Source of the DNA: Natronosalvus rutilus
GTDB lineage: Archaea; Halobacteriota; Halobacteria; Halobacteriales; Natrialbaceae
Reading direction: 5' to 3'
Length of the DNA stretch: 64,000 nucleotides
Assembly: GCF_024204665.1 (NCBI RefSeq)
Contig: NZ_CP100355.1
Span: 2,771,451-2,835,450, forward strand
Shown here: positions 1 through 64,000 of the stretch, piece after piece
How the letters are laid out: every line of letters starts with the position of its first letter
Position numbering within the stretch: position 1 is the stretch's first letter
Position numbers and translations under genes: made by a program
The notes under the pieces: generated by a model
Databases searched by the model: none
Told to the model about the DNA's origin: nothing
Seen by the model: only the letters and a program-made list of their open reading frames with translations

Positions 1-861
1 GATACGCTCAAAAATGTGATTCTCTGCATCCCATCCGCGTTGGTGCCACCAAAAATCGATAAACGTGTATCCAACATACCTGACGCTTTTCTCAATCACA
101 CCATAGGAGTTAATGAAAAGCGGTCGACTTCCAAACCCGATTGCAGACCCAGTTGTGGCTGAGAGTGCTACACTAAGGGGGCCGTATATCAAATATAAAA
201 CGCCGACAATAAAAGAAGGGAGGGCGAATGCTGCTGTTTTCAATTCCGGCAGAAAGCCTGTGGTCTCGTTCTGATGCCGGACATACAGATATAATGTCGT
301 GACGATCCCAACTAGAACGGCAGGCATATACATGAGATATGCAAAGAGAGCGGCTACCCCTGAAACCAGAAAATAGCGAGAACGCCCCGTCTCGAACCCT
401 ATAGCCAGCGGGTAGAACATACAGCCAATAATACTGATTGCGGCTGCTTCTGGAATACCTCTGGCCGTCATTATCACGAATTTAGGATAGAAGGCGAACA
501 TAACAGTGGCATACAGACCAATCCTGTCAGAGAATAGCTTTCTTGCACCCAGATTGAAAGCCACAACCCCCACACATGACACGATCAACGAGAATAGAGT
601 AACTGCTTTTATACCAAGTAGCCCCTCTGTAGGTAGGAAAAACACAGCAGCTGCGACGTCATAGAAGGGCATTCGGAGCGGGTGATAGCTCTGAAACCCA
701 GCCATGTACGACAATGCGGAACCACGTAGTGGGATGAAGACGGAGTATGACTTCCAAATAGGCGGGTAAAGGAGCCAAAATATTATTCGAACAGCAATCC
801 CGCCTATCACGATCGCCAAGTGGGGAGACAACAATCGATCCTTAGAAATCGAATTATCCAT
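1..861 (-). CDS. Polytopic membrane protein, probable glycosyltransferase-type (partial, runs off window)
   Basis: I translated this by hand from an ATG at 861; 287 codons stay open to the window edge, so the C-terminus is missing. The protein is a succession of hydrophobic segments with short loops, starting with a helix at about residues 15-32. It has the look of the ArnT/PMT-like (GT-C) glycosyltransferases or polymer-assembly proteins that occur in archaeal surface-glycan clusters. The next genes on the same strand are GtrA and two glycosyltransferases, which supports a role in lipid-linked sugar transfer at the membrane. No catalytic motif could be assigned, so the exact function is open. 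Confidence 0.6.
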   Translation of the reverse strand, partial: MDNSISKDRLLSPHLAIVIGGIAVRIIFWLLYPPIWKSYSVFIPLRGSALSYMAGFQSYHPLRMPFYDVAAAVFFLPTEGLLGIKAVTLFSLIVSCVGVVAFNLGARKLFSDRIGLYATVMFAFYPKFVIMTARGIPEAAAISIIGCMFYPLAIGFETGRSRYFLVSGVAALFAYLMYMPAVLVGIVTTLYLYVRHQNETTGFLPELKTAAFALPSFIVGVLYLIYGPLSVALSATTGSAIGFGSRPLFINSYGVIEKSVRYVGYTFIDFWWHQRGWDAENHIFERI

Positions 862-912
862 GATTTGGATTGAACTCAAGTAATTCATAACTCTATTGGA
901 GACCAATTCAAA

Positions 913-1338
913 TCATTGTTGGACGCGCCAGGTAAAGAGGCTCTCAGCACAGTAGTTGACGAAAAATCCCCCACCTATTCCGACTATATTGGCGGCCAAA
1001 TACCAAACTCCGAGAATATTATGAAGAACGAATAGGGTCAACAGAGCTACTCCCACGCCGCCGCTTCTTACGACGTTCGATTTGGCAAATCGCCGGAAGA
1101 GTGACCACATGTTATCGGAGCCAAAATCCGAGAAAGTCCATTTGTCATTTATTAAGAACATTATAATAATTGCGATCTCAGCAGCAATCACCTTTGATAA
1201 GAGGGGCTCAAGCGAAATGAACTCAACAAAAGCTAGGAGAGCGACATTGTCAATGATAGCACCCGCCACACCAACACTGAGGAATTGATTGAACCGTGGA
1301 GCTGACGCGATTGAATGAATGTTTTTAGCGAGTTCCAT
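913..1338 (-). CDS. GtrA family membrane protein
   Basis: This 141-residue protein has about four hydrophobic helices and the usual GtrA shape: an N-terminal helix with FLSVGVAGAIIDN, a helix ending in FLINDKWTF, and a C-terminal FFVNYCAESLFTW segment. GtrA proteins are thought to help move undecaprenyl- or dolichyl-linked sugars across the membrane. Its ATG shares one base with the stop of the upstream family-2 glycosyltransferase (TAATG), so the two are translationally coupled. That pairing is classic for a polyprenyl-phosphate glycosyltransferase plus a flippase-like partner. Confidence 0.85.
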   Translation of the reverse strand: MELAKNIHSIASAPRFNQFLSVGVAGAIIDNVALLAFVEFISLEPLLSKVIAAEIAIIIMFLINDKWTFSDFGSDNMWSLFRRFAKSNVVRSGGVGVALLTLFVLHNILGVWYLAANIVGIGGGFFVNYCAESLFTWRVQQ

Positions 1339-2096
1339 TAATCGTCACTCAGAAGAGGTCTATGGTTGCTTTGTGGAAGGGCTGAATGAATCGGATGACC
1401 CTTTATTCTCAAAGACCGATGACGAATTGTCAATAATGCTCGAGCAAAATCGAACACAGTGCTAAACGGATCTACTGTCGATCCAGGATAATCGTTCCAG
1501 GTGATGGGGATTTCGGATATCTTGAGATCAAATGAACTGGCTACAGATAGCATTTCAATATCCCACGCGAATTTATCCTCGTAAAGGTGATTTCGAATCT
1601 GTTTCCATGCGGAAGATGTAATCGCTTTTGCCCCGCATTGGTAATCATTTAATTTCACCGGGAGTGCAACCCCGGCAGCGAGTGCAAAAAAATCTCCGAG
1701 ATACCGGCGTACTGTGGTTTGATGACTCGTTATGTTAGACTCTGGATGGCGACGAGAACCAACACTAATGTCAGTAATTCCCCGACGAATAGGATCTAAG
1801 ATTTTTCGAACGGATTTGACTGGTGTTGATCCATCAGCATCAAGGAACATCATTATATCCGTGGTTAGCTCTTCAAACCCAGAAGTAATGGCCATCCCTT
1901 TCCCACGCCGTGTAGATGATGTGGCGACTGATACACTCTCTTGACTGATCTGCTCAACCACGCTCTCAGACTTCGGATCATCGAGCTCTACCCGTATCTC
2001 GTCAACCGTGATACCTTCCCGAATTTTTTTAATGTAATCTACAAGCCTATCAGGATCTGGTCGAAAAGCCGGAATCACAATACCTATCGTAGCCAT
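1338..2096 (-). CDS. Family 2 glycosyltransferase (polyprenyl/dolichyl-phosphate sugar synthase type)
   Basis: The N-terminus (IGIVIPAFRPD) and the FLDADGS motif at residues 84-90 give the GT-A fold and metal-binding DxD of family 2 glycosyltransferases. The later KLNDYQCGAKAI and DIEML segments match the dolichyl-phosphate glucose/mannose synthase subgroup. The expected role is to load a nucleotide sugar onto dolichyl phosphate on the cytosolic face. It has no large membrane anchor of its own and is coupled to the GtrA gene downstream. The sugar cannot be predicted. Confidence 0.85.
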   Translation of the reverse strand: MATIGIVIPAFRPDPDRLVDYIKKIREGITVDEIRVELDDPKSESVVEQISQESVSVATSSTRRGKGMAITSGFEELTTDIMMFLDADGSTPVKSVRKILDPIRRGITDISVGSRRHPESNITSHQTTVRRYLGDFFALAAGVALPVKLNDYQCGAKAITSSAWKQIRNHLYEDKFAWDIEMLSVASSFDLKISEIPITWNDYPGSTVDPFSTVFDFARALLTIRHRSLRIKGHPIHSALPQSNHRPLLSDD

Positions 2097-2269
2097 TAGT
2101 GATAACTCCGAAATCCATTAGCGATTTCTGGCCTACCTTGTGTTGCAACCGATTTCACAAGAACAATAGCCAACGGAGGCCCATTTATAAAAGGAATGAT
2201 ATTTATAGCCAAGCTCATTATCAGTAATTCAAACAGGTCAGTAATAACTTTGTTGGCCTCGATATAGGT

Positions 2270-3283
2270 TTATATCTGTGCCTGGGTCTCAGGCATAGGC
2301 TCTTCGGTCTCGATTGGAATATCCCTCAGACACTGTGCAATCTCAGTAGCTGAATCGGTGACAGTCATCGCGATCTGGTTGGCGTCACCCAGATCTAATG
2401 CAATGACATCCCGGTCACTGGCGATGGCCTCGAGCATTGAACGGGAAATCCCACCCCACTCGACGCGTGATGGTGCAAGAAGTACGTCACAGGCAGCGTA
2501 GTATCTGGGCATCTCGACGTAGTCGACTGATCCGTGGTGAAAAACATTCGGGAGGCGGGCTGCTCGATCAACGAGGTCATCGTCTCGAGCCGGACCGACG
2601 AGCACGAATTCCCAGTCAGGGAGCAGTTCAGCGGCATCTAAGACGAGATCAACTCCCTTCTTATAGCTAATTCGACCAACGGTGAGGACACGTCTCGATT
2701 CCTGGACGAAAACCGAGTCGATAGCGTCGACATCAGGATTGAATCGGCCAGGTGACGCGATTCGAGGCTCTTCAATTAGCGCTGCACTCGACCACCAGGG
2801 AATCTTTACTCCACCGTACAGCGGAGTGTAAACCCTATCTGCAAGAAAGACACTCTTGCCGATAATGTTGTTCACGAGATAGTCTTTGGCCTGAGAAACC
2901 CCGCTAGACTGTCCGTACTCAGTAAAATTCGACTGGGAGACTCTCGTACACGCTCGAACAGATTCTCCACGTGAACCCAAAAGGACGCCTGGGGCATGCC
3001 AACGAGGCTGTGTAATCTGTCGCACTTCTTTTGGATCGTGATCCTGAATGTATGCTTTGACAGCACTCATACAGGCTTTGATAATGTCGGTTCCTGATGG
3101 CGAACCGATCTCATACCGGCAGACGGAAAACCGTTCATCCTCGAGGATCCATGCTGGCATCTCGAGGTCCTGGTCGACTAAAACATCGAATGAGGATATC
3201 CCTTCTTCCCGGTCGGGTAACGAATCGAGATAGGCTTCCATGTTCGGAGGACATTGTTGCCCTAAAAACAATCCAACTGTCAT
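2270..3283 (-). CDS. GT-B fold glycosyltransferase (group 1 / GT4-like)
   Basis: The C-terminal half carries a typical Glycos_transf_1 pattern: LTVGRISYKKGVDLVLDA, then FVLVGPA, then a PSRVEWGGISRSMLEAIA segment equivalent to the E-x7-E nucleotide-sugar site. The N-terminal half is less conserved, as usual for the acceptor domain. At 337 residues the length is normal. It probably adds a sugar to a lipid-linked or surface glycan together with its neighbours. It is separated from the family-2 enzyme by about 170 bases with no gene. Confidence 0.8.
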   Translation of the reverse strand: MTVGLFLGQQCPPNMEAYLDSLPDREEGISSFDVLVDQDLEMPAWILEDERFSVCRYEIGSPSGTDIIKACMSAVKAYIQDHDPKEVRQITQPRWHAPGVLLGSRGESVRACTRVSQSNFTEYGQSSGVSQAKDYLVNNIIGKSVFLADRVYTPLYGGVKIPWWSSAALIEEPRIASPGRFNPDVDAIDSVFVQESRRVLTVGRISYKKGVDLVLDAAELLPDWEFVLVGPARDDDLVDRAARLPNVFHHGSVDYVEMPRYYAACDVLLAPSRVEWGGISRSMLEAIASDRDVIALDLGDANQIAMTVTDSATEIAQCLRDIPIETEEPMPETQAQI

Positions 3284-3429
3284 GAAAGCAAATTAACACC
3301 CACCTCTCCTAAATCTATTGGCAGAATCGAATCTTGAGTCGTGATATGCTGTGGATCACCGAACGGCTTTAGGGAATGAGAGCGTAGCCACTGTTGAGGC
3401 CCGTCTTCCCTGGCAGGTTACGGGCTTGC

Positions 3430-3621
3430 TTACTCTCGGTTTTTCACGACGGTGACTTCGAGCGCGTGGTGTATCTCGAGATGAGTGTCGATCGCGCGTT
3501 TGACGGCGTCCTGGTAGTCGTTCGCCGATGGCGTACTCGCGAGTAGTTCGTCGGCGGCGTCTTTCGGAATCGTCAGATGGAATCCAACCTTCTCGTCGTC
3601 ACCGTCGGGCTCGTCGCCCAT
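3430..3621 (-). CDS. Small hypothetical protein, 63 aa
   Basis: This short acidic protein has an N-terminal beta-like stretch (KVGFHLTIPKDAADELLA) followed by two predicted helices. The layout vaguely resembles small ribbon-helix-helix or antitoxin-type proteins, but no family signature can be named. It ends just before the AT-rich phased motif region that precedes module A and could belong either to the chromosome or to the element's left edge. No partner gene is adjacent. Confidence 0.5.
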   Translation of the reverse strand: MGDEPDGDDEKVGFHLTIPKDAADELLASTPSANDYQDAVKRAIDTHLEIHHALEVTVVKNRE

Positions 3622-3700
3622 ACGCGACCCACGAAGTGGCGGGCCAATAATCTAGTCCATTCCGTTGCGCTCACTGAAACTGAAGTAAATGGGGAATAAT

Positions 3701-3744
3701 CGAATTGTTTCGAAACCATTCGAAAACAGTCGAATAGAATCGAT
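3701..3744. promoter_or_regulatory. Five CGAA/CGAT motifs phased at exactly 10 bp; start of a gene-free control region
   Basis: The tetranucleotide CGAA starts at 3701, 3711, 3721 and 3731, and CGAT at 3741; two of them sit in the palindrome TTCGAA. The 10-bp spacing puts every motif on the same face of the helix. The gene-free stretch 3622-3964 also holds a 6-bp inverted repeat (ACGGCC 3887-3892, GGCCGT 3901-3906). Placement just before the first gene of module A suggests an operator or iteron array. This is inference from spacing and position only. Confidence 0.55.
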
Positions 3745-3964
3745 TAGCCCCGGAACCTTCATGTATTAGGGAGTTTATCAATACAATAACGGTCATCGTC
3801 AACGACATGTGTCCGGGAAAGGGGCCGTATTGGATCGGACTCTGAATCGGCATCGCCCTGCTTGGTGGTCGATTTGACGAGGCTCTACGGCCCGTAAAAC
3901 GGCCGTGGTACATAGCTACGCTTCTAAGAACCGACGGACAACCGCTCAGATTTCCACGATACCA

Positions 3965-4618
3965 ATGTCAACCTCATCCGCCCATAGTGACGAGTCCGCG
4001 ACTCGCGCGTCTCACGCTCGTGCACAGTACGCCCGCTACGACCACTGGGGCGAATCAGACACCGACAACGAGACAGAGAAACAGGATCTCGTCGGCCACG
4101 ATCCAAACGGCAACGCGGTCACCCAGCAGAAAATCGAGTCGCTCGCGCACCTCTGGCTCAAGCAGACGTCTCAAGAGCCGTTTTTGGATCCGGTCGCCCT
4201 GTGCGAACCGACGGAGAACGGTCAGCACTCAAGTGAGGGAATCAGGGCCGACCTCACCGATCCGGAGGTCTACCCACCGACGGCAAACAGCCAGGTCACC
4301 GCTCGAAGCCAGATGGAAAAGAAGGCACCCTCTTCGAAACGGTGGCGCTACTCCGAGGAGTACGGCCACCTCACTTACGGCGGTATTATCCGTGATCGGC
4401 CGAAGGACAAACTCCTCGAACTCGTCGGGTACGTGAGCGCGAACATCTGGGCGGTAGACGTCCCACCACGAAACCAGCGAGATATCGAAGAGGGCGCTCA
4501 GAAGCTCAAACAGCGCGGCAAGCTTCACGACGTCCAAATCATGCGGCGGGTGGCAGAGTGGATCTTCCTCCCAAACATCCTGCGGGAGGACAAGAAGCGA
4601 GATTTCAGGCGGAAATAA
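3965..4618 (+). CDS. Hypothetical protein, first gene of module A
   Basis: I chose the ATG at 3965 (MSTSSAHSDES...), which follows an upstream in-frame stretch of poor composition. The 217-residue protein begins with about 70 polar, probably disordered residues, then becomes mixed helical with a basic, aromatic C-terminal part (VAEWIFLPNILREDKKRDFRRK). There are no signal peptide, membrane segments or cysteines, so it is likely cytosolic. It ends 15 bases before the large secreted protein, so it probably shares its transcript. No family was recognised. Confidence 0.6.
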   Translation: MSTSSAHSDESATRASHARAQYARYDHWGESDTDNETEKQDLVGHDPNGNAVTQQKIESLAHLWLKQTSQEPFLDPVALCEPTENGQHSSEGIRADLTDPEVYPPTANSQVTARSQMEKKAPSSKRWRYSEEYGHLTYGGIIRDRPKDKLLELVGYVSANIWAVDVPPRNQRDIEEGAQKLKQRGKLHDVQIMRRVAEWIFLPNILREDKKRDFRRK

Positions 4619-4633
4619 CGGAGACTCATACCA

Positions 4634-7600
4634 ATGACAACCAAAGACTCGAAAGCGACGCATAAACGCTGGCTGCCGTCACGCCACCAATTTCAGGCGA
4701 TCGTCTTCAGCGTGCTCCTGATACTGTCGCTCCCGGCAATGGCAGGAGCGGGCGTAATGGCTGCCGAAACTGACGATGGCAGCACTGGCAGTGGTGACGG
4801 TTCCACCGAGAACACGACTGTCAGACACTATGACGATTTCGAAGACGGGGATTATGAGGGGTGGACCCCTGTGAGAAATCCCGACGCTGTCTCAGTTGTC
4901 GATGAGGGATTTTACGGTGGAAAATCTCTACGTTTGGATGATTCTGGCGGGTCAGGAGAACAGGGAGATATCTTGTTCGACAGTGGTCCTCTTCTCAAAC
5001 TCTCTGATGACTTCGAGATTCAGGGGACTTCAAGATTCGAGGATAATTCCACACAACGGTCTCGGATAGGTGTTCGAACGGAGGACCTTGAGGATAGGCT
5101 CCTCCTCACCTTTAGTAAGCAATACGACAGTGTCTCTCTAACAACTGATTGGGGTGAAAACCCAGAGGACCACGGCGAATATATCGAGGGTGCCCATCAC
5201 GATATGTGGGTTGACTGGAGGATTCAGGTAGATTCTGGAACTGCCCGGGCAAAAGTATGGGAATCTGGAACGAAGGAGCCTGAGAAATGGCAGATGGTTC
5301 GCGACTTCAACAATTTTGAAGGGTATTTCTACGCCAATGCTGGCAACGGAGATTATGGAAGAGAGGTCTTGATCGACCATGTGGACTTAGGAGGTCATAC
5401 CATTTCTGGTCAAGTCCTGAACCGGCACGGTGACCCGGTTTCGAATGCGACCGTCGAAGCCTACGGTGTCAACTTTGATGGCCTCGAGAATCAGGCCGAC
5501 GATCTCGAAGCAGAAGCGGATCGACTCCTCGATGAAGCCGAGAACATGGTCCCGAACGACTGGGACTCTGACCTCCAGATGCTTGGATCTGGCGGCCTCG
5601 TCGACGAAGCCCAGGCTTCTGAATGGAACTATATCGCGGTCCACGAACGCGAAGACTGGGACCTGAACGCCGAACACAATTGGAAAACAAAGTTGGCGTG
5701 GGGCGACGGAGCGGAGATCGACCCCGATCTCGGAGCGCCGTCGGTCCAAACCAACGAGCGGAATCTCGTCCTCTCGATCTGGGATCCGACCGACGTAGGG
5801 GGAACAGTTACCGATCGCGAGGACGCCATAGACAGAGAGCTCCCCGGACGGACAACCTCTGGAACGGTCGTCATAGAGCAAATATCCCCATCCGGAGAAG
5901 CCGTCGACAAAACCAAACGCGAGACCGAGGTCATCGCCGAGGACGTCAACCCGACATACTCGCTTGCAAAGAAAGATCACGAGGCTGTCCGGGTATCGTT
6001 GCCGAGAAACCACTTCTACCGCGTCTATCCAGAGGGACAGCCCGAAAGTTCGTACGTGTTCGCAATCGGCGACCCGGACGACTTTGTGAGCGCCATTCAG
6101 TCAGATCTTCGTGATGAAGCCAATCGACTCACTGACTGGTCCGAAGAGATCCAGAGCACTATCGAAAGTGGTTCCCTCACACGGACGACGACTACTACTG
6201 ACGAAAACGGCTACTACGAGCTCAACGTCCAGCGACCGGTACAAAAGGCTGCGGTCCAGGCCTACAAAGGCGATCCGGAACTGTTGCAGGGCGAACTGGG
6301 TGCCTCTGTCAGCCAGTTGCGGGGTCTTCGTGACATGGGGTATAACGGTTCGATTGGGATGACTCTCGCCCCGACGCGGACGGACGTCCCAGCGAACAAT
6401 GTCACGCTCGAGATGCACGAGCTCGATACGATGCCGTTCGACGGTATCGACGATTTCGAAGAGTTGATGAACCAGCTTACCGAGGAGTTCCTAAATTCAT
6501 CCGTCTACCAGGACCGATGGGACGAGATTATCGAAGAGATCGAAGGCGAACGACTGAGCGAGCTCTACGAGAATTACTACAACCTCGTCGATGGAAACGA
6601 GGAACTCAGGGACCGAGTCGAGGAACTTCTCGGGCGAGAGTTACACGATCCCGATGATGATCCCTCCGTCGCTGAAATGCAGGCCGAGCTCGAGGCCATC
6701 CGGCAGGCACTCGCCGAGCAGGCAACTGGAGATATCGGTATTGGCGACGGCGACTACGAATTCGGCGATGATGGCCTCACGGCGACGTGGCAGGTCCCAT
6801 CGTGGGTGGGCGAAGACGACGTCGCGGTGAATCTGCTGACGAACGGCACGACCGAACCCATCCCAGACGAGTACATTAGCGTCGAACCGACGGGTGGCTT
6901 CGCTGGGACGAACACGGTCACCGTTAGCAACTACCCGATAGATGACGGGGTTACGCTGGCCGATCTCGAACTGGTAATCGCTGGTGAGCACGGCGTCGGC
7001 GATGGTATCATTTCAATCGCAAATCCCGAGTGGGATGGCACCGCCCCGAAGATCGATGCGGTGGACTTCACCGACCTCTCACCCGGCCCCGACGAAACGG
7101 TTGGCGTCTCTCTCGACGCCACTGAAAACTACGACTCGCTCGTCGATGCGACGGTATTCGGACCCGATGGGAACGAGCTCGAGTCGTCGTTGAGCACGAG
7201 TGGTGAGGATCGACTGACGTTCAAGACTTCGGGAGCTGGCGACTATCACGTCCGACTGTATATAGAGTCCACTTCGGGAGACATCTTCCAGATCACAGAA
7301 CGTGTGCGTGCGGGCGAGCAATCACGGAGCGATCGAGCGACTGTCCGTATCGGCCAGTCCAGACTCGGCTATCACGCGACGATCGGCGACCATCTCGAGA
7401 GCGCCCGTGTTGACGTAGATGGATCGAAAATCGGCATCGACGTGATCGCCCCATCGGACGAGATCCCAGGCGAGATCCACCTCATGCCCGACGCTGGCGT
7501 GACGACCAACGACGTCACCTTCGACGTGTCCGTACTCGAGGGGGCGTCTGAAAGCCGAATCAACGGCAACGTGGCGGTGTTGATGCACTTCGAGAGCGGC

Positions 7601-7909
7601 TACGACGATGACACGCTCGCGTGGCGGAATGGGCGCGCGCTTCCGGCCGATGGGAACACCTTCGGAGAAGTCCTCGTGCGAGAGGAGAAACACATTCTCG
7701 TCAGCTACACCGCGAGTAACGGAGAAGTCTACCTTCGAACGGACATGGACCCCGGGTGGGGAGATCGAGCCTGGCACAAGGCCGATCAATATATCCCGAG
7801 GCCGTCGCTCCCGTTCTTCTCGACGATCCTCGTCATCTTCGAGTCCTTCGAGGCCGATGTCGAACGCCTCGGAACCGTGACCACGACAACCGTGCCGGCA
7901 ACGGGGTAA
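4634..7909 (+). CDS. Large secreted multidomain protein (1091 aa), candidate surface or receptor-binding component
   Basis: A cleavable signal peptide spans roughly residues 1-43. Residues about 58-250 form a beta-rich domain beginning HYDDFEDGDYEGWTP, reminiscent of LamG/concanavalin-like lectin folds. A carboxypeptidase-regulatory-like strand (TISGQVLNRHGDPVSNATVEAYG, about 255-277) is split from its matching second half (TDENGYYELNVQRP, about 520) by a long insertion. An acidic helical stretch near 600-700 and several Ig-like domains follow. There is no C-terminal membrane helix or anchor motif. Base composition changes sharply inside the gene: about 4820-5400 is much richer in A/T third positions than the rest. 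It may be a fibre- or spike-like protein, by inference only. Confidence 0.7.
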   Translation: MTTKDSKATHKRWLPSRHQFQAIVFSVLLILSLPAMAGAGVMAAETDDGSTGSGDGSTENTTVRHYDDFEDGDYEGWTPVRNPDAVSVVDEGFYGGKSLRLDDSGGSGEQGDILFDSGPLLKLSDDFEIQGTSRFEDNSTQRSRIGVRTEDLEDRLLLTFSKQYDSVSLTTDWGENPEDHGEYIEGAHHDMWVDWRIQVDSGTARAKVWESGTKEPEKWQMVRDFNNFEGYFYANAGNGDYGREVLIDHVDLGGHTISGQVLNRHGDPVSNATVEAYGVNFDGLENQADDLEAEADRLLDEAENMVPNDWDSDLQMLGSGGLVDEAQASEWNYIAVHEREDWDLNAEHNWKTKLAWGDGAEIDPDLGAPSVQTNERNLVLSIWDPTDVGGTVTDREDAIDRELPGRTTSGTVVIEQISPSGEAVDKTKRETEVIAEDVNPTYSLAKKDHEAVRVSLPRNHFYRVYPEGQPESSYVFAIGDPDDFVSAIQSDLRDEANRLTDWSEEIQSTIESGSLTRTTTTTDENGYYELNVQRPVQKAAVQAYKGDPELLQGELGASVSQLRGLRDMGYNGSIGMTLAPTRTDVPANNVTLEMHELDTMPFDGIDDFEELMNQLTEEFLNSSVYQDRWDEIIEEIEGERLSELYENYYNLVDGNEELRDRVEELLGRELHDPDDDPSVAEMQAELEAIRQALAEQATGDIGIGDGDYEFGDDGLTATWQVPSWVGEDDVAVNLLTNGTTEPIPDEYISVEPTGGFAGTNTVTVSNYPIDDGVTLADLELVIAGEHGVGDGIISIANPEWDGTAPKIDAVDFTDLSPGPDETVGVSLDATENYDSLVDATVFGPDGNELESSLSTSGEDRLTFKTSGAGDYHVRLYIESTSGDIFQITERVRAGEQSRSDRATVRIGQSRLGYHATIGDHLESARVDVDGSKIGIDVIAPSDEIPGEIHLMPDAGVTTNDVTFDVSVLEGASESRINGNVAVLMHFESGYDDDTLAWRNGRALPADGNTFGEVLVREEKHILVSYTASNGEVYLRTDMDPGWGDRAWHKADQYIPRPSLPFFSTILVIFESFEADVERLGTVTTTTVPATG

Positions 7910-7912
7910 GCG

Positions 7913-8701
7913 ATGGACGAGATGAATCGTCGCCGGTTCCTCGCGAGCGTCGGGTTCGCTTCAATCGGTCTGACAACCCCGACAACCGCTCAAACGGACT
8001 ACTCATGGACCGATGGCGGTGACGTCATTGATAGATCCTACCCGGAAGACGAACTTCGACGCCATGTCCCCTATCTCACCACCTCGAGGACTGCTCGCGA
8101 GTCGTTCATCGGCCTGTACGGATGGAAAGCCGAGAGCCCCGATCGGGATACCGACGTCTATGCGTACTGGGCGCGCTACACGCACCAGACGCCCGGAATT
8201 GGTGACATCGGCCTCATGGACTGGGCGGTCGGAGCATTCGCTTCTGACGGCCACGTCTGGGACCACGAACCCTCGTACGTGTTCGTCGACAGCGAGACTG
8301 GTAATTTCGAGCTCGCGGTCGTCACCGGCTATCACCACTTCCCGCTGTTCGTCAGTTCTCAATCACCCCCGATCACGAGGGCCGACGACGGCGGCCAACA
8401 CCTACACCTGAAGGTGGTCGATCCGTGGCATCACTACCTACTCGATAACGACACCATCGGTGGCGACCCGACGATCTACGGACGTCTCGAGTCGTTTCTC
8501 GACGTGCGTGGCGAGTGGGACCAAAACGGCGTCTTCGATGCAACCAACAACCTCGCCATCGACAATCCGTGGGCGTTCCCTGACAACCGCGTGGACTCGT
8601 GGTGGGACGAAAGCACGCGAGACGCAAAAGCCGCCCGCTGGTGGGCGTGGCTCGGGCTACGGGGCGCTGATGAGGCGTCACCGGCGGCCCTTCCGGAGTA
8701 A
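7913..8701 (+). CDS. Tat-exported protein A1 (262 aa), paralogue of the gene at 11175
   Basis: The N-terminus reads MNRRRFLASVGFAS followed by a hydrophobic stretch and TTAQTD, a twin-arginine signal cut near residue 27. The mature part is rich in Trp, Tyr and His. The order of short motifs (DVYAYWARY, DHEPSYVFVD, GYHHF, NPWAFPD, WWAWLGLRGADEA) matches the order in the protein at 11175. An ATG at 7922 is an alternative start. It lies 3 bases after the large secreted protein and before the subtilase. The enzyme class, if any, is unknown. Confidence 0.75.
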   Translation: MDEMNRRRFLASVGFASIGLTTPTTAQTDYSWTDGGDVIDRSYPEDELRRHVPYLTTSRTARESFIGLYGWKAESPDRDTDVYAYWARYTHQTPGIGDIGLMDWAVGAFASDGHVWDHEPSYVFVDSETGNFELAVVTGYHHFPLFVSSQSPPITRADDGGQHLHLKVVDPWHHYLLDNDTIGGDPTIYGRLESFLDVRGEWDQNGVFDATNNLAIDNPWAFPDNRVDSWWDESTRDAKAARWWAWLGLRGADEASPAALPE

Positions 8702-8773
8702 AACCATGACAGGAACACCTGACTCGAGACACAGAGACGCATCGACGTACAACCGACTGACGGAGGATTCCCA

Positions 8774-11170
8774 ATGAAACGACGAGGCTTTTTACAGGCG
8801 ATTGGCACGCTGGCGGTGATGCCGGCGCAGTACGTACCGTTGCTGTCGTCGCCGTTCGGTAGCGACACACTCACCGCGAGTGCCCTCGAACTGGGATCGC
8901 TCTGGCGGCCGAAGCTTACCAGTGACGACCTGCCGACGTTCGGGTCGGCCGGCGATCTCGCGTGGGCGGTCCACTACGAGACTGACGCCGACCTCGAATC
9001 ACTCGAGGCCTGGATTTCCCAGGTCGATGGAGTTGTCGACCTTACACATATTGAGGCGCTGAACACGGAGATAATTCGTGCGCCGACCTCGTTGATGGGT
9101 GTCCACTTCCTCGATCGAGCACTCGGCCGAGGATTGGCCTCGAAAAGCTACGTCACGCGGATCGAGCCCATCGTCGGGTTCGAACGGCCGGAGCCACTCG
9201 ATCTCATTCCAGACCAATCGGAGTTTGATACGCCGGACTATCTCGATCGACGGGGGAACAACTACCCTCTCGATGGGATCGCCTTCGAAACTCGACCGAC
9301 GACGATCGAGGTTGCCCGTAAGAGCCTCGGCGTCAATCGGGCTACTATCCCTGACGACACCGAACCGGTCTCGATCGGGGTCGTAGACTCGGGAGCGAAC
9401 GTCGTTGACGGTCGGGTGTTCGGACGCGGCCAGCGTGGTTCTCCGATCCGGATCGCAAAGGGCGCTCACTTCACGGACACCGGCCGCTCCGAGATCACCG
9501 TTTCTGAAGGGATGGTGACCGCTGAAAACACCACAGAAACCGACTGGAGAAACGCAGAATCCTTCGAAGGGCTGGTTATCCAGGGATTCGAAGAGAACTC
9601 AAGCCTCGTTCTGTCACTTGACGAGATTACGGTGAGCGTTGCGACCGATACCGAGTGGTCGAATGGGACACTGACTGATACAGTCGTCACCAATGGGACA
9701 CTCGAGTTAGCCACCGACGCGGAAGGGAACTACCTCACCAGTGGGACCTACGAATCCGAGTGGCACGACCTCGGCGAAGAGGCTTCCCCGTCGAATTTCA
9801 CCAGTATCGAGACGCTCAACTCTCAAACGATCACCTACGAATTCCGAAGTGCCGACGACGCGACCGGAACGAACGCGACCGCGTGGCAGACGGACATTAC
9901 GGCGCTTCCGAACACGCAGTTCCTCCAGGTACGGATCACTCTCGAGACCACCGATACCACGACAACGCCGACGGTCGATGACTACACATCAACGGCCACG
10001 GCAACCGCTGATGCCACTTATGTCGGTGACACGCACTATCTACGATCCATCGATTCTGGCTCAGCAACGCTCGAGAACGTGGCTGACGTGATGGCGACAC
10101 TCACACTCGAGGGGAGACCGGATAGCGAGACCGCATGGGAAACGATCGACGAGGTAACGGCCTCAGGTAGTGGTGAACACGCGTTCGACCTCAGCACGGC
10201 TGGGGCCGATCTCGAGCAGTGGCGTGTGTCGATGACGGTGACGCCTGACGTACCCGAGAGCGCCACACTCGAGCTCCAGGCCGAACAGGTCACTTCTCCT
10301 GTCCAGGTTCAAAACGGTGAATCGGACTGGGACCCGATCAAGGACGGCAACGATCACGGGACGTGGTGTCTGTCGGCGATGGCCGCTGATCCCGGTGACG
10401 ATGCTTACACCGGCCTCACGAACGGCACCGATCCGGAACTCGTCGTCGCCAGAGCCCTCGATGTCGATGGGAGTGGCTCGACGGCGGCGATAACGAACGC
10501 GATCGTCTGGTGTACCGACCAGGGTGTCGACGTACTCAACCTCTCGCTGGGATCGTACGTCTACAGCGAGACACTCGCAGACGCCATCGAATACTTCTAC
10601 GAGAACGGCGGGAGCGCCGTCGTGGCGGCCGCCGGAAACGATCGACAGGTAACCCGGACGGTCAACACGCCCGCTTCTCTCGAGTCGGTGATCGCCGCCA
10701 ACGCGACGACGAACTCGCCACCGAGTGAAGCGCGTGTTTCGAACTTCGGAAACGTCGGCCCTTCTGATGGTGTGGCTGACCTTTCGGACGGGAAGACGCA
10801 CGGTGTCTCCGTCGACGTGGCCGCGCCGGGGATGAAACTCGAGGCGTTACTCGCGACGACTGGCTCGACTCGGACCCGCCGGTCAGAACTCTCGGGGACC
10901 AGTATGGCGTCTCCGCTGGTCGCGGCTCTGGTCGCGATACTACTGGCCGCCGAACCATCACTCAAAGGTGACCACGAGGCTGTTCGAGAACGCCTTCTCG
11001 AGAGTTGTGAACCTATCCCGAAAGCCGGCGAGACGGAGGTCGGTGCGGGAATGCCACAACTCGATCGTTTGCTCGAGGGCGACCCGCCCGATGAAACCCA
11101 GGTCGACGTCCAAACGTCGGCAGCAGACTCGAGAGATACAGTCAACCGAATTTTGAGCGGCAATCCATAG
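8774..11170 (+). CDS. Subtilisin-family serine protease with a ~320-residue insertion between catalytic Asp and His
   Basis: A Tat-like signal (MKRRGFLQAIG) starts the protein. Catalytic residues are visible as Asp205 (SIGVVDSGA), His528 (NDHGTW), oxyanion Asn622 (AAAGND) and Ser710 (GTSMASP). In ordinary subtilases the Asp and His lie a few dozen residues apart; here 323 residues of Thr- and Ser-rich, beta-strand-like sequence intervene. The N-terminal 190 residues resemble a propeptide region. It should act outside the cell and may mature or release the neighbouring secreted proteins, or cut host surface protein. It sits between the two paralogous Tat genes. Confidence 0.9.
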   Translation: MKRRGFLQAIGTLAVMPAQYVPLLSSPFGSDTLTASALELGSLWRPKLTSDDLPTFGSAGDLAWAVHYETDADLESLEAWISQVDGVVDLTHIEALNTEIIRAPTSLMGVHFLDRALGRGLASKSYVTRIEPIVGFERPEPLDLIPDQSEFDTPDYLDRRGNNYPLDGIAFETRPTTIEVARKSLGVNRATIPDDTEPVSIGVVDSGANVVDGRVFGRGQRGSPIRIAKGAHFTDTGRSEITVSEGMVTAENTTETDWRNAESFEGLVIQGFEENSSLVLSLDEITVSVATDTEWSNGTLTDTVVTNGTLELATDAEGNYLTSGTYESEWHDLGEEASPSNFTSIETLNSQTITYEFRSADDATGTNATAWQTDITALPNTQFLQVRITLETTDTTTTPTVDDYTSTATATADATYVGDTHYLRSIDSGSATLENVADVMATLTLEGRPDSETAWETIDEVTASGSGEHAFDLSTAGADLEQWRVSMTVTPDVPESATLELQAEQVTSPVQVQNGESDWDPIKDGNDHGTWCLSAMAADPGDDAYTGLTNGTDPELVVARALDVDGSGSTAAITNAIVWCTDQGVDVLNLSLGSYVYSETLADAIEYFYENGGSAVVAAAGNDRQVTRTVNTPASLESVIAANATTNSPPSEARVSNFGNVGPSDGVADLSDGKTHGVSVDVAAPGMKLEALLATTGSTRTRRSELSGTSMASPLVAALVAILLAAEPSLKGDHEAVRERLLESCEPIPKAGETEVGAGMPQLDRLLEGDPPDETQVDVQTSAADSRDTVNRILSGNP

Positions 11171-11174
11171 ACCA

Positions 11175-12227
11175 ATGACGACGAACACGAACACGATATC
11201 CAGACGCGACGCGATGAAAGGCGCGGGGGCAGCCGCCGGAGTGCTGGCTGGCGTTCCTCAGCTCACACGAATCGTCTCAGCGACCGACTCGGGCGACCCG
11301 GAGCTCACACTCTTCGGAACGATCCCCTCTGACGGACAGATCGACGTGACGGTCGAAGAGTACGATACCGAAGGCTCTGAGTCACCGTTGAATACGGAGA
11401 CGGTGACGGTCACAGACACCGGATCGGCCCACCCACTCGAGAATATCGACGGTGCTGGGAGTTACTATTACGTCCACGACGGGACGCTGACGCGCGAGTC
11501 AGATTCACCGGAACTCGAGACACTTCGGCTCGAGATCCCGGCAGATCCCGAGGACTTCGATAACGTCGATTATACGGATGTGTTGGAGTGGGAGCACAAA
11601 GCCGAATCGACGACGATCGAGTACGACGAGTGGTACCTTCGGAACTATCAGCCTCAGCTCAACATGGCGCTCGAGGAGCGCGACCGGATGAACGGGATGT
11701 ACGCCTACGTTGCCCGCTCAGAAGAAGAGAACACGGACGTCCTCTGTTACTGGGTGTACCTCGACCGAGAATCGGAGGCAGATGAGAAAATCCGAACTGG
11801 GAGCGATCTCGGCGATCACCAGCCGATCTACGTCTTTGTCAACGACGCTGGAAAGGTCGAGAAAATCGTCTACTCGGCGTTCCACTGGTACACGGCGACG
11901 ATCACACCAGGACCGGATGTACTGTGGCAGGATCGAAAAGACGATCCAGCGCATGCCGCTTTCGAGATGACGCCACACGGACACTTCATGTTTAACGCAA
12001 CCGAACCCGGAGACTTCTACGAACTGAAGCCGTGGCCCGAAGTTCGAGACGTTTGGAAGAATAACACGTTCTACTCGCGCTCGAAACCGAACACGATCGA
12101 GAACCCGTGGGAGATCGGCGCTCACGACCACTGGTGGGCTGAATCGTTCGACACGCTGTATGATCGATTGTACGTAAAACTTGGTCAGTGGTTCGGATGG
12201 TACGGAGCGGACGAGGCAGACCTTTAG
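11175..12227 (+). CDS. Tat-exported protein A2 (350 aa), paralogue of the gene at 7913
   Basis: The N-terminus has SRRDAMKGAGAAAGV, a twin-arginine signal ending near residue 37. An extra beta-rich domain (about 40-140) precedes the part shared with the 7913 protein. The shared motifs run in the same order: DVLCYWVYLDR, DHQPIYVFVND, FHWY, NPWEIGAHDHWW and WFGWYGADEADL at the very C-terminus. It begins 5 bases after the subtilase stop, so the trio A1-protease-A2 is one operon. Aromatic and His clusters may bind a ligand or metal; function is unknown. Confidence 0.75.
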   Translation: MTTNTNTISRRDAMKGAGAAAGVLAGVPQLTRIVSATDSGDPELTLFGTIPSDGQIDVTVEEYDTEGSESPLNTETVTVTDTGSAHPLENIDGAGSYYYVHDGTLTRESDSPELETLRLEIPADPEDFDNVDYTDVLEWEHKAESTTIEYDEWYLRNYQPQLNMALEERDRMNGMYAYVARSEEENTDVLCYWVYLDRESEADEKIRTGSDLGDHQPIYVFVNDAGKVEKIVYSAFHWYTATITPGPDVLWQDRKDDPAHAAFEMTPHGHFMFNATEPGDFYELKPWPEVRDVWKNNTFYSRSKPNTIENPWEIGAHDHWWAESFDTLYDRLYVKLGQWFGWYGADEADL

Positions 12228-12236
12228 GTGATTCAC

Positions 12237-13007
12237 ATGGCAGACACAGGTTCATTCAGAACGGAAAAGCAGAGCCCAACGGATCAAATTGCCGAAATTA
12301 GCGGCAGTGATTGGAACAACGCATCGCTCGATAACCTCGAGTTGAAAAACGGTGTGCTCTCCATTCCAGCCGCAATCCCTCAGAGCTCCATCTACCGATG
12401 GTGGGGAGGAAATATCACGGTAGCAGATGGATCGAATGCTGACCCGTGGCCTGAAGAATTAGCTGGCATTGACACATCGGCAATGGGCGGTCAGACGTTC
12501 CGAGAAGGCTACATTGGCTTCGACGCTGTTGAATTTGATGGGGTCGACGATTATTACACATGGTCTCCCGATTCTCAACTTCCGATTGGTGATGAGACCT
12601 TTTCCCTAATGACATTGGTCTATTCCTCTTCCTGGGGAAGTGGTTCTTATGACATTGTGGGTTGGGGGAACTCATCGTCAAATGATGGACATGGATTAAT
12701 GATCCGGGGTGGGAATGTTTCCCACCGGACTTACGGGAATACCCTCTTAGGATCAGCGGCCCCAACCAGCGAATGGTTTACGTTTGGTGTATCTTACGAT
12801 GGTTCCACTCGGAATCTCTATTTGAACGGTAGTCAAGATACATCAGACTCGCCTTCCTATTCAGTGTCAGACAATAACCATACCATTGGAAGGTCGCCAT
12901 TTGATTCTTCAGGATATTTCGACGGTTGCGTCGCGGAAATAATTGTGTGTAATGACGCGGAGGATGCGCAGGCCTTCGGGAATTATCACAGCAATAGGCT
13001 GGGGTAA
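12237..13007 (+). CDS. LamG/concanavalin-like domain protein (256 aa)
   Basis: The sequence has the LamG signature order: VEFDGVDDYYTW, FSLMTLVYSSS, GHGLMIRGGN, FGVSYDGSTRNLYLNGSQ, then HTIGRSPFDSSGYFDGCVAEIIV. This jelly-roll fold usually binds sugars or surface glycans. A GTG at 12228, directly after the preceding stop, is an alternative start. There is no signal peptide, so it would need to be exported or displayed with a partner. Codon choice is clearly more A/T-rich than in neighbours, like the N-terminal domain of the 1091-residue protein, which suggests recent acquisition or exchange. Confidence 0.75.
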   Translation: MADTGSFRTEKQSPTDQIAEISGSDWNNASLDNLELKNGVLSIPAAIPQSSIYRWWGGNITVADGSNADPWPEELAGIDTSAMGGQTFREGYIGFDAVEFDGVDDYYTWSPDSQLPIGDETFSLMTLVYSSSWGSGSYDIVGWGNSSSNDGHGLMIRGGNVSHRTYGNTLLGSAAPTSEWFTFGVSYDGSTRNLYLNGSQDTSDSPSYSVSDNNHTIGRSPFDSSGYFDGCVAEIIVCNDAEDAQAFGNYHSNRLG

Positions 13008-13055
13008 TCGAAATGGATCCGAATCATCAAAACTTCAGCAGAGGTATGTAAAATA

Positions 13056-13451
13056 ATGTCAATCCACATGTTCAGAGGCTTCATCGGCCGCGGAGCGATG
13101 AGTCTCACCGACCTTGAGACCGCTATCGATACCTGGCTCCAGCAGAACGCTCGCTGGGAAGCCGACCACATAACTCACCAACTTCACGAGCGCAATACCG
13201 CGACCGACGGCACTGGTGAAGTCTACTACACCGTCGATGTGCGCTTCCTCGAGGAGGATACGAAGGCTAACCTCACCCAGAAATTCGAGGACAAACTCGT
13301 GAACAAAGTTGACTGGTACCGACTCGGCTACCATTCGTGCACTCACGATGAGTCCAATGGCGGCCCATGCTTGTGGGACGATCGCCTCGAGTGGACGGAC
13401 AAAGACGTCACCATCCCTAATGGCATTCCATCGATCGATATCTCCAGCTAG
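13056..13451 (+). CDS. Hypothetical protein, 131 aa
   Basis: This small protein begins with a helix (MSLTDLETAIDTWLQQ) and continues with beta-like strands (EVYYTVDVRFLEED). The C-terminal part holds two cysteines (YHSCTHDESNGGPCLWD). GAGGT lies about 15 bases before the ATG at 13056; ATGs at 13068 and 13101 are alternatives. It is in line with the LamG gene and may be its chaperone or partner. No family was recognised. Confidence 0.55.
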   Translation: MSIHMFRGFIGRGAMSLTDLETAIDTWLQQNARWEADHITHQLHERNTATDGTGEVYYTVDVRFLEEDTKANLTQKFEDKLVNKVDWYRLGYHSCTHDESNGGPCLWDDRLEWTDKDVTIPNGIPSIDISS

Positions 13452-13455
13452 GACA

Positions 13456-13521
13456 ATGACTCAGAACACAATACGGTGGACTGTCGGAGGGATTCCCCCG
13501 CCTGTGGTTCCACCGCCGTAA
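13456..13521 (+). CDS. Possible 21-aa proline-rich microprotein
   Basis: An ATG 5 bases after the preceding stop opens a short frame ending in GGIPPPVVPPP before TAA. The position within the operon and tight spacing favour translation, but 22 codons could arise by chance. No function can be suggested. Confidence 0.3.
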   Translation: MTQNTIRWTVGGIPPPVVPPP

Positions 13522-13569
13522 CCCCCCACTCGAGCATCGCTTCTCAATCAACCTTCCTTCACAATTCAC

Positions 13570-14610
13570 ATGTTCAACCTGAACACCAACAGAGCACTGT
13601 CCGTCTTCATGATTGCCATGCTAGTCTTCTCGGCTAGCCTGGCGTTCACCGGCGGCGCGCTCGCAACCGAACCCACAGTCGAAACCAGTTCCGACCTGCA
13701 AGATGGCGGTACCTGGGCCGACTTCAACGCATCGTCCGATGACAACAAGCTCATCGAATTCAACAACGCCGACGCCGCAGACGGCGCCCTCGTCGTCTGG
13801 GACCCCGAGACTGGCGACACTGCCGAGGAGGCACAGTCCCACCTCGAACTCGACGGCGATGACGACGAGTTCGAAACCGTCGACGACACGAACAGCATCT
13901 ACGGCTTCAACATCACGGCCGACCAGCTCGAGACGGTCCCGATGGAAGCCAGCGAGAACAAGACCGTTCACATGACGATTGCCAACCAGAGCGACTGGAC
14001 GGCTGACAACGCTAACACGACGACCATCGAGGTCACCATCGACAACACGATGGAGCGTTCCGTCATGTACGTCGGCGACTATCAAATCGAGAACGAGGTC
14101 TACGGCCTCGAGCAGACCGACGAGGACGGCATGTTCGGTATCGAGTACCTCGCGGATCGGTCGACGTCGCTCGACACCACCCGAGACATCGACGGCTCGA
14201 ACACGACCATCTACACCTACCTCGCCGAGGACACGGCTCAGACGCACTTCGAGGACGACCTCGGCGAACTCGACGATGGTGAGTGGACCACGTCGACGCT
14301 GACGATGCTCGACGACTCGGCGGTTCGCAACTACGCCGAGCTTCCGGACGACCTCGACAGCGAGACGTCGACGCTCAAGTACGACACGTCCGGTTCGACG
14401 GACGCACTCGTCCTCGAGCCCGGCAACGACTACGACGGCGAGACGACGATGGACGTCAAGGTCGACACCGACCCCTCGTGGTGGGAAGCGACCCAGGCGT
14501 ACGGCTTCAATCCGCTCGGCTACGATTTCAGCATCCCGTACCTGACGGGCTTCGCTGGTAGCTCGCTGTTCGCCGGCGGCCTCCTGGTCTCTCGACGGCC
14601 TGCGTACTAA
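13570..14610 (+). CDS. Secreted or membrane-anchored acidic protein (346 aa)
   Basis: A signal peptide (SVFMIAMLVFSASLAFTGGALA) ends near residue 33. The mature ectodomain of about 290 residues is very acidic and beta-rich with several N-x-S/T sites. A glycine- and leucine-rich hydrophobic stretch (about 325-341) before RRPAY can serve as a C-terminal membrane anchor. The single-anchor ectodomain layout is like a surface or particle protein. About 80 bases separate it from the next gene. No family match was recognised. Confidence 0.7.
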   Translation: MFNLNTNRALSVFMIAMLVFSASLAFTGGALATEPTVETSSDLQDGGTWADFNASSDDNKLIEFNNADAADGALVVWDPETGDTAEEAQSHLELDGDDDEFETVDDTNSIYGFNITADQLETVPMEASENKTVHMTIANQSDWTADNANTTTIEVTIDNTMERSVMYVGDYQIENEVYGLEQTDEDGMFGIEYLADRSTSLDTTRDIDGSNTTIYTYLAEDTAQTHFEDDLGELDDGEWTTSTLTMLDDSAVRNYAELPDDLDSETSTLKYDTSGSTDALVLEPGNDYDGETTMDVKVDTDPSWWEATQAYGFNPLGYDFSIPYLTGFAGSSLFAGGLLVSRRPAY

Positions 14611-14690
14611 GCACCGACTTCTGACCACCAACGCGACACGTTCTTTCGGTATCCAGGCCGAGCGGGGGTTCAACCGCCTCGAGAGCGCCT

Positions 14691-15095
14691 ATGGCTACTC
14701 GAACAGCCACCGACCGAAGCACCGCCACCGTCACCCGGACGGGCGACCGAACCCGGACCGACGCACTCGCTGACCTCGTCGCGACCGTCTCCGAACAGAT
14801 CGGCTTCCCGACGATCGACCCCGTGAGCGTCGACGGCCGGTTCCTCACCGATGAGGATGGCGTCTTCCGGAAGGTGTGGACGCGCGCAACCGGCGAGGAC
14901 TACGAAGAGCGTATCGTCGCCCGCTCGCCGTCGCTGCTGGCCGGCTGGCACGTCTACCACCAGACGCCCGACGGTCGGGAGCACTGCGTGACTGACGATC
15001 GCCTCGAGCGTGAGGCCGCCTTCGAGGAAGCCGAAAGACTCGCGGCCGATATCGAGTCGGTGCCGATCGAGTGCCGGACCGGGAGGGCAAGCTAA
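14691..15095 (+). CDS. Hypothetical cytosolic protein, 134 aa
   Basis: The protein is acidic, without signal or membrane helices, with an Arg/Thr-rich N-terminus and a helical C-terminus (REAAFEEAERLAADIES). It overlaps the next start by one base (TAATG), so it is coupled to the following membrane protein. It may be an adaptor of the small membrane gene set, by context only. Confidence 0.6.
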   Translation: MATRTATDRSTATVTRTGDRTRTDALADLVATVSEQIGFPTIDPVSVDGRFLTDEDGVFRKVWTRATGEDYEERIVARSPSLLAGWHVYHQTPDGREHCVTDDRLEREAAFEEAERLAADIESVPIECRTGRAS

Positions 15096-15361
15096 TGAGC
15101 ATGCGAAAACAGGCGATCGTCCGCCTGTGGGCGCTCATCTGGCAGTTCACGGTCGGGTACGTCCTGACGATCGTGGTCATGATCGTCGGCAACATCTGGA
15201 TGGTGATCGACCTGCTCTGGCAACTCCTCCTGGGCAGTGAGGGTCTGAGTTCGGGTTCGTCGGTCGGCTCGTATATCGAGTCTTTCTGGATGTGGAGCGC
15301 GGGCCAGACCGTCTTCGCGATGACTGGCGGCGGCGACGGCAAGTGGCGCGCACTCCCGTAA
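15095..15361 (+). CDS. Small membrane protein, 88 aa
   Basis: I chose the ATG at 15095 (MSMRKQAIVRLW), which overlaps the stop of the gene before it. One long hydrophobic segment (FTVGYVLTIVVMIVGNIWMVIDLLWQLLL) could span the membrane once or twice. The C-terminus is a short Gly/Ser-rich tail. This is the first of several small membrane proteins between 15 and 19 kb that probably form a membrane complex. Confidence 0.65.
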   Translation: MSMRKQAIVRLWALIWQFTVGYVLTIVVMIVGNIWMVIDLLWQLLLGSEGLSSGSSVGSYIESFWMWSAGQTVFAMTGGGDGKWRALP

Positions 15362-15377
15362 CCCCGCACTGGCGGTA

Positions 15378-15403
15378 TCGAGGTTCGACTCCTCGAGCGG
15401 GCA
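15378..15403 (+). other. tRNA T-arm-like hairpin followed by a 7-base stretch and A
   Basis: A perfect 6-bp stem (TCGAGG/CCTCGA) encloses the loop TTCGACT, which fits the tRNA T-loop consensus, and is followed by AGCGGGC and A, like an acceptor strand and discriminator. No matching 5' half is present upstream, so this is not a tRNA gene. It lies in the 44-base gap between two genes. It could be a captured tRNA 3' end (attachment-type sequence) or a plain hairpin. Confidence 0.4.
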
Positions 15404-15405
15404 TT

Positions 15406-15750
15406 ATGAGCACAGATACAACCAACGACGTCGCTCAGACCCACGTCGAATCGCCCGACGACCTGGTAGAGGCATCAAAGACCGATTTCGCCGACTCAGC
15501 ACTCATCGATTTCAACATCTACATGCTGCTTATGACGGCCTGTGGGTTCTTGGGCGGCGTACTTTTCACGGCCGGCTGGTTCGGGGTGTCGCCTCTCGTG
15601 GAGTACATCCCCCAGGCTGGAATAGGCGCGCTGGCCGTCGTGGTTAGTGTCGGTGGACCGCTCGGTATCTACCTGGTACTCCGGTCCGATTACCCGGACG
15701 TGTTTGGAACGCTTCGGCAAATCCCCTCCCGAATCAACAACGATGACTAA
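15406..15750 (+). CDS. Small two-helix membrane protein, 114 aa
   Basis: The ATG at 15406 (MSTDTTNDVAQT) gives an acidic N-terminal tail of about 35 residues. Two membrane helices follow (YMLLMTACGFLGGVLFTAGWFG and IGALAVVVSVGGPLGIYLVLR) and a short C-terminal tail. The in-frame stretch upstream is composition-poor and unlikely to be translated. It ends about 250 bases before the next Tat-type gene, so an operon break may lie between them. Confidence 0.65.
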   Translation: MSTDTTNDVAQTHVESPDDLVEASKTDFADSALIDFNIYMLLMTACGFLGGVLFTAGWFGVSPLVEYIPQAGIGALAVVVSVGGPLGIYLVLRSDYPDVFGTLRQIPSRINNDD

Positions 15751-15865
15751 CAATATGATCGAGTTCTCGGGTCCGAAAAACGCCACCCCACGCGTCCTAC
15801 TCGTCTGAGCGAATCGCGCCCTCGTCTCGAGGCGCGCAACAAATATCGGGACAGGTGTTGGCCTT

Positions 15866-15888
15866 CGACGCTGCTTTTCACAGCGTCG
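15866..15888 (+). terminator. Stem-loop in the 15751-15996 gap
   Basis: CGACGCTG (15866-15873) and CAGCGTCG (15881-15888) form a perfect 8-bp stem with a CTTTTCA loop, followed by GGCTTTC. It may end the upstream transcript or structure the leader of the next gene. The rest of this gap contains no gene that I can support. Confidence 0.4.
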
Positions 15889-15996
15889 GGCTTTCAGAGA
15901 CACCGAATCCGACAACGCACAGCGAATCCAATCACCTGGGGCCTCCTCTTCAGCCCTTCGCGCAACCTTCCGCACCACTCTTTCAGTACCAGAATC

Positions 15997-16659
15997 ATGA
16001 AACCCAACACCACCAGACGACGGTTCATCCAGGCCTCGGGCCTTGCGGTCGCGACGACCGGGGTCTCGATGCCTGTGAGCGCACAGACAACCGACTCAAC
16101 CCAGGGCATCCTCGCCGACGGCATCACCTACGAGCCCGATTACGGGGCGTTCGCCAGTGGCCTCTTCTCGGGGCGGGTATGGCGACCGAAAGACCTCGAG
16201 CAGACCGTCGACGACGCTCGAAACGAGTTCCGGGCCAACAGCGACCGCTGGGTGTCCTACGGGAACTGGTTGCTCGAGGAGGCCGACGTCTCGCCCTACG
16301 GCAACGCCGAGATCGGCGTCACCTTCAAACACGACTATTTCCTCAAATCCGAGGAAACCACTGAGACCACGGTCGTCGCCGACTACGACGACGCGACCGA
16401 CCGCTTCACCGACCTCGACTGGCTACTCGAATCCCCGGAGGACCCGGATTTCGAGGTGACGCTGACCAACAACACCGCCGAGAACGCCTCGGACGAACTC
16501 TCGGAGTTTCGTCGGAAGTTCATCGACGATGACGGCGACGATCACGAGCTCCCCTCGAACGAATACCTCAACACGATCGCCGGGAAGTACGCATTCGCGA
16601 TCGGGGTGGGTGAGGACGCGAGCAACGTCCTCGAACTGCTCCTGGGGTGGTCGCCATGA
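15997..16659 (+). CDS. Tat-exported hypothetical protein, 220 aa
   Basis: The N-terminus TRRRFIQASGLAVATTG followed by SAQTTDS is a strong twin-arginine signal cut near residue 31. The mature domain is acidic and mixed alpha/beta (SGLFSGRVWRPKDLEQTVDDARNEF, VTFKHDYFLKSEE). The C-terminus is a short hydrophobic segment (NVLELLLGWSP). It is coupled by ATGA overlap to the next membrane gene. It is the fourth Tat substrate of the module and is not obviously related to A1/A2. Confidence 0.7.
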   Translation: MKPNTTRRRFIQASGLAVATTGVSMPVSAQTTDSTQGILADGITYEPDYGAFASGLFSGRVWRPKDLEQTVDDARNEFRANSDRWVSYGNWLLEEADVSPYGNAEIGVTFKHDYFLKSEETTETTVVADYDDATDRFTDLDWLLESPEDPDFEVTLTNNTAENASDELSEFRRKFIDDDGDDHELPSNEYLNTIAGKYAFAIGVGEDASNVLELLLGWSP

Positions 16660-16895
16660 ACCCGGCCGCCGACGCCCTGCCGGACGACCCGCTCGACTGG
16701 CTATTCGAGCGCCTCCAGGACGTAGTGTGGGCCGATGATCCACGCCGGCAGATCGCTGCGAACATGTTGCTGTTCATCATCGCGCTGGTTTCGTCGACGG
16801 TGACGCTCGGGGCGACGCTCGTCCTGGCGTTCGTCTTCCTCTCCTTCGGGTCGATCGGCGTCGCCCGGTTCGTCTGGCATCTGGTACGGGGGTAA
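16656..16895 (+). CDS. Small membrane protein, 79 aa
   Basis: The ATG at 16656 overlaps the previous stop (ATGA). An N-terminal amphipathic part (DPLDWLFERLQDVVWADD) precedes two hydrophobic segments (AANMLLFIIALVSSTVTLGATLVLAFVFLSFG). It is coupled on both sides to other small membrane genes, so it is likely a subunit of the same complex. Confidence 0.65.
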   Translation: MNPAADALPDDPLDWLFERLQDVVWADDPRRQIAANMLLFIIALVSSTVTLGATLVLAFVFLSFGSIGVARFVWHLVRG

Positions 16896-16897
16896 TC

Positions 16898-17215
16898 ATG
16901 CTCTGGATACTCGCACTGATAGCACTCGTCGTCGTGGCCTACTATTGGCACACGCGCGGGCGGATTCCGACGCCCGTCCCTCGGCACCTCGCTCGTCGAG
17001 GACGCGACCTCTCGAGTGACGGCCTCATCATAACGGTCTACCGGGTAGCGTTGGTCGTCCTGGTGGTCGGAACGGGGCTGTTTGCCCTCGCAGTCAACCC
17101 TTCAGGACTGGTGGCGTTCTTCGCGGCCGGCGTCTTCCTGTGGGCGTTCATGGACGACCTGACGGCGACGCTCGTCGACATCTGGAACGGCGATTTCTGG
17201 GTGTTCAAACCATGA
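16898..17215 (+). CDS. Small membrane protein, 105 aa
   Basis: There are three hydrophobic segments: an N-terminal helix (MLWILALIALVVVAYYW), one near residues 45-65 (VYRVALVVLVVGTGLFALAV) and one near 68-90 (FFAAGVFLWAFM). A basic loop (RHLARRGRDL) lies after the first. It starts 2 bases after the preceding stop and overlaps the next start by ATGA. The family is unrecognised. Confidence 0.65.
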   Translation: MLWILALIALVVVAYYWHTRGRIPTPVPRHLARRGRDLSSDGLIITVYRVALVVLVVGTGLFALAVNPSGLVAFFAAGVFLWAFMDDLTATLVDIWNGDFWVFKP

Positions 17216-18171
17216 AACGCACACTTTCACTCATACTCGCGTCCCTGCTGACGCTCTCGCTGTTCGCAGGTATCGGCCTGCCGGCAGCGGCGTCGACGTC
17301 GGACGGCAACGTCACGACGATCGACACCGACCACCCACTCGCGACTGGCGACGCTATTGAAACCTTCGAGGCAGAGGGCTACGTGGAGGGGCACGTCGGC
17401 CAGCTCGACATGACGCTCTCGGTAGCGGAGGAATCGGCTGACGCCGGCGTCGACTCGCGTCTCGAGACAGACTTCAACGCGGTCTACCTCCGGGCTCAGT
17501 ACAACGAGACCATCGACCGGAGCGTACGCGTCTACATCCCGAACGAGTTGTGGTATTCGTACCCCTCACAGGCCGAGCAGTCGATCACGAACGACATCGG
17601 GGCCGACTTCGAGCCGACTCGAGAAGGCGAGTACACCGCTGTCACTCTCCATTTCGAGGACGTCGATGAGAACGGCACCGACGCCGTCTTTCGCGTGAGC
17701 AAAGAAGCGTCGACGGTCTTCTCGCTCCGGGATACGAGCAGCGGATTCGTCGAGAACGTCACCGGCTACGAACTCCCGACGATCGCCGCCTCGACCGAGT
17801 GGCAGTACGCTCAGGATGCGTTCGCGGGCAACGAGTCGACGGTCGCCATCGACCACGACGGCGAGATCGTGCTCGAGTACGACGGCGACGACACGCCCGG
17901 GCGAGAACGGTGGCAGACGGTCCCCGACTGTAGCTCATCGGCCGGCGTTGACGCCGTGGTCTGTCAGTACGAACGCCAGGGCGTCGAGAACACAACCTAC
18001 GTCATGAGTCGGACGTCCAAACCCCCCGCACTCCGGTATACGGACGACCGGTCGTGGCTGGATGGCTTCCGATCGACGGTCATGAACGACCTCGAGGCAG
18101 CCCTCGAGAAGGCGATGGACCAAGTCGCCGAACTGCGGCCCGGATTTATCGTGGAGGTACACACATGGTAG
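17212..18171 (+). CDS. Secreted hypothetical protein, 319 aa
   Basis: I chose the ATG at 17212, which overlaps the previous stop by ATGA and opens directly into a signal peptide (KRTLSLILASLLTLSLFAGIG, cut near AAAS). The mature protein is acidic and beta-rich. It has two cysteines close together (DCSSSAGVDAVVCQY), a possible disulfide, and ends with an amphipathic helix (LEAALEKAMDQVAEL). No anchor was seen. The next gene overlaps its 3' end by 7 bases. Confidence 0.7.
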   Translation: MKRTLSLILASLLTLSLFAGIGLPAAASTSDGNVTTIDTDHPLATGDAIETFEAEGYVEGHVGQLDMTLSVAEESADAGVDSRLETDFNAVYLRAQYNETIDRSVRVYIPNELWYSYPSQAEQSITNDIGADFEPTREGEYTAVTLHFEDVDENGTDAVFRVSKEASTVFSLRDTSSGFVENVTGYELPTIAASTEWQYAQDAFAGNESTVAIDHDGEIVLEYDGDDTPGRERWQTVPDCSSSAGVDAVVCQYERQGVENTTYVMSRTSKPPALRYTDDRSWLDGFRSTVMNDLEAALEKAMDQVAELRPGFIVEVHTW

Positions 18172-18374
18172 ACACACCGAAGACAACGAAAGGAATCGTG
18201 GTAGCGATCGGCCTCGCACTCGCGGTGGCGCTGTTCCTGTTGACGACTAACCTCTGGGCGTTCATCGTCGGCGTGGCGATCGTCGCCCTCGTGCTGTACG
18301 TCCTGTATCTGGTCGGCGTCGGCGGCCACCAGCGACTCATGAACTACCTTTCGGGTACTGGAGGGCGTCGCTAA
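18165..18374 (+). CDS. Small membrane protein, 69 aa
   Basis: The ATG at 18165 overlaps the preceding gene. Two hydrophobic helices (GIVVAIGLALAVALFLLTTN and FIVGVAIVALVLYVLYLVG) form a hairpin, followed by a short basic tail ending GTGGRR. It is coupled to the next gene (TAATG). Confidence 0.65.
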   Translation: MVDTPKTTKGIVVAIGLALAVALFLLTTNLWAFIVGVAIVALVLYVLYLVGVGGHQRLMNYLSGTGGRR

Positions 18375-18643
18375 TGCTATCAATACTGATGCTCGTCGTG
18401 GTTGCGATCACCGTCGCGTACGTGCTGACGACGCGGTTCCCGAACACGGCCCGGCGCTGGTTCCGACGGTTCTGGGCACTCCGGGCGGTGTTCTTCGGGC
18501 TGTTCTGGCTCTCGTTCGCCTGGGTACTCATTGGGAGCGGGGTATTCCCGCTCATGGTCGTCGGGATGCTCGTGTTCTTCATCGCCGCGATGTACATCTT
18601 CGTCGAAAACCCACAGCAGGAGGTTCGATCATGGATTCGATAA
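18374..18643 (+). CDS. Small membrane protein, 89 aa
   Basis: An N-terminal helix (LSILMLVVVAITVAYVL) is followed by a very basic, aromatic linker (TARRWFRRFWALR). Two hydrophobic segments follow (FFGLFWLSFAWVLIG and PLMVVGMLVFFIAAMYIFV). The basic patch should face the cytosol and could contact DNA or the acidic protein encoded next. It overlaps the next gene by 13 bases. Confidence 0.65.
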   Translation: MLSILMLVVVAITVAYVLTTRFPNTARRWFRRFWALRAVFFGLFWLSFAWVLIGSGVFPLMVVGMLVFFIAAMYIFVENPQQEVRSWIR

Positions 18644-19242
18644 TCGCCGACGAACACGACTTCATCCGCAAGCGCCTCGAGGAGTCGGCCGCCAGTACCG
18701 AGACACTCCTCTCGGTTCGAAAGCGACTCCAGGCCATCGGCCCGGACCTCCGACGGGTGTACGACACGAACGGCTACACGAACTTCCTGGTTGCCTACCT
18801 CAAGCGCGAACACGAGAAGTACCAGCTTCACCACGGGAACGGCCCGGACAATCACGAATACGAGGAGACGCGTTCTACGCCGACGTGCCACTGTATGGTA
18901 GCCTCGTGCCCGATCGGCAACGGCCGGTTGCCGATATCGATCCGGACGGCTGACGACCCCGAGCGAGCCACTCGCCAGTATACGCACGAGCATACTGCTC
19001 ACCCGGTCGCCTTACACGAGGCTCGCCAGGAGTGGCACTCGCTGTGCTCCGATCTTGAAAGCGAGCTATCGCTCATGAAGATCGCCCTCGCAAAAGACGT
19101 CCCTGTCGAGACGCTCGAGGACCCCGAAGCGCTGGCTGCCGACGAGGTAGCGGAGGAAGAGACCGACGACGCCGACGCTGACGACGGTGAGGAGAGCGAC
19201 GAGGAGACGACCGGACACGATCCGACGACGGTGATGGCCTAA
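18631..19242 (+). CDS. Acidic hypothetical protein with CxC/C cluster, 203 aa
   Basis: The N-terminal half is helical (DFIRKRLEESAASTETLL). A central CHCMVASC segment (about residues 86-93) could bind a metal or form disulfides. The C-terminal 35 residues are almost all Asp and Glu. There is no signal or membrane helix, so it is cytosolic. Its stop overlaps the ATPase start (TAATG), which points to a partner or adaptor of the ATPase. Confidence 0.6.
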   Translation: MDSIIADEHDFIRKRLEESAASTETLLSVRKRLQAIGPDLRRVYDTNGYTNFLVAYLKREHEKYQLHHGNGPDNHEYEETRSTPTCHCMVASCPIGNGRLPISIRTADDPERATRQYTHEHTAHPVALHEARQEWHSLCSDLESELSLMKIALAKDVPVETLEDPEALAADEVAEEETDDADADDGEESDEETTGHDPTTVMA

Positions 19243-21476
19243 TGGTACTCAACCAGTCCACGCGGGACACGATCGAACACGAGCAACGCAAGCGCCGGCG
19301 TGAGGCCTTCCGAACCCGGAAGGAAGCGGTCAACACGGCCATCCGGCGGTGTTCTCGAGCGCTCGACCGGGGCGAGACGACGCACTACCAGTACGTCGCC
19401 CGGAAGTTGAGCGAGACCATCCTCCCCGGACTTGAGGACCAGATCGACGGCTTGGTCGTCGGCCTCGCCGAAGACCTCGCCGATCACGAGTACTGGGACT
19501 ACCCGGCCTACCGTCGGTTCACGACCGACGAGACGCGTATCCGTGAAGTCCTCGCGGCTGGTACCCGGAGCAACCGGTCGCGGCTCGCCCTCGAGTCCGC
19601 CGGCGTCAGTGACGAACTCGAGACGGCCAAACGCCTCGTCGAGCGAACGTTCAAGACGGCGGTGGCGATCGCCGAGCACCTCGAGGTCGTCACCACGAGC
19701 TACACCAACGCCGTCGACTGCGTGGGCCACACGACGAAACTTGGCGTCCACCTCCAGGACTGGGACATGGATATCGGCGACCCGATCAACCTCTTTTCTG
19801 ACCAGGCCGGCCCGCTCAAGACGTTGTACTGCGGCGGCACCGGAACGGGGAAGTCGACCGGCATGGGTCGGGAGACCGAGGACTACTACCTCCGGAACTT
19901 CGTCGACGGAAAGGACATCAAGCTCATCGACCTCGTCGGAATGCGTGACGGCGAGAACTGGTTCTACGACGTCCCCCAACAACAGGAACCGCTCCGGAAG
20001 GTGCGCGAAGAACTCGGGCTCGCTCCCGACTTCACCGGCACTGAGTTCGACGAGCGGAAGATGGAGATCCTGCTGCCGCTCACGAAAGGACTCAACGACC
20101 AGGAGCTTCCCTTTGATACCGAACGCGGCGAGGACGGCGAGTTTATCTGCCGACCGTTCACCGTGCCGGCGTGTGAGATTCGAAAGCCGTTGCTCGTCTC
20201 GCTCATCATGTCTCGAGTGTCCGAGAGCGAGGAGCAAACCATCCGGGAGGTCTACGACGAGGTCGACGCCGACAAAACCGACTGGTCACTCGGCGACATT
20301 GCCGAGGAGATTCGACTCCGACCGGAGCTCTCAGATAAGCACAAGGCGAAAGCGATCGGCGTGCTTCGCGGACTCCAGAATGAGGGGTTCATCCGCACTC
20401 GAGAAGATCCGTACGCCATCCAGTGGAACGACATCTTCTACGACACCCAGACGATCACGGTCTTCTCACAAGCGTTCTGCCGGACGGAAATCTCGAAGGT
20501 GATGGCGTTCGCCTATTTGTGCGATTCCATCCTCGAGCAACGCAAGCAGGACCCGTTCGTCCCCGACTGCGGCGTCATCATGCGGGAGTTGTGGAGCGTG
20601 GCGCCGCACAAACAGCGCCAGAGCTTCGACTCGCGCGTCGCGGCCATCCAAGAGGCGATCGGGCAGGTGTTGATGCGAATGTTCCGCGAAAACCGCCACT
20701 ACGGCGTCCACGTCTTCGCTGACACCCAGCAACCGAGCGACCTCCTGAAATCAATCCGGGAGATGTTCAATCGCTACGTCGTCTACGGCGCGAACTACGA
20801 CACGATCGACGATATCATGTCGTGGACGCAGAACAACCGGAAGAAAGCGTTCTGGGGGACGATGAGCGCCCGGCGTGGCGAGGCTGGCGTGATCGGGATG
20901 GTCGAGCCGGCCGTCGAGAACCACCGCATCGAGTTCGTCTCACCCGTTCGGTACGCGCCACCGAGCCATCACCACCGCGACGCAGCCGTCGACAAGACGG
21001 GATGGCACGGGCGGGTGCAGTACCTCGAGAACGAGGAGCTACGCGCCCCGGCGGACGTCGACGGCGTGATCTGGGACGACGAGATCCACCCGTCGCTGGT
21101 GATTGATCCGTTCAACGGCGACGGCACTGAGTCCGACGGCGTCTATGACCCCGAGGCGACGCCTGCAAAGGCGTTTGCCCAGCAATGCCTCACTCACGAG
21201 TGGGACAAACGCATCAAGAAGAGCGACGTCTACACGGCGTTCCACGAGTTCGTCGTCGCCCACGGCCACGATCGTGACCGATGGGACTTCGAGCACCGGG
21301 GCGTCCAGTCCCAGTTCGGGTCGGCCATGAAGAGCGTTATCGAGGATGAGATCACGAATACGAAGATCGACGGCGACATGGCCTACCGAAATCTCCGCTT
21401 CACGAGGAAGGGGAAAGAGTTCCTCGAGGAGGCCACTGTGGACATCCAGAGCGCCGCCGAGCCGATCCACTCGTAG
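19242..21476 (+). CDS. FtsK/HerA/VirB4-class P-loop ATPase (744 aa)
   Basis: A Walker A motif, GGTGTGKST, spans residues 198-206. A Walker B-like strand ending in acid (CGVIMREL, about 443-450) and the late FADTQQP motif (about 492-498) are arranged as in FtsK, HerA, VirB4 and TraD motors. An N-terminal helical region of about 150 residues precedes the core. Residues from about 640 (KKSDVYTAFHEFVVAHG) look like the winged-helix tail found after D5/P4-type primase-helicases. It has no membrane helix; it probably docks on the small membrane proteins and moves DNA or protein. Confidence 0.85.
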   Translation: MVLNQSTRDTIEHEQRKRRREAFRTRKEAVNTAIRRCSRALDRGETTHYQYVARKLSETILPGLEDQIDGLVVGLAEDLADHEYWDYPAYRRFTTDETRIREVLAAGTRSNRSRLALESAGVSDELETAKRLVERTFKTAVAIAEHLEVVTTSYTNAVDCVGHTTKLGVHLQDWDMDIGDPINLFSDQAGPLKTLYCGGTGTGKSTGMGRETEDYYLRNFVDGKDIKLIDLVGMRDGENWFYDVPQQQEPLRKVREELGLAPDFTGTEFDERKMEILLPLTKGLNDQELPFDTERGEDGEFICRPFTVPACEIRKPLLVSLIMSRVSESEEQTIREVYDEVDADKTDWSLGDIAEEIRLRPELSDKHKAKAIGVLRGLQNEGFIRTREDPYAIQWNDIFYDTQTITVFSQAFCRTEISKVMAFAYLCDSILEQRKQDPFVPDCGVIMRELWSVAPHKQRQSFDSRVAAIQEAIGQVLMRMFRENRHYGVHVFADTQQPSDLLKSIREMFNRYVVYGANYDTIDDIMSWTQNNRKKAFWGTMSARRGEAGVIGMVEPAVENHRIEFVSPVRYAPPSHHHRDAAVDKTGWHGRVQYLENEELRAPADVDGVIWDDEIHPSLVIDPFNGDGTESDGVYDPEATPAKAFAQQCLTHEWDKRIKKSDVYTAFHEFVVAHGHDRDRWDFEHRGVQSQFGSAMKSVIEDEITNTKIDGDMAYRNLRFTRKGKEFLEEATVDIQSAAEPIHS

Positions 21477-21486
21477 CGAACTACTC

Positions 21487-21597
21487 CGAACGTAATTCGA
21501 AGGTTTTGCGAATCAAAACCCATAGCAGGCGCGGCGTTCACGAACGTTCGAACTAACAAAGCACCGGGCTACTTGTACCAGTAATATACGCGCGTAT
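21487..21597. promoter_or_regulatory. Control region with three CGAA motifs at 11-bp spacing, a hairpin and palindromes
   Basis: CGAA begins at 21487, 21498 and 21509, exactly 11 bp apart. GGTTTTG (21502-21508) and CAAAACC (21514-21520) form a perfect 7-bp inverted repeat around the third motif. CGAACGTTCG (21541-21550) and ATACGCGCGTAT (21586-21597) are perfect palindromes. The surrounding 21477-21785 stretch has no gene that I can support. This is probably the terminator/promoter junction between the ATPase operon and the second membrane operon. Confidence 0.5.
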
Positions 21598-21785
21598 CAT
21601 GCGCGCCCCCGATCAAATTAGACCGCATGACAATTCTTCACCCACACACCACCCTGAGCCTCGAGGCCAGCTCCCGGACGAAAAATTCCCCGGCGAACTC
21701 TCGAGGCGATCGTCCGCCACCCCCTCCATTTCGTTTTGGAGGTATCGACATCGAAGTACTACAACGAAGTTCTAAGCAATCCAAC

Positions 21786-22004
21786 ATGGAACTGACCGGA
21801 ACCACAAACTATCCACTGTCCTGTCCCGATCCGATCTGGGACGAGTTCAAGACGAGTTTCGCGACTGCCGACGTCAACGTCAACGAGGCGCTGGTCGCGA
21901 CGCTCGCTCGAGAGATCGTATGGACGCGCGGCGACGAACTGCCCGACGACCAACTGGCGGCCTACCTGGAGTTGATCTCTGATTATGACCACCGACGCGA
22001 GTAG
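21786..22004 (+). CDS. Small hypothetical protein, 72 aa
   Basis: I chose the ATG at 21786 (MELTGTTNYPLSC); the in-frame extension upstream is Pro/Arg-rich and unlikely. The protein is acidic and helical (VNVNEALVATLAREIVW) with one cysteine. Its 3' end overlaps the next gene by 20 bases. It may be a cytosolic regulator or adaptor at the head of the second operon. Confidence 0.55.
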   Translation: MELTGTTNYPLSCPDPIWDEFKTSFATADVNVNEALVATLAREIVWTRGDELPDDQLAAYLELISDYDHRRE

Positions 22005-22953
22005 CATCAATCAGCGGCATCGCCGGCGGTATCTCTCGGGGACGTACAACTCCATCGACGAGATCACCGACCCCGGGACAGTCGCGGACGAATCGAGCGG
22101 TAAGTGGCGCGAGTACATCGTCAACAACAAGCTCTGGGTGTTCCTGACCGCCCTGCTCGCGGTGGGCGTGTTCGTGCTCGCGTTCCGATGGATCGCCACC
22201 ACGATGGGCAACCTGCTCTCGAATCGATGGGCACAACTCGCCCTCGGGGCGTTCGTGCTCGCTGCTGTCTCGTACTACGCCGGTCGGCGCCACCAACTCG
22301 GCGTGTTCACGAGCGTCGACGAGTTCGTCGCCCAGGGCGAACACGAGAACAAGCGCTACTTTTGCGAGTACGTCACCGACACCGATGGAAAGAACGAGCG
22401 CGTCGAAGTCTACAAGGGCTTTACACGGTTCGGAAACCCGGGTTCGAAGCTCAAAGTCCGGGATTTAGATCCGGAATGGGCACGTCTCGCCCAGTATCGA
22501 GGGTACGACGCCGACGACCCGGCGCCGATCTCGATCCATCGCGAGCTCGCAACGGTCAGCCACACCGAGTTCGGCACGATCGTCGCCCAGCCGACCAACG
22601 GCATCGACGCCTTCGAAGGCGGCGGGAAGTCTGTTCTCGAGGCGACCATCCCGGATATGACTCGGGAGAACAAGGTGCCGACGCTCAAGAAACAACTCGA
22701 GGAGAAAAAGAACCAGGTCGACGACCTCGAGGACAAGATCCAGACGCTCACCGAGCAGCGCGACAAAGCCTACGAGATGGCCCGGAAGGCCCAGGACGAA
22801 GTCCTCGATCCGTTCATCGACCGCGTCGACCGGGTGATGGGCGTCCGGGACCGCCGGCGCAACCGCTCGAGTGACGATAGCGAGGGGACACTCCTCTCGA
22901 GAGAGCCGACGGCCGACGACCTCGGGACCGACATTCAGATCGAAGACGACTGA
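21985..22953 (+). CDS. Two-TM membrane protein with coiled coil, 322 aa
   Basis: An N-terminal cytosolic stretch of about 45 residues precedes helices at about 51-70 and 82-100. A soluble domain of about 120 residues with one cysteine (RYFCEYV) follows. A coiled coil at about 231-273 (LKKQLEEKKNQVDDLEDK...) and a charged tail end the protein. A membrane-anchored cytosolic coiled coil fits a scaffold or internal membrane protein of a particle or secretion complex. The next gene starts 15 bases later. Confidence 0.7.
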   Translation: MTTDASSINQRHRRRYLSGTYNSIDEITDPGTVADESSGKWREYIVNNKLWVFLTALLAVGVFVLAFRWIATTMGNLLSNRWAQLALGAFVLAAVSYYAGRRHQLGVFTSVDEFVAQGEHENKRYFCEYVTDTDGKNERVEVYKGFTRFGNPGSKLKVRDLDPEWARLAQYRGYDADDPAPISIHRELATVSHTEFGTIVAQPTNGIDAFEGGGKSVLEATIPDMTRENKVPTLKKQLEEKKNQVDDLEDKIQTLTEQRDKAYEMARKAQDEVLDPFIDRVDRVMGVRDRRRNRSSDDSEGTLLSREPTADDLGTDIQIEDD

Positions 22954-22968
22954 GGAGACGAGATATTC

Positions 22969-24564
22969 ATGCATACACCTACTGCACTAGCGATAGCACT
23001 GCTTCTTCTCGTGTCGCTGGCGGCGCCTTTCGCGGGCATCGTCGGCGCACAGGAGATGACTGACCACCCGGAGGCCAACCTCCACATCGAGCAACCCAGC
23101 TATATCGACTCCGACGTCGCCCGCCAGACCGATAACGGGACGACGATCTACGAGGCGCGGGGTGAGTCGGTGACGATCGTGCCGACGAACCTGGACCGGC
23201 AGAACATCACCGGTTACGGGAAGGACACCGACGCCGGATCGTTCACCTTCGACGATAACCTCGAGGTATGGACGCTCGACGTCGACGGCGAAACCGGGAC
23301 GTTCGAACTCTACTGGCTCGTCGAGGAACCCGTCGAAGACGAGAACGCGACGGGCACTGAAACCGTTCGCTACGAGGCCACCGTCCGGCTCTCGGACACC
23401 GACGGCGTCTACCTCACCCAGTCCGAGTACGAGAATCGCCAGGACATGGTCGACCTCGGAGAAAAGGCCGATGCCGTAGTCAACGACCTGAAAGGGCGCT
23501 GGCTTCCGTTCTTCGATACCTCGGGCGATGCCGGCGACGTGATCGACCGAATGGGGTCGGTTGCGGCGACCATCGGGAACCCTCTGAACATGTTCTCGTC
23601 GGGGTATCTCGGCTTCCACACCCTGTTGCTCGTCTCACTCGGGGCGATGCTGGCAGCGCTCCAGTACCTCGGGTTCTTCGCGTGGGTCGTCCACAAACTC
23701 CGGGGCCAGAACCACGACTTCGAGCAGAACGAAGCCTACGAAGGCGAGATTGCCGAGCGACAACTCGAGGTCGACGAACGCGACCGCCTGAACAAACTGG
23801 CAAACATGGACTGGTTCGATATCTTCGAGGACGACCACATCGCCCGGGCGTTCCGTGACCACCTCGGGGAGACCGTCCTCGGCGGGTGGATTCGACTGAA
23901 CGCCGCTATCCGGCCCCGGAACGTGGTTCGTGACCGACTCCAGGCGATGGGTCAGTCGGGGTACGTCGCTGTCTGTACGTTTGATCGGTCCCTCGAGATC
24001 GACGATGACGACGAAGACGTGCTCGAGCCAGTTCTCGAAAGCGTCGACCTCGTGCGAGAGGACAGCGTCGACGTCGATACGCTCGACGAGCGGGAAGCGA
24101 TCGCCCCGCTCACCGAGGCCGCTGGCGACGCGCCGTGTGATCTCGAGGCCATCCTCGGGACGGTCAACTGGTGTCACGACGAGCTGGTCGCGTTCGACTT
24201 CGAGAACGCCGATGTGAATCCGACGCGACTCGAGACGCCGATCGAAACCCTGGATCTCGAGACGTTGATCGAACGCCTCGACGCCGACATGACTCACTTC
24301 GAAGACGAAGAACAGTACGGCGAGTACCTGCATTCGTTCGTCGCGAGCGTACGCGAGCACCCGTTCACCGAAGACGACGGGACGCCCGACGAACTCCGGT
24401 ACATCTTCAACAACCTGCTCCAGGCGGCCCAACTCCTCGAGGACCGGTACGGATTCCCCCTCGGGGACTACCAGAGCGACGCCTTCGAGACGGCCGTCGA
24501 CAGCTACGACCGGTCGGCTCGAGCGGCGGCGTACTCCGAGGAGGTGAGCACCGGTGCGGCCTGA
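22969..24564 (+). CDS. Membrane-spanning protein with ectodomain and large cytosolic domain (531 aa)
   Basis: A signal peptide (LAIALLLLVSLAAPFAGIVGAQ) is cut near residue 28. The ectodomain of about 185 residues is acidic and beta-rich. A membrane helix lies at about 217-243, followed by about 285 cytosolic residues that are acidic and helical. This type I topology with a big internal domain suits a component linking the cell surface to cytosolic machinery. The next gene overlaps it by 11 bases. It is unlike known pleolipovirus spikes, which have short inner tails. Confidence 0.7.
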   Translation: MHTPTALAIALLLLVSLAAPFAGIVGAQEMTDHPEANLHIEQPSYIDSDVARQTDNGTTIYEARGESVTIVPTNLDRQNITGYGKDTDAGSFTFDDNLEVWTLDVDGETGTFELYWLVEEPVEDENATGTETVRYEATVRLSDTDGVYLTQSEYENRQDMVDLGEKADAVVNDLKGRWLPFFDTSGDAGDVIDRMGSVAATIGNPLNMFSSGYLGFHTLLLVSLGAMLAALQYLGFFAWVVHKLRGQNHDFEQNEAYEGEIAERQLEVDERDRLNKLANMDWFDIFEDDHIARAFRDHLGETVLGGWIRLNAAIRPRNVVRDRLQAMGQSGYVAVCTFDRSLEIDDDDEDVLEPVLESVDLVREDSVDVDTLDEREAIAPLTEAAGDAPCDLEAILGTVNWCHDELVAFDFENADVNPTRLETPIETLDLETLIERLDADMTHFEDEEQYGEYLHSFVASVREHPFTEDDGTPDELRYIFNNLLQAAQLLEDRYGFPLGDYQSDAFETAVDSYDRSARAAAYSEEVSTGAA

Positions 24565-26572
24565 ACTCCTCCAGAGCGGCGTCCCCGAGTTCACTGCCGG
24601 CCAGAAGTGGACCGGCGTCGGCGTCCTCGTCGGGATGGCGGTGCTCTTACTGTTCATCTGGTATCGTAGCCGGTTTGCCGGCCTCAAACCCTCGAACGCC
24701 GAGCACAAGGACACGCTGTGGACGCAACTGTACCACCGTGATCCGTCGACCTACCGTCTTCCGGCCGGCATCGACGTCGCTCGTCACCGGGACGCGATTC
24801 TCGAGACCGTCACGGATCGGGAAAGTATCGACCGGCGAGCGGCGACGGTCTCGGGCGGCCTCGGCGAGGTGCGTTCGACGCTCTCGTCGACGGTAGGCCC
24901 CGTGATCGATCGACTTCCCCGGCCGGCACGGCGGTCGCTCGGGCTCGCCGTCCTGGTCGCCATCCTCGGGGCGCCGGCTGTCTCGACGGCCGCGTTGCTC
25001 GAGTTCCTGAGCTCGGAGACCGATCGACCCGGCGGCCTCGAGGCACTCTCGATGATCGCCGACGCGACGGTCACGGTGGGAACGCTCGCCGTCGACGTCG
25101 TGTCGTCGTTCCCGTACGCCGGGACGCTGTTCGCATTCGCTCTTTCGGCGGTGCTCATCGTCGGTGAGTGGCTGTTCACTCGCTGGTGGCTCACTGTTGC
25201 CCTGCTGGCCGGCGGTGCAACGGCGATCGTCGTCTTCGACCATTATCGGACGCGAGAGGCCGGTTCGAAGGATGGTCTCGAGCGTCGAACCCTGGGGGTA
25301 ACGGCCGTGAAACGGGTGTCCATCGTGTGGATCGCCGGCGTCGTGCCGACGGTCATCGGATCGGGGCTCGAGAACGCGGTCCCCGGTGGCCCGCCGGTCA
25401 GTCAGTACGGGGCCGTCCTCGGACTCGTGGTGGCGTTCGCTATCGGGTTGTACTATCTGGCGCTGACGGTCGCCGAAGCGATCACGGGTGTACTGGAGGC
25501 CGCTCGTGAGGACGTCACGATCGGTGACGGTCGACAGTTGGCCGATCACCCTGCCCTCGAGGGCGCCGGCTACGATCACCACGAGGCCGCCGACGGACTC
25601 CTCGATCGGCTCGAGGCGACCGGTCGGAACTGGCGCGGTAGTCGTGTCGACTGGGCGCTGGCCGGTTCGCTTGCCGTCCGGCGAGTCCTCATCGGGACGT
25701 GGATGCTGGCGGCGCCGTTGCCGCTGGGGTACTTCCTCTCCGGTGTCTCGAGTGGCGCGTACGTCGACGTCGGTCGGGCGCTGGTTGCCGCCGATACCGG
25801 GATTCAGGCGCTCGTACTCGCGTGCGTCCTCGCCCCGATCGCCGTCGTGGCCTACCTCGGACGGGACTCGATGGACACTCTCGGCCTCGGGCTTCGCGAA
25901 GCGTGGTCACGTCGACGCGTTCGCCTGGCCGCCCTCCGACGGGGCGTCCCGATCATGGCGGTCGTCGTCGCGACGGCGATCGCGTACTCGCTGCGGTTCC
26001 CCTTGCCGATGGCGATCGGTGTGGGTGTCGCGGTCGGTCTCGGGGCGCGGTTGGCCTACGAGGCGCTCATGAGTGCAAAGTACCGGATCTCGATGTTCGA
26101 GGCCCTGGAGGCCGTCGAGAAGGACGTGCTTCTCGAGGCCTACGTACTCGAGGACGCCGGCGGGACGACGCGATATCTCGCCGTCCTCAACAGCGACGTT
26201 CGCGTACTCGCAGACACGCCCAGTAACCTCGTCCACGCCGTGTGTGACGTCTATGACGACGTGAGCCGTGGCGAGGACGTCACGACGCGTCCGCGCTGGC
26301 GAGCGGAGTACGCCCTCCGGTTCGGTATTGTCGACGCCGAGGAAGCGGACGCGAAGATCACCGAGCGCATCCGAAAGCGGTGTCTCGGGGAGTTACGTGA
26401 CGAGAAACAGGAGTGGCTGTCCGTTCTCGAGGACCGGGTGCGTGAGTACCCGTCCGAGGAGTTCGAGAGCTGGGTTCGCTGGGGCCGGCGTCACGGTGTA
26501 CTGTCCGTGAGAGAAGATTCGACCGGGGAGACGGTTGTTTTCCTCGAGCGCGACCCCTGGAGGCGATCGTGA
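24554..26572 (+). CDS. Large polytopic membrane protein (672 aa), putative channel/scaffold component
   Basis: The start is a GTG inside the end of the previous gene. About ten to twelve hydrophobic segments are spread over residues 12-510; examples are VGVLVGMAVLLLFIWY, LGLAVLVAILGAPAVSTAALL and LAGSLAVRRVLIGTWMLAAPL. The last ~160 residues form a soluble cytosolic domain (ISMFEALEAVEKDVLLEAYVLED...). The layout recalls VirB6- or CedA-type transporter subunits only in general shape; no family motif was identified. Confidence 0.7.
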   Translation: MRPELLQSGVPEFTAGQKWTGVGVLVGMAVLLLFIWYRSRFAGLKPSNAEHKDTLWTQLYHRDPSTYRLPAGIDVARHRDAILETVTDRESIDRRAATVSGGLGEVRSTLSSTVGPVIDRLPRPARRSLGLAVLVAILGAPAVSTAALLEFLSSETDRPGGLEALSMIADATVTVGTLAVDVVSSFPYAGTLFAFALSAVLIVGEWLFTRWWLTVALLAGGATAIVVFDHYRTREAGSKDGLERRTLGVTAVKRVSIVWIAGVVPTVIGSGLENAVPGGPPVSQYGAVLGLVVAFAIGLYYLALTVAEAITGVLEAAREDVTIGDGRQLADHPALEGAGYDHHEAADGLLDRLEATGRNWRGSRVDWALAGSLAVRRVLIGTWMLAAPLPLGYFLSGVSSGAYVDVGRALVAADTGIQALVLACVLAPIAVVAYLGRDSMDTLGLGLREAWSRRRVRLAALRRGVPIMAVVVATAIAYSLRFPLPMAIGVGVAVGLGARLAYEALMSAKYRISMFEALEAVEKDVLLEAYVLEDAGGTTRYLAVLNSDVRVLADTPSNLVHAVCDVYDDVSRGEDVTTRPRWRAEYALRFGIVDAEEADAKITERIRKRCLGELRDEKQEWLSVLEDRVREYPSEEFESWVRWGRRHGVLSVREDSTGETVVFLERDPWRRS

Positions 26573-26600
26573 TATTCGTCACGCTCGAATTCGAGTAACG

Positions 26601-26768
26601 ATGCCCGCCGACCCCACGATACTCGAGACAGCCATCCTCGCCATCGCGATCACGGTGACCGCCTACGCGACCGTTCGAGACCGCCTTTCGAGCAACCATC
26701 CCGGTCGAAGAGGCCAAAGAGGACTAGCTGCCCGGCGAGTACCTCGCCCGATAGAACAGAGTGGATAA
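26601..26768 (+). CDS. Small single-TM protein, 55 aa
   Basis: The ATG at 26601 opens a frame with one membrane helix (ILETAILAIAITVTAYATV) and a very basic C-terminal tail (RGQRGLAARRVPRP). It follows the polytopic protein by 28 bases on the same strand and could be a last small subunit. The short length keeps confidence modest. Confidence 0.45.
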   Translation: MPADPTILETAILAIAITVTAYATVRDRLSSNHPGRRGQRGLAARRVPRPIEQSG

Positions 26769-26808
26769 CGGAACCTCGATGACGTAGACGTCAGGCCGCG
26801 GGTCAATC

Positions 26809-29013
26809 CTACCTCTGACGCCCGAATCTTTCTGCCTCTCCTGCAAACATGACGTCTCTCAAAATGCGTTCGACGAGGTCGTCATGGGAGAGGTCATCGT
26901 AATCATCGTACCGCTCTCGCAATTGGGCCTCCTGCCCTGCAGTAAAGTAGAGATCTAGTTTCTCGTCGGCCTCTGCGGCCGGTACAGAATCGGCTGCCGT
27001 ACTTATTGCTGCCGACTCACTCGTAACCTCCGACTCCGACTCGGTACCAGAAACCACGTCGTCAGACGAGACGTCGCCCTCCGTCTCTCGAGACGACCCT
27101 TCCTCGGCGGTTTCCCTAGCCTGCTCTCTATCGTCCTGAGAGTCCGAAGAGTCCGACCCGGGCAGGTATTGGTCAACCTCTTCTCGGGATTCAACGACGG
27201 TGAGGTCGTCAATATCAATCCCGTACGTCGATTTGAGAGCAGCCACATAGGTTGGCCATTTCCACGCCGTCATAGCGCTCTCTGCAAGGCGAATCTCGTG
27301 CCGGGCATGGGCCTCGGCCTCCTCCGAGATGTCCTCGATCACCTCTTCGACTTTCGTCTCGAGGTCATCAACGTCGTCGAATTCGAATTCGTCTTCGGGA
27401 CCCGTATCGACCAGTGTGAGGCGCTGTTTCTGGTCGCTCTTATAGTTCTCCTCGAAGTGACGTTCGAGTTGACCTTTGAACGATTCATCGACACAGTCGT
27501 ACTCATCGGTATAGAGCCACTCGCTACGTTTTTCTTCGGGATCCCAGTCGTCGGGGGGCGTCCAGAGGTCTAGTCGCTCTGTTTCCGCTATGGTTCGGTC
27601 CTCAGTGGGTGGCGTATGGACACCGAGGTACGCGGGTTGTTTGCTTTCGTGGAACGCCGCGGGGTGAGCAATTCCCAACTTAGCGTGGATCGCGACGTGG
27701 TTTTTGAACTCGGCTGTTTCTGGATACTCCCAATTCCGACTGGTCGAGGGGCTTCGCCCGGGTTTGTGATCACTATCGATGCGCTGGCGACCGCGATAGT
27801 TGTAAACCTTCCATTCCCCTTTGTTATCCGCGTAGGGACTGTTCTGGGGATATGGCTTGAGGATGGGAATGGGTACTTTCCCAGTTTTCGCGTCGAAGTA
27901 TGCCCGTGTCGCGTTCTTGATCTTCCGGTAGGCTTCCCTTGCCATCTCGTCGTCCGGATTGATTCCGGTCTTTGACGTGTTGAACGGGAGGTCCTCTGCA
28001 CTTTCCGTGGACCACATGTCGGCACGGATGACGAGTCGTTTGTCACCCGTGGCGGGGTTAAACTGGTTCAGCCCGCCCCTGACACCAAATCCAGCTTCCT
28101 CGTCAGTACGGTTTGAGAGTATTTTCCGACCGTTTGCATACAACGTAACGCCGGACTCGTCCGAATCGGCTTTTGTTTTCAGCCCGACCCGGACGTCCAT
28201 CATTACGTCGCCTTCGTAATCCCCGGTCGAAGGCCGGAGAAGAAGTTTCGGGTAACACCGCGGATAGAGGCCGTCGAACGGGGACCAGCTCAGTGAAAGG
28301 TCACTTTCGGCGGTAAGCGGATCACCGTTGATGGAGATGTTTACCTGAACGTCACGGGACTCAGGGAGGTCGTCGGAAATATATAGGTCGTACGTGTCCG
28401 CGAGATATTCGTCAAGCGGCTTTTCGACATCATCGGAGACATCATCGGCACCCATTTCCCGCCCCCAGGCGAATTTCAGATCCTTGATCTCGATGACGGT
28501 AGTGCCCTTGGATTCAGAGAGATCTTCGTGGGCCTCGAGGTCGGTGATTTTGGATACGGAGTATTCACGCTTCTCCTCATCGTGAAGCCACTCGTCGATA
28601 TCGATGGTGAGTTCGGATCCAGCGTCAGCCAGCTCGAAGCGTGTATATACCGTAAGTTTGTGTCCAAGCGCGACTGATGCGCGTTTGAGGCCGATGCCTG
28701 CCCAGCCGATGGAATCGTAGTGGTCTTCACTTTGGACACTATCACCGAGGCTGAAAATCGCTTCCAGGTCTTTGGGTGGTATCCCGCCACCGTCATCGAG
28801 GATTCGGAGAGTGTTGGTGGTTTCGTCGTACTCGATATCGATGTTGATCTGGTCTCGGAACCCGTAGCGCTCTTGTGCGTCGATTGCGTTGTCAACGAGT
28901 TCACAGATTGCCCCACGAGTAGAGATTTCTTTGGCTAAGTTGGCCCATACCGCCTTGTTTGCCCCGAATGTGACCTTTTCCGGAATTTTATGTAGGTTGG
29001 CGTCGTTAGTCAT
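26809..29013 (-). CDS. GHKL (HSP90/MutL/MORC-like) ATPase, 734 aa
   Basis: The Bergerat ATP-binding fold is clear: N-box ELVDNAIDA (Glu38, Asn42), G1 box DDGGGI (about 73-78) and G2 box GIGLKRAS (about 106-113). The arrangement is closest to MORC/HSP90-type proteins rather than histidine kinases. A middle beta-rich transducer region, acidic helices and a ~70-residue acidic linker follow, ending in a small helical domain (FTAGQEAQLRERYDDYDDLS). MORC-type ATPases in prokaryotes often pair with nucleases in defence or DNA-management systems. Here a possible nuclease is divergently encoded across an operator-like repeat. Confidence 0.85.
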   Translation of the reverse strand: MTNDANLHKIPEKVTFGANKAVWANLAKEISTRGAICELVDNAIDAQERYGFRDQINIDIEYDETTNTLRILDDGGGIPPKDLEAIFSLGDSVQSEDHYDSIGWAGIGLKRASVALGHKLTVYTRFELADAGSELTIDIDEWLHDEEKREYSVSKITDLEAHEDLSESKGTTVIEIKDLKFAWGREMGADDVSDDVEKPLDEYLADTYDLYISDDLPESRDVQVNISINGDPLTAESDLSLSWSPFDGLYPRCYPKLLLRPSTGDYEGDVMMDVRVGLKTKADSDESGVTLYANGRKILSNRTDEEAGFGVRGGLNQFNPATGDKRLVIRADMWSTESAEDLPFNTSKTGINPDDEMAREAYRKIKNATRAYFDAKTGKVPIPILKPYPQNSPYADNKGEWKVYNYRGRQRIDSDHKPGRSPSTSRNWEYPETAEFKNHVAIHAKLGIAHPAAFHESKQPAYLGVHTPPTEDRTIAETERLDLWTPPDDWDPEEKRSEWLYTDEYDCVDESFKGQLERHFEENYKSDQKQRLTLVDTGPEDEFEFDDVDDLETKVEEVIEDISEEAEAHARHEIRLAESAMTAWKWPTYVAALKSTYGIDIDDLTVVESREEVDQYLPGSDSSDSQDDREQARETAEEGSSRETEGDVSSDDVVSGTESESEVTSESAAISTAADSVPAAEADEKLDLYFTAGQEAQLRERYDDYDDLSHDDLVERILRDVMFAGEAERFGRQR

Positions 29014-29079
29014 AATACCCCTGAGCGTCTCTTAGTGTGGACCCTCACAATAACTATTTAGTGATACAACTTACTTAAA

Positions 29080-29099
29080 CCTTAGCCAGATGGCTAAGG
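29080..29099. promoter_or_regulatory. Inverted-repeat operator between divergent ATPase and nuclease-like genes
   Basis: CCTTAGCC and GGCTAAGG form a perfect 8-bp inverted repeat around AGAT. Related half-sites occur at 29183-29189 (CTTAGGC) and 29211-29217 (GGCTAAG), flanking a TATA-like TTTATATA (29195-29202) about 30 bases before the ATG at 29231. A dimeric repressor bound here could control both directions. Confidence 0.55.
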
Positions 29100-29230
29100 C
29101 ATGCTACCAACTATCATAGATAGGCCATCTGCACAATCTGTGCTAATCAGTAGCACGCGACATGGGTGGTTCAGGGCCGGATCTTAGGCTAGCGTTTATA
29201 TATTCATCATGGCTAAGAATTGCGTGCTAG

Positions 29231-29770
29231 ATGAGTTCGAAAGGTACCAACGGTCACCCTAAAACGTCCCTTAGTGGCGTGGGGGCGATCTACAACGCCG
29301 CCAGGGGGCGGTACACCACCGAAACCTCCTGCCTCCACCGACTGTGGCGCCAACGCTTCCCCGGTGCCCGTATGGAAACCGAGGCGATGCTCGGCACCAA
29401 AATGGTTGGGCGCAACCCCGCACACTGGACGCGCGGGTGTGGCGCACGCCACGTGGATCTCATGTCCCCTGTTTGGTCGGCGAATCCGCCGTATCGCATC
29501 GTTGAAGCGAAACGTTTCGTGACGCCGGGCAACCTCGACGCGGCTGTCGGGTCGCTCGTTCTCGAACGAGCGCTCCTCGAGGCCGAGTCCAACGTCGCGC
29601 CGCATGAAATCCACCCCGTGGCGGCCTTCGACGGCGCGGCGTTCGACCCTTACGGTGACATCCCCGAGACGATGCGGGTCATGGTCCAGTGCATCGACGA
29701 ACTTGGCATCACCCTCGAACTCGCCACCGGTAACGGGTTCGTTTCCTTGAACGAGGTGGTCGTACGGTGA
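29231..29770 (+). CDS. Putative PD-(D/E)XK nuclease-like protein, 179 aa
   Basis: The segment RHVDLMSPVW...YRIVEAKRF (about residues 75-97) has the D...(E)xK spacing of the PD-(D/E)XK nuclease core: Asp at the end of one strand and Glu-Ala-Lys at the end of the next. An N-terminal helix-rich part precedes it. The gene is probably leaderless, because a TATA-like box lies about 30 bases upstream. Its stop overlaps the GTG of the next gene. The nuclease call is motif-based and uncertain. Confidence 0.5.
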   Translation: MSSKGTNGHPKTSLSGVGAIYNAARGRYTTETSCLHRLWRQRFPGARMETEAMLGTKMVGRNPAHWTRGCGARHVDLMSPVWSANPPYRIVEAKRFVTPGNLDAAVGSLVLERALLEAESNVAPHEIHPVAAFDGAAFDPYGDIPETMRVMVQCIDELGITLELATGNGFVSLNEVVVR

Positions 29771-30138
29771 CTACCGTAGACCTCGGTGTCCTACTCCGCG
29801 AAGCTGACGACATGGGCGTCTCCACCGTTGTTGCAGAACGAACTGAACTTGCCCACGGCGAACTGGCGCTCATCATCTACGGTGATGACGAGGCGAAGAA
29901 TCTGCTGTCCTACCAACTCGCCGCCGTCGACTCCGTTCGTGTCCTTGGCCACCAGTACCGCCTCACGGCGAACGCTATCTCCGCATCACTTCGGACAGCG
30001 GATTCAGCAGAGGATGACCTGCTCCTCCTCGACGACGAGCGGAACCCCGCAAGCGGCGTCCTAGCGCTCGCCCAGCACGCCGCCGTACAGGAGGCACAAG
30101 CCGGGTACGGGGAGGTGACGGCTATCCATGGCGAGTGA
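29767..30138 (+). CDS. Hypothetical protein, 123 aa
   Basis: It starts with a GTG overlapping the previous stop (GTGA) and ends inside the start of the TFB gene (11-base overlap). The protein is mixed alpha/beta, with helix LGVLLREADDMG and strand ELALIIYGDDEA, and lacks cysteines or signals. The tight coupling suggests it works with the nuclease-like protein or TFB. Confidence 0.6.
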   Translation: MTTVDLGVLLREADDMGVSTVVAERTELAHGELALIIYGDDEAKNLLSYQLAAVDSVRVLGHQYRLTANAISASLRTADSAEDDLLLLDDERNPASGVLALAQHAAVQEAQAGYGEVTAIHGE

Positions 30139-31105
30139 TCCACGGGACGACTCTGCTACGACGGATCCTGGTCTAGCGGCCCCTGGCAACGCCTGTCCGA
30201 ACTGTGAGCCTGGAATACTCGAAAGCGGGCGCAGTGAGACGTACTGCGACAACTGCGGGTACACGGTCAACACCACGAACATCGACCCCGGCCCAGAGTG
30301 GCGCGCATTTGACGACGACAGCGAGGACCCATCGAGGGTGGGGGCGCCGTCGACACCTACACTTCACGACAAAGGCCTTTCCACTACTATCGGTCACTCG
30401 ACCGACGACCAGCAACTCGGTGGGGATCAAAATGGTGACCGCCGCCAGCGGAAGTTGAACCGCATCAGTCAGACGCGCAACAGCCGAGAACGTACCCTCA
30501 GGGAACTACTATCGGAAAATAAGCGCATGTGCGACGCCCTCGAGTACGGGAAAAACGTCGAGGAGACGGCTAGTGTCATCATCCGGAAGGCAGTTGATGA
30601 GGAACTCCATCTAGGCCGCTCGATAGAGGCAGTCGCATCAGCAGCTGTCTACGCGGCTGCACGTATCGATAGCCGTCCGTGCGCGTGGGAAGACATCGTC
30701 ATCATCTCGCGCCTGGAGGACGAGGGTCGGATAGTACGCACATACAAGGCGTTGAACCGCGAACTTGCCCTCGAAGTCGAGCCCCCCAGCTACCGCACCC
30801 ACGTTAACCCTGTCGCCGAGAAACTGAACACTGCGATCAACCTCGCTGGTGACGAGGAAGATGACAATATTGATGAGGAACCTGGGAAGGTAACGCGTGA
30901 GGATCGCCTGGCCGCACAACAACTTGTAGAGAAAGCACAACAGACAGGGGCCGCGTCCGGAAAAGATCCTCGCTGTCTCGCGGCAGCAGCGATCTACGTA
31001 GTTCTTGAAGACGAGTTCACCCAACGGGAGTTCACCGAGTACGCGGCTATCTCACGACCGACACTCCAGAAACACGCCGCTGAACTACGCGACCTACAGG
31101 ATTGA
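30128..31105 (+). CDS. Transcription initiation factor TFB, element-encoded
   Basis: An N-terminal zinc ribbon has CPNC (23-26) and CDNC (40-43). Two cyclin-like repeats follow (about 110-205 and 215-325), with typical helices such as EETASVIIRKAVDEELHLGRSIEAVASAAVYAAAR and the second-repeat CLAAAAIYVVLEDE. TFB recruits RNA polymerase to TATA/BRE promoters. At 325 residues the length is normal. Haloarchaea carry several TFBs; this one is translationally coupled to two element genes and likely redirects transcription to element promoters. Confidence 0.9.
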   Translation: MASDPRDDSATTDPGLAAPGNACPNCEPGILESGRSETYCDNCGYTVNTTNIDPGPEWRAFDDDSEDPSRVGAPSTPTLHDKGLSTTIGHSTDDQQLGGDQNGDRRQRKLNRISQTRNSRERTLRELLSENKRMCDALEYGKNVEETASVIIRKAVDEELHLGRSIEAVASAAVYAAARIDSRPCAWEDIVIISRLEDEGRIVRTYKALNRELALEVEPPSYRTHVNPVAEKLNTAINLAGDEEDDNIDEEPGKVTREDRLAAQQLVEKAQQTGAASGKDPRCLAAAAIYVVLEDEFTQREFTEYAAISRPTLQKHAAELRDLQD

Positions 31106-31274
31106 TTCTTCCTTCTAAGTGTCTTTTCCGTCAAGAGAGATGTCTGAACTGACATGTATCTCATACTGTAACCCATGTCCGTCTGGGCGATGGTTTAGCA
31201 CCTCCTATCAGCACGACTGTCGCAACCTATCACCGCCCAAGATAGTTTCAACAAGGCCGCTGGATCGAACACTG

Positions 31275-32393
31275 TCATTCGTCGTCGAACACCTCGCTCA
31301 CGTCTTCACCCAGCTCACTTGCTTCGATATGAGAATACATCTGCGAGGTCGTCTTCGGATCGGCGTGGCGGAGCATCCGTTGAGCGGTCGCGGCGTCGCG
31401 CTCGCGAAAGAGCGTTTCGCCGACGCCTCGACGAGCGCCGTGTAGCGTGAGATAGTCGCCGTCCTCGAGGTCGGGGATGTCTGCCTCCTCGGAGAACCGT
31501 TTCAACAGTGTGCGTACGCCCGATGTCGAGAGCGACGGCGGTTCGATGCCGGTCTCGAGGACATACTCCCACGGATTGCCCTCCGGTTTCTCGTGTCCGG
31601 CGTCATCGATCGCCCCGTACAGCGACGGAGGATGCCGAGAAGGGAAGACCGGCCACCCGTCGGCCGGCGGGTCGACGATCTGGTACAGCCGCTCGAGAGG
31701 CGCGACCGCCTTCGACGTGAGTGGCGTCTCTTCGCGTTGCTGGTTCTTCCCCAGGACGGTGATCGTCCCGTCCTCGAGGTCGACGCTGTGCCATCGGAGG
31801 CCGTTACGCCGGACGTCGTTCCGGTCGGCGAGGATCTCGGCGCCGCGTACGCCCGAGTACGCGAGGACGGTGACGAGCGCCCGGTCACGAACTTCCTCGA
31901 TAGCGTCCGATCCTTTCTCGTCGATCGCTTCCCGAGCTCGTTCGTCGACGTAGTTCACGATCGCCCGGCGCTGCTCGACGCTCCAGAACTGTTGATCGCC
32001 GCTGTTCGAGGACGGACGCGGCGGCATGTCGTCTTTCGCGACCTGTTTCTCCGCCGGGTTCTCCGCGAGGTAGTCATATTTGACTGCCCAGGAGAGGAAC
32101 GCCGACACCTGGTTGTAGTAGGTCCACGCCGTCGAGGCGGCGATTCCGCCGTCGACGTCCTCCGACTGGCCCGCTTCGACGCGCCGATCGAGATGGGCGG
32201 CGTAGTTCCCCATCGTGCGTTTGCTCACGCCCTCGAGCGTGTCGACGCCACGATCGTCACACCAACTGATCCACTTCTCGAGCACGCGGTCGAGATTCTT
32301 CGCGTAGTTCCCCGACTGGCGCTCGAGGAACTCTGCCTTCGCGTCTTCGAGCCGTTTTCCCTGGGGTGCAGGCCCTGAATTGCTGGTTTCCAT
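31275..32393 (-). CDS. Tyrosine recombinase / integrase (XerC/D family), 372 aa
   Basis: Catalytic residues are visible: Arg183 (YSGVRGAE), a beta-hairpin Lys near 216, His318 and Arg321 (LHGARRG), His343 (LRHADPKT) and nucleophile Tyr353 (MYSHIE). An N-terminal SAM-like core-binding domain covers about 15-115. The length is normal for a complete, probably active enzyme. Its 3' end faces the 31.1 kb junction between modules, as expected if an attachment site lies there. It probably integrates and excises the element. Confidence 0.92.
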   Translation of the reverse strand: METSNSGPAPQGKRLEDAKAEFLERQSGNYAKNLDRVLEKWISWCDDRGVDTLEGVSKRTMGNYAAHLDRRVEAGQSEDVDGGIAASTAWTYYNQVSAFLSWAVKYDYLAENPAEKQVAKDDMPPRPSSNSGDQQFWSVEQRRAIVNYVDERAREAIDEKGSDAIEEVRDRALVTVLAYSGVRGAEILADRNDVRRNGLRWHSVDLEDGTITVLGKNQQREETPLTSKAVAPLERLYQIVDPPADGWPVFPSRHPPSLYGAIDDAGHEKPEGNPWEYVLETGIEPPSLSTSGVRTLLKRFSEEADIPDLEDGDYLTLHGARRGVGETLFRERDAATAQRMLRHADPKTTSQMYSHIEASELGEDVSEVFDDE

Positions 32394-32658
32394 CGAGTCA
32401 GCTTCATAGACAGCGGCGACCCTAGTAAATCCACCGCAGACTATTGGTCTAATGTGCTGTGTGCTGTTGTCGTTTGTCGGACTGTGGTTTCAGGCTTTGA
32501 GAGTCTCGAAATCGTGAGATTAGCGGGTTTTGCAGGGACCAGTATATCGTATGTCGCCATATGTTTTGGTTGACTCCATCCCTAGATACGAAACGGCAAG
32601 AAACCAACGTCTGACGCTTGTTAGCTCACGGATAGGAAACGGAGGGGTTTGAGGATTG

Positions 32659-33072
32659 TTACTCTCTTCGGAATTTCACCGAGAACTTGAACTCGTCAGG
32701 GGTACCCCCTGATCTCTTTGCTTTTATTGCGAGAACATAATCCCCATCATGGAAGTAGGGGTGCTCATCCTCGTTGGTGATGGTTGTGGCATCCTTCAGT
32801 CGAGATGAGTTCTCTGATCTGAATTCCCACCATACGTTCTCATCTTCCTCGAAAAACGCCACTTCCTCTTTAGGAAGGATATACGCCCTGATGTTGGTGT
32901 TGGGGCTTCGAGCTATTGCCCGAATCACCCACGTTTCCTTCTTGTTAGGATCAACGTCGATATCCCAGTACTTCAGAGGGTCATCTCGCGGAAGTGTTAC
33001 TGTCTCGTCGATCTGGTACTCAGGGCGGTCCGGTCCGTTTCCGCGACCGGGATTCTCGGGTTTCTGACTCAT
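32659..33072 (-). CDS. Hypothetical protein, 137 aa
   Basis: The first 30 residues are polar and proline-rich. The remainder is a beta-rich domain with strands ETWVIRAIARSP, EVAFFEEDENVWWEF and FKFSVKFRRE, an immunoglobulin-like or C2-like appearance. There is no signal or membrane helix. The 265 bases between it and the integrase contain no gene that I support. Function is unknown. Confidence 0.6.
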   Translation of the reverse strand: MSQKPENPGRGNGPDRPEYQIDETVTLPRDDPLKYWDIDVDPNKKETWVIRAIARSPNTNIRAYILPKEEVAFFEEDENVWWEFRSENSSRLKDATTITNEDEHPYFHDGDYVLAIKAKRSGGTPDEFKFSVKFRRE

Positions 33073-33248
33073 ACAGCATACGAGCTTTGTAGCGGTATCG
33101 TATTTAAACTGCCGCTACCGGAGTGAAAGTGTTCGTTCCAGACTCAGGTCCAGTATCACTCGTTCTAGTCGATCGTTGCAAATCTCATCGTCGATAGTCG
33201 AAGGACTATCTTTTCGGTGTAGGAGAACTGTGCCAAGTTATTCCTTCT

Positions 33249-33479
33249 TCAAGCGAACGTTACGACCCCGCCTGCTCCGGTTCCCCCCTCCCCCCCTCCG
33301 TCCGAGTCCTCTTCGACGCGATCTCGAGCCCGGGACGCTCGACCCGCCTCGGTCGCCGGCCAGTCCTTGCGTCGGAACTCGCCCGGGTGTTCGGTGTTGA
33401 CGTGCTCGGCGAGCTCGGCAGCGCCGCCAGTCGAGTGCGAACACACCGGTGATGGACAAACGAAGGATCGTAGTGTCAT
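33249..33479 (-). CDS. Small C2H2 zinc-finger protein, 76 aa
   Basis: The segment FVCPSPVCSHSTGGAAELAEHVNTEH has Cys-x4-Cys and His-x4-His spacing as in a C2H2-type finger. An acidic, glycine-rich C-terminal tail follows. I prefer the ATG at 33479; a GTG at 33503 directly after the upstream stop is an alternative. Such single-finger proteins are common in haloarchaeal proviruses and are presumed DNA- or protein-binding regulators. Confidence 0.65.
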   Translation of the reverse strand: MTLRSFVCPSPVCSHSTGGAAELAEHVNTEHPGEFRRKDWPATEAGRASRARDRVEEDSDGGGEGGTGAGGVVTFA

Positions 33480-33503
33480 TGATGCCCTATTGATTTCCAG
33501 CAC

Positions 33504-33629
33504 CTATTTGCACATCGTCTCGGCGCCGAGTATATCGCAAAACAGGAGTTCACCCGTTCCGAGTATCCCGAACACCAAGAATGCTATCAGTAAGAGAAGC
33601 GCGAGGACCGCCGCTGCAATATTCTCCAT
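33504..33629 (-). CDS. Small single-TM protein, 41 aa
   Basis: An ATG at 33629 opens 42 codons encoding one long membrane helix (AAAVLALLLLIAFLVFGILG) and a short outer tail with two cysteines. Its stop abuts the alternative GTG of the zinc-finger gene, so the two are likely cotranscribed. A hydrophobic stretch of this quality in the operon strand favours a real gene. Confidence 0.5.
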   Translation of the reverse strand: MENIAAAVLALLLLIAFLVFGILGTGELLFCDILGAETMCK

Positions 33630-33685
33630 AGACTAACATTGTTCTCATGATACATAATAACTGACCAACTCGTCCGGGCTATCGA

Positions 33686-34201
33686 TCACAGCCAGTCCAC
33701 CTTTTCTCGTTCACGTTGCTGCGCTTCAGAAGAGAATTTATAATCCTCATCGCGAGATGGAACCGGCCCTAAACGATCGAACTCGTACGTCTGGAACTCA
33801 TGTTCCTCAGAGGTTTCGTAAACACCAAACGGCCCGTACTTCTTTGTCGCAGTGACAGTCGTATACCGAACTCTGTATAATACCTCTTCATTCAAGAAGT
33901 ACACGAGTTCCCCCTTTTTCGCAGGGATACTGCCACCTGCACTTAGATTCCCTTTTATGGGTGCCCCCCGCTCACACTCCACAAATACTTCGACCTCATC
34001 TCTTGATGCGTAGACATCAGTATAACCATATGAATTAGATGAATATACGGTATGTTCAAGTTTGATATCGTTGGTCTCAAATCCAAATCCTAGGAGCCAT
34101 TCAATGGCGAGATTTTTCATTTGAACGTGCTCCTTTGATTCGGACTTATGCTGGTCAGTAACGTACGGCCAAGAATCAGAGACCTCGAGGTTTTTCGTCA
34201 T
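33686..34201 (-). CDS. Hypothetical protein, possible PD-(D/E)XK-like fold, 171 aa
   Basis: The order of a helix with Glu (SKEHVQMKNLAIEWLLGFGF), a strand with Asp (YGYTDVYA) and a strand ending ECE (VEVFVECERG) is similar to restriction-endonuclease-like folds, with Glu in place of the usual Lys. The gene is A/T-richer than the core genome. A cytosolic nuclease-like role is possible but unproven. Confidence 0.5.
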   Translation of the reverse strand: MTKNLEVSDSWPYVTDQHKSESKEHVQMKNLAIEWLLGFGFETNDIKLEHTVYSSNSYGYTDVYASRDEVEVFVECERGAPIKGNLSAGGSIPAKKGELVYFLNEEVLYRVRYTTVTATKKYGPFGVYETSEEHEFQTYEFDRLGPVPSRDEDYKFSSEAQQREREKVDWL

Positions 34202-34268
34202 TCTCTGCTATTTCTCCTCAGAACATGTTCCCGACCCTTATCTAAAACTAGTTCTGTTCGCCGGACGC

Positions 34269-34415
34269 TCATGGCCCTACAGTTTGAAACCGGTCGTCGT
34301 CTTCACGACACTGGTAACAGACGTCGATCATCTCGTCTACGTTGAGCGGAATTCGGGTTTGTGCATCTCGCTCCTCGCACACTTCACAGGTCCCGAGCTC
34401 GTATTCACCGGACAT
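34269..34415 (-). CDS. Zinc-ribbon microprotein, 48 aa
   Basis: The ATG at 34415 overlaps the end of the gene before it. The protein contains CEVC (10-13) and CYQC (33-36), a complete four-cysteine zinc ribbon, with acidic residues around. The spacing and overlap indicate a translated gene despite its size. The role is probably regulatory or an RNA/DNA-binding accessory. Confidence 0.6.
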   Translation of the reverse strand: MSGEYELGTCEVCEERDAQTRIPLNVDEMIDVCYQCREDDDRFQTVGP

Positions 34416-34620
34416 CTTTTACTCTCCATACACCCGAATCGTTTTCTACCAGGCCCTGCGTCTCAAGTCGAGAGAGGGATTCTTTGACTTCTTCTGGTTC
34501 GTATCCGTATTTAGATTGCATCGTGATCTTTAGACTCTTCTCGGTGTTCTCCTGAATGGGGACGCTCGCGATCTCCAGATTCTTCAATATCCTATCTTCG
34601 AGCAGTTGTGTGTTGGTCAT
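34405..34620 (-). CDS. Small winged-helix protein, 71 aa
   Basis: I chose the ATG at 34620 (MTNTQLLEDRIL). The order of helices and the end (PEEVKESLSRLETQGLVENDSGVWRV) match a compact winged-helix DNA-binding domain with its wing. It precedes and overlaps the zinc-ribbon microprotein, suggesting a two-gene regulatory unit. Confidence 0.6.
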   Translation of the reverse strand: MTNTQLLEDRILKNLEIASVPIQENTEKSLKITMQSKYGYEPEEVKESLSRLETQGLVENDSGVWRVKDVR

Positions 34621-34679
34621 GATTCGCGTATTGTTGCCAATCATGAATAAATCTGCCCGCTCGGTTTATTTCAGGCCGG

Positions 34680-34856
34680 TCACTCCTTCGTCGACGACAT
34701 GATCTCGAGCCACGGGTCCCGGTTCGCTTCCTCGATCCGCTCCAGGGCGTGACGCTCGCAGTAGTACTCGGTGCGCTGGGTGACTCGACGTCGGTTTTTG
34801 ACGTTGAACCGGTAGTCTGTGGTCCGGTCGCAGTCACGCCACTCGCACGAGAGCAT
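34680..34856 (-). CDS. Small treble-clef/zinc protein, 58 aa
   Basis: The ATG at 34856 gives MLSCEWRDCDR...YYCERHALE: Cys-x4-Cys followed about 25 residues later by Cys-x2-His, a plausible metal site. Helices follow (ALERIEEANRD). The longer in-frame extension lacks support. It lies upstream of the wHTH gene in the same direction with a 60-base gap. Confidence 0.55.
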   Translation of the reverse strand: MLSCEWRDCDRTTDYRFNVKNRRRVTQRTEYYCERHALERIEEANRDPWLEIMSSTKE

Positions 34857-35343
34857 ACACTCCGTTCGCAGTACTGGATTGAAACAGTCCGCCTCGGTGC
34901 GAAAGTGGAGGGGATGGCCTTTGGAAAACTCGTCCAGGAAACTAATCACTTAAACCAGATGTCAGAGGAAACCGGTGTGCAGGGCAAGAAGTCAGTAGCG
35001 ATCCAAGCCATGACCATCCAGCCCGCACACCGGCGTGTGAACTTTCCACACGATTCGATTTGATTCTTTTTTGCGGTGAGTTAGACTGTCCAGATTGTGG
35101 ATCGGTCTCGAAAAGGTGTGTCTGGCTCGATGCGATCGCGCTTTGAACCCCCTTAGCCGGCGTCGGTGTGTGAGGAAGGTGATGGGAGTCCGACGCCGTT
35201 TTTGGTATCGTCGTGGCAACGCCGCCTTAGGCGCTCGAGTCCCGATTTCGTGGAACTACTCCGGTTCGGTAGGCGCTCGAGCCGACGCGCCGAGGACCGC
35301 TTCGAGAACTTGCACTCGAGAGCCAGCGTGGATACTGTCGCGG
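34857..35343. other. Gene-poor stretch between two minus-strand runs
   Basis: I see no supported protein gene in these 487 bases: open frames are short and Arg/Ser-rich. The stretch contains a strong stem-loop with a T-run on the plus strand (35158-35203), listed separately. It may carry a promoter for the downstream minus-strand genes or a small RNA. Confidence 0.4.
35158..35203 (+). terminator. Stem-loop followed by T5 (plus strand)
   Basis: CGGCGTCGG (35158-35166) pairs perfectly with CCGACGCCG (35190-35198) across a 23-base loop, and TTTTT follows at 35199-35203. Read on the plus strand it looks like a transcript end. No plus-strand protein gene lies upstream, so it may end a small RNA or antisense transcript. 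Confidence 0.4.
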
Positions 35344-35541
35344 TCAGGGAGTCTGTTCGATACGCGATGCGTCTAAGGGCGTCCAGGGGTCCGTCTCACC
35401 GTTCTCGTACTCGCTACAGCCTTCGACGCGGAAGCGCCCGTTCCCGATCGCCTCGATGGTGAGTCGCCGGGCGCACAGTTCGGTGAGTGTTTCTTCGGTC
35501 AGTTCGCGGTCCATCTCGTCGAGTGGGATTCTATCGTGCAT
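35344..35541 (-). CDS. Small hypothetical protein, 65 aa
   Basis: Acidic helical N-terminus (LDEMDRELTEETLTELCARR) then strand-like residues (IEAIGNGRFRVEGC). It overlaps the 28-residue microprotein gene by 11 bases and closes a chain of twelve overlapping genes. Two cysteines only; no family recognised. Confidence 0.55.
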   Translation of the reverse strand: MHDRIPLDEMDRELTEETLTELCARRLTIEAIGNGRFRVEGCSEYENGETDPWTPLDASRIEQTP

Positions 35542-35617
35542 CGTCGTCCTCCGTTTCGAGTTGTTCGATCGCCTGTTCGACTTCCTCGTGAGTGGCCTCC
35601 GGGTGGTCGTCGCTCAT
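35531..35617 (-). CDS. Acidic 28-aa microprotein
   Basis: An ATG at 35617 overlaps the previous stop (ATGA) and opens 29 codons. The product is a single acidic helix (EEVEQAIEQLETEDDD). The overlaps with genes on both sides make translation likely. Confidence 0.45.
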   Translation of the reverse strand: MSDDHPEATHEEVEQAIEQLETEDDDAR

Positions 35618-35892
35618 GCCGGCACCTCGCTGGCGTCGTCGTGGACGGCCGCCTGGACTTTGCGGGCGAGCTCGCCCATCGGCGTGTCCGTCTGCGATTT
35701 GCGGTGATACCGCTCGATCACCTCGAGCGGGAGCAACCCGAACTCACTGGGGTCGCGAAGCCTGTTCGCGATGCGTTCCGTTGAGTAGTAGATCGACTTG
35801 TCCCCCGGGTAGTGGAACGACGCGACGACGTCGTTCCCACAGACTGCGAGTTGCCAGTTGAACCGGCCGTTGTCCTCGATGACGCGTCTCAT
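35614..35892 (-). CDS. Small hypothetical protein, 92 aa
   Basis: The ATG at 35892 (MRRVIEDNGRFNWQL) overlaps the preceding stop by ATGA, which decides the start over a longer frame. The protein starts with a beta-hairpin-like part (VASFHYPGDKSIYYS) and ends helical. Single cysteine. Probably an early provirus protein; no family recognised. Confidence 0.55.
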   Translation of the reverse strand: MRRVIEDNGRFNWQLAVCGNDVVASFHYPGDKSIYYSTERIANRLRDPSEFGLLPLEVIERYHRKSQTDTPMGELARKVQAAVHDDASEVPA

Positions 35893-36095
35893 TGGCCGTC
35901 CTCCTGGCGCGTAAAGTCTGGATTCGAACCGGCGCCGCGCTGTAGATCTCGGAGTGGCGTGCAGGCGGGACACGCGAAGAGGTCGACACCGTTGGAGCCG
36001 AACACGCGGACGGTCCCCTCGAGGACGCGCGTCTCGCAGTTGAGACAGCGGTTCCCGGTGAGATCGGCGCCGTAGACCGTCGGGACGGTGCTCAC
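35889..36095 (-). CDS. Zinc-ribbon protein, 68 aa
   Basis: CLNC (about 18-21) and CPAC (about 42-45) form a four-cysteine zinc ribbon with a beta-rich linker (EGTVRVFGSNGVDLFA). It overlaps both neighbours by ATGA-type junctions. Likely nucleic-acid or protein binding. Confidence 0.65.
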   Translation of the reverse strand: MSTVPTVYGADLTGNRCLNCETRVLEGTVRVFGSNGVDLFACPACTPLRDLQRGAGSNPDFTRQEDGQ

Positions 36096-36232
36096 ACGAC
36101 CACCCCTTCAGGTCGTGGGAGTACCATAATCGCCAGTAGGAGCGTGATCACTACGATTACGGCCAGCGCCTCTACCGGGAACGTCGCCATCAAGGCGCCG
36201 GCGGCGAACGCGGCAGCAAGATCGACCCTCAC
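36092..36232 (-). CDS. Small membrane protein, 46 aa
   Basis: A GTG at 36232 overlaps the previous stop (GTGA). The product is almost one hydrophobic hairpin (LAAAFAAGALMA and ALAVIVVITLLLAIMVL) with a short polar end. It follows another membrane protein gene and may be its partner. Confidence 0.55.
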   Translation of the reverse strand: MRVDLAAAFAAGALMATFPVEALAVIVVITLLLAIMVLPRPEGVVV

Positions 36233-36558
36233 GCGACCACCCCGATGAGGTAGACGTTGAGACAGACGGCGACGAGCCACGGCGCGGCCAGTGCCGCCGG
36301 AACGATTGCTCGGTACTGTTTCTCGAGGACCGTCCGGCACGCCAGGGCGAGACAAACCGTTCCGAGTTTCATCACCACCATCCCGGCCATCCCGTAGCCG
36401 TCGATCACGTCGCTCGCGATCGGGTTCGATTCCGTGAGGCCAGCCTCAAGTCCGTGGGCGGTCGTGGCGATGTCAGCGACCAGCGCGATAGCGACGAGGC
36501 CCCACATCGCTCGATCCAGGTCGATTTCCAGGAGGTCGACGGTGTGCGTCTGGATCAT
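36229..36558 (-). CDS. Small polytopic membrane protein, 109 aa
   Basis: I chose the ATG at 36558 (MIQTHTVDLLEI), which overlaps the zinc-ribbon microprotein stop. Three to four hydrophobic helices are present; the THGLEAGLTESNP segment between the first two is typical of small haloarchaeal membrane proteins of the DUF5658-like kind. Function unknown. Confidence 0.6.
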   Translation of the reverse strand: MIQTHTVDLLEIDLDRAMWGLVAIALVADIATTAHGLEAGLTESNPIASDVIDGYGMAGMVVMKLGTVCLALACRTVLEKQYRAIVPAALAAPWLVAVCLNVYLIGVVA

Positions 36559-36662
36559 GGCCGAATCGCCTCCGGAAGGCCCGTCCCGCAGTAGGGACAC
36601 CGCGTGTTCAGCCTGTGGACCGTGCTCGAGCACGACGGACAAGAGAGCGTCCGGTTAGGCAT
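36555..36662 (-). CDS. Zinc-ribbon microprotein, 35 aa
   Basis: The frame starts at 36662, inside the end of the J-domain gene, and ends overlapping the next start. It contains CPSC (8-11) and CPYC (23-26), a minimal zinc ribbon, and little else. Both junctions overlap and the metal site is complete, so I regard it as real. It may bind nucleic acid or a protein partner. Confidence 0.6.
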   Translation of the reverse strand: MPNRTLSCPSCSSTVHRLNTRCPYCGTGLPEAIRP

Positions 36663-37485
36663 CGGGAGATACCTCCTCGAGAAGCGTCTCGTACGCCCCT
36701 CTCACGCGCTTGAACTCTTCCTCTGACCCGCCCTTGTCGGGATGGGCGGTCTGCATCTTCTCGAGGTACGCCCCTCGAATCTCTTCGGCACCGGCGTCGC
36801 GACCGACACCGAGCACCGCGTACGGCGAGGGCGCTGCGGGTTCGGAGTCAGCACTCGGGAGTCGGAGTTTCCGGTACTCGCTCTCGGCGGTGACCGTCCC
36901 GCGCTGTTCCTGCATCCGCGTCTCGTGGAGGTAGTGGTACAGATCCTGGGCGTTGTCCCGAGGGTTGTCCCAGCGGTCGCACGCGGCCGCCATCGACTCG
37001 CCGTCTTTCGTGAAGTAGACGACGACGCCAGGGTGATCGAAGGACGCTCGCGCGTAGGGTTTGTTGGGATTGGTTTTCTGGTGTTCGGCGCCGCTCTCGA
37101 GTTGGACGTCCGTCACGCCCGGCCAGCGTGCCAGCTCGTCGAGGACGTTCTGGAACGCCTCCGAGCGCGTGACCTGGAAGCCGCCGGGGTAGGACTGGCG
37201 GTCCTCCGGGGCCGTTCGCGAGAAGGTGTCGGGCCAGTCGATCGGCTCGCCGCCGTCAGTGACAAGCGGCTTCTCGAGCATGATCCGATAGACGCCACAC
37301 GACGAGCCGCCCCAGCGCTCGAGCATCCCTTCGTCTTCGAGTCGGGCGAGCAGGCGCCCACCGATCCGACCGTCGATACCGAGTTCGCGTTTGACCTGCG
37401 TGGTACTCACGCACGCCTGCCCGTCCCGATCGCGTTCGCGGACGAGATCGCGAACGTCCTCGAGATGGTCGTCGTAGATGGTCAT
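36655..37485 (-). CDS. J-domain protein with N-terminal winged helix (276 aa)
   Basis: The ATG at 37485 (MTIYDDHLEDV) overlaps the previous stop (ATGA). Residues about 20-75 form a winged-helix-like unit (TTQVKRELGIDGRIGGRLLARLEDEGML). The C-terminal 60 residues are a J domain: PYAVLGVGRDAGAEEIRGAYLEK, then the HPD signature (TAHPDKGG), then a last helix. J domains stimulate DnaK/Hsp70. A provirus J protein coupled to DNA binding could recruit host chaperones for replication or assembly. Confidence 0.8.
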   Translation of the reverse strand: MTIYDDHLEDVRDLVRERDRDGQACVSTTQVKRELGIDGRIGGRLLARLEDEGMLERWGGSSCGVYRIMLEKPLVTDGGEPIDWPDTFSRTAPEDRQSYPGGFQVTRSEAFQNVLDELARWPGVTDVQLESGAEHQKTNPNKPYARASFDHPGVVVYFTKDGESMAAACDRWDNPRDNAQDLYHYLHETRMQEQRGTVTAESEYRKLRLPSADSEPAAPSPYAVLGVGRDAGAEEIRGAYLEKMQTAHPDKGGSEEEFKRVRGAYETLLEEVSPDA

Positions 37486-37790
37486 CGAACCACCCCTTCG
37501 GCCGCCTGGCGCTCCCACACCGGCCTCTCGGTAGGACTGGCCGTCTCGTAGGCGTCACGCGGGCCAGAGTCGGTGAGCTTCACCACGCGCTCGAGGAGAC
37601 CGATTGCTTCCAGGTCCTCGATCATCCGGTAGATCGTGGCCGTCGACCACTCGACCGCGCCCTCGAGTTCGCCTGCCGTCTGGGGCTCGTCGCAGGTCGA
37701 GAGGTGAATCCAGAACTTCGACCGGTTCGGTTTCACGAACGCGAGTCGATCCGGGAGATCGCCGCGTCCGCAGTACTCGTCGGGGTTCAT
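37482..37790 (-). CDS. Winged-helix regulator, 102 aa
   Basis: The core (PQTAGELEGAVEWSTATIYRMIEDLEAIGLLERV) is a canonical winged helix-turn-helix with the recognition helix TATIYRMIEDL. It overlaps genes on both sides. It is presumably an element transcription regulator. Confidence 0.7.
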   Translation of the reverse strand: MNPDEYCGRGDLPDRLAFVKPNRSKFWIHLSTCDEPQTAGELEGAVEWSTATIYRMIEDLEAIGLLERVVKLTDSGPRDAYETASPTERPVWERQAAEGVVR

Positions 37791-38041
37791 CGGTCCGCCT
37801 CCGTGGGGACGTAGCTTGGGCGGACGCCGCGGGGTCCCATGCCCCGGACTTGTTCGAGGTCACCCACGTCGGCGAGTGCCGAGACGTACCGGCGCGTCGT
37901 CCCCTCGTGGAACTCCATCGCCTCGGTGATCGTGGCCGCCGCGACGCCGCCGCCGTAGGCGTCCGTCTCGCCGTCCTCGTAGAGGCGCGTGATGGTCTCG
38001 AGAGTTCGCTGGTGGCGGTGGCCGAGTGCGGTCTGGCTCAT
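37787..38041 (-). CDS. Winged-helix regulator, 84 aa
   Basis: Helices HQRTLETITRLYEDG and ATITEAMEFHEGTTRRYVSALADVGDLEQV give a winged-helix fold. It ends in a short basic/polar wing (GMGPRGVRPSYV). It is coupled to both neighbours by ATGA overlaps. Confidence 0.65.
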   Translation of the reverse strand: MSQTALGHRHQRTLETITRLYEDGETDAYGGGVAAATITEAMEFHEGTTRRYVSALADVGDLEQVRGMGPRGVRPSYVPTEADR

Positions 38042-38637
38042 CGGCCACCCCCGAGTGCCGCTGGTGCGTCGTCGATCGTTGTTCGTTCGTGCTCACCGTT
38101 GAGCCGCCGGAGGAGATCGTCGTTCCGAAGGTCGTCGTTCTCGTTCCAGACGTCGCCGTTCTCGTCGATCGTCCGGGAGACGTACGGTGCGTCGGCGCCG
38201 GCGCTCGCGGGCGTGACGTACTCGGTTCGGTCGCCACGTTCGATCACCAGGACCTCGTCAGTCTCGAGGCGCGAATCGGGGTGGTTGGGAGAAGGGTCCG
38301 AGACGGGTGCCTCTGGTAAGGCTGAGGAGGTTGGACCCGTTTCAATCTTCTCAGATGATGTAGATGAATCAACCGGTTCCCCTAATATTTCGCGCTCGCG
38401 AGCGTCCAGGGCTTCGGTGATCTGGCTCTTCGGTGGGTCGAAAAACGACTGGTTCGCAAGCCGCCAACCGGCCAGGCGCTCGATAGAGTCGATGCCCCGG
38501 ATCACGGCCAGCGCCGTGTCCGGTTCGTCCATCCGGATGAAGCGGACTGGGTCTTCGTCGGCGAGTTCGAGGACGCGATTGTGGGTGTTCCGATCGAGGT
38601 TGAGACTCGACTCGGGCACGTACGCGTGAACGCTCAT
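38038..38637 (-). CDS. Hypothetical protein, 199 aa
   Basis: The N-terminal half looks folded (LADEDPVRFIRMDEPDTALAVIRGI...IERLAGWRL), the middle is a Ser/Pro-rich linker and the C-terminal part is acidic (DRTEYVTPASAGADAPYVSRTID). No cysteines, signal or helices in the membrane. It is early in the operon. Its family is not recognised. Confidence 0.6.
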   Translation of the reverse strand: MSVHAYVPESSLNLDRNTHNRVLELADEDPVRFIRMDEPDTALAVIRGIDSIERLAGWRLANQSFFDPPKSQITEALDAREREILGEPVDSSTSSEKIETGPTSSALPEAPVSDPSPNHPDSRLETDEVLVIERGDRTEYVTPASAGADAPYVSRTIDENGDVWNENDDLRNDDLLRRLNGEHERTTIDDAPAALGGGR

Positions 38638-38807
38638 CGATCTGCCACCTCCGAGAGCGGCGTCTCGAGCGTGCGTGACGTGCGTGCTGAAAACTCGACG
38701 TCGATGTGGACTCCTTCAGTGTCCGAGCGGCCGTACCGGCGGACACCGTTCTCTGCTTGTGTTTCGTTCCCCGCTAGTTTAAGGGGATTGGCGCTATATT
38801 CTCGCAT
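38634..38807 (-). CDS. Small hypothetical protein, 57 aa, first gene of early operon
   Basis: I chose the ATG at 38807 (MREYSANPLKLAGNE), nearest to the promoter region. The product is polar with an acidic end (SARTSRTLETPLSEVADR). It overlaps the next gene by ATGA. Function unknown. Confidence 0.5.
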   Translation of the reverse strand: MREYSANPLKLAGNETQAENGVRRYGRSDTEGVHIDVEFSARTSRTLETPLSEVADR

Positions 38808-38938
38808 GGTTCTGCGTATCCTTCCAGGGGTACACGAACCGACCCGCGCCAAGCCCTAACTTGGCGTTTCTACGGCGCGATTGCACCGTCGAGTGGCTCG
38901 TATGGATAGTTCGTTCGTTTGGAGGGTCTTAGTTCTTT

Positions 38939-38964
38939 CTAAAAATAGTATATACTATATTTAG
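38939..38964. promoter_or_regulatory. 26-bp near-perfect palindrome in divergent control region
   Basis: The arms 38939-38951 and 38952-38964 match at 12 of 13 positions; the centre ATAGTATATACTAT (38945-38958) is a perfect 14-bp palindrome. It is strongly A/T-rich and lies between the leftward small-gene operon and the rightward gene at 39003. It probably overlaps promoters for both. It is a good operator for an autoregulating repressor, like a lysogeny switch. Confidence 0.6.
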
Positions 38965-39002
38965 TAAGTAACTTATCGGTGGCCGTATATACCACATCAT
39001 GT

Positions 39003-39236
39003 ATGAATGATGCCGCTGAAGCAGACGTAATGTCATCTGGCCGGGCGCTACTGACCGACCGTGAACGGGATATTCTTGCTGGAGACGCTAATGTGAAGGA
39101 CAACTACCGGTACAAGGTTGAGTCGACTGCTCGTCAGCGTGTCCGCGATCTCAAGAAAGACGTCGACGTCTTGCGAGAGAACTACCCGGAGATATTCAAG
39201 GAGATCGAGCGCGCAGTGTGTGAGAATGTTGAGTAG
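39003..39236 (+). CDS. Putative small regulator, 77 aa
   Basis: The ATG at 39003 gives MNDAAEADVMSSG...LTDRERDILAGD, a pattern common at the N-terminus of haloarchaeal phage-type regulators. A region of helices follows (ARQRVRDLKKDVDVLRENYPEIFKEIERAV) with basic residues suited to DNA contact. It faces the early operon across the palindrome. The likely role is repressor or switch protein. Confidence 0.65.
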   Translation: MNDAAEADVMSSGRALLTDRERDILAGDANVKDNYRYKVESTARQRVRDLKKDVDVLRENYPEIFKEIERAVCENVE

Positions 39237-39284
39237 GCTGTCTCCAACAAACCTCAAACCAATTGTGATTGAACGAATGGAATG

Positions 39285-40427
39285 TCAAAAATCATTCACC
39301 CCTGATTCGTAACCACCTCGAGGCTGAAACTGGTCTTCGACTGTTTCAAAAGCCATTTCAGCCTTTTTATTCTGTATCCTAGAATCGAAAATTTTTGATT
39401 TCACGCTGTGTTTCAGGCCAGCTGTAGTATTCCCTTGTTTATACATCGCCCTGAAGTCACGGTTTTCGTGTATGTCATCCGAGTCACCGTATATGAGAAT
39501 TCCCGATTTTTTGGCGATTTCTAGCAATTCATCAGCTCGGCTATTGAACACAGTGTCCTTCTGCTCTCCAACAGGTCCCACTAAACATAGGTCTCTAAAT
39601 CTGTTTAGAAAGTCATCTCGGTTGAATTCCCTGGGTTCGTCAACTTCCCCATGTTGTTCTGTTAACAGAGACATCAGAGTTTCCTGAAGAGAAATTATTG
39701 GGGGTGCCTTCAACGATAGATATACGTCCCTATTTTTTGCTTCTTTGTAGTCAATACCGTCAGACAATGGACTATGTAGCTTTCCGTGTTCAATAGTCCC
39801 ATCTTCATATCGGAGCACATATTCCTTCTCTGCGTCCTCACCGTCTTCTGGTTCATAGTCGTCATCTACCGTACAGATTGCATATTCATCGGGAGCACCA
39901 TGCTGAAGATGTCTGAATTGAACATCAGGATACTCTTCTTTTAGAGTTACAGTGAGATACTGGACGTGATTCACTTCCTTGTCACTATGGCCAATCTGCT
40001 CGAGAAGTTCCGTTTCGTGGCCGCCAACGATGTTTACAATTTCATTGATCCTGGTGGGCCAAAGATCACTATTTTCACCGCTTGGCTCACAAACCACAAA
40101 ACACAGATTTGCTTCTCTACGGTTTGTTTCTGTGAGTAATAGATCTGCAGGATTCGGAGAGATCTCACAAAGTGGATCAGTAAAGCTAACTTCGTACTCA
40201 GTCCGATAGCCATCTTCATTGTCCGGATGAAAAGCATCCTTCACCGCTTTAAACACTTCAAATGCAGGCTTTATTTCGTTCGTGAACTCCGACTCTACGA
40301 GATCTAATGCTGACCCGTCACTAATCTCGTTATATTCTGCTTTGTATTGTTCTCGAAACCTCTCCTTATCACTTTCTAGTAAATCTGTGAAGGTGTTAGA
40401 GGTATCAACAGTTTCGGGCCCCCGCAT
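39285..40427 (-). CDS. Cargo protein 2, hypothetical, 380 aa
   Basis: The ATG at 40427 lies 2 bases after the stop of the gene upstream, so the two are a coupled pair. The protein is soluble, alpha/beta, with a central segment NLCFVVCEPSG...WPTRINEIVNIVGGHETELLEQIG and later PIISLQETLMSLLTEQHG. The gene is markedly A/T-rich. No enzyme motif was recognised; the paired, foreign-composition layout resembles defence or toxin-type cargo. Confidence 0.55.
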   Translation of the reverse strand: MRGPETVDTSNTFTDLLESDKERFREQYKAEYNEISDGSALDLVESEFTNEIKPAFEVFKAVKDAFHPDNEDGYRTEYEVSFTDPLCEISPNPADLLLTETNRREANLCFVVCEPSGENSDLWPTRINEIVNIVGGHETELLEQIGHSDKEVNHVQYLTVTLKEEYPDVQFRHLQHGAPDEYAICTVDDDYEPEDGEDAEKEYVLRYEDGTIEHGKLHSPLSDGIDYKEAKNRDVYLSLKAPPIISLQETLMSLLTEQHGEVDEPREFNRDDFLNRFRDLCLVGPVGEQKDTVFNSRADELLEIAKKSGILIYGDSDDIHENRDFRAMYKQGNTTAGLKHSVKSKIFDSRIQNKKAEMAFETVEDQFQPRGGYESGVNDF

Positions 40428-40429
40428 CT

Positions 40430-41515
40430 TCAAACCTCCATCGGCTCGCAACTAGCGTCAAAATGGTCTTGCACGAAATTGAAAACTCGAAATTGAGGGT
40501 CAATATCGTTCCCATCTATCGGATATACACGTATGCTTTTCCAGTTGCCTTCGATCTCAGTCCGTCCAAATTTATCTTCATCAATGACTTCGGCACTAAA
40601 CCTAGAATTAGTCGGGTTTGAAAATTCAGACAACCCAAACTTCCATCGATCCTCAGAAAGTCGAGACTCAAACCCTTCTAGTGGGTCTCCAGAGATGGGT
40701 TTTGTCAGGTCTATTTCCCATGGTTTTGTGGATGATATTCTATGATCAGGATAGACCCCGCTTTCAACTGAGTGTGCCCCACCAGAATTTATTGCACGTT
40801 TCAGTATGAGCTGGCGCTCTTTCTGTGACTGGAACAAGTCCCATGCCTTTGTTATAGTTCCCTTCTGGTGTGTGATAATCCCTTCCTGCTTGAGCCCAAA
40901 TTTGTATTGGTCGGGCCTTTCAAATCGTATATTCGTTGGAAGAATCCCGTATTTCTTCCTCATTTCTTTATAGGTTTTCCTCCCATCGATGGCCCAATAG
41001 GTCATCGTTCTGGTCACATCTTCTCTTTTCTCTGCAGGGACGTCGGAATACTTGGAGCGGTGTCCTGTGAAAAACGGAATAATTACATCGGGGTCCTCAC
41101 GAACAACACGTGCCCTCATCGAGTCCATCTCCTGCATAGATATCCAGAATCTACCAATATTTGGCTGTGAAACTATGAATTTCTCAATTGTATCTGGCAT
41201 TTCTTCAGATATATTAGCAGTTGTGATAAATAACGGAAAGTCATCGTCGTAGTAAACGTAATAAGGAATGGCTCTTCCGTCGGAATTTGCAGAGAGCAGT
41301 TCAAGGTTTTCCTCTTCCTCTCCCCAAATACGTTCAAAATTGGATTCGATTGCTGCGAAGAATTCTCTTCTCGTGTTAAAATTATTAACAGACCCAATTA
41401 TATTGACATTCCTTCCTACATCCTCAAGTACATCATTTCTATCGACGTATTCGAATAGATTCCGCTCATCGGAGAAAGCTTGCCCACTAGCATCTAGAAA
41501 GTCAAATTCTGGCAT
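40430..41515 (-). CDS. Cargo protein 1, hypothetical, 361 aa
   Basis: The soluble protein has an N-terminal alpha/beta part (EYVDRNDVLEDVGRNVNIIGSVNN) and the segment YYVYYDDDFPLFITTANI. A helical-strand unit (KFGLKQEGIITHQKGTITKAWDLF) resembles a winged helix. The composition is A/T-rich. It is upstream of and coupled to cargo protein 2. It may sense or target infection, but nothing in the sequence proves this. Confidence 0.55.
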   Translation of the reverse strand: MPEFDFLDASGQAFSDERNLFEYVDRNDVLEDVGRNVNIIGSVNNFNTRREFFAAIESNFERIWGEEEENLELLSANSDGRAIPYYVYYDDDFPLFITTANISEEMPDTIEKFIVSQPNIGRFWISMQEMDSMRARVVREDPDVIIPFFTGHRSKYSDVPAEKREDVTRTMTYWAIDGRKTYKEMRKKYGILPTNIRFERPDQYKFGLKQEGIITHQKGTITKAWDLFQSQKERQLILKRAINSGGAHSVESGVYPDHRISSTKPWEIDLTKPISGDPLEGFESRLSEDRWKFGLSEFSNPTNSRFSAEVIDEDKFGRTEIEGNWKSIRVYPIDGNDIDPQFRVFNFVQDHFDASCEPMEV

Positions 41516-41561
41516 AGATCGTGTCTCTTGCCTTGTACTCGATTAGTATCACCAAAGTAAC

Positions 41562-42128
41562 TTAGTCTCTACTATTTTCGGTGGAACATTCGTCTAACCA
41601 ACCTTCGCCAAAAAGAGAGTTCCGATCGTCAGCCAAATCCTCAATCTCGTCCCATAATTCATTTTGGTCAACCTCTGGAATGCTATCTCCTGATCGAACC
41701 GAGGATATTATTCCTTTATAATTCAGGACTTTTGTATAGAATCCCACTATCTTTTGAATATCGTTGGGTTTGAGTAAACCAATATTATCAACGTTGGATT
41801 CAAACACTAATGTCGGGATTGACTCTGTAGGCGGCATCTCTTTCGGCTTTAGATAATCCTCTGTTGAGGCTGAAGGCTTACCGCGAGCATTCATTGTATC
41901 CTTACAAGTCTCGATTCCACTCATACCACGGATTTCCGATTTTAAGGCCCTCAGCAACTTTTTCCGCTCAACTTGCTGTCTAACAAGATAGGTTGCAAGT
42001 CCACCGCTGAGAACTGTAACAGCAATCCTAAGCCAATTAGGAATCCATGCAATGGAATCGGCTAACGATTCAAAATTTGAGGAATTTGCGCCCGCAGTTT
42101 CATTTACTGCTTGAATTAGAAGATCCAT
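41562..42128 (-). CDS. Single-TM cargo protein, 188 aa
   Basis: The ATG at 42128 (MDLLIQAVNETAG) is better than a longer frame from 42197. One membrane helix (WLRIAVTVLSGGLATYLVR) is followed by a basic stretch (RKKLLRALKSEIRG) and a soluble cytosolic domain. The gene is A/T-rich like its two neighbours. Membrane-anchored effectors occur in abortive defence systems, so this could be the effector of the trio, by inference only. Confidence 0.5.
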   Translation of the reverse strand: MDLLIQAVNETAGANSSNFESLADSIAWIPNWLRIAVTVLSGGLATYLVRQQVERKKLLRALKSEIRGMSGIETCKDTMNARGKPSASTEDYLKPKEMPPTESIPTLVFESNVDNIGLLKPNDIQKIVGFYTKVLNYKGIISSVRSGDSIPEVDQNELWDEIEDLADDRNSLFGEGWLDECSTENSRD

Positions 42129-42232
42129 CTTACAGGGATTTAGAGCTGTACTTGAGTAATAGTAGGTCACGATCCATACGTGGTTCTCTAGTATCAATTA
42201 CTATAAATCCATCTGATATAAGTGACATCCAG

Positions 42233-45200
42233 TCAGTCGGCGGCGGCCTGCCGTACGGCGGTTTTAATCGGCTGCTGCTTATTTACCGGACCCATTAACA
42301 GGTCTGAGTCGTCTTCATCGGGCGGCGTTTCACCGGTGAGTTTAGCTGCCAGCCATACCCACGGCCCGTACTCGTCGTGGTTAAGCAACGCCCACGGATC
42401 TTGCGGCCAGAAGAGGACGCCGCCGATCGGGTCCGATGGGTCGCCGTAGCGATCCGGTGGCAACGATTCGAGCAACAATGCGTCGACTGCGTCCAGGAAC
42501 GACCCGTCGGCGAACGACGGAAGCACGGGGTCCGCGCGTTCCTCGCTCGTCGAGAATGAGAGGGCCAGTCGGTAGCCGTCGCCGGTGACGAGCAGGAGGC
42601 CCAGCGATTCCAGGTCCTCGCGATAGTTGTAGACGGTCTTCGGGGAGACGTCGGCCCGCTCTGCGAGCTCCGTTTTCGAGAGCGGTTCGTCGGCCTCGAG
42701 GAGCACCTTTACGATCTTGCCCGCCGAGTCCGTCCGGCGCTCGTCGGTCCCGAGATCGGGGACCAGGGCGCAGGCCTCGAGGTTCGCGAACGCGGTCCGG
42801 AGTTCGTCCGGTCGGATCTCTCGGCGGTCGGCTTCCGGCGAGAGGTAGCGGTGAAGGACGCGGGCCGCATCCTGGGGCGTCTCGATGAGAGCGTGCGTCG
42901 TCGCGACGGCCTCGCCGGTCGGCCGGAGGTTCTTGCGGGAGAGGATGCGCTGGAGGGTGTTGGCGTAGGCGACGCGGTCGGGTTCGGATCGGACGGGAAT
43001 CTCGACACCGAACTCGGGAGCGTCCTCGTGGACCTCTTTGGGTGACTCCAGACGGTCTCGAAGCGGGTCCTCGAGTTTGTGGACGTCGGGGCCACGAAGA
43101 ACGAACGAGCCGATGAGGGAACCAGTCGGATCTGCGGCGTCGACGGAGGGCGTCATGGCCGCCTCTCGCTTCTCCGTGCGGTCCTCGAAGAGTTGACGGT
43201 AGCAGGCGTGAGCGCCGTACAGCGATTGGATGGCCGCCGCGTGAGCTAGCGAGTCGGCGAACGCCTCGCGTTTCTCGAGTTTCAGACCTTCGGGAACGCG
43301 GATCTCGCGGTGGAGCGTGATATCCAGCGCCTCCAGGATGTGGGCGATCGTCCCCCAGAGACCATGTGCCGAGCGGACGATGGCCGACCGGAACGAATCC
43401 CGATCGTCACACTCGCCGCGCTTGAGCTGGGTCGTCAGTCTCGAGAGTTCTTCGCCCCACCCGATGAGGTTGTCCCGGAACGTCTGGCCGTCCTCGAGAG
43501 CCTCATCCGATGCAGCGCCGATGCACCGCGCATCGCGAACGATCGGGGCCGGGTCGTCGACCGACTCTAGGCGCGTTGGGGTCAGCACCCGGTCAACAAA
43601 CTCCTCGCTGGCTAACGCCAGTGCACTGCTCACCGTCAATGGCAACGGCTCGCCCGCTCGTACGGCCACAACCGCCACCCGGCGCTCATCATCGTAGCTT
43701 ACGTACCGGGTCTTCTGTTCGTGGTCCTCTATCCCCCCACGTACAAGCATCACGCCGCCGTTCCCGCCGCTTGCCGCCACCGCCGCGTGCGCCGCCGGCC
43801 CCAGGTAGCGGGTCCGGTAGTAGGCGGTGTTGTCTTCGCCGTCCTCTCCCCCACCCAATCCCGTCTCGGTGGTTACACGGCCCTGTCTGTCTTGTTTACC
43901 GCTGCCATTAACAGGTCTACTGGCGAAGTCGGAAATCGACCGCTGTCGTGCGGTTTCACGCTCGAATGTCTCGAGGACCTGTTCACCGAGTGGTCGGAGC
44001 TCGACTTTCTTCGAACACTGGGGACCGAAGCGGGTCACGAGATCGTCGTCGACGAACTCGCTGACAAGTTGGCGAACACGTGAATCGTTATCGCCCGGAT
44101 AGAGGTCGTACAACTCCGCGTACGACAGAATACCACTCGAGTCGGCGTACAGTTCGCGGAGCATCGCGACCTCGAATGAGTCGGCCTCGAGGTCGCCGGC
44201 GATCGCCTTCGCGGTCTCATCGCTCGCTCCCGAGGCACGCTGACGACTGCACCACTCACTAACACCTGGGAGGTCGACGCGGTGGGAGTTGACGACCTTC
44301 GAGAGCGTGAATCCGCTCGCGACCACGCGGACGTCGAAACTGTCTGCCAGTACGGCGAGCAGGTGACAGACGTCGACGCGCTGGTCACGACGCCGGCTCT
44401 CGAGCCACGACTCCTCGACGATCACCGAGAGCGTCGCGTCCTCGGCAGCGCCGAGCAGTTGGGCGGCCGCAAGCAGGTCGTCGGTACTCGCCATCGGGCT
44501 GTCGGGAATCGACGGTACGAGTTCGCCCTCGAGCTGGCCGACAGCGTTCGCGTCACCGCGCGCGGCGTTGACGATCTCCGATCGGATCCAGTAGGGAATC
44601 CCGAGGTCCTCGAGGGCGTCGTACACGCCCGTGACGTCCGCGCCTGCGAAGAACTCCTTGACACTCTCGGCGAGTAGTGTTCGTACGCGTGCGTGTTCGA
44701 ACAGTGACTCCCAGACAGCGGTCACGGTCGCGTCGGCGTCCAACTCGAGGATCGCGGCCGCCGAGACGGGCGGCTGGTCGGTCGGGGTGACCTCGCCGCG
44801 CGCGATGTCGTCCCGATCGGGCGGGGAAGCCCACGCCTCCAGGTCGTCCCGAATCCCGTTCTCGAACAGTTCGTGGTCAGGGTCCTCGAGGGAAACCAGG
44901 TCCGCGAGTTCGTCACCGGGGTCGGCACACCACTCGTCGACGAGGTCGGCGTAGCGCTCGCGTTCCTCGTCCATCGAGACGTCGACCAATTCCTCGAAGC
45001 GCGCGAAGTCTGAGACCTCGAGATCGACGTCGAAGCGGTCGACCACTGCCTCGGCGCGTTCCAATAGGTCAACTTCTTGCCGCCCGTACTGGCCGTTTTC
45101 GAGGACGAAGTCGTTGTACAGTGTCGCTTCGTCGGCCTCTTTCGCGTGGTAGCGCGATCGCCACTCGGCAGCGGCGTCCCGGGATCCGAGCGTCTTCTCA

Positions 45201-45331
45201 CACCTCACCTTCTTCGGAGCACGCTCTTTCCCACAGTGGGGGCACGACACAGAACCCTGTGCGCGCCACCCAGTCTCGTGAATCCAGGTTTGGGTGCATG
45301 TCGAACACACGAGCACGTCGAAGTCGCTCAT
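42233..45331 (-). CDS. Large zinc/winged-helix protein (1032 aa), DUF5817-like provirus protein
   Basis: The first 40 residues contain CSTC (9-12) and CPHC, a zinc ribbon. A long acidic helical body follows. Near the C-terminus a winged helix is clear (DEPLSKTELAERADVSPKTVYNYREDLESLGLLLV). The overall architecture matches large DUF5817-type proteins often found in haloarchaeal proviruses and plasmids. It may act in replication or transcription control. No polymerase or helicase motif was seen. Confidence 0.65.
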   Translation of the reverse strand: MSDFDVLVCSTCTQTWIHETGWRAQGSVSCPHCGKERAPKKVRCEKTLGSRDAAAEWRSRYHAKEADEATLYNDFVLENGQYGRQEVDLLERAEAVVDRFDVDLEVSDFARFEELVDVSMDEERERYADLVDEWCADPGDELADLVSLEDPDHELFENGIRDDLEAWASPPDRDDIARGEVTPTDQPPVSAAAILELDADATVTAVWESLFEHARVRTLLAESVKEFFAGADVTGVYDALEDLGIPYWIRSEIVNAARGDANAVGQLEGELVPSIPDSPMASTDDLLAAAQLLGAAEDATLSVIVEESWLESRRRDQRVDVCHLLAVLADSFDVRVVASGFTLSKVVNSHRVDLPGVSEWCSRQRASGASDETAKAIAGDLEADSFEVAMLRELYADSSGILSYAELYDLYPGDNDSRVRQLVSEFVDDDLVTRFGPQCSKKVELRPLGEQVLETFERETARQRSISDFASRPVNGSGKQDRQGRVTTETGLGGGEDGEDNTAYYRTRYLGPAAHAAVAASGGNGGVMLVRGGIEDHEQKTRYVSYDDERRVAVVAVRAGEPLPLTVSSALALASEEFVDRVLTPTRLESVDDPAPIVRDARCIGAASDEALEDGQTFRDNLIGWGEELSRLTTQLKRGECDDRDSFRSAIVRSAHGLWGTIAHILEALDITLHREIRVPEGLKLEKREAFADSLAHAAAIQSLYGAHACYRQLFEDRTEKREAAMTPSVDAADPTGSLIGSFVLRGPDVHKLEDPLRDRLESPKEVHEDAPEFGVEIPVRSEPDRVAYANTLQRILSRKNLRPTGEAVATTHALIETPQDAARVLHRYLSPEADRREIRPDELRTAFANLEACALVPDLGTDERRTDSAGKIVKVLLEADEPLSKTELAERADVSPKTVYNYREDLESLGLLLVTGDGYRLALSFSTSEERADPVLPSFADGSFLDAVDALLLESLPPDRYGDPSDPIGGVLFWPQDPWALLNHDEYGPWVWLAAKLTGETPPDEDDSDLLMGPVNKQQPIKTAVRQAAAD

Positions 45332-45584
45332 GCGCCGACCACCGCCGAGTTACCGGAGCGAGAACGCAGTCCACTCGCTGCTTGGGGTACACGAGTTCGA
45401 ACCGAGGCATAGTCGAATTCTGAATCTCCGCGATCAGTCGGAACGGCTAACTGGTGGTCTGACGAATAGCGAGTACCAAACAGGGGGCCTGGAACGAGTC
45501 GCGATTTGCTGTTTTCACAGTTTTCACAACACGATCTTCGCTCTCTTCGCGCTCGTCGCTATCGGCCAGCCGCGTTCGGGTGTC

Positions 45585-45908
45585 ATGGTCGCCTTCCAGC
45601 GCGTCGACGCGCCGCTCGAGCTACCGATTCTTCTCTCCGGCATCGTCCTGGCCGGCGTCATTGGGTTCGCGCTGGTGATCGTCGTCGGGGATGCCTACCT
45701 CGAGCTCGTCGGCCGGCTCGAGTACTGGCGAATTTCGGCGGCGGTGCTCTCGATGCTGGTCTGTCTCGCGTTCCTGTTCGCGGGCCCGATCGGCGTTCTC
45801 ACGTTCGGCGTGGCCACCGTCGTCGGACTAGTTCTCGTCCGCCTGCAGGCCAGGCGGGTTCATCTCATGGGCGTGTTGATCGACCCGTTGGCTCTCTCCG
45901 GGCTCTGA
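45585..45908 (+). CDS. Small membrane protein, 107 aa
   Basis: I chose the ATG at 45585 (MVAFQRVDAPLELP). The protein is three to four hydrophobic helices (ILLSGIVLAGVIGFALVIVVGD, ISAAVLSMLVCLAFLF, VLTFGVATVVGLVLV). It is the first gene on the chromosomal side of module B. Not recognised by family. Confidence 0.6.
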   Translation: MVAFQRVDAPLELPILLSGIVLAGVIGFALVIVVGDAYLELVGRLEYWRISAAVLSMLVCLAFLFAGPIGVLTFGVATVVGLVLVRLQARRVHLMGVLIDPLALSGL

Positions 45909-45990
45909 GAAGCGACGAGGCTCGAGGCGCGAGTGACCGCCGGTAATCCGAAAGACAACCGTTAAAAGCGACGGGCGGGAAGAAGCGAGT

Positions 45991-46170
45991 ATGAGTTCCA
46001 CGGACCGACGGGAGACTCGCTCGTGCGTCTCCTGTGGGATCAACATCGCGGGCACGAACGCCGCGTCGTTCAAGTGCCCCGACTGTGGCGCACAGATCTA
46101 CCGCTGTGCCAAGTGTCGCAAACAGAGCAACCTCTACGAGTGCCCCGACTGTGGGTTCCTCGGCCCCTGA
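45991..46170 (+). CDS. HVO_2753-like zinc-binding protein, 59 aa
   Basis: Eight cysteines in four CxxC pairs (CVSC, CPDC, CAKC, CPDC) give two zinc sites in a 59-residue protein. The sequence SCVSCGIN...[23 protein letters not shown] fits the conserved haloarchaeal family that includes HVO_2753, a small zinc protein placed near translation genes. It precedes aEF-1beta by 4 bases. A TATA-like sequence (GTTAAAAG, 45961-45968) lies about 25 bases upstream. Confidence 0.85.
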
Positions 46171-46174
46171 TACC

Positions 46175-46441
46175 ATGGGAAAAGTAGCCGCCAAGATCAA
46201 AGTCATGCCGCAGAGTCCCGATATCGACCTCGACGCGCTCCAGGAGCGCCTCGAGACCGCCCTCTCGGAGGGGGCGAAAATCAACGGCGTCGAGCGCGAG
46301 GAAGTCGCGTTCGGCCTCGTCGCGCTCTACCCGACCGTGATCGTCCCCGACGGTGCCGGTGGCACTGAGGGTGTCGAAGAGGCCTTCAGCGAGGTCGAAG
46401 GCGTCGAGAGCGTCAACGTCGAGAACGTCGGCCGTATCTAA
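46175..46441 (+). CDS. ef1b: Archaeal elongation factor 1-beta
   Basis: The 88-residue protein starts [22 protein letters not shown] and ends [15 protein letters not shown], the standard compact alpha/beta fold of aEF-1beta. It exchanges GDP for GTP on aEF-1A during translation. It is adjacent to the zinc-ribbon gene as in other haloarchaea. The in-frame region upstream of 46175 belongs to the zinc gene's shadow. Confidence 0.92.
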
Positions 46442-46647
46442 AGGGGCGACCGCCGAATTTTTCGTCTGTCGTCGATCATCGCAGCGACCGCGTTCGCTTC
46501 TCGAATCGGTGAGTGAGGAGTCGCGGTGACCAGGAGAGGTATGTGTTAGTCGTACTCGAGCCGGTGAGGTCGCCACTCGCATCCTCGAGAACGGATCGGT
46601 CGAATCCGCGATAACTGAGTCGCCCGAGTTTACGAGAACCGAGTCAC

Positions 46648-47469
46648 TCAGTCGATTTCCCACCGGTCTTCGGCTTCGACGCGGTCGGCCTTGACGGCGT
46701 TGAGAACAACCCCGCCGAGCAGCGCCAGGGCCCCGACGTATAGCCAGGTCAGGAGCAACATGACGCCGCCCGCCACGCCGTACAGCTCGACGCTTTCGGA
46801 GGTCGTGAGGTAGAGGCGAAAGGCGAGCGCGCCCAGGGTCCACGAAATCGCCGCGAGGACGGCACCGCGAAGCGCTTCCCGGACCGTCACGGTAGGCGGA
46901 CCAAACTGGTAGAACATCGGGAGGAACACGCCGAACAGCGCCCCCGCCAGGAGCGGGATACTCGCCAGCAAGGCTACCGTCTGCCCAGCGACGGCCACTA
47001 GCCCGATTTGCACGATGACCACCGAAGCGACGGCGAGGATCACCGTCACGAGGATCAATCCAGTGTCTCGAGCGGTCTGACGAAGCGATCGTTCCGCCTG
47101 GACGCCGTAAACGTGGCCGAACGCGCGGTTGATCGACTGGAACGTCGTGAACGAACTCCAGACGAGGATGGCGGCGGCGATCACCGCGGCCCGTCCTCGA
47201 CCTGCCCCCTCGCCGATCATCCCGTTCATCGTCGAGACCAGCGAATCCGGATCGGCCCCGAACGCGGGTGCTAACAACTCCAAGGCGCTCTCGAGCCAGC
47301 CGACCGTCGTCATCCCGATGAGTGCGAAGATGACCAGCGGGATCAGGGCGTTGAAGATGTAGAACGCAACTCCGGCGGCGACGAGGGCGAACCCGTTCTC
47401 TCGAGCGACGGCGACGACGTGCCGGACGGTGGATTCGTCTACGGGGAGTGGTCGTTCGAGTTGGCTCAT
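46648..47469 (-). CDS. YihY/virulence factor BrkB family membrane protein
   Basis: About six hydrophobic helices, with the typical start [27 protein letters not shown] and the helix [22 protein letters not shown], are characteristic of YihY/BrkB (once called RNase BN). The acidic C-terminus ends [11 protein letters not shown]. Function in archaea is not established. It starts 11 bases after the cystathionine gene and likely shares its transcript. Confidence 0.85.
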
Positions 47470-47479
47470 TCGGATTGGC

Positions 47480-48679
47480 TCATTCGAGCGCCCCTTCGAT
47501 CGCCTGCTCGAGGTCCCCGATCAGGTCGTCGACGTGCTCGATGCCCACCGAGACGCGGATCAGGCTGTCGGTGAGTCCGGCCGCGATACGCTCTTCCCGT
47601 GGAATGGCCGCGTGGGTCATCGGCGCGGGCTGTTCGATCAGGCTCTCGACGCCACCGAGGCTCTCGGCGAGGGTGAACACCTCTGTGTTCGAGACGACGT
47701 CGCTCGCCTGCTCGAGCGTGCCGTCGAGTTCGAAGCTGAGCATGCCCCCGAAGTCGTCCATCTGCCGGGCCGCGATCTCGTGGCCGGGGTGGCTCTCGAG
47801 GCCGGGGTAGTAGACGCGGTCGACATCGGGGTGCTCGTCGAGCCACTGAGCGATCGCACGGGCGTTCTCGCAGTGGCGATCCATCCGGACGGGGAGGGTC
47901 TTGGTTCCGCGGAGGACGAGGAAGGCGTCGAAGGGTCCGGGTGTCGCGCCCACGGAGTTCTGGTAGAAGCCGAAGCGCTCGTCGAGGTCGGGGTCGTTCG
48001 TCAGGAGCGCCCCGCCGACGACGTCGGAGTGGCCGCCGAGGTACTTGGTGAGCGAGTGACTGACCACGTCGGCGCCCAACTCGAGTGGACGCTGGAGGTA
48101 CGGTGTGGCGAACGTGTTGTCGATGGCGCAGATGGCGTCGTGCTCGTGGGCAATGTCGGCAGCCCCCTCGATATCCACGATAGACAGCAGCGGGTTGGTC
48201 GGGGTCTCGAGCCACAGGAGTTCGGTGTTGTCCTGGAACGCCGCGTCGATCGCCTCGAGGTCGGTCATGTCGACGAAGGTGAACTCGATCTCGTACTGCT
48301 CGTAGACCTGGGTGAAGATGCGGTGGGTGCCGCCGTAGACGTCGTTCCCGGTGACGACGTGGTCGCCGGACTCCAGCAGGTTGCAGACGGTGTTGATCGA
48401 ACCCATGCCGCTCGAGAAACAGCGGCCGTACTCGGCACCTTCGAGGCTCGCGAGGTTGGCCTCGAGGTCGTCGCGCGTGGGGTTGCCAGTTCGGGAGTAC
48501 TCGTAGCCGCGGTGGTCGCCGGGGCCGTCCTGTTCGTACGTCGAGTTAGCGAAAATCGGCGTCATGAGGGCGCCGGTTTCGTCGTCGGGTTCCTGGCCCG
48601 CGTGGATCGACCGGGTCTCGAAGCGGAACGTCCGTGCGCCGTCACCGTCATCGTCGTCGGTACCGCGATCGTCGCTCAT
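47480..48679 (-). CDS. Cystathionine gamma-synthase/lyase family PLP enzyme
   Basis: The N-terminus [11 protein letters not shown] and the PLP-binding [15 protein letters not shown] (Lys about residue 210) identify the Cys/Met metabolism PLP family. Other family marks are [17 protein letters not shown] and [11 protein letters not shown]. It makes or cleaves cystathionine in methionine/cysteine interconversion. The 399-residue length is normal. It lies within 6 kb of the MetE-type pair. Synthase and lyase activities cannot be told apart by eye. Confidence 0.9.
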
Positions 48680-48813
48680 ACGTACGGAGGCAACCGCCGG
48701 CGGGATTACTGTTCCCTTTCTCCGTCGAGATTCCCAGCTACTCGATCACGAACTGCCTCACCTATAGCTTCCTCGAGCGGCTGCCGTGACTCGAGACGGG
48801 TCGAGAACGTGCG

Positions 48814-48821
48814 TTTTATAA
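48814..48821 (+). promoter_or_regulatory. TATA-like box for rpl21e
   Basis: TTTTATAA lies 30 bases before the L21e ATG at 48851, the distance expected for a leaderless or short-leader archaeal promoter. Confidence 0.5.
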
Positions 48822-48850
48822 CCGTCACCGGTCAAGAGCGTCGTACGACT

Positions 48851-49141
48851 ATGCCGAACTCGAACGGACCTCGTCAGGGAACCCGGCGAAAGCTCTCGAA
48901 CAATCCCCGCGATCGCGGGACCTCGCCGCCGCAACGGGCGATTCAGGAGTACGACGTGGGCCAGAAGGTCCACCTCAAGATCGACCCGAGCGTTCCGAAG
49001 GGGCGCTTCCACCCACGATTCGACGGCCACACCGGTGAGGTCGTCGGCAAACAGGGCAAAGCCTTCAAAGTCGAGATCACCGACGGCGGGAAGGCGAAGA
49101 CGCTGATCGTCACCGCTGCCCACCTCCGCGCCCAGGAATGA
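48851..49141 (+). CDS. rpl21e: 50S ribosomal protein L21e
   Basis: The 96-residue basic protein has [19 protein letters not shown] and the KOW-like end [20 protein letters not shown], typical of L21e. It is part of the large ribosomal subunit. Its stop overlaps the rpoF start (ATGA), the conserved haloarchaeal arrangement of L21e with the RNA polymerase F subunit. Confidence 0.95.
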
Positions 49142-49494
49142 CGATCTTCAAAGAGATCGTCGACGAGGAGTACCTGACGGTCTCGGAGACGAAGGACCTC
49201 CTCGAGGACATCGAAACCGAACGAGCGCTCGACGACGAGCGCGAACTGCGATACGAACTCGCGCGTGCCATCGAGCACGTCAACCGATTCGCCATCCTCG
49301 AGACCGAGGACGCGAACGCCCTCGTCGAGGACCTCCAGGACCTCGAGAAGGTCGACGAGCCGACGGCGTACAAAATCGTGAACCTGCTCCCGCGGGACCG
49401 ACAGGAGCTTCGCACGGTGTTCGCCCAGCAGCGCTACTCCGTCTCGGGTGACGAACTCGACGAGATCCTCAACGTCATCGCGAAGTACGTCTGA
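49138..49494 (+). CDS. rpoF: DNA-directed RNA polymerase subunit F (Rpb4-like)
   Basis: The acidic 118-residue protein starts [23 protein letters not shown] and ends in an HRDC-like helical domain ([23 protein letters not shown]...DEILNVI). RpoF pairs with RpoE to form the polymerase stalk. Coupled to L21e and upstream of DUF655 as in other haloarchaea. Confidence 0.93.
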
Positions 49495-49568
49495 GGCTGC
49501 CCGGGCGTTGACGTGTCCGACTTCGGCTCGCTGTGCGTCGGTCGCGCTATTCGTCGTTGAGCCGACTC

Positions 49569-49576
49569 TTTAAGTA
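49569..49576 (+). promoter_or_regulatory. TATA-like box before DUF655 gene
   Basis: TTTAAGTA lies about 25-30 bases before the ATG at 49600, giving a likely leaderless start. Confidence 0.4.
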
Positions 49577-49599
49577 TTCCGTCGCCGTACCCCGAGTCA

Positions 49600-50193
49600 A
49601 TGAGCGAAGCCGACAGCGATGAGACGGACGTGGACGTGCGCCGAGCGGTCGTGCTGGATTATCTAGCCCACGGGCTCTCCAATGGCCGCCGTCGCTACCA
49701 GCAGTCACCGGCCGGTTATGCCCTCGGCGTGGACGACTTCACGCTGTACCAGGTCGCCTTCGACGAGGACGCTCGGCTCACGATCGGCACCAGAGTCGTC
49801 GTCGAGCCCCAAGCAGAGCGCGACGTCGTCGAGGAGTGTCACCCCGTCGAGTACGACGACCTCTCCTCGGGTGCCCAATCGGAACTCGAGTACGTCATCG
49901 CCGACCTCATCGAGGAGAACGAACAGCGGTTCGTGGACTTCTACAACGATGCCCAGCCGATCACTCTCCGGCTCCATCAGCTCAACCTGTTGCCGGGCAT
50001 CGGGAAGAAACTCCGAAACAACATCCTCGACCAGCGAAAGCGAAAACCCTTCGAGAGCTTTGAGGACCTCGAGGATCGGGTTTCGGGACTGCACGACCCC
50101 GACGAGGTGCTGGCGAATCGGATCCTCGAGGAGTTGCGGGACGAGGACCTCAAGTATCGGACGTTCGTGGGCCGCAATCAGCGAGACGAGTAG
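49600..50193 (+). CDS. DUF655 family HhH protein
   Basis: The N-terminal half is a beta-rich OB-like region and the C-terminal half has a helix-hairpin-helix motif (NLLPGIGKKLRNNILDQRKRKPFESFEDLEDRV). This is the DUF655 family always found next to rpoF and ksgA in archaea; it is expected to bind RNA or DNA and act in ribosome or RNA processing. Length 197 is normal. Confidence 0.88.
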   Translation: MSEADSDETDVDVRRAVVLDYLAHGLSNGRRRYQQSPAGYALGVDDFTLYQVAFDEDARLTIGTRVVVEPQAERDVVEECHPVEYDDLSSGAQSELEYVIADLIEENEQRFVDFYNDAQPITLRLHQLNLLPGIGKKLRNNILDQRKRKPFESFEDLEDRVSGLHDPDEVLANRILEELRDEDLKYRTFVGRNQRDE

Positions 50194-50319
50194 CGCACTC
50201 TCTCCTTCTCGCCTTCGCCTCCGGTCACGAGCGACGGCTATACACACGACGGTTATTCACGCGAGCGACGTGCTCTCGAGACGGTGCGTTTACGGCCCCC
50301 TGCCACCTACGCCCGGGCA

Positions 50320-51234
50320 ATGAGAGATCCAGACGGGTTAATCGCGAGGGCGGGGGTTCGCGGTGATCCCGACCGCGATCAACACTTTCTCGTCGACGAT
50401 CGCGTCCTCGACCGGTTGCCGACGTATCTCGAGCTGTCAAACCGCGACGCGTCGCCAGGTGGTAGCGAGGAATCGACCGAATCGACCGACCCGATCGAAT
50501 CGGCCGAATCCACCCGCGAGGTAACGAGCCACCTCCTCGAGATCGGCGGCGGGACGGGTGCGCTCACGGACCGACTGCTCGCCGTCGCCGACGAAGTGAC
50601 CGTCGTCGAACGAGACCGTCGGCTGGCCGCGTTTCTCGAGGATGAGTTCGCCGAAGAGGTTGCGGCCGGCCGCCTGACCGTCATCCAGGGCGACGCCCTC
50701 GAGGTCGACCTGCCTTCCTTTTCGGCGTCGGTGTCGAACCTGCCCTACGGCGTCTCGAGCCAGATTGCCTTTCGACTCCTCCCCGAAAAGCGTCCACTCG
50801 TCCTGATGTTCCAGAAGGAGTTCGCCGAGCGAATGGTCGCCGAGCCGGGGACGCCCGAGTACGGGCGGCTGTCGGTCTCGGCCCAACACTTCGCGGCCGT
50901 CGAAATCGTCGAGACGATCCCGAAGGAGGCGTTTTCGCCGCCGCCGCAGGTAGAGAGCGCGGTCGTCCGGTCGACCCCGCGGACGCCCGACTACGAGGTC
51001 GCTGACGAGGCGTTCTTCTTGCGGTTCGTCAAGGCGGTGTTCACCCAGCGACGGAAGACGATGCGAAACGCGATTCGAAATACGGCTCACATCTCGGGGC
51101 TCGAGGATGCAGACGCCGTTGTCGAGGCGGCAGACGAGGACCTTTTGGGCAAACGAGCGGGGGCCGTCACGCCCGCCGAGTTCGCCGAACTGGCGACGCT
51201 CGCCGACGAGGTGGGCCGTTCGGATGAGAGGTGA
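50320..51234 (+). CDS. rsmA: rRNA small-subunit dimethyladenosine methyltransferase (KsgA/Dim1)
   Basis: The SAM motif I (LEIGGGTGALTDRLL), the catalytic NLPYGVSSQ motif and the C-terminal RRKTMRNAIRN stretch define the KsgA/Dim1 family that dimethylates two adjacent adenosines near the 3' end of 16S rRNA. I chose the ATG at 50320 (MRDPDGLIARAG). A short Glu/Ser-Thr-rich insert (about residues 45-68) lies between the N-terminal QHFLVDD motif and motif I. Confidence 0.93.
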   Translation: MRDPDGLIARAGVRGDPDRDQHFLVDDRVLDRLPTYLELSNRDASPGGSEESTESTDPIESAESTREVTSHLLEIGGGTGALTDRLLAVADEVTVVERDRRLAAFLEDEFAEEVAAGRLTVIQGDALEVDLPSFSASVSNLPYGVSSQIAFRLLPEKRPLVLMFQKEFAERMVAEPGTPEYGRLSVSAQHFAAVEIVETIPKEAFSPPPQVESAVVRSTPRTPDYEVADEAFFLRFVKAVFTQRRKTMRNAIRNTAHISGLEDADAVVEAADEDLLGKRAGAVTPAEFAELATLADEVGRSDER

Positions 51235-51240
51235 GAATCC

Positions 51241-52392
51241 GTGGTAGACGCGTTCACTGGGCTCGAGTGGCTCGAAAACACGTTCCACACCCAGATCCAG
51301 AAGGGAGTGGCGACGGCCGTCGTTACGGGGCTGTTTCTGCTCGTGTTGGTTTTCCATCGACGACTCCAGTCCTGGATTTCCGACCGCTCGAGGCCGCTAT
51401 ACGCCGACATCGTTGCGACGATTCTCCTGTTCGGGACGGGGGGATTGGCGCTATACGTGGCCGTCGGGGTCTGGGGGGCGACCGAGGAACTGTCGACGGT
51501 CCTCTCGCGATTCGACCCGGACGGGACGTTCCTCCCTCGAGTGACGGCATCGTTCGTGATGGTCGTGCTGACCTACATCGTCTGGCGATTCGTGAGGCGG
51601 CTGTTACACGACGTGGTGGCTTCCTCGACGACGGTCACGAAACACCAGGAAGAGGTGTCAAATCGCGTCATCCAGGTCTTCATCTGGTCCGTCACGCTCG
51701 TGATCGTCCTCAGTATCTGGATCGACGACCTCAGCGGACTCCTTGTCGGGGCCGGGTTCCTGGGCATCGTCGTCGGTATGGCCGCCAGGCAGACCCTCGG
51801 TGCGTTACTCGCCGGGTTCGTCCTGATGTTCTCCCGGTCGTTCGAAATCGGTCACTGGGTCGAGATCGACGGGCGGGAAGGGACGGTCACGAACATCTCG
51901 ATCTTCAATACGCAGATTCAGTCGTTCGACGGCGAGTACATCATCGTGCCGAACGACGTCGTCACGACGAGCATCGTCACGAACCGCTCGAAGAAGGGCC
52001 GCCTACGCATTGAGGTCGAAGTCGGCGTAGACTATAGCGTCGACGTCGACCAGGCGGCGACACTCGCTCGAGACGCCCTCGAGCCGATCGAGGAGGTGAT
52101 GGACGTTCCCGAGCCGATGGTCGTCACGAAGCACTTCGGCGAGTCGTCGGTCGTCCTGGGCGTTCGCTTCTGGATCGATCGGCCGAGCGCGCGACGGCGC
52201 TGGACGGCCCGGACGAAGGCCATCAGCGCGATCAAGACCCAGTTCGAGGAAGCCGACGTCAAGATCCCGTACCCACAGCGGGAATTGAGCGGACGCGAGG
52301 AGACCGACGGATTTCGAATGCGAGTGGACGAACCGGTGAACGAAACGACAGCTCGAGGGACTGCCTCCAGTCGGCCGTCGGAGGACGACTGA
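51241..52392 (+). CDS. MscS-type mechanosensitive ion channel
   Basis: A GTG start 6 bases after ksgA gives a 383-residue protein. Four hydrophobic segments occur before residue 200. The pore helix GLLVGAGFLGIVVGMAARQTLGALLAG and the beta domain (HWVEIDGREGTVTNISIFNTQI...IIVPNDVV) are MscS hallmarks. It relieves osmotic stress. Its stop overlaps the next gene (TGATG). Confidence 0.9.
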   Translation: MVDAFTGLEWLENTFHTQIQKGVATAVVTGLFLLVLVFHRRLQSWISDRSRPLYADIVATILLFGTGGLALYVAVGVWGATEELSTVLSRFDPDGTFLPRVTASFVMVVLTYIVWRFVRRLLHDVVASSTTVTKHQEEVSNRVIQVFIWSVTLVIVLSIWIDDLSGLLVGAGFLGIVVGMAARQTLGALLAGFVLMFSRSFEIGHWVEIDGREGTVTNISIFNTQIQSFDGEYIIVPNDVVTTSIVTNRSKKGRLRIEVEVGVDYSVDVDQAATLARDALEPIEEVMDVPEPMVVTKHFGESSVVLGVRFWIDRPSARRRWTARTKAISAIKTQFEEADVKIPYPQRELSGREETDGFRMRVDEPVNETTARGTASSRPSEDD

Positions 52393-52970
52393 TGGGAAAG
52401 GATCTCGCCGAGCGTCGCGGCCTCGAGACCGACGTCTACCAGCCGGCAGAGGATTCGCAATTGCTCGCGGACGCGGCCTGTGACCGACTCGAGACGGAGG
52501 ATCTGGTCCTCGAGGTCGGCACCGGTTCGGGGTACGTCGCCGACCGGATCGCCACCGAGGTCGGGGCACGAGTCGTTGCCGCCGACGTCAATCCGTACGC
52601 GACAAGGAACGCGCGCGACCGTGGGCTCGAGGCGGTACAGGCGGACCTCGTCTCGCCGTTCCGAGCGGACACCTTCGACGCCGTCGCGTTCAACCCGCCG
52701 TACCTGCCCACGGACCCGGACCACGAGTGGGACGACTGGATGGAGCGCGCGCTTTCGGGCGGCGAGGACGGCCGGGCGGTGATCGATCCGTTCCTCGAGA
52801 CGGTGTCCCGGGTACTGGCCCCCGGCGGCGTCGTCCTCCTGCTGGTCAGCAGTCTCACGGGGGTCGACGCGGTGGTCGAACGCGCGGGCGAGGAGGGATT
52901 CAGTGCGGTCGCCGTCGCCGACGAGTCGTTCCCGTTCGAGACGCTGACGGTGCTCGAACTGGTTCGGTAA
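52392..52970 (+). CDS. HemK2/PrmC-like class I methyltransferase
   Basis: Motif I (LEVGTGSGYVADRIA) and the FNPPYLP motif (N-P-P-Y of N- or glutamine-methyltransferases) are both clear. The start GLETDVYQPAEDS is typical of archaeal/eukaryal HemK2-Mtq2 proteins, which methylate glutamine in the GGQ loop of the release factor. Length 192 fits. It is coupled to mscS by one-base overlap. Confidence 0.88.
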   Translation: MGKDLAERRGLETDVYQPAEDSQLLADAACDRLETEDLVLEVGTGSGYVADRIATEVGARVVAADVNPYATRNARDRGLEAVQADLVSPFRADTFDAVAFNPPYLPTDPDHEWDDWMERALSGGEDGRAVIDPFLETVSRVLAPGGVVLLLVSSLTGVDAVVERAGEEGFSAVAVADESFPFETLTVLELVR

Positions 52971-53119
52971 TTGGGTCCGGAATTTAACTTCTGTGGCCAT
53001 TCGCGTTTCGAGGTAACTGCATCGAGCGAGAGTTCCGCCGTTTCGACGCCGTCCTCGAATAGATTGAATGCCTTCTCGAGCCCACTTCAGATAACTCGTA
53101 GGCATACGAGTGTATGGAA

Positions 53120-53127
53120 AATATTAA
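53120..53127 (+). promoter_or_regulatory. TATA-like box before the metE pair
   Basis: AATATTAA lies about 30-37 bases before the ATG at 53157, inside an A/T-rich patch in otherwise GC-rich sequence. Confidence 0.4.
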
Positions 53128-53156
53128 GCACCAGCATAGCCTAGCCTCGTCTACGC

Positions 53157-54158
53157 ATGACCGAGTACGTATCGACCACGCCGGGGCTGTTTCCGCTCCC
53201 GGACTGGGCGAAAGACGATTTATCCGACGCGAAAGGACACCAGAAACACGACCTCATCAGCGGCGACGAGGGTGAGACGGTCACGAGTGTCTACGATGAG
53301 GCGCGCGCCGAGGTCGTCGAGACCCAGGTCGAGGCCGGACTGGACCTGATCTCGGAGGGCCAGCTTCGCTGGGACGACATGCTCGCTCACCCGCTGACCG
53401 TGCACGACGCCGTCGACACAGGGGGCATTGTCCGCTACTATGACAACAACAACTTCTATCGCGACCCCGTCGTCACCGACGACCTAACGTTCTCGGGCGA
53501 CGTCGCAGGCGAACTCGAGGCCGCCGCCGCGTTGACGGAGGAACCGCTCCAGGCCGTCCTCCCCGGCCCGTACTCGCTTTTCGACCTGGCTACCGACGAC
53601 CACTACGGCGACGAGGAGACGTTTCTCGCGGCCGTCGCGGACTTCCTGGCCGGCGAGGTCGACGCGTTCCCGGCCCACGAGACGCTGTTCCTGCTCGAGC
53701 CGTCCCTCGTCGAGAACCCACCCGGTGACGGCCTCGACGAACTCGCGAGCGAGGCGGTCGATACCGTCGCGAACGCGACCGACGCCGAAGTCATCGTCCA
53801 GCCGTTCTACGGGGCGCTCGAGGAGAAGGTCTACGCCCATCTGCTCGACGCCGACTTCGATGCGCTCGGGTTCGACTTCGTGACCGAACAGGACCAGAAC
53901 CTCTACAACATTCAGGAGTACGGCGCGACCGACGACGTTTCGCTGGGACTGGCCGACGGCCAGAACACCCTCCTCGAGGAACCCGAAGCGATCCGCGAGC
54001 GGGCCGACTGGGTGTTCGACCAGATTCCGGTCACCGACTTCGAGACGACGTACCTGACGACGAATACCGAGACGTTCTACCTGCCGTACGCGAAGTTCGA
54101 GGCGAAACTCGAGGCGCTGGCCGAGGCCGCCGCGCTCGCGGAGGTGACCCACGCATGA
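53157..54158 (+). CDS. MetE-type methionine synthase, N-terminal-like partner
   Basis: The protein resembles the N-terminal half of cobalamin-independent methionine synthase: STTPGLFPLPDWAKDDL, EGQLRWDDMLAHPL and VLPGPYSLFDLA. Catalytic zinc ligands are not evident, as expected for a half that binds substrate. It overlaps the next gene by four bases. Together the pair should transfer a methyl group to homocysteine. Confidence 0.85.
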   Translation: MTEYVSTTPGLFPLPDWAKDDLSDAKGHQKHDLISGDEGETVTSVYDEARAEVVETQVEAGLDLISEGQLRWDDMLAHPLTVHDAVDTGGIVRYYDNNNFYRDPVVTDDLTFSGDVAGELEAAAALTEEPLQAVLPGPYSLFDLATDDHYGDEETFLAAVADFLAGEVDAFPAHETLFLLEPSLVENPPGDGLDELASEAVDTVANATDAEVIVQPFYGALEEKVYAHLLDADFDALGFDFVTEQDQNLYNIQEYGATDDVSLGLADGQNTLLEEPEAIRERADWVFDQIPVTDFETTYLTTNTETFYLPYAKFEAKLEALAEAAALAEVTHA

Positions 54159-55234
54159 GCCAGCACCAGAACGCGAACAAAGACCAGTTCCGACCCGAGG
54201 ACCACGCGGCCGAGCACTTCCTGCTGACGACGGTCGTCGGCAGCTACCCCAAGCCCAAGTGGCTTAACCGGGCGAAGGAACTGTACCGGGACCCGGAGCA
54301 CGGCTTCGACGCCGACGACTACCAGGAGGCCAAAGACGACGCGGCGCGTCTCATCACGAACGAACACGAGCGCGCTGGCCTCGACGTGGTCGTCGACGGC
54401 GAGATGCGGCGCAACGAGATGGTCGAGTACTTCGCTCACCGGATCGACGGTTACGAGTTCAACGGCCCCGTCAAGGTCTGGGGCCACAACTACTTCGACA
54501 AACCCTCCGTCGTCAGCGAGGTCGAGTACGACGAGACGTGGCTGGTCGACGAGTACGAGTTCACGGCATCGGCGACCGACCGCCCGGTGAAGGTCCCCAT
54601 CACGGGCCCGTACACTCTCGCGAACTGGTCGTTCAACGAAGCCTACGACGACGAAGAGTCCCTCGCGTACGACCTCGCGGACCTGGTCAACGAAGAGATC
54701 GCAAAGCTCGTCGAGGCTGGCGCTCGCTACATCCAGATCGACGAACCGGCCCTCGCGACCACGCCCGACGACCACGCCATCGTCGGCGAGTGTCTCGAGC
54801 GCATCGTCGCCGACATCCCCGAGGACGTGCGAATCGGCCTCCACGTCTGCTACGGGGACTACTCCAGGATCTATCCCGAAATACTGGAGTTCCCCGTCGA
54901 CGAATTCGACCTCGAACTCGCCAACGGCGACTACGACCAGCTCGAGGTGTTCAAAGACCCCGAGTTCACCAAGGACCTGGCCTTCGGCGTCGTCGACGTC
55001 CACGACGCCGAGGTCGAGTCGGTCGAGGACATCGAGCGCAACATCGAGAAGGGCCTCGAGATCGTCCCTCCTGAACAGCTGGTCGTCTCGCCCGACTGCG
55101 GCGTGAAACTCCTCCCCCGTGAGGTCGCTTACGGCAAGATGAAGAACATGGTCGAAGCCGCCCGCAACGTCGAGAAGCGACTCGACGAGGGCGACCTCGA
55201 GGTACAGTCGCGAGCGGCGCCGGCGGACGACTGA
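54155..55234 (+). CDS. MetE-type methionine synthase, catalytic half
   Basis: Zinc/homocysteine ligands can be placed: His230 and Cys232 (LHVCYGDY), a Glu near 254 (ELANGDYD), and Cys315 (SPDCGVK). Other family marks are VVGSYPKPKW and YIQIDEPAL. At 359 residues it matches archaeal MetE, which lacks the fused N-terminal domain of bacteria. The upstream gene supplies the companion half. Confidence 0.9.
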   Translation: MSQHQNANKDQFRPEDHAAEHFLLTTVVGSYPKPKWLNRAKELYRDPEHGFDADDYQEAKDDAARLITNEHERAGLDVVVDGEMRRNEMVEYFAHRIDGYEFNGPVKVWGHNYFDKPSVVSEVEYDETWLVDEYEFTASATDRPVKVPITGPYTLANWSFNEAYDDEESLAYDLADLVNEEIAKLVEAGARYIQIDEPALATTPDDHAIVGECLERIVADIPEDVRIGLHVCYGDYSRIYPEILEFPVDEFDLELANGDYDQLEVFKDPEFTKDLAFGVVDVHDAEVESVEDIERNIEKGLEIVPPEQLVVSPDCGVKLLPREVAYGKMKNMVEAARNVEKRLDEGDLEVQSRAAPADD

Positions 55235-55406
55235 GCGGCCAGACTGTCTCGTTCTCAGCTGATCCATTTTGGCCGACTCGTTCTCGATGTGATCGTCTCC
55301 TCTTCCTCATCCTCGAGCGACTGCCGTCCACGTCACGAGCCCCCGAACCACTGCAAACCGTGACACCATCCAAACCGTTTTGCGCGCCCGGTTCCCAGGG
55401 CCGACA

Positions 55407-56441
55407 ATGACCGTACGAGCAGGCATCCTCGGCGCCACCGGCGCCGTCGGACAACGACTCATCCAGCTCCTCGAGCCACACCCCGACTTCGAAATCGCGA
55501 CGCTCACCGCCAGCGACTCGAGCGCGGGCAAACCCTACCGCGAGGCCGCGAAGTGGCGCGTCGACACGCCGATTCCGGACACCGTCGCCGACGCGACCGT
55601 TACCGAAACTGACCCCGACGCCGTCCCCGACGACGTCGACCTCCTCTTCTCCTCGCTCCCCTCGAGCGTCGGCGCCGCCGTCGAACCCGGCTTCTGCGAG
55701 GCGGGCTACGTCGTCTCCTCGAACTCTTCGAACGCCCGGATGGCCGACGACGTGCCGCTGATCATCCCGGAGGTCAACGCCGACCACCTCGACCTTCTCG
55801 AGGTCCAGCGCGACGATCGCGGCTGGGACGGCGCCCTCGTCAAGAACCCGAACTGCTCGACGATCACGTTCGTGCCCACCCTCGCTGCCCTGGCCGAGTT
55901 CGACCTCGAGCGCGTCCACGTCGCCACCCTCCAGGCGGTGTCAGGAGCCGGCTACGACGGCGTCACTTCGATGGAGATTATCGACAACGCCATCCCCCAC
56001 ATCGGGAGCGAGGAGGAGAAACTCGAGACCGAATCGAAGAAGCTCCTGGGCACGTTCGACGGCGCGGAACTCGACCTCCACGGCGTCGACGTCAGCGCCT
56101 CGTGTAATCGCATTCCGACGCTGGACGGCCACCTGGAGAACGTCTGGGTCGAGGCGAGCGACGACCTCACGCCCGAAGCCGCCGCCGAGGCACTCGAGGC
56201 GTACCCCTCGCTCGACCTCCCCTCCTCGCCGGAGCCGCTGATCCACGTCTTCGAGGACTTCGAGCGACCCCAGCCTCGCCTCGACCGTACCCTGGGGGAG
56301 GGAATGGCAATCTCCGTGGGCGGGCTCCAGGAGTCGACCTTCGGCCTGCAGTACAACTGCCTCGCTCACAACACGATTCGCGGGGCGGCGGGGGCGAGCG
56401 TGCTGAACGGCGAACTGTTGCTCAAGAACGGCTACCTCTAG
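55407..56441 (+). CDS. asd: Aspartate-semialdehyde dehydrogenase
   Basis: The ATG at 55407 opens into the NADP-binding GILGATGAVGQRLIQLLE. The catalytic cysteine is in KNPNCSTIT and the conserved CNRIPTLDGH supplies the active histidine. It reduces aspartyl phosphate to the semialdehyde on the way to homoserine, methionine, threonine and lysine. It lies just downstream of the metE pair. At 344 residues it is full length. Confidence 0.93.
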   Translation: MTVRAGILGATGAVGQRLIQLLEPHPDFEIATLTASDSSAGKPYREAAKWRVDTPIPDTVADATVTETDPDAVPDDVDLLFSSLPSSVGAAVEPGFCEAGYVVSSNSSNARMADDVPLIIPEVNADHLDLLEVQRDDRGWDGALVKNPNCSTITFVPTLAALAEFDLERVHVATLQAVSGAGYDGVTSMEIIDNAIPHIGSEEEKLETESKKLLGTFDGAELDLHGVDVSASCNRIPTLDGHLENVWVEASDDLTPEAAAEALEAYPSLDLPSSPEPLIHVFEDFERPQPRLDRTLGEGMAISVGGLQESTFGLQYNCLAHNTIRGAAGASVLNGELLLKNGYL

Positions 56442-56477
56442 GTTTCGACGCCGACTACGGGCTGACTGCGGGCCGAC

Positions 56478-56906
56478 TCAATCCTCGACCGGCAACACCA
56501 GCACCGGGAGCGTCGCCTCTCTGATCAGCCGTCGGCTCGTATCGCCGCTCAGCATCTCGACTAACCTACTCCCCTTCCGTGGGACGAACGCGACTCCGTC
56601 GGCTCCGCGGTCGTCGGCGGCCTCGAAGATGGCGTCGACCACGTCCGTCCCGTACAGGACCTCCGTCTCGACGCGGGCACCCGTCTCCTCGAGCGGACCG
56701 CGCGCTCGCGAAAAGACGTCGTCGGCGAACTCCCGTCGGGCCTCGAGCGGCGCCTTGTCCGGCGCACCGCCTGCCTTCTCGATGACGTGGACGACCAGGA
56801 CGGTGTTTTCCGGACCGATTCGCGGGGCGAGCGCTCTGGCCGTCCGCTCCGCGTCGTCGGGGTCGGCTGCCGGAACGAGGATGGGGCCGTCGAACGTGAT
56901 CGTCAT
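56478..56906 (-). CDS. Universal stress protein family
   Basis: The 142-residue protein begins TFDGPILVPAADPDDAERTARAL and ends with SRRLIREATLPVLVLP, the Usp fold with its last strand. The Gly-x2-Gly-x9-Gly-Ser ATP motif is altered (PRKGSRLVEMLSGDTSRRL), so nucleotide binding is uncertain. Single-domain Usps are frequent in haloarchaea. Confidence 0.85.
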   Translation of the reverse strand: MTITFDGPILVPAADPDDAERTARALAPRIGPENTVLVVHVIEKAGGAPDKAPLEARREFADDVFSRARGPLEETGARVETEVLYGTDVVDAIFEAADDRGADGVAFVPRKGSRLVEMLSGDTSRRLIREATLPVLVLPVED

Positions 56907-57143
56907 CAGCGAACACCCGGCAAGCGGTGATCCGGTTTTCGAATCGAGGGCTCGTCGCAGTGATTCGCAACTCGTTCCATATGCCTGCGTTCGGTTTCGG
57001 GGACGATAAAGGTCCGGCGAGATTCACTCTCCGAAGGACTGTCACGGTTGGCCAGGTCTGTCAGTGGTCCCACGCCACGGAGGCGAGTATTGGCCACGTC
57101 TCGAGCCCGTGGCGACAGCCCAGCCGATCTGGAGTGACGCCCT

Positions 57144-57893
57144 TCACCGACTTTCGTCGGGAACCCGAACCTCGTGTGCGAGCGTCCCCACGCCCTCGAC
57201 CTCGATTTCGACCGTATCGCCGTCCTCGAGCGGTCCGACGCCCTCGGGGGTACCGGTCGCGATCACGTCGCCGGGCTCGAGCGTGAGGTAGGTCGTGATC
57301 TCCGCGATGAGTTCTGGAATTGAGAAGATGAGTTGGGAGCGCGAGCCGTCCTGTTTCAGCTCGCCGTTAACGCGCGAGCGGACGAACGCGTCGTCGGGCA
57401 CTTCGTCGAGCGTCGCGAGCACGGGACCGATGGGTGCGGCGCCGTCGAACGCTTTCCCGCGGACCCAGTTTTTCTCCTGGCGCTGGTCGTCGCGGTTCGA
57501 GAGGTCGTTGACACAGGTGAACCCCTCGACGACGTCCATCGCGTCCTCGACCGGGACGTGCCGACACTGCTCGCCGATGACGACGCCGAGTTCGGCCTCG
57601 TAGTCGATTCGCTCCTTCCCGCCGGGAACGGTGACGGTATCGCCGTGGGCCGCCAGCGTGTTCGGCGGCTTGAGAAAGAGCAACGGGCGGTCGGGGACGT
57701 CCGAGTCCATCTCTGCGGCGTGGTCGGCGTAATTGCGTCCGATGCAGACGACTTTCGAGGGCTCACACGGCGGGAGAACGTCGATTTCGTCGCTCTCGAG
57801 GTCGTAGCTGTCGGACCCGAACTGGACGCGGTCGTTCTCGAGTCGGCCTCGTCGAATCGCTCCGGCTGGATCGCGGAATCTGACGAATTTCAT
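57144..57893 (-). CDS. Fumarylacetoacetate hydrolase family protein
   Basis: I chose the ATG at 57893 (MKFVRFRDPAG); an extension upstream is Ser/Arg-rich. The core shows VVCIGRNYADHAAEM, the metal site YEAELGVVIGEQ and GDVIATGTPEGVG, all diagnostic of the FAH family. Members act on oxaloacetate, acylpyruvates or catechol-derived acids; the substrate here is not clear. Length 249 is standard. Confidence 0.92.
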   Translation of the reverse strand: MKFVRFRDPAGAIRRGRLENDRVQFGSDSYDLESDEIDVLPPCEPSKVVCIGRNYADHAAEMDSDVPDRPLLFLKPPNTLAAHGDTVTVPGGKERIDYEAELGVVIGEQCRHVPVEDAMDVVEGFTCVNDLSNRDDQRQEKNWVRGKAFDGAAPIGPVLATLDEVPDDAFVRSRVNGELKQDGSRSQLIFSIPELIAEITTYLTLEPGDVIATGTPEGVGPLEDGDTVEIEVEGVGTLAHEVRVPDESR

Positions 57894-58055
57894 GCTGTAC
57901 GTGCGTGCTCGCGCGCCTGGACGAAAAGCGTTGAGAAGGTGGCGAAGGCTCCCGGTGGAAGTGGGACTCGAGGCGCCCCAGCGGATGATTCGATGCGCTA
58001 GCGGAGGACTCGAGGCGTTCGTCACGGGCTATCATCCTCGCCGCGGAACGGAACG

Positions 58056-58064
58056 CTTTTTACT
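58056..58064 (+). promoter_or_regulatory. Promoter element of tRNA-Glu
   Basis: CTTTTTACT lies about 30 bases before the tRNA 5' end, the usual place for the archaeal TATA box. Confidence 0.4.
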
Positions 58065-58092
58065 AGCCCCGGGAAACGATTGGATGCGACCC

Positions 58093-58167
58093 GCTCCGTT
58101 GGTGTAGTCCGGCCAATCATTTCGGCCTTTCGAGCCGATGACCTGGGTTCAAATCCCAGACGGAGCA
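58093..58167 (+). tRNA. tRNA-Glu (anticodon UUC)
   Basis: A 7-bp acceptor stem GCTCCGT/ACGGAGC with discriminator A closes a full cloverleaf of 75 bases. The anticodon stem TCGGC/GCCGA encloses CTTTCGA, giving anticodon TTC. The T-arm is CTGGG-TTCAAAT-CCCAG. No intron or encoded CCA is seen. Confidence 0.95.
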
Positions 58168-58397
58168 CTCTTCTGTGGACCACCGTGCGAAGCAGGCCTG
58201 GCTCCCGCGCGTCTCGCCGTTTTCACACAGATTCTCTCGCTGCTCGACGGATAGACAGGACACTTACCTACGACGGTAGCCGTTACTACTGACTTGTAAT
58301 TCACGTGAACACCGCAGCCGAAGCGTTCGTAGGATATCTCGAGTCCGATCACTACTGGGCCGATATACTCATTTACCCCATCTACCGACTAGAGACG

Positions 58398-58844
58398 ATG
58401 AAAGAAGGCGAACCCTCGGCCGACATTCTCCTCGTCGAGGACAATCCGGGTGATATTCGGCTCGTCACCGAGGCGTTCGCGACCGGCGACAGCGAGAGTA
58501 CGCTGCACGTCACAAAAGACGGAATCGAGGCGCTCGAGTTCTGCCATCGGCGCGGTGCGTACGAGGACGCGCCGCGCCCGGATCTCGTCGTACTCGACCT
58601 CAATATACCTCGGAAACACGGAGTGGAAGTACTCGAGGAACTCAAATCCGATCCCGACCTCATGACGATTCCGGTGATCGTACTCACCAGCTCGGAGAGT
58701 CACGAGGACATGCGCCAATCGTACGAACGCCACGCGAACGCCTACGTCACCAAACCGGTCGACCCCACCGAGTTCATCGAGACGATCCAGTCGCTCGAGA
58801 CGTTCTGGCTCTCGGTCGTTCGATTACCGACGTGGGTGCGGTAG
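58398..58844 (+). CDS. Single-domain response regulator (CheY-like)
   Basis: The ATG at 58398 gives a 148-residue receiver domain: ILLVEDNPGDIRL (acidic pocket), VVLDLNIPRKHG (phosphoacceptor Asp), VIVLTSSES and the switch Lys in YVTKPVDP. The NPGDIRL form is the haloarchaeal HalX/Rcp1-like subclass. It has no output domain, so it must act through partners such as histidine kinases. Confidence 0.92.
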   Translation: MKEGEPSADILLVEDNPGDIRLVTEAFATGDSESTLHVTKDGIEALEFCHRRGAYEDAPRPDLVVLDLNIPRKHGVEVLEELKSDPDLMTIPVIVLTSSESHEDMRQSYERHANAYVTKPVDPTEFIETIQSLETFWLSVVRLPTWVR

Positions 58845-58859
58845 TCGGCGACTCGCGTT

Positions 58860-60581
58860 CTACGCCGACTCTTTCTCCACGACGAGATCCTCGAGGACGA
58901 GCACGTCCAGTCCCATTCCGTAGAAGTCCTTGATCGCGTGCGTCGGCGTTCTGACGATCGGTTCGGCGTGGTCGTTGAACGACGTGTTGAGGACGACGGG
59001 AACGCCCGTGATGTCGGCGAACTCGGAGATGAGCCGGTGATATCGTGGATGCTGGTCTTCGCGTACCGTCTGGGGTCGCGTCGAATCGTCGGCGGGGTGC
59101 AAGACGGCCTCGAGATCCTCGACCGTCTCCGGGTTTGCGTCGAACGCGTCGATCATGAACGGGGCCGGTTCCCCGTCGGTCAGGTACTCCTCGGCGGCCG
59201 ACTCGAGCATCGACGGCGCGAAGGGACGCCACTCCTCGCGGTGTTTGACGAACCGATTGACTCGGTCGCGTGAGGCTGCCGTTCGCGGATCGGCGAGGAT
59301 ACTACGAGAGCCGAGAGCCCGCGGCCCGAGTTCCATGCGACCCTGGAACCAGCCGACCAGGTCGCCATCGGCGATCCGTTCGGCGACGTAGCGCTCGAGG
59401 TCGTCGGGTTCGACGTAGGAGAGTTTGTTCGTCTCGAGGGTCGACCGAATCTGCTCGGTTTCGTACTCGGGGCCGAGATAGACGTGCGTCTGCCGGTCGA
59501 CGTTGATCGGCCGCTGGCGCGCCCAGCCAGCCCCCAGTGCGAGGCCGGCGTCGTGAGCGACGGGCTGGACAAACGTCTCTTCGACGACGGGCAACTCGCG
59601 AACGCGCTGGTTCAACTTGCAGTTGAGCGCGACGCCGCCGGCCATGGCGACCTTTCCAGTCCCGAAGCGGTCGACGGCCGTTTCGACGATGTCGACGACG
59701 GTCTCCTCGAGCAATTTCTGGGCCGTGTGAGCGAGGTCTTTCTCCCACTGGTCGAACTCGTCGGACGTCTCGCTTCGGGGGCGGTCGAACGCCTCCTCGA
59801 GCGCTTCCACGCCGTGGCCAGTCCCCCAGCGTTTCGTCAGGCTGGTCACGTCGTAGTCGACCCCCGTTTCGATCAGCGTACGGAGCGTGTGTTCGATTTC
59901 GGTGTTGTCCTCGCCGTACGGTGCCAGTCCCATGACCTTCCCCTCACCGTTGAACATGCGGTAGCCGAGGTACTCCGTGATGATGGCGTAAAACAGTCCG
60001 AGGCTATTGGGGTGTTCGTACGTCCGAGCCCGCCGAAGGCCGTCCTCGGTGGCGTGCCAGACGACCGTCGAGTCGTACTCGCCTTTCGCGTCGATCGTGA
60101 GAACGACCCCCTCGTCGAACCCCGAGGGATGGAACGCGCTCGCCGCGTGGCATCGGTGGTGAGCGATCGTCTCGACCGGCGGCAACGGCGTACCGAAGGC
60201 CTCGAGGCGACGCTCGATCTGTCGCGTCGGCAAGAATCGGCTCCGAACCTCCGTGACGAGCGCCTCCTCGAGCGCAGACAGCGTCCGACCGATCCCCGGG
60301 GCGCGAATTGCGTCGGTCACGTAGTGAGCGGTGATCTTCCCACGGAGCGTCGGATCGTAGGGCAAGACGATACGATCGAGATCGGTAATATCCAGGTCAC
60401 GGTACTCGAGACACGCCTCGATAGCATTGGAGGGGAACGTTTCCGTCGCGTGTTTCTCTCGTGTGTAGCGTTCTTCCTCGACGCCGAATACGGGGACTCC
60501 GTCCTCGAAGAGAACCGCACTGGGATCGTGCTGGCCGTACAGTCCGATCGCGGGTTTAAATGCGAGTAGATAATCCGTCAT
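58860..60581 (-). CDS. Carbamoyltransferase, NodU/CmcH family
   Basis: The ATG at 60581 (MTDYLLAFKPAIGLYGQHDPSAVLFEDG) starts the conserved core. HHRCHAASAF, GGVALNCKLNQR and the C-terminal NTSFNDHAEPIVRTPTHAI are typical of the NodU/TobZ family, which transfers a carbamoyl group to sugars or antibiotics. The 573-residue length fits. The substrate in this organism is unknown but could be a surface glycan. Confidence 0.92.
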   Translation of the reverse strand: MTDYLLAFKPAIGLYGQHDPSAVLFEDGVPVFGVEEERYTREKHATETFPSNAIEACLEYRDLDITDLDRIVLPYDPTLRGKITAHYVTDAIRAPGIGRTLSALEEALVTEVRSRFLPTRQIERRLEAFGTPLPPVETIAHHRCHAASAFHPSGFDEGVVLTIDAKGEYDSTVVWHATEDGLRRARTYEHPNSLGLFYAIITEYLGYRMFNGEGKVMGLAPYGEDNTEIEHTLRTLIETGVDYDVTSLTKRWGTGHGVEALEEAFDRPRSETSDEFDQWEKDLAHTAQKLLEETVVDIVETAVDRFGTGKVAMAGGVALNCKLNQRVRELPVVEETFVQPVAHDAGLALGAGWARQRPINVDRQTHVYLGPEYETEQIRSTLETNKLSYVEPDDLERYVAERIADGDLVGWFQGRMELGPRALGSRSILADPRTAASRDRVNRFVKHREEWRPFAPSMLESAAEEYLTDGEPAPFMIDAFDANPETVEDLEAVLHPADDSTRPQTVREDQHPRYHRLISEFADITGVPVVLNTSFNDHAEPIVRTPTHAIKDFYGMGLDVLVLEDLVVEKESA

Positions 60582-60711
60582 GGTGGCGACTGGTTTCGAT
60601 ACTCGTACCGAATCGAGAGATACACAAAACACCCATGGTCTTTTGCTGGACTGGAAAATCGCAGCTTATTTGCCGACGTTGGGTGACCGATTGGCCGTGA
60701 ACCAGGAGGCA

Positions 60712-61056
60712 ATGGGAGATTCGTCGGATATGTTTCAGGTCCTGGCGGACGACTACGCCCGTCGAATCCTCGTCGCGGCTGACGACGGGCCAATGACCGC
60801 AAAAGCGCTCAGTGACGCGTGTGACGCCTCGCTCGCGACGGTGTACCGTCGGGTCTCTACGCTACAGGACCACGGACTTCTCGACGAGCGGACGTCGATC
60901 GATTCGGATGGAACGCACAGACGCGAGTTCGAAACCGTCCTCGAGGGACTCCACGTCGATCTCTCGGAAGGCGAGTTTACGCTCACTGTCGATACCTGCG
61001 ATACGTTAGCGGACAACTTCACGGAACTCTGGGACGATATGCGAGTATCACGATGA
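60712..61056 (+). CDS. Winged-helix regulator (ArsR-like), 114 aa
   Basis: AGGAGG about 8 bases upstream decides the ATG at 60712. MFQVLADDYARRILVAADDGPMTAKALSDACDASLATVYRRVSTLQDHGLL is a typical haloarchaeal ArsR-type winged helix. It overlaps the next membrane gene by ATGA, the familiar pairing of this regulator with a DUF7521-like membrane protein. Confidence 0.85.
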   Translation: MGDSSDMFQVLADDYARRILVAADDGPMTAKALSDACDASLATVYRRVSTLQDHGLLDERTSIDSDGTHRREFETVLEGLHVDLSEGEFTLTVDTCDTLADNFTELWDDMRVSR

Positions 61057-61319
61057 TCGGGCCATCGCTCGTCGCCGCTAAACTGATCACGTTCGTCCTG
61101 GGACTGGCAGTCGCGTTGCTCGCCTACCACGGCTACCGTCGGAACCAGAGTCAGCCGATGCTATACGTCTCGGCGGGATTCGTGTTCATCGCTGGCGGGG
61201 CGATCTGTGAGGGGCTCATCTATCACACGTTCGGCTTCTCGATTCTCTCGGCCGGGCTCATCCAATCGGCGATTGTCTCGAGCGGACTGGTGCTCGTGCT
61301 CGTGTCGCTCGTGAAGTAA
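61053..61319 (+). CDS. DUF7521-like small membrane protein, 88 aa
   Basis: Three hydrophobic helices (LVAAKLITFVLGLAVALLAYHGYRR, PMLYVSAGFVFIAGGAICEGLIY, LIQSAIVSSGLVLVLVSLV) match the small membrane protein that follows ArsR-like regulators in haloarchaea. Coupled to the regulator; function unknown, perhaps signal input. Confidence 0.8.
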   Translation: MIGPSLVAAKLITFVLGLAVALLAYHGYRRNQSQPMLYVSAGFVFIAGGAICEGLIYHTFGFSILSAGLIQSAIVSSGLVLVLVSLVK

Positions 61320-61779
61320 CGGGCGCAGTACTCTGTGTGCTGTCAATACTGTCGTCGTCGTTCGACGGCCGATTCGAGCCTCGATCCAGGTGCGTTATTT
61401 TCTGGTTCTGGTGCACCGCACCTCGAGGCGTCACCAAGGCACCCAACAGCGGTTGGCCTATTCGTCGAGCGCTGTTGTTGGTTCTGCTCGCACCACGTTC
61501 TCGACGTCGCGCCCGAGGACGTCTCGCCCTGGGCGTTGCGTCTGGGACGTCGAACCGCTGCCAAGACAGCACTTCGGATGTGACGGAAACAGACACCGGC
61601 TTCGCGAGACGCCCACCGAGCACTAGTGCGGAACCTACTCGTCGGGAGCGTAGCGAAGGCGCAAAGAAGAGACCAGTTGTAGCAATAGTATCGTAGAGAG
61701 ATTGTGTATTACACGGCTGAGAGTGCCGTTTTCTGTCGTTTGACGGCAAATATTTCCCTCTGAAGTCGCAAGTAGATGC
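61320..61779. other. Gene-free stretch
   Basis: No supportable gene in these 460 bases. Open frames on both strands are short and Ser/Arg-rich. A TATA-like sequence near 61750 (AAATATTT) precedes the HalOD1 gene by about 30 bases. The stretch could be a decayed gene. Confidence 0.4.
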
Positions 61780-62055
61780 ATGGGGGGTAACAATGCGGAT
61801 GACGGTTCGGTACGGGAGGAATACGACTGGTCGGTGACGAGGCCGAGCATCGCCGTAATCGACGCCGTTGCGCACGCTGAAGACGTCGAAATAACCGACG
61901 TTTCGTCCGCTCTCGATACGACATTGTACGATCAAGTCGATCCGGACGCTCTCGATACCCTCGTCTCCGCTTCTGATCACGTTTCGATCTCCTTCTCTGT
62001 CGACGATTACGACGTCCAGATTGAGGGAGACGAGGTCGTCGTCAGTGACGAATAG
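61780..62055 (+). CDS. HalOD1 output-domain protein, 91 aa
   Basis: The sequence PSIAVIDAVAHAEDVEITDVSSALDTTLYDQVDPDALDTLV is the haloarchaeal HalOD1 signature, usually an output domain of two-component proteins but also common as a stand-alone small protein. Probably a cytosolic regulatory protein. Confidence 0.85.
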   Translation: MGGNNADDGSVREEYDWSVTRPSIAVIDAVAHAEDVEITDVSSALDTTLYDQVDPDALDTLVSASDHVSISFSVDDYDVQIEGDEVVVSDE

Positions 62056-62196
62056 TCCAGCTCTCGATTTTTGCCCGATCCACGTCTGGCGAATAGTTGA
62101 TTCGACGCAGGTAGGCCGATCGGATGTAATTGAATGAGAATAACGTGAGAGAGTGGTGGTGGAGAGCGTTAAATGGTAACACGGCAAATATTGCAT

Positions 62197-62529
62197 ATGG
62201 TTACGTTGGACGAAATCTTTGAACTGTTGGAAGATCAACGACGGCGATATGCTTTGTATTGTCTCTACGAAAAAGACGGCCCAGTAGCCGTTTCTGAAGT
62301 GGTAGAAAAAATAGAGACGTGGGAAGACGACCCGCCGGAGGCGGATGGGAGTCTTGATCGATTCGAAGAGATCGCTCTCGATCTGAAACACGTCCACCTG
62401 CCAAAATCTGCTGAAGTGGATTTCATCCAGTACGACCGGGAACAGGGTCTCATCCAGGTCCAGGGGTCACCCGAGGAGTTTGACGCCCTGCTCACTATCG
62501 CAAAGATAGTGGAAGAACCGGAAGAATGA
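62197..62529 (+). CDS. DUF7344-like winged-helix protein, 110 aa
   Basis: The ATG at 62197 (MVTLDEIFELLEDQRRRYALYCLYEKDGPVAV) starts a pattern typical of the haloarchaeal DUF7344 winged-helix family; the rest includes LKHVHLPKSAEVDFIQYD and ends with a helix. Likely a DNA-binding regulator. A longer frame from 62173 is possible. The 337 bases that follow hold no gene I can support. Confidence 0.8.
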   Translation: MVTLDEIFELLEDQRRRYALYCLYEKDGPVAVSEVVEKIETWEDDPPEADGSLDRFEEIALDLKHVHLPKSAEVDFIQYDREQGLIQVQGSPEEFDALLTIAKIVEEPEE

Positions 62530-62866
62530 GGCGAAGTTCTGGCTCAAGCAGACACCAGAGTTGTCTCCTCCTCACCGTTGGAAGTAGATTCTTTAGCTCG
62601 AGAACGCCTCCATCGTTGACGGCGCGAATTACGAACGTGTCCCGGTTCCGTCCTAGACGTGTCTTCCCGTTACAACGATACTGTCGCCCTCACGTACTCG
62701 TTGAGGAGTTTGACAGAACCACATTAGAAGATGCTACCATCAAAGAACCCGTCACTATTTCCACTTCGTTCAGATGGCTCTTTACCGAAATCCTCCTTTC
62801 GTTTGTGGATGAATATAACCTCCTGTTGATTCATACGGAATCCAGACGGTCCCCTGTATTGATTTT

Positions 62867-63253
62867 TCAACTGGCGCCAGCATCCAGATCCTGGATTCCA
62901 CAAGCACAGACTATCACAAATGGGTACTCCCTCAGATAGTTCTTAATCTGGCCCTCGAGTTTGTTTCGCTGACTGTTGGTAATATCCCGCCTCAGTTCAA
63001 TGCCAACGAGATCATCTACGACGACATCAGCTCTTGCCTTTCCTCGCTCGGTAGATACGGGGAGATCGCGTTATTGGGCCATTCCACCAAGAAGACCCAT
63101 CCCTCCCCTTCCCTGGGTTTCGTTTAACTGTTGATCCAGGTAGTCTTGAAGCTCACTTTGAAATTTCCGCTCGTGTCCGTATGCCTTCCTGGGAATCCAG
63201 GCCTCTACGAGCTCAATAACACGGTCGAACGTCTGTTGATCACTGCCCATCAT
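62867..63253 (-). pseudogene. Broken nuclease-like gene with one in-frame stop
   Basis: From the ATG at 63253, 60 codons (DRVIELVEAWIPRKAYGHERKFQSEL...) end in TAA at 63071-63073, after which the same frame continues for 67 codons to TGA at 62867. The second part carries KARADVVVDDLVGIELRRDITNSQRNKLEGQI and YPFVIVCACG, resembling a PD-(D/E)XK-type core with Arg in place of Lys. The continuity of frame and of similarity across the stop points to a single nonsense mutation, a readthrough codon, or a sequencing error. Confidence 0.6.
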
Positions 63254-63355
63254 ATGTTTCTCACACTACATCTGCAGTAGAGAGTACTTGAAACTTGCCG
63301 GAATTTCTGATTGATTCGAGATTCTATACAAAGTGGATTCGATAATGAGGATAGG

Positions 63356-63413
63356 TCGAAGGGATTTGAACCACAGTCGCAGAAAAGCTGCTCCCTGGTT
63401 CAAATCCCTCCGA
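63356..63413. repeat. 18-bp inverted repeat with tRNA T-arm-like core
   Basis: Arms 63356-63373 and 63396-63413 match at 17 of 18 positions, with a 22-base spacer. Both contain GGTTCAAATCC (on opposite strands), the T-loop consensus, also found in the tRNA-Glu gene at 58146-58157. It lies about 120 bases from an integrase gene. It may be an attachment-site derivative or a cruciform regulatory site. Confidence 0.5.
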
Positions 63414-63534
63414 ATCACATACCTGCCGCTCACGTGTTTGTTCGCGGCAGAGGGATGGGGTCGGAGGGACGTGCGCTAGTGGGTTGAACTGCACGGTCCG
63501 GCCTGAGCGGTACACATTTCGGGCGAATTTGTGG

Positions 63535-64000
63535 CTAATCATTGTCTTCAATGTCAAGGTTCAGAGTGATCTCTGCACGAAGCTGTTCGAACTCCTCCCG
63601 CTCGGCGGCCTTGTAGTAGTGGCGCCGGATCGTCTCGGGACGGGCGTTCACTCGCTTCGCGACGGTTTCGATGTCGAGTCCGTGAAGGAGCTGCCAGGTG
63701 ATCGAACCCGTTCGGATAGCGTGTGGGCTCCTCGAGGACGGGCACTTGCTCCCGTGATTTCGTCGAGTGTAATCGCAGGTCTCACGACGGTTTCCGTGCG
63801 GACACTGCTCGACGTGACACGGTTGGGTAGCGAGGTACGACCAGGCACGGAACGTCGTATCCGATGGTCGTCCCTGTCGACAGCAAAAGAGCGGCTGTCG
63901 GCCCTCGTCGTCTCGCTTGTCGAAGTGCTCTCGAGCGATATACGTCCGTAGGGCTCTCACGACGGGTTTCGAGATTCCGACGACGCGCTCACCTTCCTCC
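63535..64000 (-). CDS. Tyrosine integrase, C-terminal part (gene continues past window end)
   Basis: The frame is open to the edge. The SPHAIRTGSITWQLLHG segment gives the His-x-x-Arg catalytic box, and the end RPETIRRHYYKAA supplies the nucleophile Tyr. A Cys/His-rich part (CHVEQCPHGNRRETCDY) precedes this, a possible zinc-binding loop seen in some haloarchaeal integrases. It may belong to another integrated element whose body lies beyond the window. Confidence 0.8.
   Translation of the reverse strand, partial: EEGERVVGISKPVVRALRTYIAREHFDKRDDEGRQPLFCCRQGRPSDTTFRAWSYLATQPCHVEQCPHGNRRETCDYTRRNHGSKCPSSRSPHAIRTGSITWQLLHGLDIETVAKRVNARPETIRRHYYKAAEREEFEQLRAEITLNLDIEDND

What the first reader, a model, noticed from the sequence alone, without database searches (positions are those of the whole stretch)
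3622..26768. A 23-kb surface/membrane/ATPase gene module of unknown type
The plus-strand genes encode one giant secreted protein, four Tat substrates, a modified subtilase, a LamG-like protein, seven small membrane proteins, a FtsK/HerA/VirB4-class ATPase, a membrane coiled coil, a type I membrane protein and a 10-12 TM protein. No tailed-virus capsid, portal or terminase was seen. It could be a new pleomorphic-virus-like, vesicle-forming (pR1SE-like) or DNA-transfer system. That the genes belong together is inferred from strand, overlaps and order.
Basis: partly seen in the sequence, partly recalled or inferred. Interest (0 to 1): 0.85.

Follow-up and report, generated by a model that had tools for sequence, protein, structure and literature searches.

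The report
Second lineage of plasmid-vesicle elements
The gene block is the particle-making core of a 54-kb plasmid integrated in a salt-loving archaeon's chromosome; it is a distant cousin of the Antarctic plasmid pR1SE, which spreads inside membrane vesicles it encodes, and comparing relatives shows that such plasmids come in two lineages that swap their surface genes but not their DNA-export genes.

Summary
The module is real and conserved. It is the core of a 54,494-bp integrated plasmid bounded by a 14-bp direct repeat, with an uninterrupted site in a same-genus genome; only part of the element lies in the window. The module is homologous, gene by gene, to pR1SE/apHPV, the haloarchaeal plasmids known or proposed to spread in self-encoded plasmid vesicles. 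Surface genes match pR1SE ORF6-10 clearly. The rest match only in profile comparisons: ORF17, 22, 23, 24 and the HerA/VirB4-class ATPase ORF25.

It is not a standard apHPV. It belongs to a second lineage (16 elements, 4 of them closed plasmids) with the ATPase gene moved upstream and core genes too diverged for pR1SE-built HMMs. Those HMMs find only surface genes here, so the published criteria would probably file such elements as incomplete.

New result: trees of core genes split cleanly into the two lineages (one change, support 100), whereas surface genes are shuffled between them (7-11 changes, random-like; one-clade hypothesis rejected). The elements are therefore mosaics of an exchangeable surface module and a lineage-bound DNA-export module.

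Vesicle formation is inferred from homology to pR1SE, not shown here. No relaxase, pleolipovirus or tailed-virus hallmark was found.

The parts
3905..4618 (+). g01, 237 aa, first gene of the surface module (pR1SE 5098-5754 homologue)
   Evidence: phmmer 3e-16 to pR1SE, 1e-101 to pHALXA03; hhalign P=100
4634..7909 (+). ORF6 homologue, giant secreted protein (1091 aa), signal peptide, CBM/carboxypeptidase-regulatory-like N-terminal part
   Evidence: phmmer 3.6e-52 to pR1SE ORF6, 7e-169 to pHALXA03; weak Pfam hits; N-terminal 63-254 resembles ORF8 of a haloarchaeal spindle-shaped virus, 2e-6
7913..8701 (+). ORF8 homologue, copy a (Tat signal)
   Evidence: phmmer 3e-21 to pR1SE ORF8; invariant H114/D117/E119, H141, H163
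8774..11170 (+). ORF7 homologue, S8 subtilase with Tat signal and ~260-aa insertion between Asp and His motifs
   Evidence: Pfam 1.3e-32; phmmer 1e-43 to pR1SE ORF7
11175..12227 (+). ORF8 homologue, copy b (Tat signal)
   Evidence: phmmer 1.5e-81 to pHTUR05 second copy, 1e-12 to pR1SE ORF8
12228..13007 (+). LamG/ConA-like lectin; cargo, no homologue found in the other elements compared
   Evidence: Pfam PF13385 1e-8; no relative among elements
13056..13451 (+). 131-aa protein, no relative found in the elements compared
13570..14610 (+). ORF9 homologue (S-layer-like, signal peptide)
   Evidence: hhalign P=100, 2.5e-55 to pR1SE-type ORF9
14691..15095 (+). 134-aa soluble protein shared with both lineages
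15095..15361 (+). ORF10 homologue, small membrane protein
   Evidence: hhalign P=99.6
15406..15750 (+). small membrane protein, 114 aa, shared only with Natrinema ejinorense element
   Evidence: 6.9e-28
15997..16659 (+). 220-aa Tat substrate shared by both lineages
   Evidence: phmmer 2e-58 to pHALXA03; hhalign P=100
16656..16895 (+). small membrane protein shared by both lineages
   Evidence: hhalign P=99
16898..17215 (+). small membrane protein, second lineage only
   Evidence: 12 elements, none of pR1SE type
17212..18171 (+). ORF17 homologue, secreted, 319 aa; start of the lineage-bound core module
   Evidence: hhalign P=97.9, 231 columns; tree splits the lineages with one change
18168..18374 (+). 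small membrane protein at ORF18 position (homology not shown)
18374..18643 (+). small membrane protein at ORF19 position (weak, P=60)
18631..19242 (+). 203-aa cytosolic protein at ORF21 position (weak, P=62)
   Evidence: conserved in all 16 elements of the lineage
19242..21476 (+). HerA/VirB4/FtsK-class ATPase, ORF25 homologue, placed upstream instead of last
   Evidence: hhalign P=99.4, 505 columns to ORF25; Walker A GGTGxGKST, invariant R448-E449, DTQ motif; Pfam DUF87/HerA in 5 of 16 members, best 1e-5
21699..22004 (+). 101-aa protein at ORF20 position (this copy matches only one element)
21985..22953 (+). ORF22 homologue, membrane-anchored coiled coil
   Evidence: hhalign P=97.2, 255 columns
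22969..24564 (+). ORF23 homologue: signal peptide, Ig-like beta-sandwich outside, TM, coiled coil and cytosolic domain
   Evidence: hhalign P=96.6, 281 columns; model pLDDT 71; weak Ig-like matches
24554..26572 (+). ORF24 homologue: polytopic membrane protein with soluble C-terminal domain, possibly winged helix
   Evidence: hhalign P=96.7, 179 columns; model confident only at 525-672; weak winged-helix matches
31275..32393 (-). second tyrosine recombinase, internal to the element
   Evidence: Pfam 1.2e-13
42233..45331 (-). 1032-aa DUF5817/HTH protein at the right end of the element
   Evidence: Pfam; homologous right end in the same site in genome G237
45528..45541 (+). right attachment repeat AACACGATCTTCGC; left copy at window position -8966 to -8953 (outside the window), next to a tyrosine recombinase gene (-8896 to -7598)
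   Evidence: empty site in G297 joins -8953 to 45528; only two copies of the 14-mer in 104 kb

Best explanation
This is the particle and DNA-export core of an integrated haloarchaeal plasmid of the pR1SE (apHPV) superfamily, belonging to a second, apparently undescribed lineage. Shown: a 54.5-kb plasmid integrated by site-specific recombination into a TctA transporter gene; its core is homologous to pR1SE; it consists of an exchangeable surface module (3905 to about 16895) and a lineage-bound module (17212-26572). Inferred from pR1SE: the Tat- and Sec-exported surface proteins (ORF6-9 homologues), matured by the subtilase, coat patches of the cell membrane that bud as vesicles; the giant protein's variable N-terminus and possibly the NLP-like ORF8 bind and perturb the recipient's surface. 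Inferred from architecture: the small membrane proteins and the ORF22/23/24 homologues form a membrane complex with a beta-sandwich outside and coiled-coil and helical parts inside. The HerA/VirB4-class ATPase docks on it and pumps the excised circular plasmid into the bud. The element excises with its own recombinase, spreads as a vesicle-borne plasmid and re-integrates. The second lineage would do the same job with a diverged motor complex.
For: Homology to pR1SE for surface genes directly (ORF6 3.6e-52, ORF7 1e-43, ORF8 3e-21) and for core genes by profile-profile comparison of separately built alignments (ORF17 P97.9, ORF22 97.2, ORF23 96.6, ORF24 96.7, ORF25 99.4). Conserved gene order in 16 elements. 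Four relatives are closed circular plasmids. Empty site, 14-bp repeat and adjacent recombinase. In pR1SE the core proteins except ORF25 were found in infectious vesicles (PMC10818511). Clean split of core genes (1 change, 0/500 shuffles) versus mixed surface genes (7-11 changes), with lineage monophyly rejected for ORF7, ORF8, ORF9. DNA-level exchange between lineages.
Against: No experiment shows vesicles, excision or transfer for any element of this lineage. Core-gene identity to pR1SE-type profiles is only 11-20%, so function may have drifted. ORF18-21 homologues are not securely identified. The element sits in a chromosome and may be dormant or domesticated, though no gene is visibly broken. 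The structural models give no decisive fold for the membrane proteins.
Confidence: 0.8

Rival explanations
1. A conjugation-like (type IV secretion) plasmid: the ATPase is a VirB4/TraG motor and the membrane proteins form a mating channel that moves DNA by cell contact.
For: HerA/VirB4-class ATPase next to a polytopic membrane protein and several small membrane proteins; no capsid gene found.
Against: No relaxase seen; all plasmids with relatives typed non-mobilizable; profile homology is to pR1SE, which transfers without contact (PMC10818511).
Confidence: 0.1
2. A pleomorphic virus: an integrated pleolipovirus-like provirus whose giant protein is the spike.
For: Membrane-protein-rich module with an NTPase; giant protein's N-terminal domain resembles a protein of a haloarchaeal spindle-shaped virus (2e-6).
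Against: ATPase has no hit in 50,697 phage records; no clear PHROG for any protein scanned; Cdc6/Orc1 replicon gene in the element.
Confidence: 0.04
3. A cell-surface or secretion island of the host that merely shares genes with pR1SE and no longer moves DNA.
For: It is on the main chromosome; glycosyltransferase-like, TSP3-repeat and LamG proteins next to it look like surface cargo.
Against: Precise attachment repeats, recombinase, Cdc6 and an empty site in a same-genus genome; four relatives are free plasmids; intact genes.
Confidence: 0.06

Closest known systems
pR1SE / apHPV plasmids (Halorubrum lacusprofundi pR1SE, NZ_KX687704; PMC10818511)
   Same: ORF6, 7, 8, 9, 10, 17, 22, 23, 24 and 25 homologues; the same two-part plan; haloarchaeal hosts; integrated and free plasmid forms; Cdc6-type replicon in some.
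   Different: ATPase lies between the ORF21-position gene and ORF20/22 instead of last; core genes only 11-20% identical and below detection by pR1SE-type HMMs; an extra membrane protein; a MoxR+VWA pair after the ATPase in 5 of 16 elements (not in this one); two ORF8 copies flanking the subtilase here.
pT26-2 plasmid family of Thermococcales/Methanococcales (PMC6972569)
   Same: Integrated plasmids with many membrane proteins and a HerA/VirB4/B204-like ATPase; carboxypeptidase-regulatory and carbohydrate-binding domains are reported there too.
   Different: No sequence homology of pMEFER01 proteins to either lineage beyond a weak ATPase match (P=72, 51 columns).
Pleolipoviridae
   Same: Membrane-vesicle-like particles of haloarchaea, few structural genes plus an NTPase (own knowledge).
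   Different: No detected homologues; element several times larger than typical pleolipovirus genomes (own knowledge).

Membership tests
apHPV (pR1SE-like) elements as published | Cluster 1: ORF6-ORF9 homologues in conserved order | tested here: met
   phmmer and pR1SE-type HMM scores of 823, 366, 230 and 119 bits for ORF6, 7, 8, 9 in the window; order differs only by an extra ORF8 copy before ORF7.
apHPV (pR1SE-like) elements as published | At least five of the six HMMs ORF6, 8, 17, 21, 23, 24 detected (the published definition of complete) | tested here: not met
   HMMs rebuilt from 15 pR1SE-type elements detect ORF6 and ORF8, but ORF17, 21, 23 and 24 never exceed 27 bits in any of the 16 elements. 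The authors' own HMMs were not available.
apHPV (pR1SE-like) elements as published | Cluster 2 order ORF17-21-23-24-25 with the ATPase last | tested here: not met
   In all 16 second-lineage elements the ATPase gene precedes the ORF22/23/24 homologues.
pR1SE superfamily (wider sense) | Homologues of ORF17, 22, 23, 24, 25 detectable by profile comparison | tested here: met
   P = 97.9, 97.2, 96.6, 96.7, 99.4; wrong pairings stay at or below 73, apart from a 57-column giant/subtilase match at P=92.7.
pR1SE superfamily (wider sense) | Plasmid proteins and plasmid DNA in infectious vesicles | not testable with these tools
   Needs culture work.
pR1SE superfamily (wider sense) | Mobile: integrates and exists as free plasmid | tested here: met
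   Attachment repeats and empty site; closed circular plasmid relatives. Excision of this copy not tested.
Type IV secretion / conjugative element | Relaxase / mobilization typing | tested here: not met
   All plasmids carrying relatives are typed non-mobilizable by MOB-suite; no relaxase among the Pfam hits of the window proteins scanned.
Pleolipoviridae | Homologues of pleolipovirus structural proteins or NTPase | tested here: not met
   No phage-collection hit for the ATPase, no clear PHROG. Fold-level comparison was run for two proteins only, against PDB.
pT26-2 plasmid family | Homologues of the conserved pT26-2 core | tested here: not met
   hhalign of 12 pMEFER01 proteins, single sequences.

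The most novel reading that the evidence does not exclude
Plasmid-vesicle elements are built from two independently inherited machines: a surface/budding module that spreads freely between elements like exchangeable clothing, and a DNA-export motor complex of which at least two ancient, mutually exclusive versions exist. Surface-only elements called incomplete or remnants in the literature would then often be complete elements with the second motor.
Probability: 0.6. Interest if true: 0.72.

Novelty: new variant of a known kind. Interest (0 to 1): 0.63.

Why it matters
pR1SE is the main experimental case of a plasmid that spreads in vesicles it encodes, and which of its proteins make the particle and which load the DNA is unknown. 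A second, deeply diverged version of the core that uses the same surface genes separates the two functions by evolution: genes that swap freely should be surface and host-range parts, genes that stay together should be the export machine. That gives a direct list of genes to delete. It also widens the known range of such elements (13 of 392 genomes for this lineage against 25 of 392 for the pR1SE type) and questions the reading of surface-only elements as dead remnants.

Tried and rejected
Single-sequence search of viral contigs and genome contigs with the ATPase gave nothing, and a 16-row alignment was too diverged or found no relative. A 7-row alignment recovered four named genomes. Pfam, NCBIfam and PHROGs give no name to most core proteins. 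PDB sequence profile searches of the ATPase, ORF8 and ORF23 homologues gave only chance-level hits. The ORF24-homologue model is poor in its membrane part, and the top fold matches for both models are not significant, so no fold claim rests on them. Homology to pT26-2 was tested and rejected. The tRNA-Glu at 58093 was considered as the integration site and rejected: the right boundary is at 45541 and the target is a TctA gene. The second recombinase (31275-32393) is not at a boundary and was not taken as the integrase. A known defence system in the cargo was not found.
Full report
WHAT IS THERE. Genes run on the plus strand from 3905 to 26572 with small gaps or overlaps. The window lies at 2,771,451-2,835,450 of a 3.79-Mb haloarchaeal chromosome.

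WHERE THE ELEMENT ENDS. The block is part of a larger integrated element. A same-genus genome (G297) has uninterrupted DNA that joins window position -8953 directly to 45528. The 14-bp sequence AACACGATCTTCGC occurs once at each junction and nowhere else in 104 kb. The element is 54,494 bp, repeat to repeat. It splits a gene for a TctA-family transporter protein that is intact (413 aa) in G297. A tyrosine recombinase gene lies next to the left repeat (-8896 to -7598) and a Cdc6/Orc1 gene at -2944 to -1904. Glycosyltransferase-like genes lie at about -809 to 3283, and a TSP3-repeat protein further left. In another genome of the genus (G237) the same site carries DNA homologous to the right end of this element.

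WHAT IT IS. The ATPase is found in 13 of 392 genomes of the order and in four closed plasmids, of Salinigranum rubrum, Halomontanus rarus, Natrinema pallidum and Natronorubrum daqingense. In a thin sample of the phylum it occurs only in the same order. Around it the whole block recurs in the same order. The subtilase led to pR1SE, the Halorubrum lacusprofundi plasmid that spreads in vesicles carrying plasmid proteins (PMC10818511). pR1SE itself and eleven related plasmids were fetched. Direct sequence matches link the window's giant protein, subtilase, both ORF8 copies and g01 to pR1SE. Iterated profiles and profile-profile comparison of separately built alignments link ORF9, ORF10, ORF17, ORF22, ORF23, ORF24 and the ATPase (ORF25). 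Wrong pairings in the same matrix score P of about 73 or less, except one short local match of 57 columns between the giant protein and the subtilase profile at P = 92.7. Matches at P near 60 (ORF19, ORF21) are therefore only suggestive.

HOW IT DIFFERS. Two types can be told apart. In the pR1SE type (15 elements examined) the order is ORF17-18-19-20-21-22-23-24-ATPase. In the window's type (16 elements) it is ORF17, two small membrane proteins, a 203-aa protein, ATPase, ORF20/22/23/24. In two elements the last block is inverted, and in five a MoxR-ATPase plus VWA pair follows the ATPase. HMMs rebuilt from the pR1SE type score 56 to over 1000 bits on ORF6-9 of most second-type elements, but never more than 27 bits on ORF17, 21, 22, 23 or 24. 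The published search required five of six such HMMs to call an element complete, and found 34 further elements with only surface-cluster genes, read as possible remnants (PMC10818511). My inference is that part of those are complete elements with the second core. I could not open the supplementary list to check, and I cannot exclude that some second-type plasmids are already listed there.

TWO MODULES WITH DIFFERENT HISTORIES. On trees of the ATPase and the ORF17, ORF22 and ORF24 homologues, the two types are separated by a single branch with full support (1 change; 0 of 500 shuffles as low). On trees of g01, ORF7, ORF8, ORF9 and the 220-aa Tat protein the types are mixed: 7 to 11 changes, at least 5 to 7 of them forced by well-supported branches, about as many as after shuffling. 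The hypothesis that each type is one clade is rejected for ORF7 (p 6e-67), ORF8 (4e-45) and ORF9 (8e-5). These are quick trees without bootstraps, with divergent rows, so single branches should not be trusted, but the contrast is large. At DNA level two Halomontanus rarus plasmids of opposite type share 3.1 kb upstream at 86%, ORF9 at 81% and an integrase end at 91%, with no similarity reported in the core. The exchange boundary therefore lies between the 220-aa Tat gene or the next small membrane gene and ORF17 (about 16.7-17.2 kb in the window).

CENSUS. The surface marker ORF8 occurs in 39 of 392 genomes: 22 with only the pR1SE-type ATPase, 11 with only the window type, 2 with both on separate contigs, 4 with neither. 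Among plasmids, 19 records have ORF8: 14 pR1SE type, 4 window type, 1 fragment. No single plasmid carries both ATPases.

HOW IT PROBABLY WORKS. In pR1SE the core proteins, except the ATPase, were found in the vesicles (PMC10818511). By homology, the exported surface proteins build or coat the vesicle, the subtilase matures them, and the ATPase loads the plasmid. ORF8 is reported to resemble NEP1-like proteins, which act on membranes (PMC10818511). In my alignment it keeps invariant H114, D117, E119, H141 and H163, which is compatible with a metal site like that of NEP1-like proteins (own knowledge, a lead only). The ATPase has Walker A GGTGxGKST, an invariant Arg-Glu where Walker B is expected, and a DTQ motif; some members match the HerA and FtsK Pfam families. 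The ORF23 homologue is modelled with an Ig-like domain, a membrane helix, a coiled coil and a globular part. The ORF24 homologue has a soluble C-terminal domain with weak winged-helix matches. A membrane complex that holds DNA and motor is a reasonable picture but is inference. The giant protein's N-terminal part resembles a protein of a haloarchaeal spindle-shaped virus, which fits an exchangeable recognition domain. Glycosyltransferase cargo fits the report that pR1SE-DL18 carries two glycosyltransferases found in its vesicles and that host N-glycosylation affects vesicle titres (PMC10384203).

RIVALS. A conjugative element is disfavoured by absence of a relaxase and by the non-mobilizable typing of all plasmid relatives. 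A pleolipovirus is disfavoured by absence of phage-collection and PHROG matches. A domesticated surface island is disfavoured by the clean attachment sites and by free plasmid relatives, though this particular copy may be dormant.

VERDICT. The pR1SE-like reading is right in kind. The finding is a new variant: a second lineage of the pR1SE superfamily, with evidence that surface and core modules are inherited separately. Vesicle formation by this lineage remains to be shown.

Noticed in passing
window 45528-45541 and G000:C1 about 2762484-2762497; G237 locus L075: The TctA gene appears to be an integration site used at least twice in the genus: G237 carries other DNA there that shares only the right end (DUF5817/HTH gene).
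   Followed up: partly
window 8774-11170: The subtilase of this element is about 250-270 aa longer than all relatives because of an insertion between Asp and His motifs; origin unknown.
   Followed up: no
window 4634-7909, residues 63-254; OQ850971.1 4565-5161: N-terminal part of the giant protein resembles ORF8 of Halorubrum spindle-shaped virus BLv25 (27.5%, 2e-6), suggesting exchange of a surface domain between plasmid and virus. That virus record is classed as Caudoviricetes in its taxonomy line although named spindle-shaped.
   Followed up: partly
L022 22160-24321, L023, L024, L040-L041, L042-L043: A MoxR-type AAA ATPase plus VWA protein pair directly follows the export ATPase in 5 of 16 second-lineage elements, absent from the window.
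   Followed up: partly
window 30128-31105: The element carries its own TFB (TFIIB) gene with zinc ribbon, possibly a dedicated transcription factor for the element.
   Followed up: no
window 26809-29013: A 734-aa GHKL/HSP90-like ATPase protein (HATPase_c_3) in opposite orientation right after the module; only weak PADLOC matches.
   Followed up: partly
window 913-3283 and leftwards to about -809: Glycosyltransferase-like genes inside the element, possible surface glycosylation cargo.
   Followed up: no
G200 (Natronorubrum daqingense) and G213 (Halolamina pelagica): One host genome can hold elements of both lineages on separate replicons or contigs.
   Followed up: yes

Follow-up and report, generated by a model that had tools for sequence, protein, structure and literature searches.

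Between two divergent promoters of the haloarchaeon Natronosalvus rutilus lies an array of contiguous 10-bp repeats, and we consider it quite likely that this array is a multi-site operator to which a neighboring ribbon-helix-helix (RHH)-like protein would bind, autoregulating its own small gene and controlling an operon related to vesicle genes. On this view the array would probably turn on and off a set of haloarchaeal genes akin to those that encode plasmid vesicles, and it is from this probable control of the operon that its interest derives. To our knowledge, the literature contains no account of the way in which plasmid vesicles of haloarchaea are turned on. Our analysis of a 64,000-nucleotide stretch of contig NZ_CP100355.1 (hereafter the window) and of its relatives puts forward a regulator and its operator as candidates in more than a dozen related elements, of which several are on sequenced plasmids, and the question of vesicle switch-on is now directly testable.

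A phased repeat array lies in a divergent intergenic gap

The array sits in a 343-bp gap that separates a 63-aa gene on the minus strand from a divergent 217-aa gene on the plus strand, and it occupies the space between the promoters of the small gene and of the operon (Table 1). A first-pass annotation made from the sequence had reported CGAA motifs starting at 3701, 3711, 3721 and 3731 and a CGAT motif at 3741; these positions and their exact 10-bp spacing were verified, and as a T precedes all five motifs the core common to the units is TCGAW, spanning 3700-3744. Read on the minus strand, the five strong units are AATCGATTCT, ATTCGACTGT, TTTCGAATGG, TTTCGAAACA and ATTCGATTAT, each of them partly palindromic with CG at its center. 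Because every unit is a near-palindrome centered on CG, the arrangement is one that a single symmetric dimer per 10 bp would fit.

Table 1. Features of the window discussed in the text
Feature	Position	Strand	Basis or remark
Gene for 63-aa RHH-like protein (MGDEPDGDDEKVGFHLTIP...)	3430..3621	-	Homologue searches, profile links
TATA-like box of the small gene, TAGATTATTGG	3644..3654	-	Conserved in homologues
Array, degenerate units CCCCAT, TTCAG, GTGAG	3660..3695	-	10/20/30-lag scan, left edge ~3654
Strong array, five 10-bp units	3696..3745	-	Motif scan, self-similarity scan, genome pattern search
Operon promoter-like stretch, CGGAACCTTCATGTATTAGGGAGTTTATCA	3751..3780	+	Alignment with related operons (sequence only)
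Long non-coding leader of the operon	3781..3964	+	Partly conserved in relatives
Operon gene 1, 217 aa, pR1SE ORF5 homologue	3965..4618	+	E 2e-17
Large exported protein, 1091 aa, in pR1SE ORF6 position	4634..7909	+	Synteny
S8 (subtilisin-like) peptidase, pR1SE ORF7 homologue	8774..11170	+	E 1e-36
pR1SE ORF8 homologue	11175..12227	+	E 4e-14
P-loop ATPase, 744 aa	19242..21476	+	Weak similarity at pR1SE ORF25 position, E 5e-5
GHKL-type ATPase gene, after the operon	26809-29013	-	
TFB (transcription factor B) gene, after the operon	30128-31105		
Tyrosine integrase	31275-32393	-	

The annotation had raised the possibility that similar arrays are common by chance. In simulations with an order-4 Markov model, at least four CGAA/CGAT motifs phased at 10 bp occurred in none of 60 windows, and four in a row, summed over all periods from 5 to 21 bp, occurred 0.05 times per simulated window. 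Five TCGAW cores at 10 bp are found a single time in the organism's own 4.3-Mb genome; of 125 family genomes, only G022 has a further instance, and there the match is a simple tandem repeat of TCGAAGCATC. In a motif-free self-similarity scan at lags of 10, 20 and 30, the segment 3654-3743 ranked at the top of the 64-kb window (z 6.0), from which it follows that the array extends about 40 bp past the left edge originally described, in the form of weaker units that run toward the TATA-like box of the small gene. Taken together, the Markov simulations, genome pattern counts and lag scan rule out a chance origin of the array. The annotation had further placed the motifs on one face of the DNA, and this description holds roughly across the array and fails as a strict alignment, since with 10.0 bp per unit against 10.5 bp per helical turn successive sites are gradually displaced around the helix.

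From the start of the small gene's TATA-like box to the ATG the distance is 33 bp, and in homologues 33-36 bp, which suggests a transcript that is leaderless or nearly so. At the opposite end, the promoter-like stretch of the operon adjoins the last CGAT unit and is conserved in several relatives.

Profile comparisons link the 63-aa protein to an RHH-like family

A Pfam search with the 63-aa protein of the window returned no significant direct match, RHH included, and a PDB profile search returned 2kke at an E value of 0.047. When a profile of the protein family was run over whole genomes, the weak extra matches that were inspected proved to be CdrS proteins, which themselves match Pfam RHH_1 at 1e-9 to 1e-8, and profile-profile comparison gave a probability of 92.8 with E 4e-7. 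CdrS, a chromosomal cell-division regulator of haloarchaea (PMC7439475), is the best detectable relative of the 63-aa protein outside its own family. In addition, hydrophobic residues of the N-terminal stretch, ahead of a conserved proline, alternate as they do in an RHH strand. An AlphaFold model of the protein was poor (pLDDT 53), with helices at H20-28 and H36-60 and without the strand, and did not suffice for a fold search. Given the lack of a Pfam match and the quality of the model, the assignment of the protein to an RHH-like family rests on the profile links and the residue pattern. No related protein was found among phage records and viral contigs.

The adjoining operon resembles a plasmid-vesicle gene cluster

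On the strength of operon matches to ORF5, ORF7 and ORF8 of pR1SE, the module is, as judged by homology, related to the plasmid-vesicle (apHPV) gene cluster, and it resides on the chromosome. The plasmid pR1SE is known for its transmission in membrane vesicles that it encodes itself. Membership of the apHPV group requires at least five of ORF6, 8, 17, 21, 23 and 24, and the family definition drew on homologues from Haloterrigena turkmenica and Halopiger xanaduensis (PMC10818511). Measured against that set, the window element has a sequence match to ORF8, and ORF5 and ORF7 are matched besides. The P-loop ATPase is likely to be the counterpart of the VirB4/HerA-like ORF25 of apHPVs, with weak similarity to pR1SE itself; a single comparison with a cluster-2 protein gave no match. 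Although pR1SE shares homologues of ORF5, ORF7 and ORF8 with the window operon, it differs in having neither the RHH-like gene nor an array upstream of ORF5 (best score 1.5), and the passages of PMC10818511 consulted do not describe a regulator and operator of this kind.

The element sits in a 3.8-Mb contig and has an integrase, and a search for flanking direct repeats that might mark the attachment sites of an integrated element yielded no convincing pair. The TFB that it carries might affect the element's own promoters.

Repeat phase is maintained as repeat sequence drifts

Searching with the window protein recovered homologues in 9 of 125 family genomes, its own genome counted, and the family profile extended this to 17 of 392 genomes of the order at E < 1e-9. 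Most homologues reside on Natrialbaceae plasmids, many of them circular, including pHALXA03 of Halopiger xanaduensis, pHTUR05 of Haloterrigena turkmenica and plasmids of Natronosalvus halobius, Halosolutus gelatinilyticus, Halomontanus rarus and Natrinema sp. DC36. An ORF5 homologue is divergently adjacent to the small gene in 15 of the 17 genomes.

A check of homologous modules, as the annotation had proposed, revealed that the 10-bp array recurs at the same place upstream of the small-gene homologues. Self-matches between -132 and -42 of 18 homologues peaked at lag 10 (combined z 11.5), lag 20 (9.3) and lag 30 (8.0), with lag 22 the next highest (z 3.7); these combined values overstate significance because the homologous upstream regions are related and not independent. 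The array has a preferred register as well: when the CG steps at seven loci are placed by their distance from the TATA-like box, 36 of the 72 share a single register out of ten, at -98, -88, -78 and onward to -28. In six stretches around the gene, taken from related plasmids and contigs, the array was the strongest 10-bp-periodic segment, and weak arrays (scores 1.0-1.7) were seen at four homologues (L031, L033, L036 and L040). When the 500 bp upstream of related operons were scanned, five operons with the small gene scored 3.2 to 6.3, and most of those without it fell between 0.3 and 2.6, the exceptions being two operons at 3.3 and 3.6. The background percentiles of these upstream scans include copies of the arrays, which renders their p-values conservative. 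As a control, the upstream regions of the cdrS genes tested contained no 10-bp periodicity (scores -2.2 to 1.9), which sets CdrS apart from the 63-aa family.

The repeat letters themselves differ between subgroups, being TTCGAA in the window, TTTGCGAG/TCGCG in pHALXA03-type plasmids and TTCAG/CTAA/GTTTTCAAC in the MGDEPVG group, although the 10-bp phase is retained. This retention of phase despite differing letters argues against mere inheritance of similar sequence, and drift at a fixed phase is what would be expected if DNA and protein change together. The predicted DNA-facing positions of the protein vary by subgroup, as would befit their differing repeats. Natural variants of this kind, in which an operator drifts at fixed spacing and in a fixed TATA-like register, should be useful for learning how RHH proteins recognize DNA. 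Two Halomontanus rarus strains carry plasmids (L085 and L086) with an identical 66-aa regulator and clearly diverged arrays; no phase-dependent conservation was detected between these two plasmids (p 0.91), and the pair constitutes a natural experiment on which bases of the array matter.

A multi-site operator model and its alternatives

For the motifs, which stand where the module starts, the annotation had offered two readings, operator and iteron array, and our results favor the former. An evenly spaced array adjoins the regulator's own promoter, it lies between divergent promoters beside an RHH-like gene, and it recurs with the homologues of that gene, in register with the TATA-like box at seven of them. 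Archaeal RHH factors are known to bind strong distal sites and then to oligomerize over degenerate sites toward the BRE/TATA (PMC5569661). The window array has a matching gradient, with its strongest units on the operon side and weaker ones toward the TATA-like box of the small gene, and it is on the basis of this match that we propose that the protein regulates both its own gene and the vesicle operon, most likely as a repressor. We infer that the protein binds cooperatively, with each 10-bp unit serving as a partly palindromic site for one dimer; dimers would load first on the strong CGAA units close to the operon promoter and then spread via the degenerate units to the small gene's TATA-like box. 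Both divergent promoters, that of the small gene and that of the pR1SE-like vesicle operon, would in this way come under control, most likely negative, and vesicle production would stay off or low until the protein falls in level or is displaced. Against the model stand the weak arrays of four homologues and the lack of phase-dependent conservation between the two Halomontanus plasmids. A tentative and rather doubtful extension of this model is a family-wide master switch, in which the RHH-like protein and a bidirectional 10-bp array would set whether an element is silent or vesicle-making; joint evolution of the protein and its repeat, at a spacing that stays fixed, would then yield mutually exclusive, immunity-like specificities.

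Among the closest parallels are SvtR (SIRV1), AvtR (AFV6) and F55 (SSV1), small RHH proteins that are encoded by mobile elements and act close to their own promoters, from strong distal sites that give way to weak ones toward the BRE/TATA, as is proposed for the 63-aa protein; the SvtR and AvtR motifs are imperfect inverted repeats and that of F55 is two tandem repeats (PMC5569661). The window array differs from these in being contiguous, with a 10-bp period, some 5-8 units and a position common to two divergent promoters. Contiguous short repeats are bound by omega/ParB of pSM19035, whose 7-bp heptads are presumably occupied by one dimer each, as compared with 10 bp and haloarchaeal hosts here. 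MetJ binds contiguous 8-bp met boxes, near-palindromic units that presumably also take one dimer each. In contrast to both systems, the core of the present array varies between subgroups as its phase holds, and the period is 10 bp.

The main rival to repression, which we regard as unlikely, is that the array is an upstream activating element from which the RHH-like protein or a host factor activates one or both of the divergent promoters. Neither box is covered by the strong sites, which are located 48-88 bp ahead of the TATA-like box of the small gene and immediately ahead of the operon promoter, and the RHH protein AmrZ acts as both activator and repressor (PMC3325190). Nonetheless, the degenerate units reach to within about 20-30 bp of the TATA-like box, and upstream sites are used by archaeal viral SvtR to repress its own promoter (PMC5569661).

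We find it improbable that the array is an iteron-like replication origin from a plasmid ancestral to the integrated element, because the array follows the RHH-like regulator gene and the TATA-like promoter box and not a replication gene; a secondary part in replication is nevertheless conceivable. Repeats before ORF6 in some plasmids are reported as possible origins (PMC10818511), and the array does precede the ORF5-ORF6 genes. Against this, the gene next to it is RHH-like where an iteron would have a cognate replication gene, pR1SE replicates without an array, pHALXA03 has its Orc/Cdc6 gene at a distance of several kb, and pHTUR05 has the array, yet no Orc/Cdc6 is listed for it (PMC3528665).

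RHH partition proteins also bind contiguous repeat arrays, and parS of pSM19035 needs at least four contiguous heptads (PMC9499535), so a centromere-like site served by a ParG- or omega-type partition protein was weighed too. This reading is very improbable: no annotated ParA-type gene stands beside the RHH-like gene in the relatives inspected, it is the vesicle operon that is conserved next to this gene, and the position of the array is tied to a promoter box. Scarcely credible is the idea that phased A/T tracts, by bending the DNA, underlie the periodicity in place of protein sites, for although the window and the first plasmid group do have runs of A and T that alternate with CG every 10 bp, such tracts are poorly developed in the MGDEPVG group, where the 10-bp phase persists, and the periodicity goes with one gene family and is absent upstream of cdrS.

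Additional features

Several further features of these loci were noted. An Rfam search of 3200-4200 matched nothing, the operon leader included; within this leader, the pieces GGTCATCG, GGGGCCGTATTGGATCGG, GGTTGGCGAGGC and AGCTACGCTTCT are kept across relatives. About 50 bp directly 3' of the small gene (3378-3430; GAGCGTAGCCACT...CCCGTC...GGTTACGGGCT...CTTACTC) are kept in plasmid relatives, and this stretch, which is capable of forming a hairpin, is possibly a terminator or a structured RNA. On the Halosolutus gelatinilyticus plasmid, cas1, cas2 and cas4 (L028, 14564-16195) lie about 6 kb downstream of the regulator gene. Finally, the copy of the small gene at L040 (G065 chromosome, ~1501) is truncated and looks like the relic of another integrated element; its TATA-like box is kept, and CG steps at -58, -48 and -28 leave the register of the array unchanged.

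What the first reader, a model, noticed from the sequence alone, without database searches (positions are those of the whole stretch)
26809..31105. GHKL ATPase, putative nuclease, small protein and TFB around one operator
A MORC-like ATPase faces a PD-(D/E)XK-like gene coupled to a small protein and a TFB, with a perfect 8-bp inverted repeat between. ATPase-nuclease pairs are typical of defence or DNA-surveillance systems; coupling to a general transcription factor is unusual and might link sensing to transcription switching.
Basis: partly seen in the sequence, partly recalled or inferred. Interest (0 to 1): 0.7.

Follow-up and report, generated by a model that had tools for sequence, protein, structure and literature searches.

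The report
Plasmid-borne GHKL–nuclease cassette with own TFB
An integrated plasmid-like element in a salt-loving archaeon carries a small, probably defensive gene set (a DNA-clamping type ATPase, a likely nuclease, a small protein) together with its own unusual copy of a general transcription factor, which may serve as the set's private switch.

Summary
The genes and operator are real. A MORC-like GHKL ATPase (26809-29013, -) faces an overlapping operon: a 179-aa ORFan with PD-(D/E)XK-like traits, a 123-aa ORFan and an accessory TFB. The inverted repeat has 9-bp arms (29080-29099); its octamer occurs four times in 64 kb, all within 286 bp. The cassette sits beside the tyrosine integrase of an element related to Natrialbaceae plasmids; two of six relatives carry recognised defence genes in that slot. 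GHKL relatives occur in 25 of 392 order genomes (own included), often among methylases, GmrSD, Dpd and Pycsar genes. The full four-gene set was found nowhere else. GHKL with a divergently adjacent TFB recurs in 3 of 25 other loci, two also with a UvrD–PD-(D/E)XK protein; these three are one clade, and the frequency alone is not significant. These TFBs are very divergent and altered in the helix expected to read the promoter. Best reading: a mobile-element restriction-like defence cassette whose TFB locally controls the divergent promoters, like an R-M controller protein. Defence context is fairly well supported, the nuclease fold weakly; TFB control is inferred. A new variant of a known kind.

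The parts
26809..29013 (-). MORC-like GHKL ATPase, 734 aa (P0001)
   Evidence: ATP-site residues E38, N42, D73, G106, G108 and K348 invariant over 12 sequences
29231..29770 (+). 179-aa ORFan, candidate PD-(D/E)XK nuclease (D76, E92-A-K94), P0002
   Evidence: weak structural support; no homologue
29767..30138 (+). 123-aa ORFan of unknown function (P0003), GTG start overlaps the stop of P0002
   Evidence: low-confidence model, no fold match
30128..31105 (+). divergent accessory TFB, 325 aa (P0004): zinc ribbon and B-reader kept, C-terminal recognition helix altered
29080..29099 (.). operator: 9-bp inverted repeat CCTTAGCCA-GA-TGGCTAAGG; its left arm abuts the TATA-like box of the GHKL promoter
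28932..28939 (+). extra copy of operator octamer TGGCTAAG, inside the 5' end of the GHKL gene
29210..29217 (+). extra copy of operator octamer TGGCTAAG, between TATA box and start codon of P0002
29072..29087 (-). putative GHKL promoter GGCTAAGG-TTTAAGTA (BRE position + TATA-like box)
   Evidence: inference from sequence
29187..29202 (+). putative P0002 operon promoter GGCTAGCG-TTTATATA
   Evidence: inference from sequence
31275..32393 (-). tyrosine integrase of the host element, next to the cassette
   Evidence: Phage_integrase 1.2e-13; 30-55% identical to integrases of 4 of 6 related plasmids

Best explanation
The four genes are accessory cargo of an integrated haloarchaeal plasmid-like element: a restriction-like anti-invader cassette. 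Shown: the anatomy, the cargo position, the GHKL family's company of defence genes, the repeated operator and the TFB's divergence. Inferred: the GHKL protein dimerises on ATP and clamps or loops invading DNA; the 179-aa protein (helped by the 123-aa one) cuts it; the TFB works mainly on its own locus, recruiting RNA polymerase to the two divergent promoters through an altered BRE, while the palindrome and octamer copies give feedback (activation at low and occlusion at high occupancy). This would delay and cap nuclease expression after entry into a new host, as controller proteins do in bacterial R-M systems.
For: GHKL domain and MORC hits, intact ATP-site residues. Slot between the distal backbone and the integrase: collinear backbone in 6 of 6 plasmids examined; 2 of 6 carry recognised defence genes there, pHTUR05 (KAP ATPase + Mrr_cat nuclease) and N. 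daqingense (type IIG-like R-M). Neighbours of GHKL relatives: 306 PADLOC families hit by 102 proteins, against 85 by 118 matched control proteins; Pfam shows MethyltransfD12 7, GmrSD 4, UvrD 3, PDDEXK_1 3, BrxC/D 3, TGT 2, PycTM 2 of 102. TFB divergently adjacent to GHKL in 3 of 25 loci, two with UvrD-PD-(D/E)XK after the TFB. Those TFBs and P0004 have end branches of 6.9-10 against a median of 0.053, and altered C-terminal helices. Octamer clustering.
Against: P0002 and P0003 have no homologues, and the nuclease model is low confidence. No methylase lies in the cassette. TFB near GHKL is not significantly enriched: 4 of 25 loci against 1 of 20 controls, and three of the four are one GHKL clade, to which the window protein does not belong. 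The match between the two window promoters is ordinary by an unanchored test (12/17). GHKL proteins near defence genes may also do DNA repair.
Confidence: 0.5

Rival explanations
1. The TFB is the element's own general initiation factor (like a phage sigma factor), transcribing element genes at large; the GHKL and nuclease-like genes merely share its neighbourhood.
For: Haloarchaeal tailed viruses carry TFBs (PMC10544981, one passage read). The TFB lies on a mobile element with an integrase.
Against: The composite GGCTA..G-TTTA is found only at the two cassette promoters in 64 kb (the pattern was drawn from those two). No TFB in the examined stretches of the 6 related plasmids, so the backbone does not seem to need one. 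Its gene overlaps P0003, which overlaps P0002.
Confidence: 0.25
2. A repair or element-maintenance module: the GHKL clamp and a resolvase-like nuclease help the element's replication, integration or resolution, not defence.
For: Next to the integrase. The weak P0002 structural matches lead with XisH, named for control of fdxN element excision, and include the Hef nuclease.
Against: Related elements with the same backbone and integrases lack GHKL/TFB in the examined stretches, and 2 of 6 hold recognised R-M or ATPase-nuclease genes there. GHKL relatives sit beside methylases, GmrSD, Dpd and Pycsar genes.
Confidence: 0.17
3. Chance juxtaposition in a cargo hotspot: independent passengers with no joint function.
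For: No four-gene co-occurrence elsewhere. TFB proximity to GHKL is not significant by count.
Against: Overlapping genes, clustered operator copies at both promoters, and a GHKL-TFB divergent pair kept in a second GHKL clade across three families at 40-47% GHKL identity.
Confidence: 0.08

Closest known systems
MORC/paraMORC-type GHKL proteins of prokaryotic restriction-modification systems (Iyer et al. 2008, PMC2292703)
   Same: GHKL + S5 type ATPase with intact motifs; relatives lie beside methylases, endonucleases and helicases
   Different: The cassette has no methylase or helicase, and a TFB lies in the partner operon
Haloarchaeal GHKL-TFB-UvrD/PD-(D/E)XK genes near Dpd (7-deazaguanine) genes, loci L059, L060, L062
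   Same: GHKL divergent from a hyper-divergent TFB; a PD-(D/E)XK nuclease is encoded after the TFB in L059 and L062
   Different: There the nuclease is a 1055-1073 aa helicase-nuclease; DpdA/DpdC or TGT genes lie nearby in L059 and L060; the GHKL belongs to another clade
MZA anti-phage system (MzaB ATPase)
   Same: Best NCBIfam match of the GHKL protein (8.4e-8)
   Different: 31 bits against a cut-off of 850; no other MZA partner seen in the cassette
Controller (C) proteins of type II R-M systems
   Same: A regulator encoded with the nuclease, and palindromic operators at the promoters (functional analogy)
   Different: C proteins are small HTH proteins (recalled); here it is a TFB paralogue, i.e. 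a general initiation factor
Sulfolobus TFB3 (non-canonical TFB paralogue; PMC7289017, passage read)
   Same: A TFB paralogue used for regulation rather than housekeeping
   Different: TFB3 acts in trans with canonical TFB; P0004 keeps zinc ribbon, B-reader and both cyclin repeats

Membership tests
GHKL ATPase superfamily | HATPase_c fold with N-box, G1 and G2 motifs | tested here: met
   PF13589 4.5e-18 and PF02518 9.3e-9, both above cut-off; E38, N42, D45, D73, G76, G77, G103, G106, G108 and K348 invariant over 12 sequences
MORC family proper | S5-domain motif GhXhhpXXRhl (PMC2292703, passage read) | tested here: inconclusive
   P0001 residues 288-298 read GVTLYANGRKI: G288 and R296 invariant over 12, but K297 and A293 do not fit h and p strictly
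MZA system | MzaB above its curated cut-off | tested here: not met
   31 bits against 850
PD-(D/E)XK nuclease superfamily (P0002) | Significant profile match to a member family | tested here: not met
   No family match in Pfam, PADLOC or PHROGs and only a chance NCBIfam row; P0002 has no homologues to extend the search
PD-(D/E)XK nuclease superfamily (P0002) | Core fold with D...ExK active site | tested here: inconclusive
   D76 and E92-A-K94 present; model pLDDT 49; Foldseek best XisH E 0.37; VIA Z 4.8 XisH, 4.3 Card1, 3.9 Hef nuclease, mixed with unrelated folds at similar Z
TFB/TFIIB | Zinc ribbon plus two cyclin repeats | tested here: met
   PF08271 2.6e-8 and PF00382 6.4e-18 with 2 stretches
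TFB/TFIIB | Active in initiation (recruits RNAP at BRE/TATA) | not testable with these tools
   B-reader GPEWRAF and B-linker HDKGLST kept in the alignment; activity needs in vitro transcription
Restriction-modification system | Cognate methyltransferase or other modification gene | tested here: not met
   None among the four genes; no methylase hit in the 10 further window proteins scanned; other window genes were not all scanned
Defence system (any) | Reduces virus or plasmid entry | not testable with these tools
   Only genomic context available

The most novel reading that the evidence does not exclude
An archaeal counterpart of the R-M controller protein made from a general transcription factor: a defence cassette that brings its own TFB with a changed BRE-reading helix, so that its GHKL ATPase and nuclease are transcribed only from private promoters which host TFBs read poorly. 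The same solution would have been reached in two GHKL lineages (this cassette; the L059/L060/L062 clade).
Probability: 0.28. Interest if true: 0.78.

Novelty: new variant of a known kind. Interest (0 to 1): 0.5.

Why it matters
Haloarchaea carry many TFB paralogues, and what the divergent ones do is largely open. If some are private initiation factors of mobile defence cassettes, that explains part of the TFB expansion and shows how an archaeal system can delay and limit a toxic nuclease after transfer without a bacterial-type repressor. It also gives a defined, testable pair: the P0004 recognition helix and the 217-bp divergent region.

Tried and rejected
Homologues of P0002: one scan each of genome and viral contigs, phages and plasmids, 392 order genomes. 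The residual hits (E 5e-4 to 0.01) include frames with stops and low-quality alignments and were rejected. P0003 likewise. Foldseek for P0003 and the viral library for P0002 gave nothing significant.

P0004 orthologues: the best of 125 family genomes reach 183 bits against 721 for itself. No special sister group was found; in the tree P0004 is a long branch whose place is unsure.

Idea that the two divergent window promoters share one BRE-TATA element: GGCTA..G-TTTA occurs only at these two sites in 64 kb, but the pattern was taken from them, and in an unanchored comparison the window pair scores 12 of 17, matched or beaten by 23 of 46 divergent pairs. In L060 the two promoters match 14 of 17, reached by 4 of 46 pairs including itself; L059 (11) and L062 (12) do not. 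Kept as a hint only.

TFB as standard partner of the UvrD-PD-(D/E)XK protein: of 6 such loci in 263 genomes only L059 (G165) has a TFB and two (L059, L185) a GHKL. Rejected as a general rule. Statistical enrichment of TFB near GHKL: not significant.

A second genome-contig scan with the GHKL alignment gave only 3 loci. Viral contigs and phages gave no GHKL relative.

Dropped rows: the 207-aa GHKL fragment of L034 was left out of the tree (rows over 400 aa only). The neighbour comparison used 20 of 25 GHKL loci (those with a matched control stretch) and only genes of 120 aa or more with pI under 5.8, which drops L062's TFB.
Full report
OBSERVATION. The window lies on the chromosome-sized contig of a haloarchaeal genome (G000:C1:2771451-2835450, genome 4.31 Mb). 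A same-genus contig of 47,551 bases (G297:C3) has the length of plasmid NZ_CP099999.1 of Natronosalvus halobius, and scripts on both gave the same gene matches, so the genus is probably Natronosalvus (inference). The GHKL gene (26809-29013, -) is divergent from three overlapping genes: 29231-29770, 29767-30138 and 30128-31105 (+). The gap of 217 bp holds CCTTAGCCA-GA-TGGCTAAGG at 29080-29099. Octamer TGGCTAAG occurs four times in 64 kb on both strands: 28932, 29081 (reverse), 29091 and 29210. Only three 8-mers of the window have four non-overlapping copies within 300 bp, and this is the only one with no copy elsewhere. Two of the four copies are the palindrome itself, so the independent surprise is the other two.

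THE GHKL PROTEIN. HATPase_c_3 4.5e-18; nearest solved relatives MORC2 and MORC4 (2.2e-5 to 9e-4). ATP-site residues are invariant over 12 sequences. The published MORC S5 motif GhXhhpXXRhl (PMC2292703, passages read) is nearly met at residues 288-298. Matches at E <= 1e-10 lie in 25 of 392 order genomes, own included, giving 25 loci besides the window. In a tree of 26 rows the window protein is a lone long branch.

DEFENCE COMPANY OF THE FAMILY. Neighbours (120 aa or more, pI under 5.8, within 4 kb) of the GHKL gene in 20 of the 25 loci (102 proteins) hit 306 PADLOC families at E <= 1e-6; 118 proteins around 20 control points on the same contigs hit 85. These are counts of families, not of proteins. 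Pfam on the 102: MethyltransfD12 7, GmrSD_N 4, UvrD 3, PDDEXK_1 3, BrxC_BrxD 3, TGT 2, PycTM 2. L059 contains DpdA (6.2e-75) and DpdC (3.1e-8) homologues.

THE CARGO SLOT. The protein at 4634-7909 has relatives on 18 plasmids. Six plasmids were examined and all have a collinear backbone (4.6-16.7 kb of the window). At the far end of the backbone, next to the tyrosine integrase, each has variable genes. In pHTUR05 these are a winged-helix protein, an Mrr_cat nuclease (1.9e-30) and a KAP ATPase (4.2e-30). In the N. daqingense plasmid it is one 1204-aa type IIG-like R-M protein (Eco57I 5.7e-34 with HSDR_N and TaqI_C). The other four showed no recognised defence gene in what was scanned or annotated there (two proteins without a family; the rest judged by annotation). 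The integrase of the window is 30-55% identical to those of 4 of the 6. No TFB or GHKL protein was found in the stretches held of the 6. The window cassette thus sits where relatives keep an ATPase-nuclease pair or an R-M enzyme. In the genus (8 genomes, own included), window 20.1-31.2 kb has no substantial match outside the own copy.

P0002 AND P0003. Both are ORFans. P0002 has D76 and E92-A-K94. Its single-sequence model (pLDDT 49, pTM 0.46) has strand 91-97 carrying EAK, then helix, strand, helix, strand, strand, an order compatible with PD-(D/E)XK proteins. Foldseek ranks XisH first at E 0.37, with PaqCI also high. VIA gives XisH 4.8, Card1 4.3 and Hef 3.9, but KCC-1, a glycosyltransferase and Rab GTPases score alike. 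I call it a plausible, unproven nuclease. P0003 has no fold match.

THE TFB. P0004 is one of six TFB matches in its genome (E <= 1e-40) and about 41-47% identical to the listed best TFBs of the family; no orthologue. Zinc ribbon, B-reader and linker are kept. The end of the second cyclin repeat reads SRPTLQKHAAEL where ordinary TFBs read SEVTIRNRYxEL. The second cyclin repeat contacts the BRE (PMC7289017, passages read). TFBs next to GHKL genes in L059, L060 and L062 (424, 445 and 215 bp away, divergent) are likewise extreme: branches of 10, window TFB 6.9, L046 (4.2 kb away) 8.9, median 0.053. The tree warns of long-branch joins, so I claim divergence, not common descent. In L059 and L062 the TFB is followed on the same strand by a UvrD helicase with a C-terminal PD-(D/E)XK domain. 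By count alone TFB proximity is not significant: 4 of 25 GHKL loci against 1 of 20 controls (my judgement, no formal test was run).

CIS ELEMENTS. The left arm of the palindrome abuts a TATA-like box of the GHKL promoter (GGCTAAGG-TTTAAGTA); the P0002 promoter reads GGCTAGCG-TTTATATA. A BRE preference for G at -6 and A at -3 has been reported (cited in PMC11065993, passages read); the P0002 promoter has C and G there. That paper also describes inverted repeats overlapping the BRE in archaeal viruses as likely repressor sites. The likeness of the two promoters is not significant in an unanchored test. L059 has a 27-bp direct repeat in its GHKL-TFB gap, and L062 an 8-bp inverted repeat, so repeated elements between the genes recur, with different sequences.

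MECHANISM. Inferred: the ATP-driven GHKL clamp holds or loops DNA (as proposed for MORC/paraMORC proteins in PMC2292703), P0002 cuts, P0003 assists. The TFB, made with the nuclease, drives the two promoters and is limited by operator occupancy. How self-DNA is spared is unknown: no methylase was seen.

PRIOR REPORTS. Searches of the held library for TFB or transcription initiation factor IIB with defence, GHKL or restriction-modification listed no paper that, from its title and abstract start or the passages read, describes a TFB tied to a GHKL defence locus. Subscription papers are not held. Controller-protein papers were seen as listings only.

Noticed in passing
window about 4634-39236: Integrated relative of a family of Natrialbaceae plasmids (pHALXA03, pHTUR05 and others) with a large secreted-type protein, an S8 peptidase, membrane proteins and a tyrosine integrase; exact ends not determined.
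   Followed up: partly
L059:121-13857, L060, L035, L064: Haloarchaeal Dpd-like (7-deazaguanine DNA) gene sets lie beside GHKL ATPases; a UvrD helicase-PD-(D/E)XK protein accompanies them in L059 and L035.
   Followed up: partly
L046:5911-7159, L034:14222-15492, L061:143-1488: A cyclase-like gene and a small membrane-protein gene sit next to GHKL genes; two of the 102 neighbour proteins scanned match the Pycsar effector family.
   Followed up: partly
L059:9326-9453: About five tandem copies of a 27-bp unit between the divergent GHKL and TFB genes; the shared 9-mer GAGTTAGAG also lies near the GHKL start.
   Followed up: no
L034:9577-13052: The GHKL gene is split in two by an oppositely oriented 388-aa ORF, probably an insertion.
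   Followed up: no
L184:7992-11083 (NZ_CP119991.1): In Halobaculum marinum the UvrD helicase and PD-(D/E)XK parts are annotated as two genes, beside queC, folE, queE and a TGT gene.
   Followed up: no
window 31275-32647: The integrase region is 86-88% identical in DNA to copies on secondary contigs of the same genome (G000:C3) and of G237 (C2), so this integrase moves among replicons.
   Followed up: no
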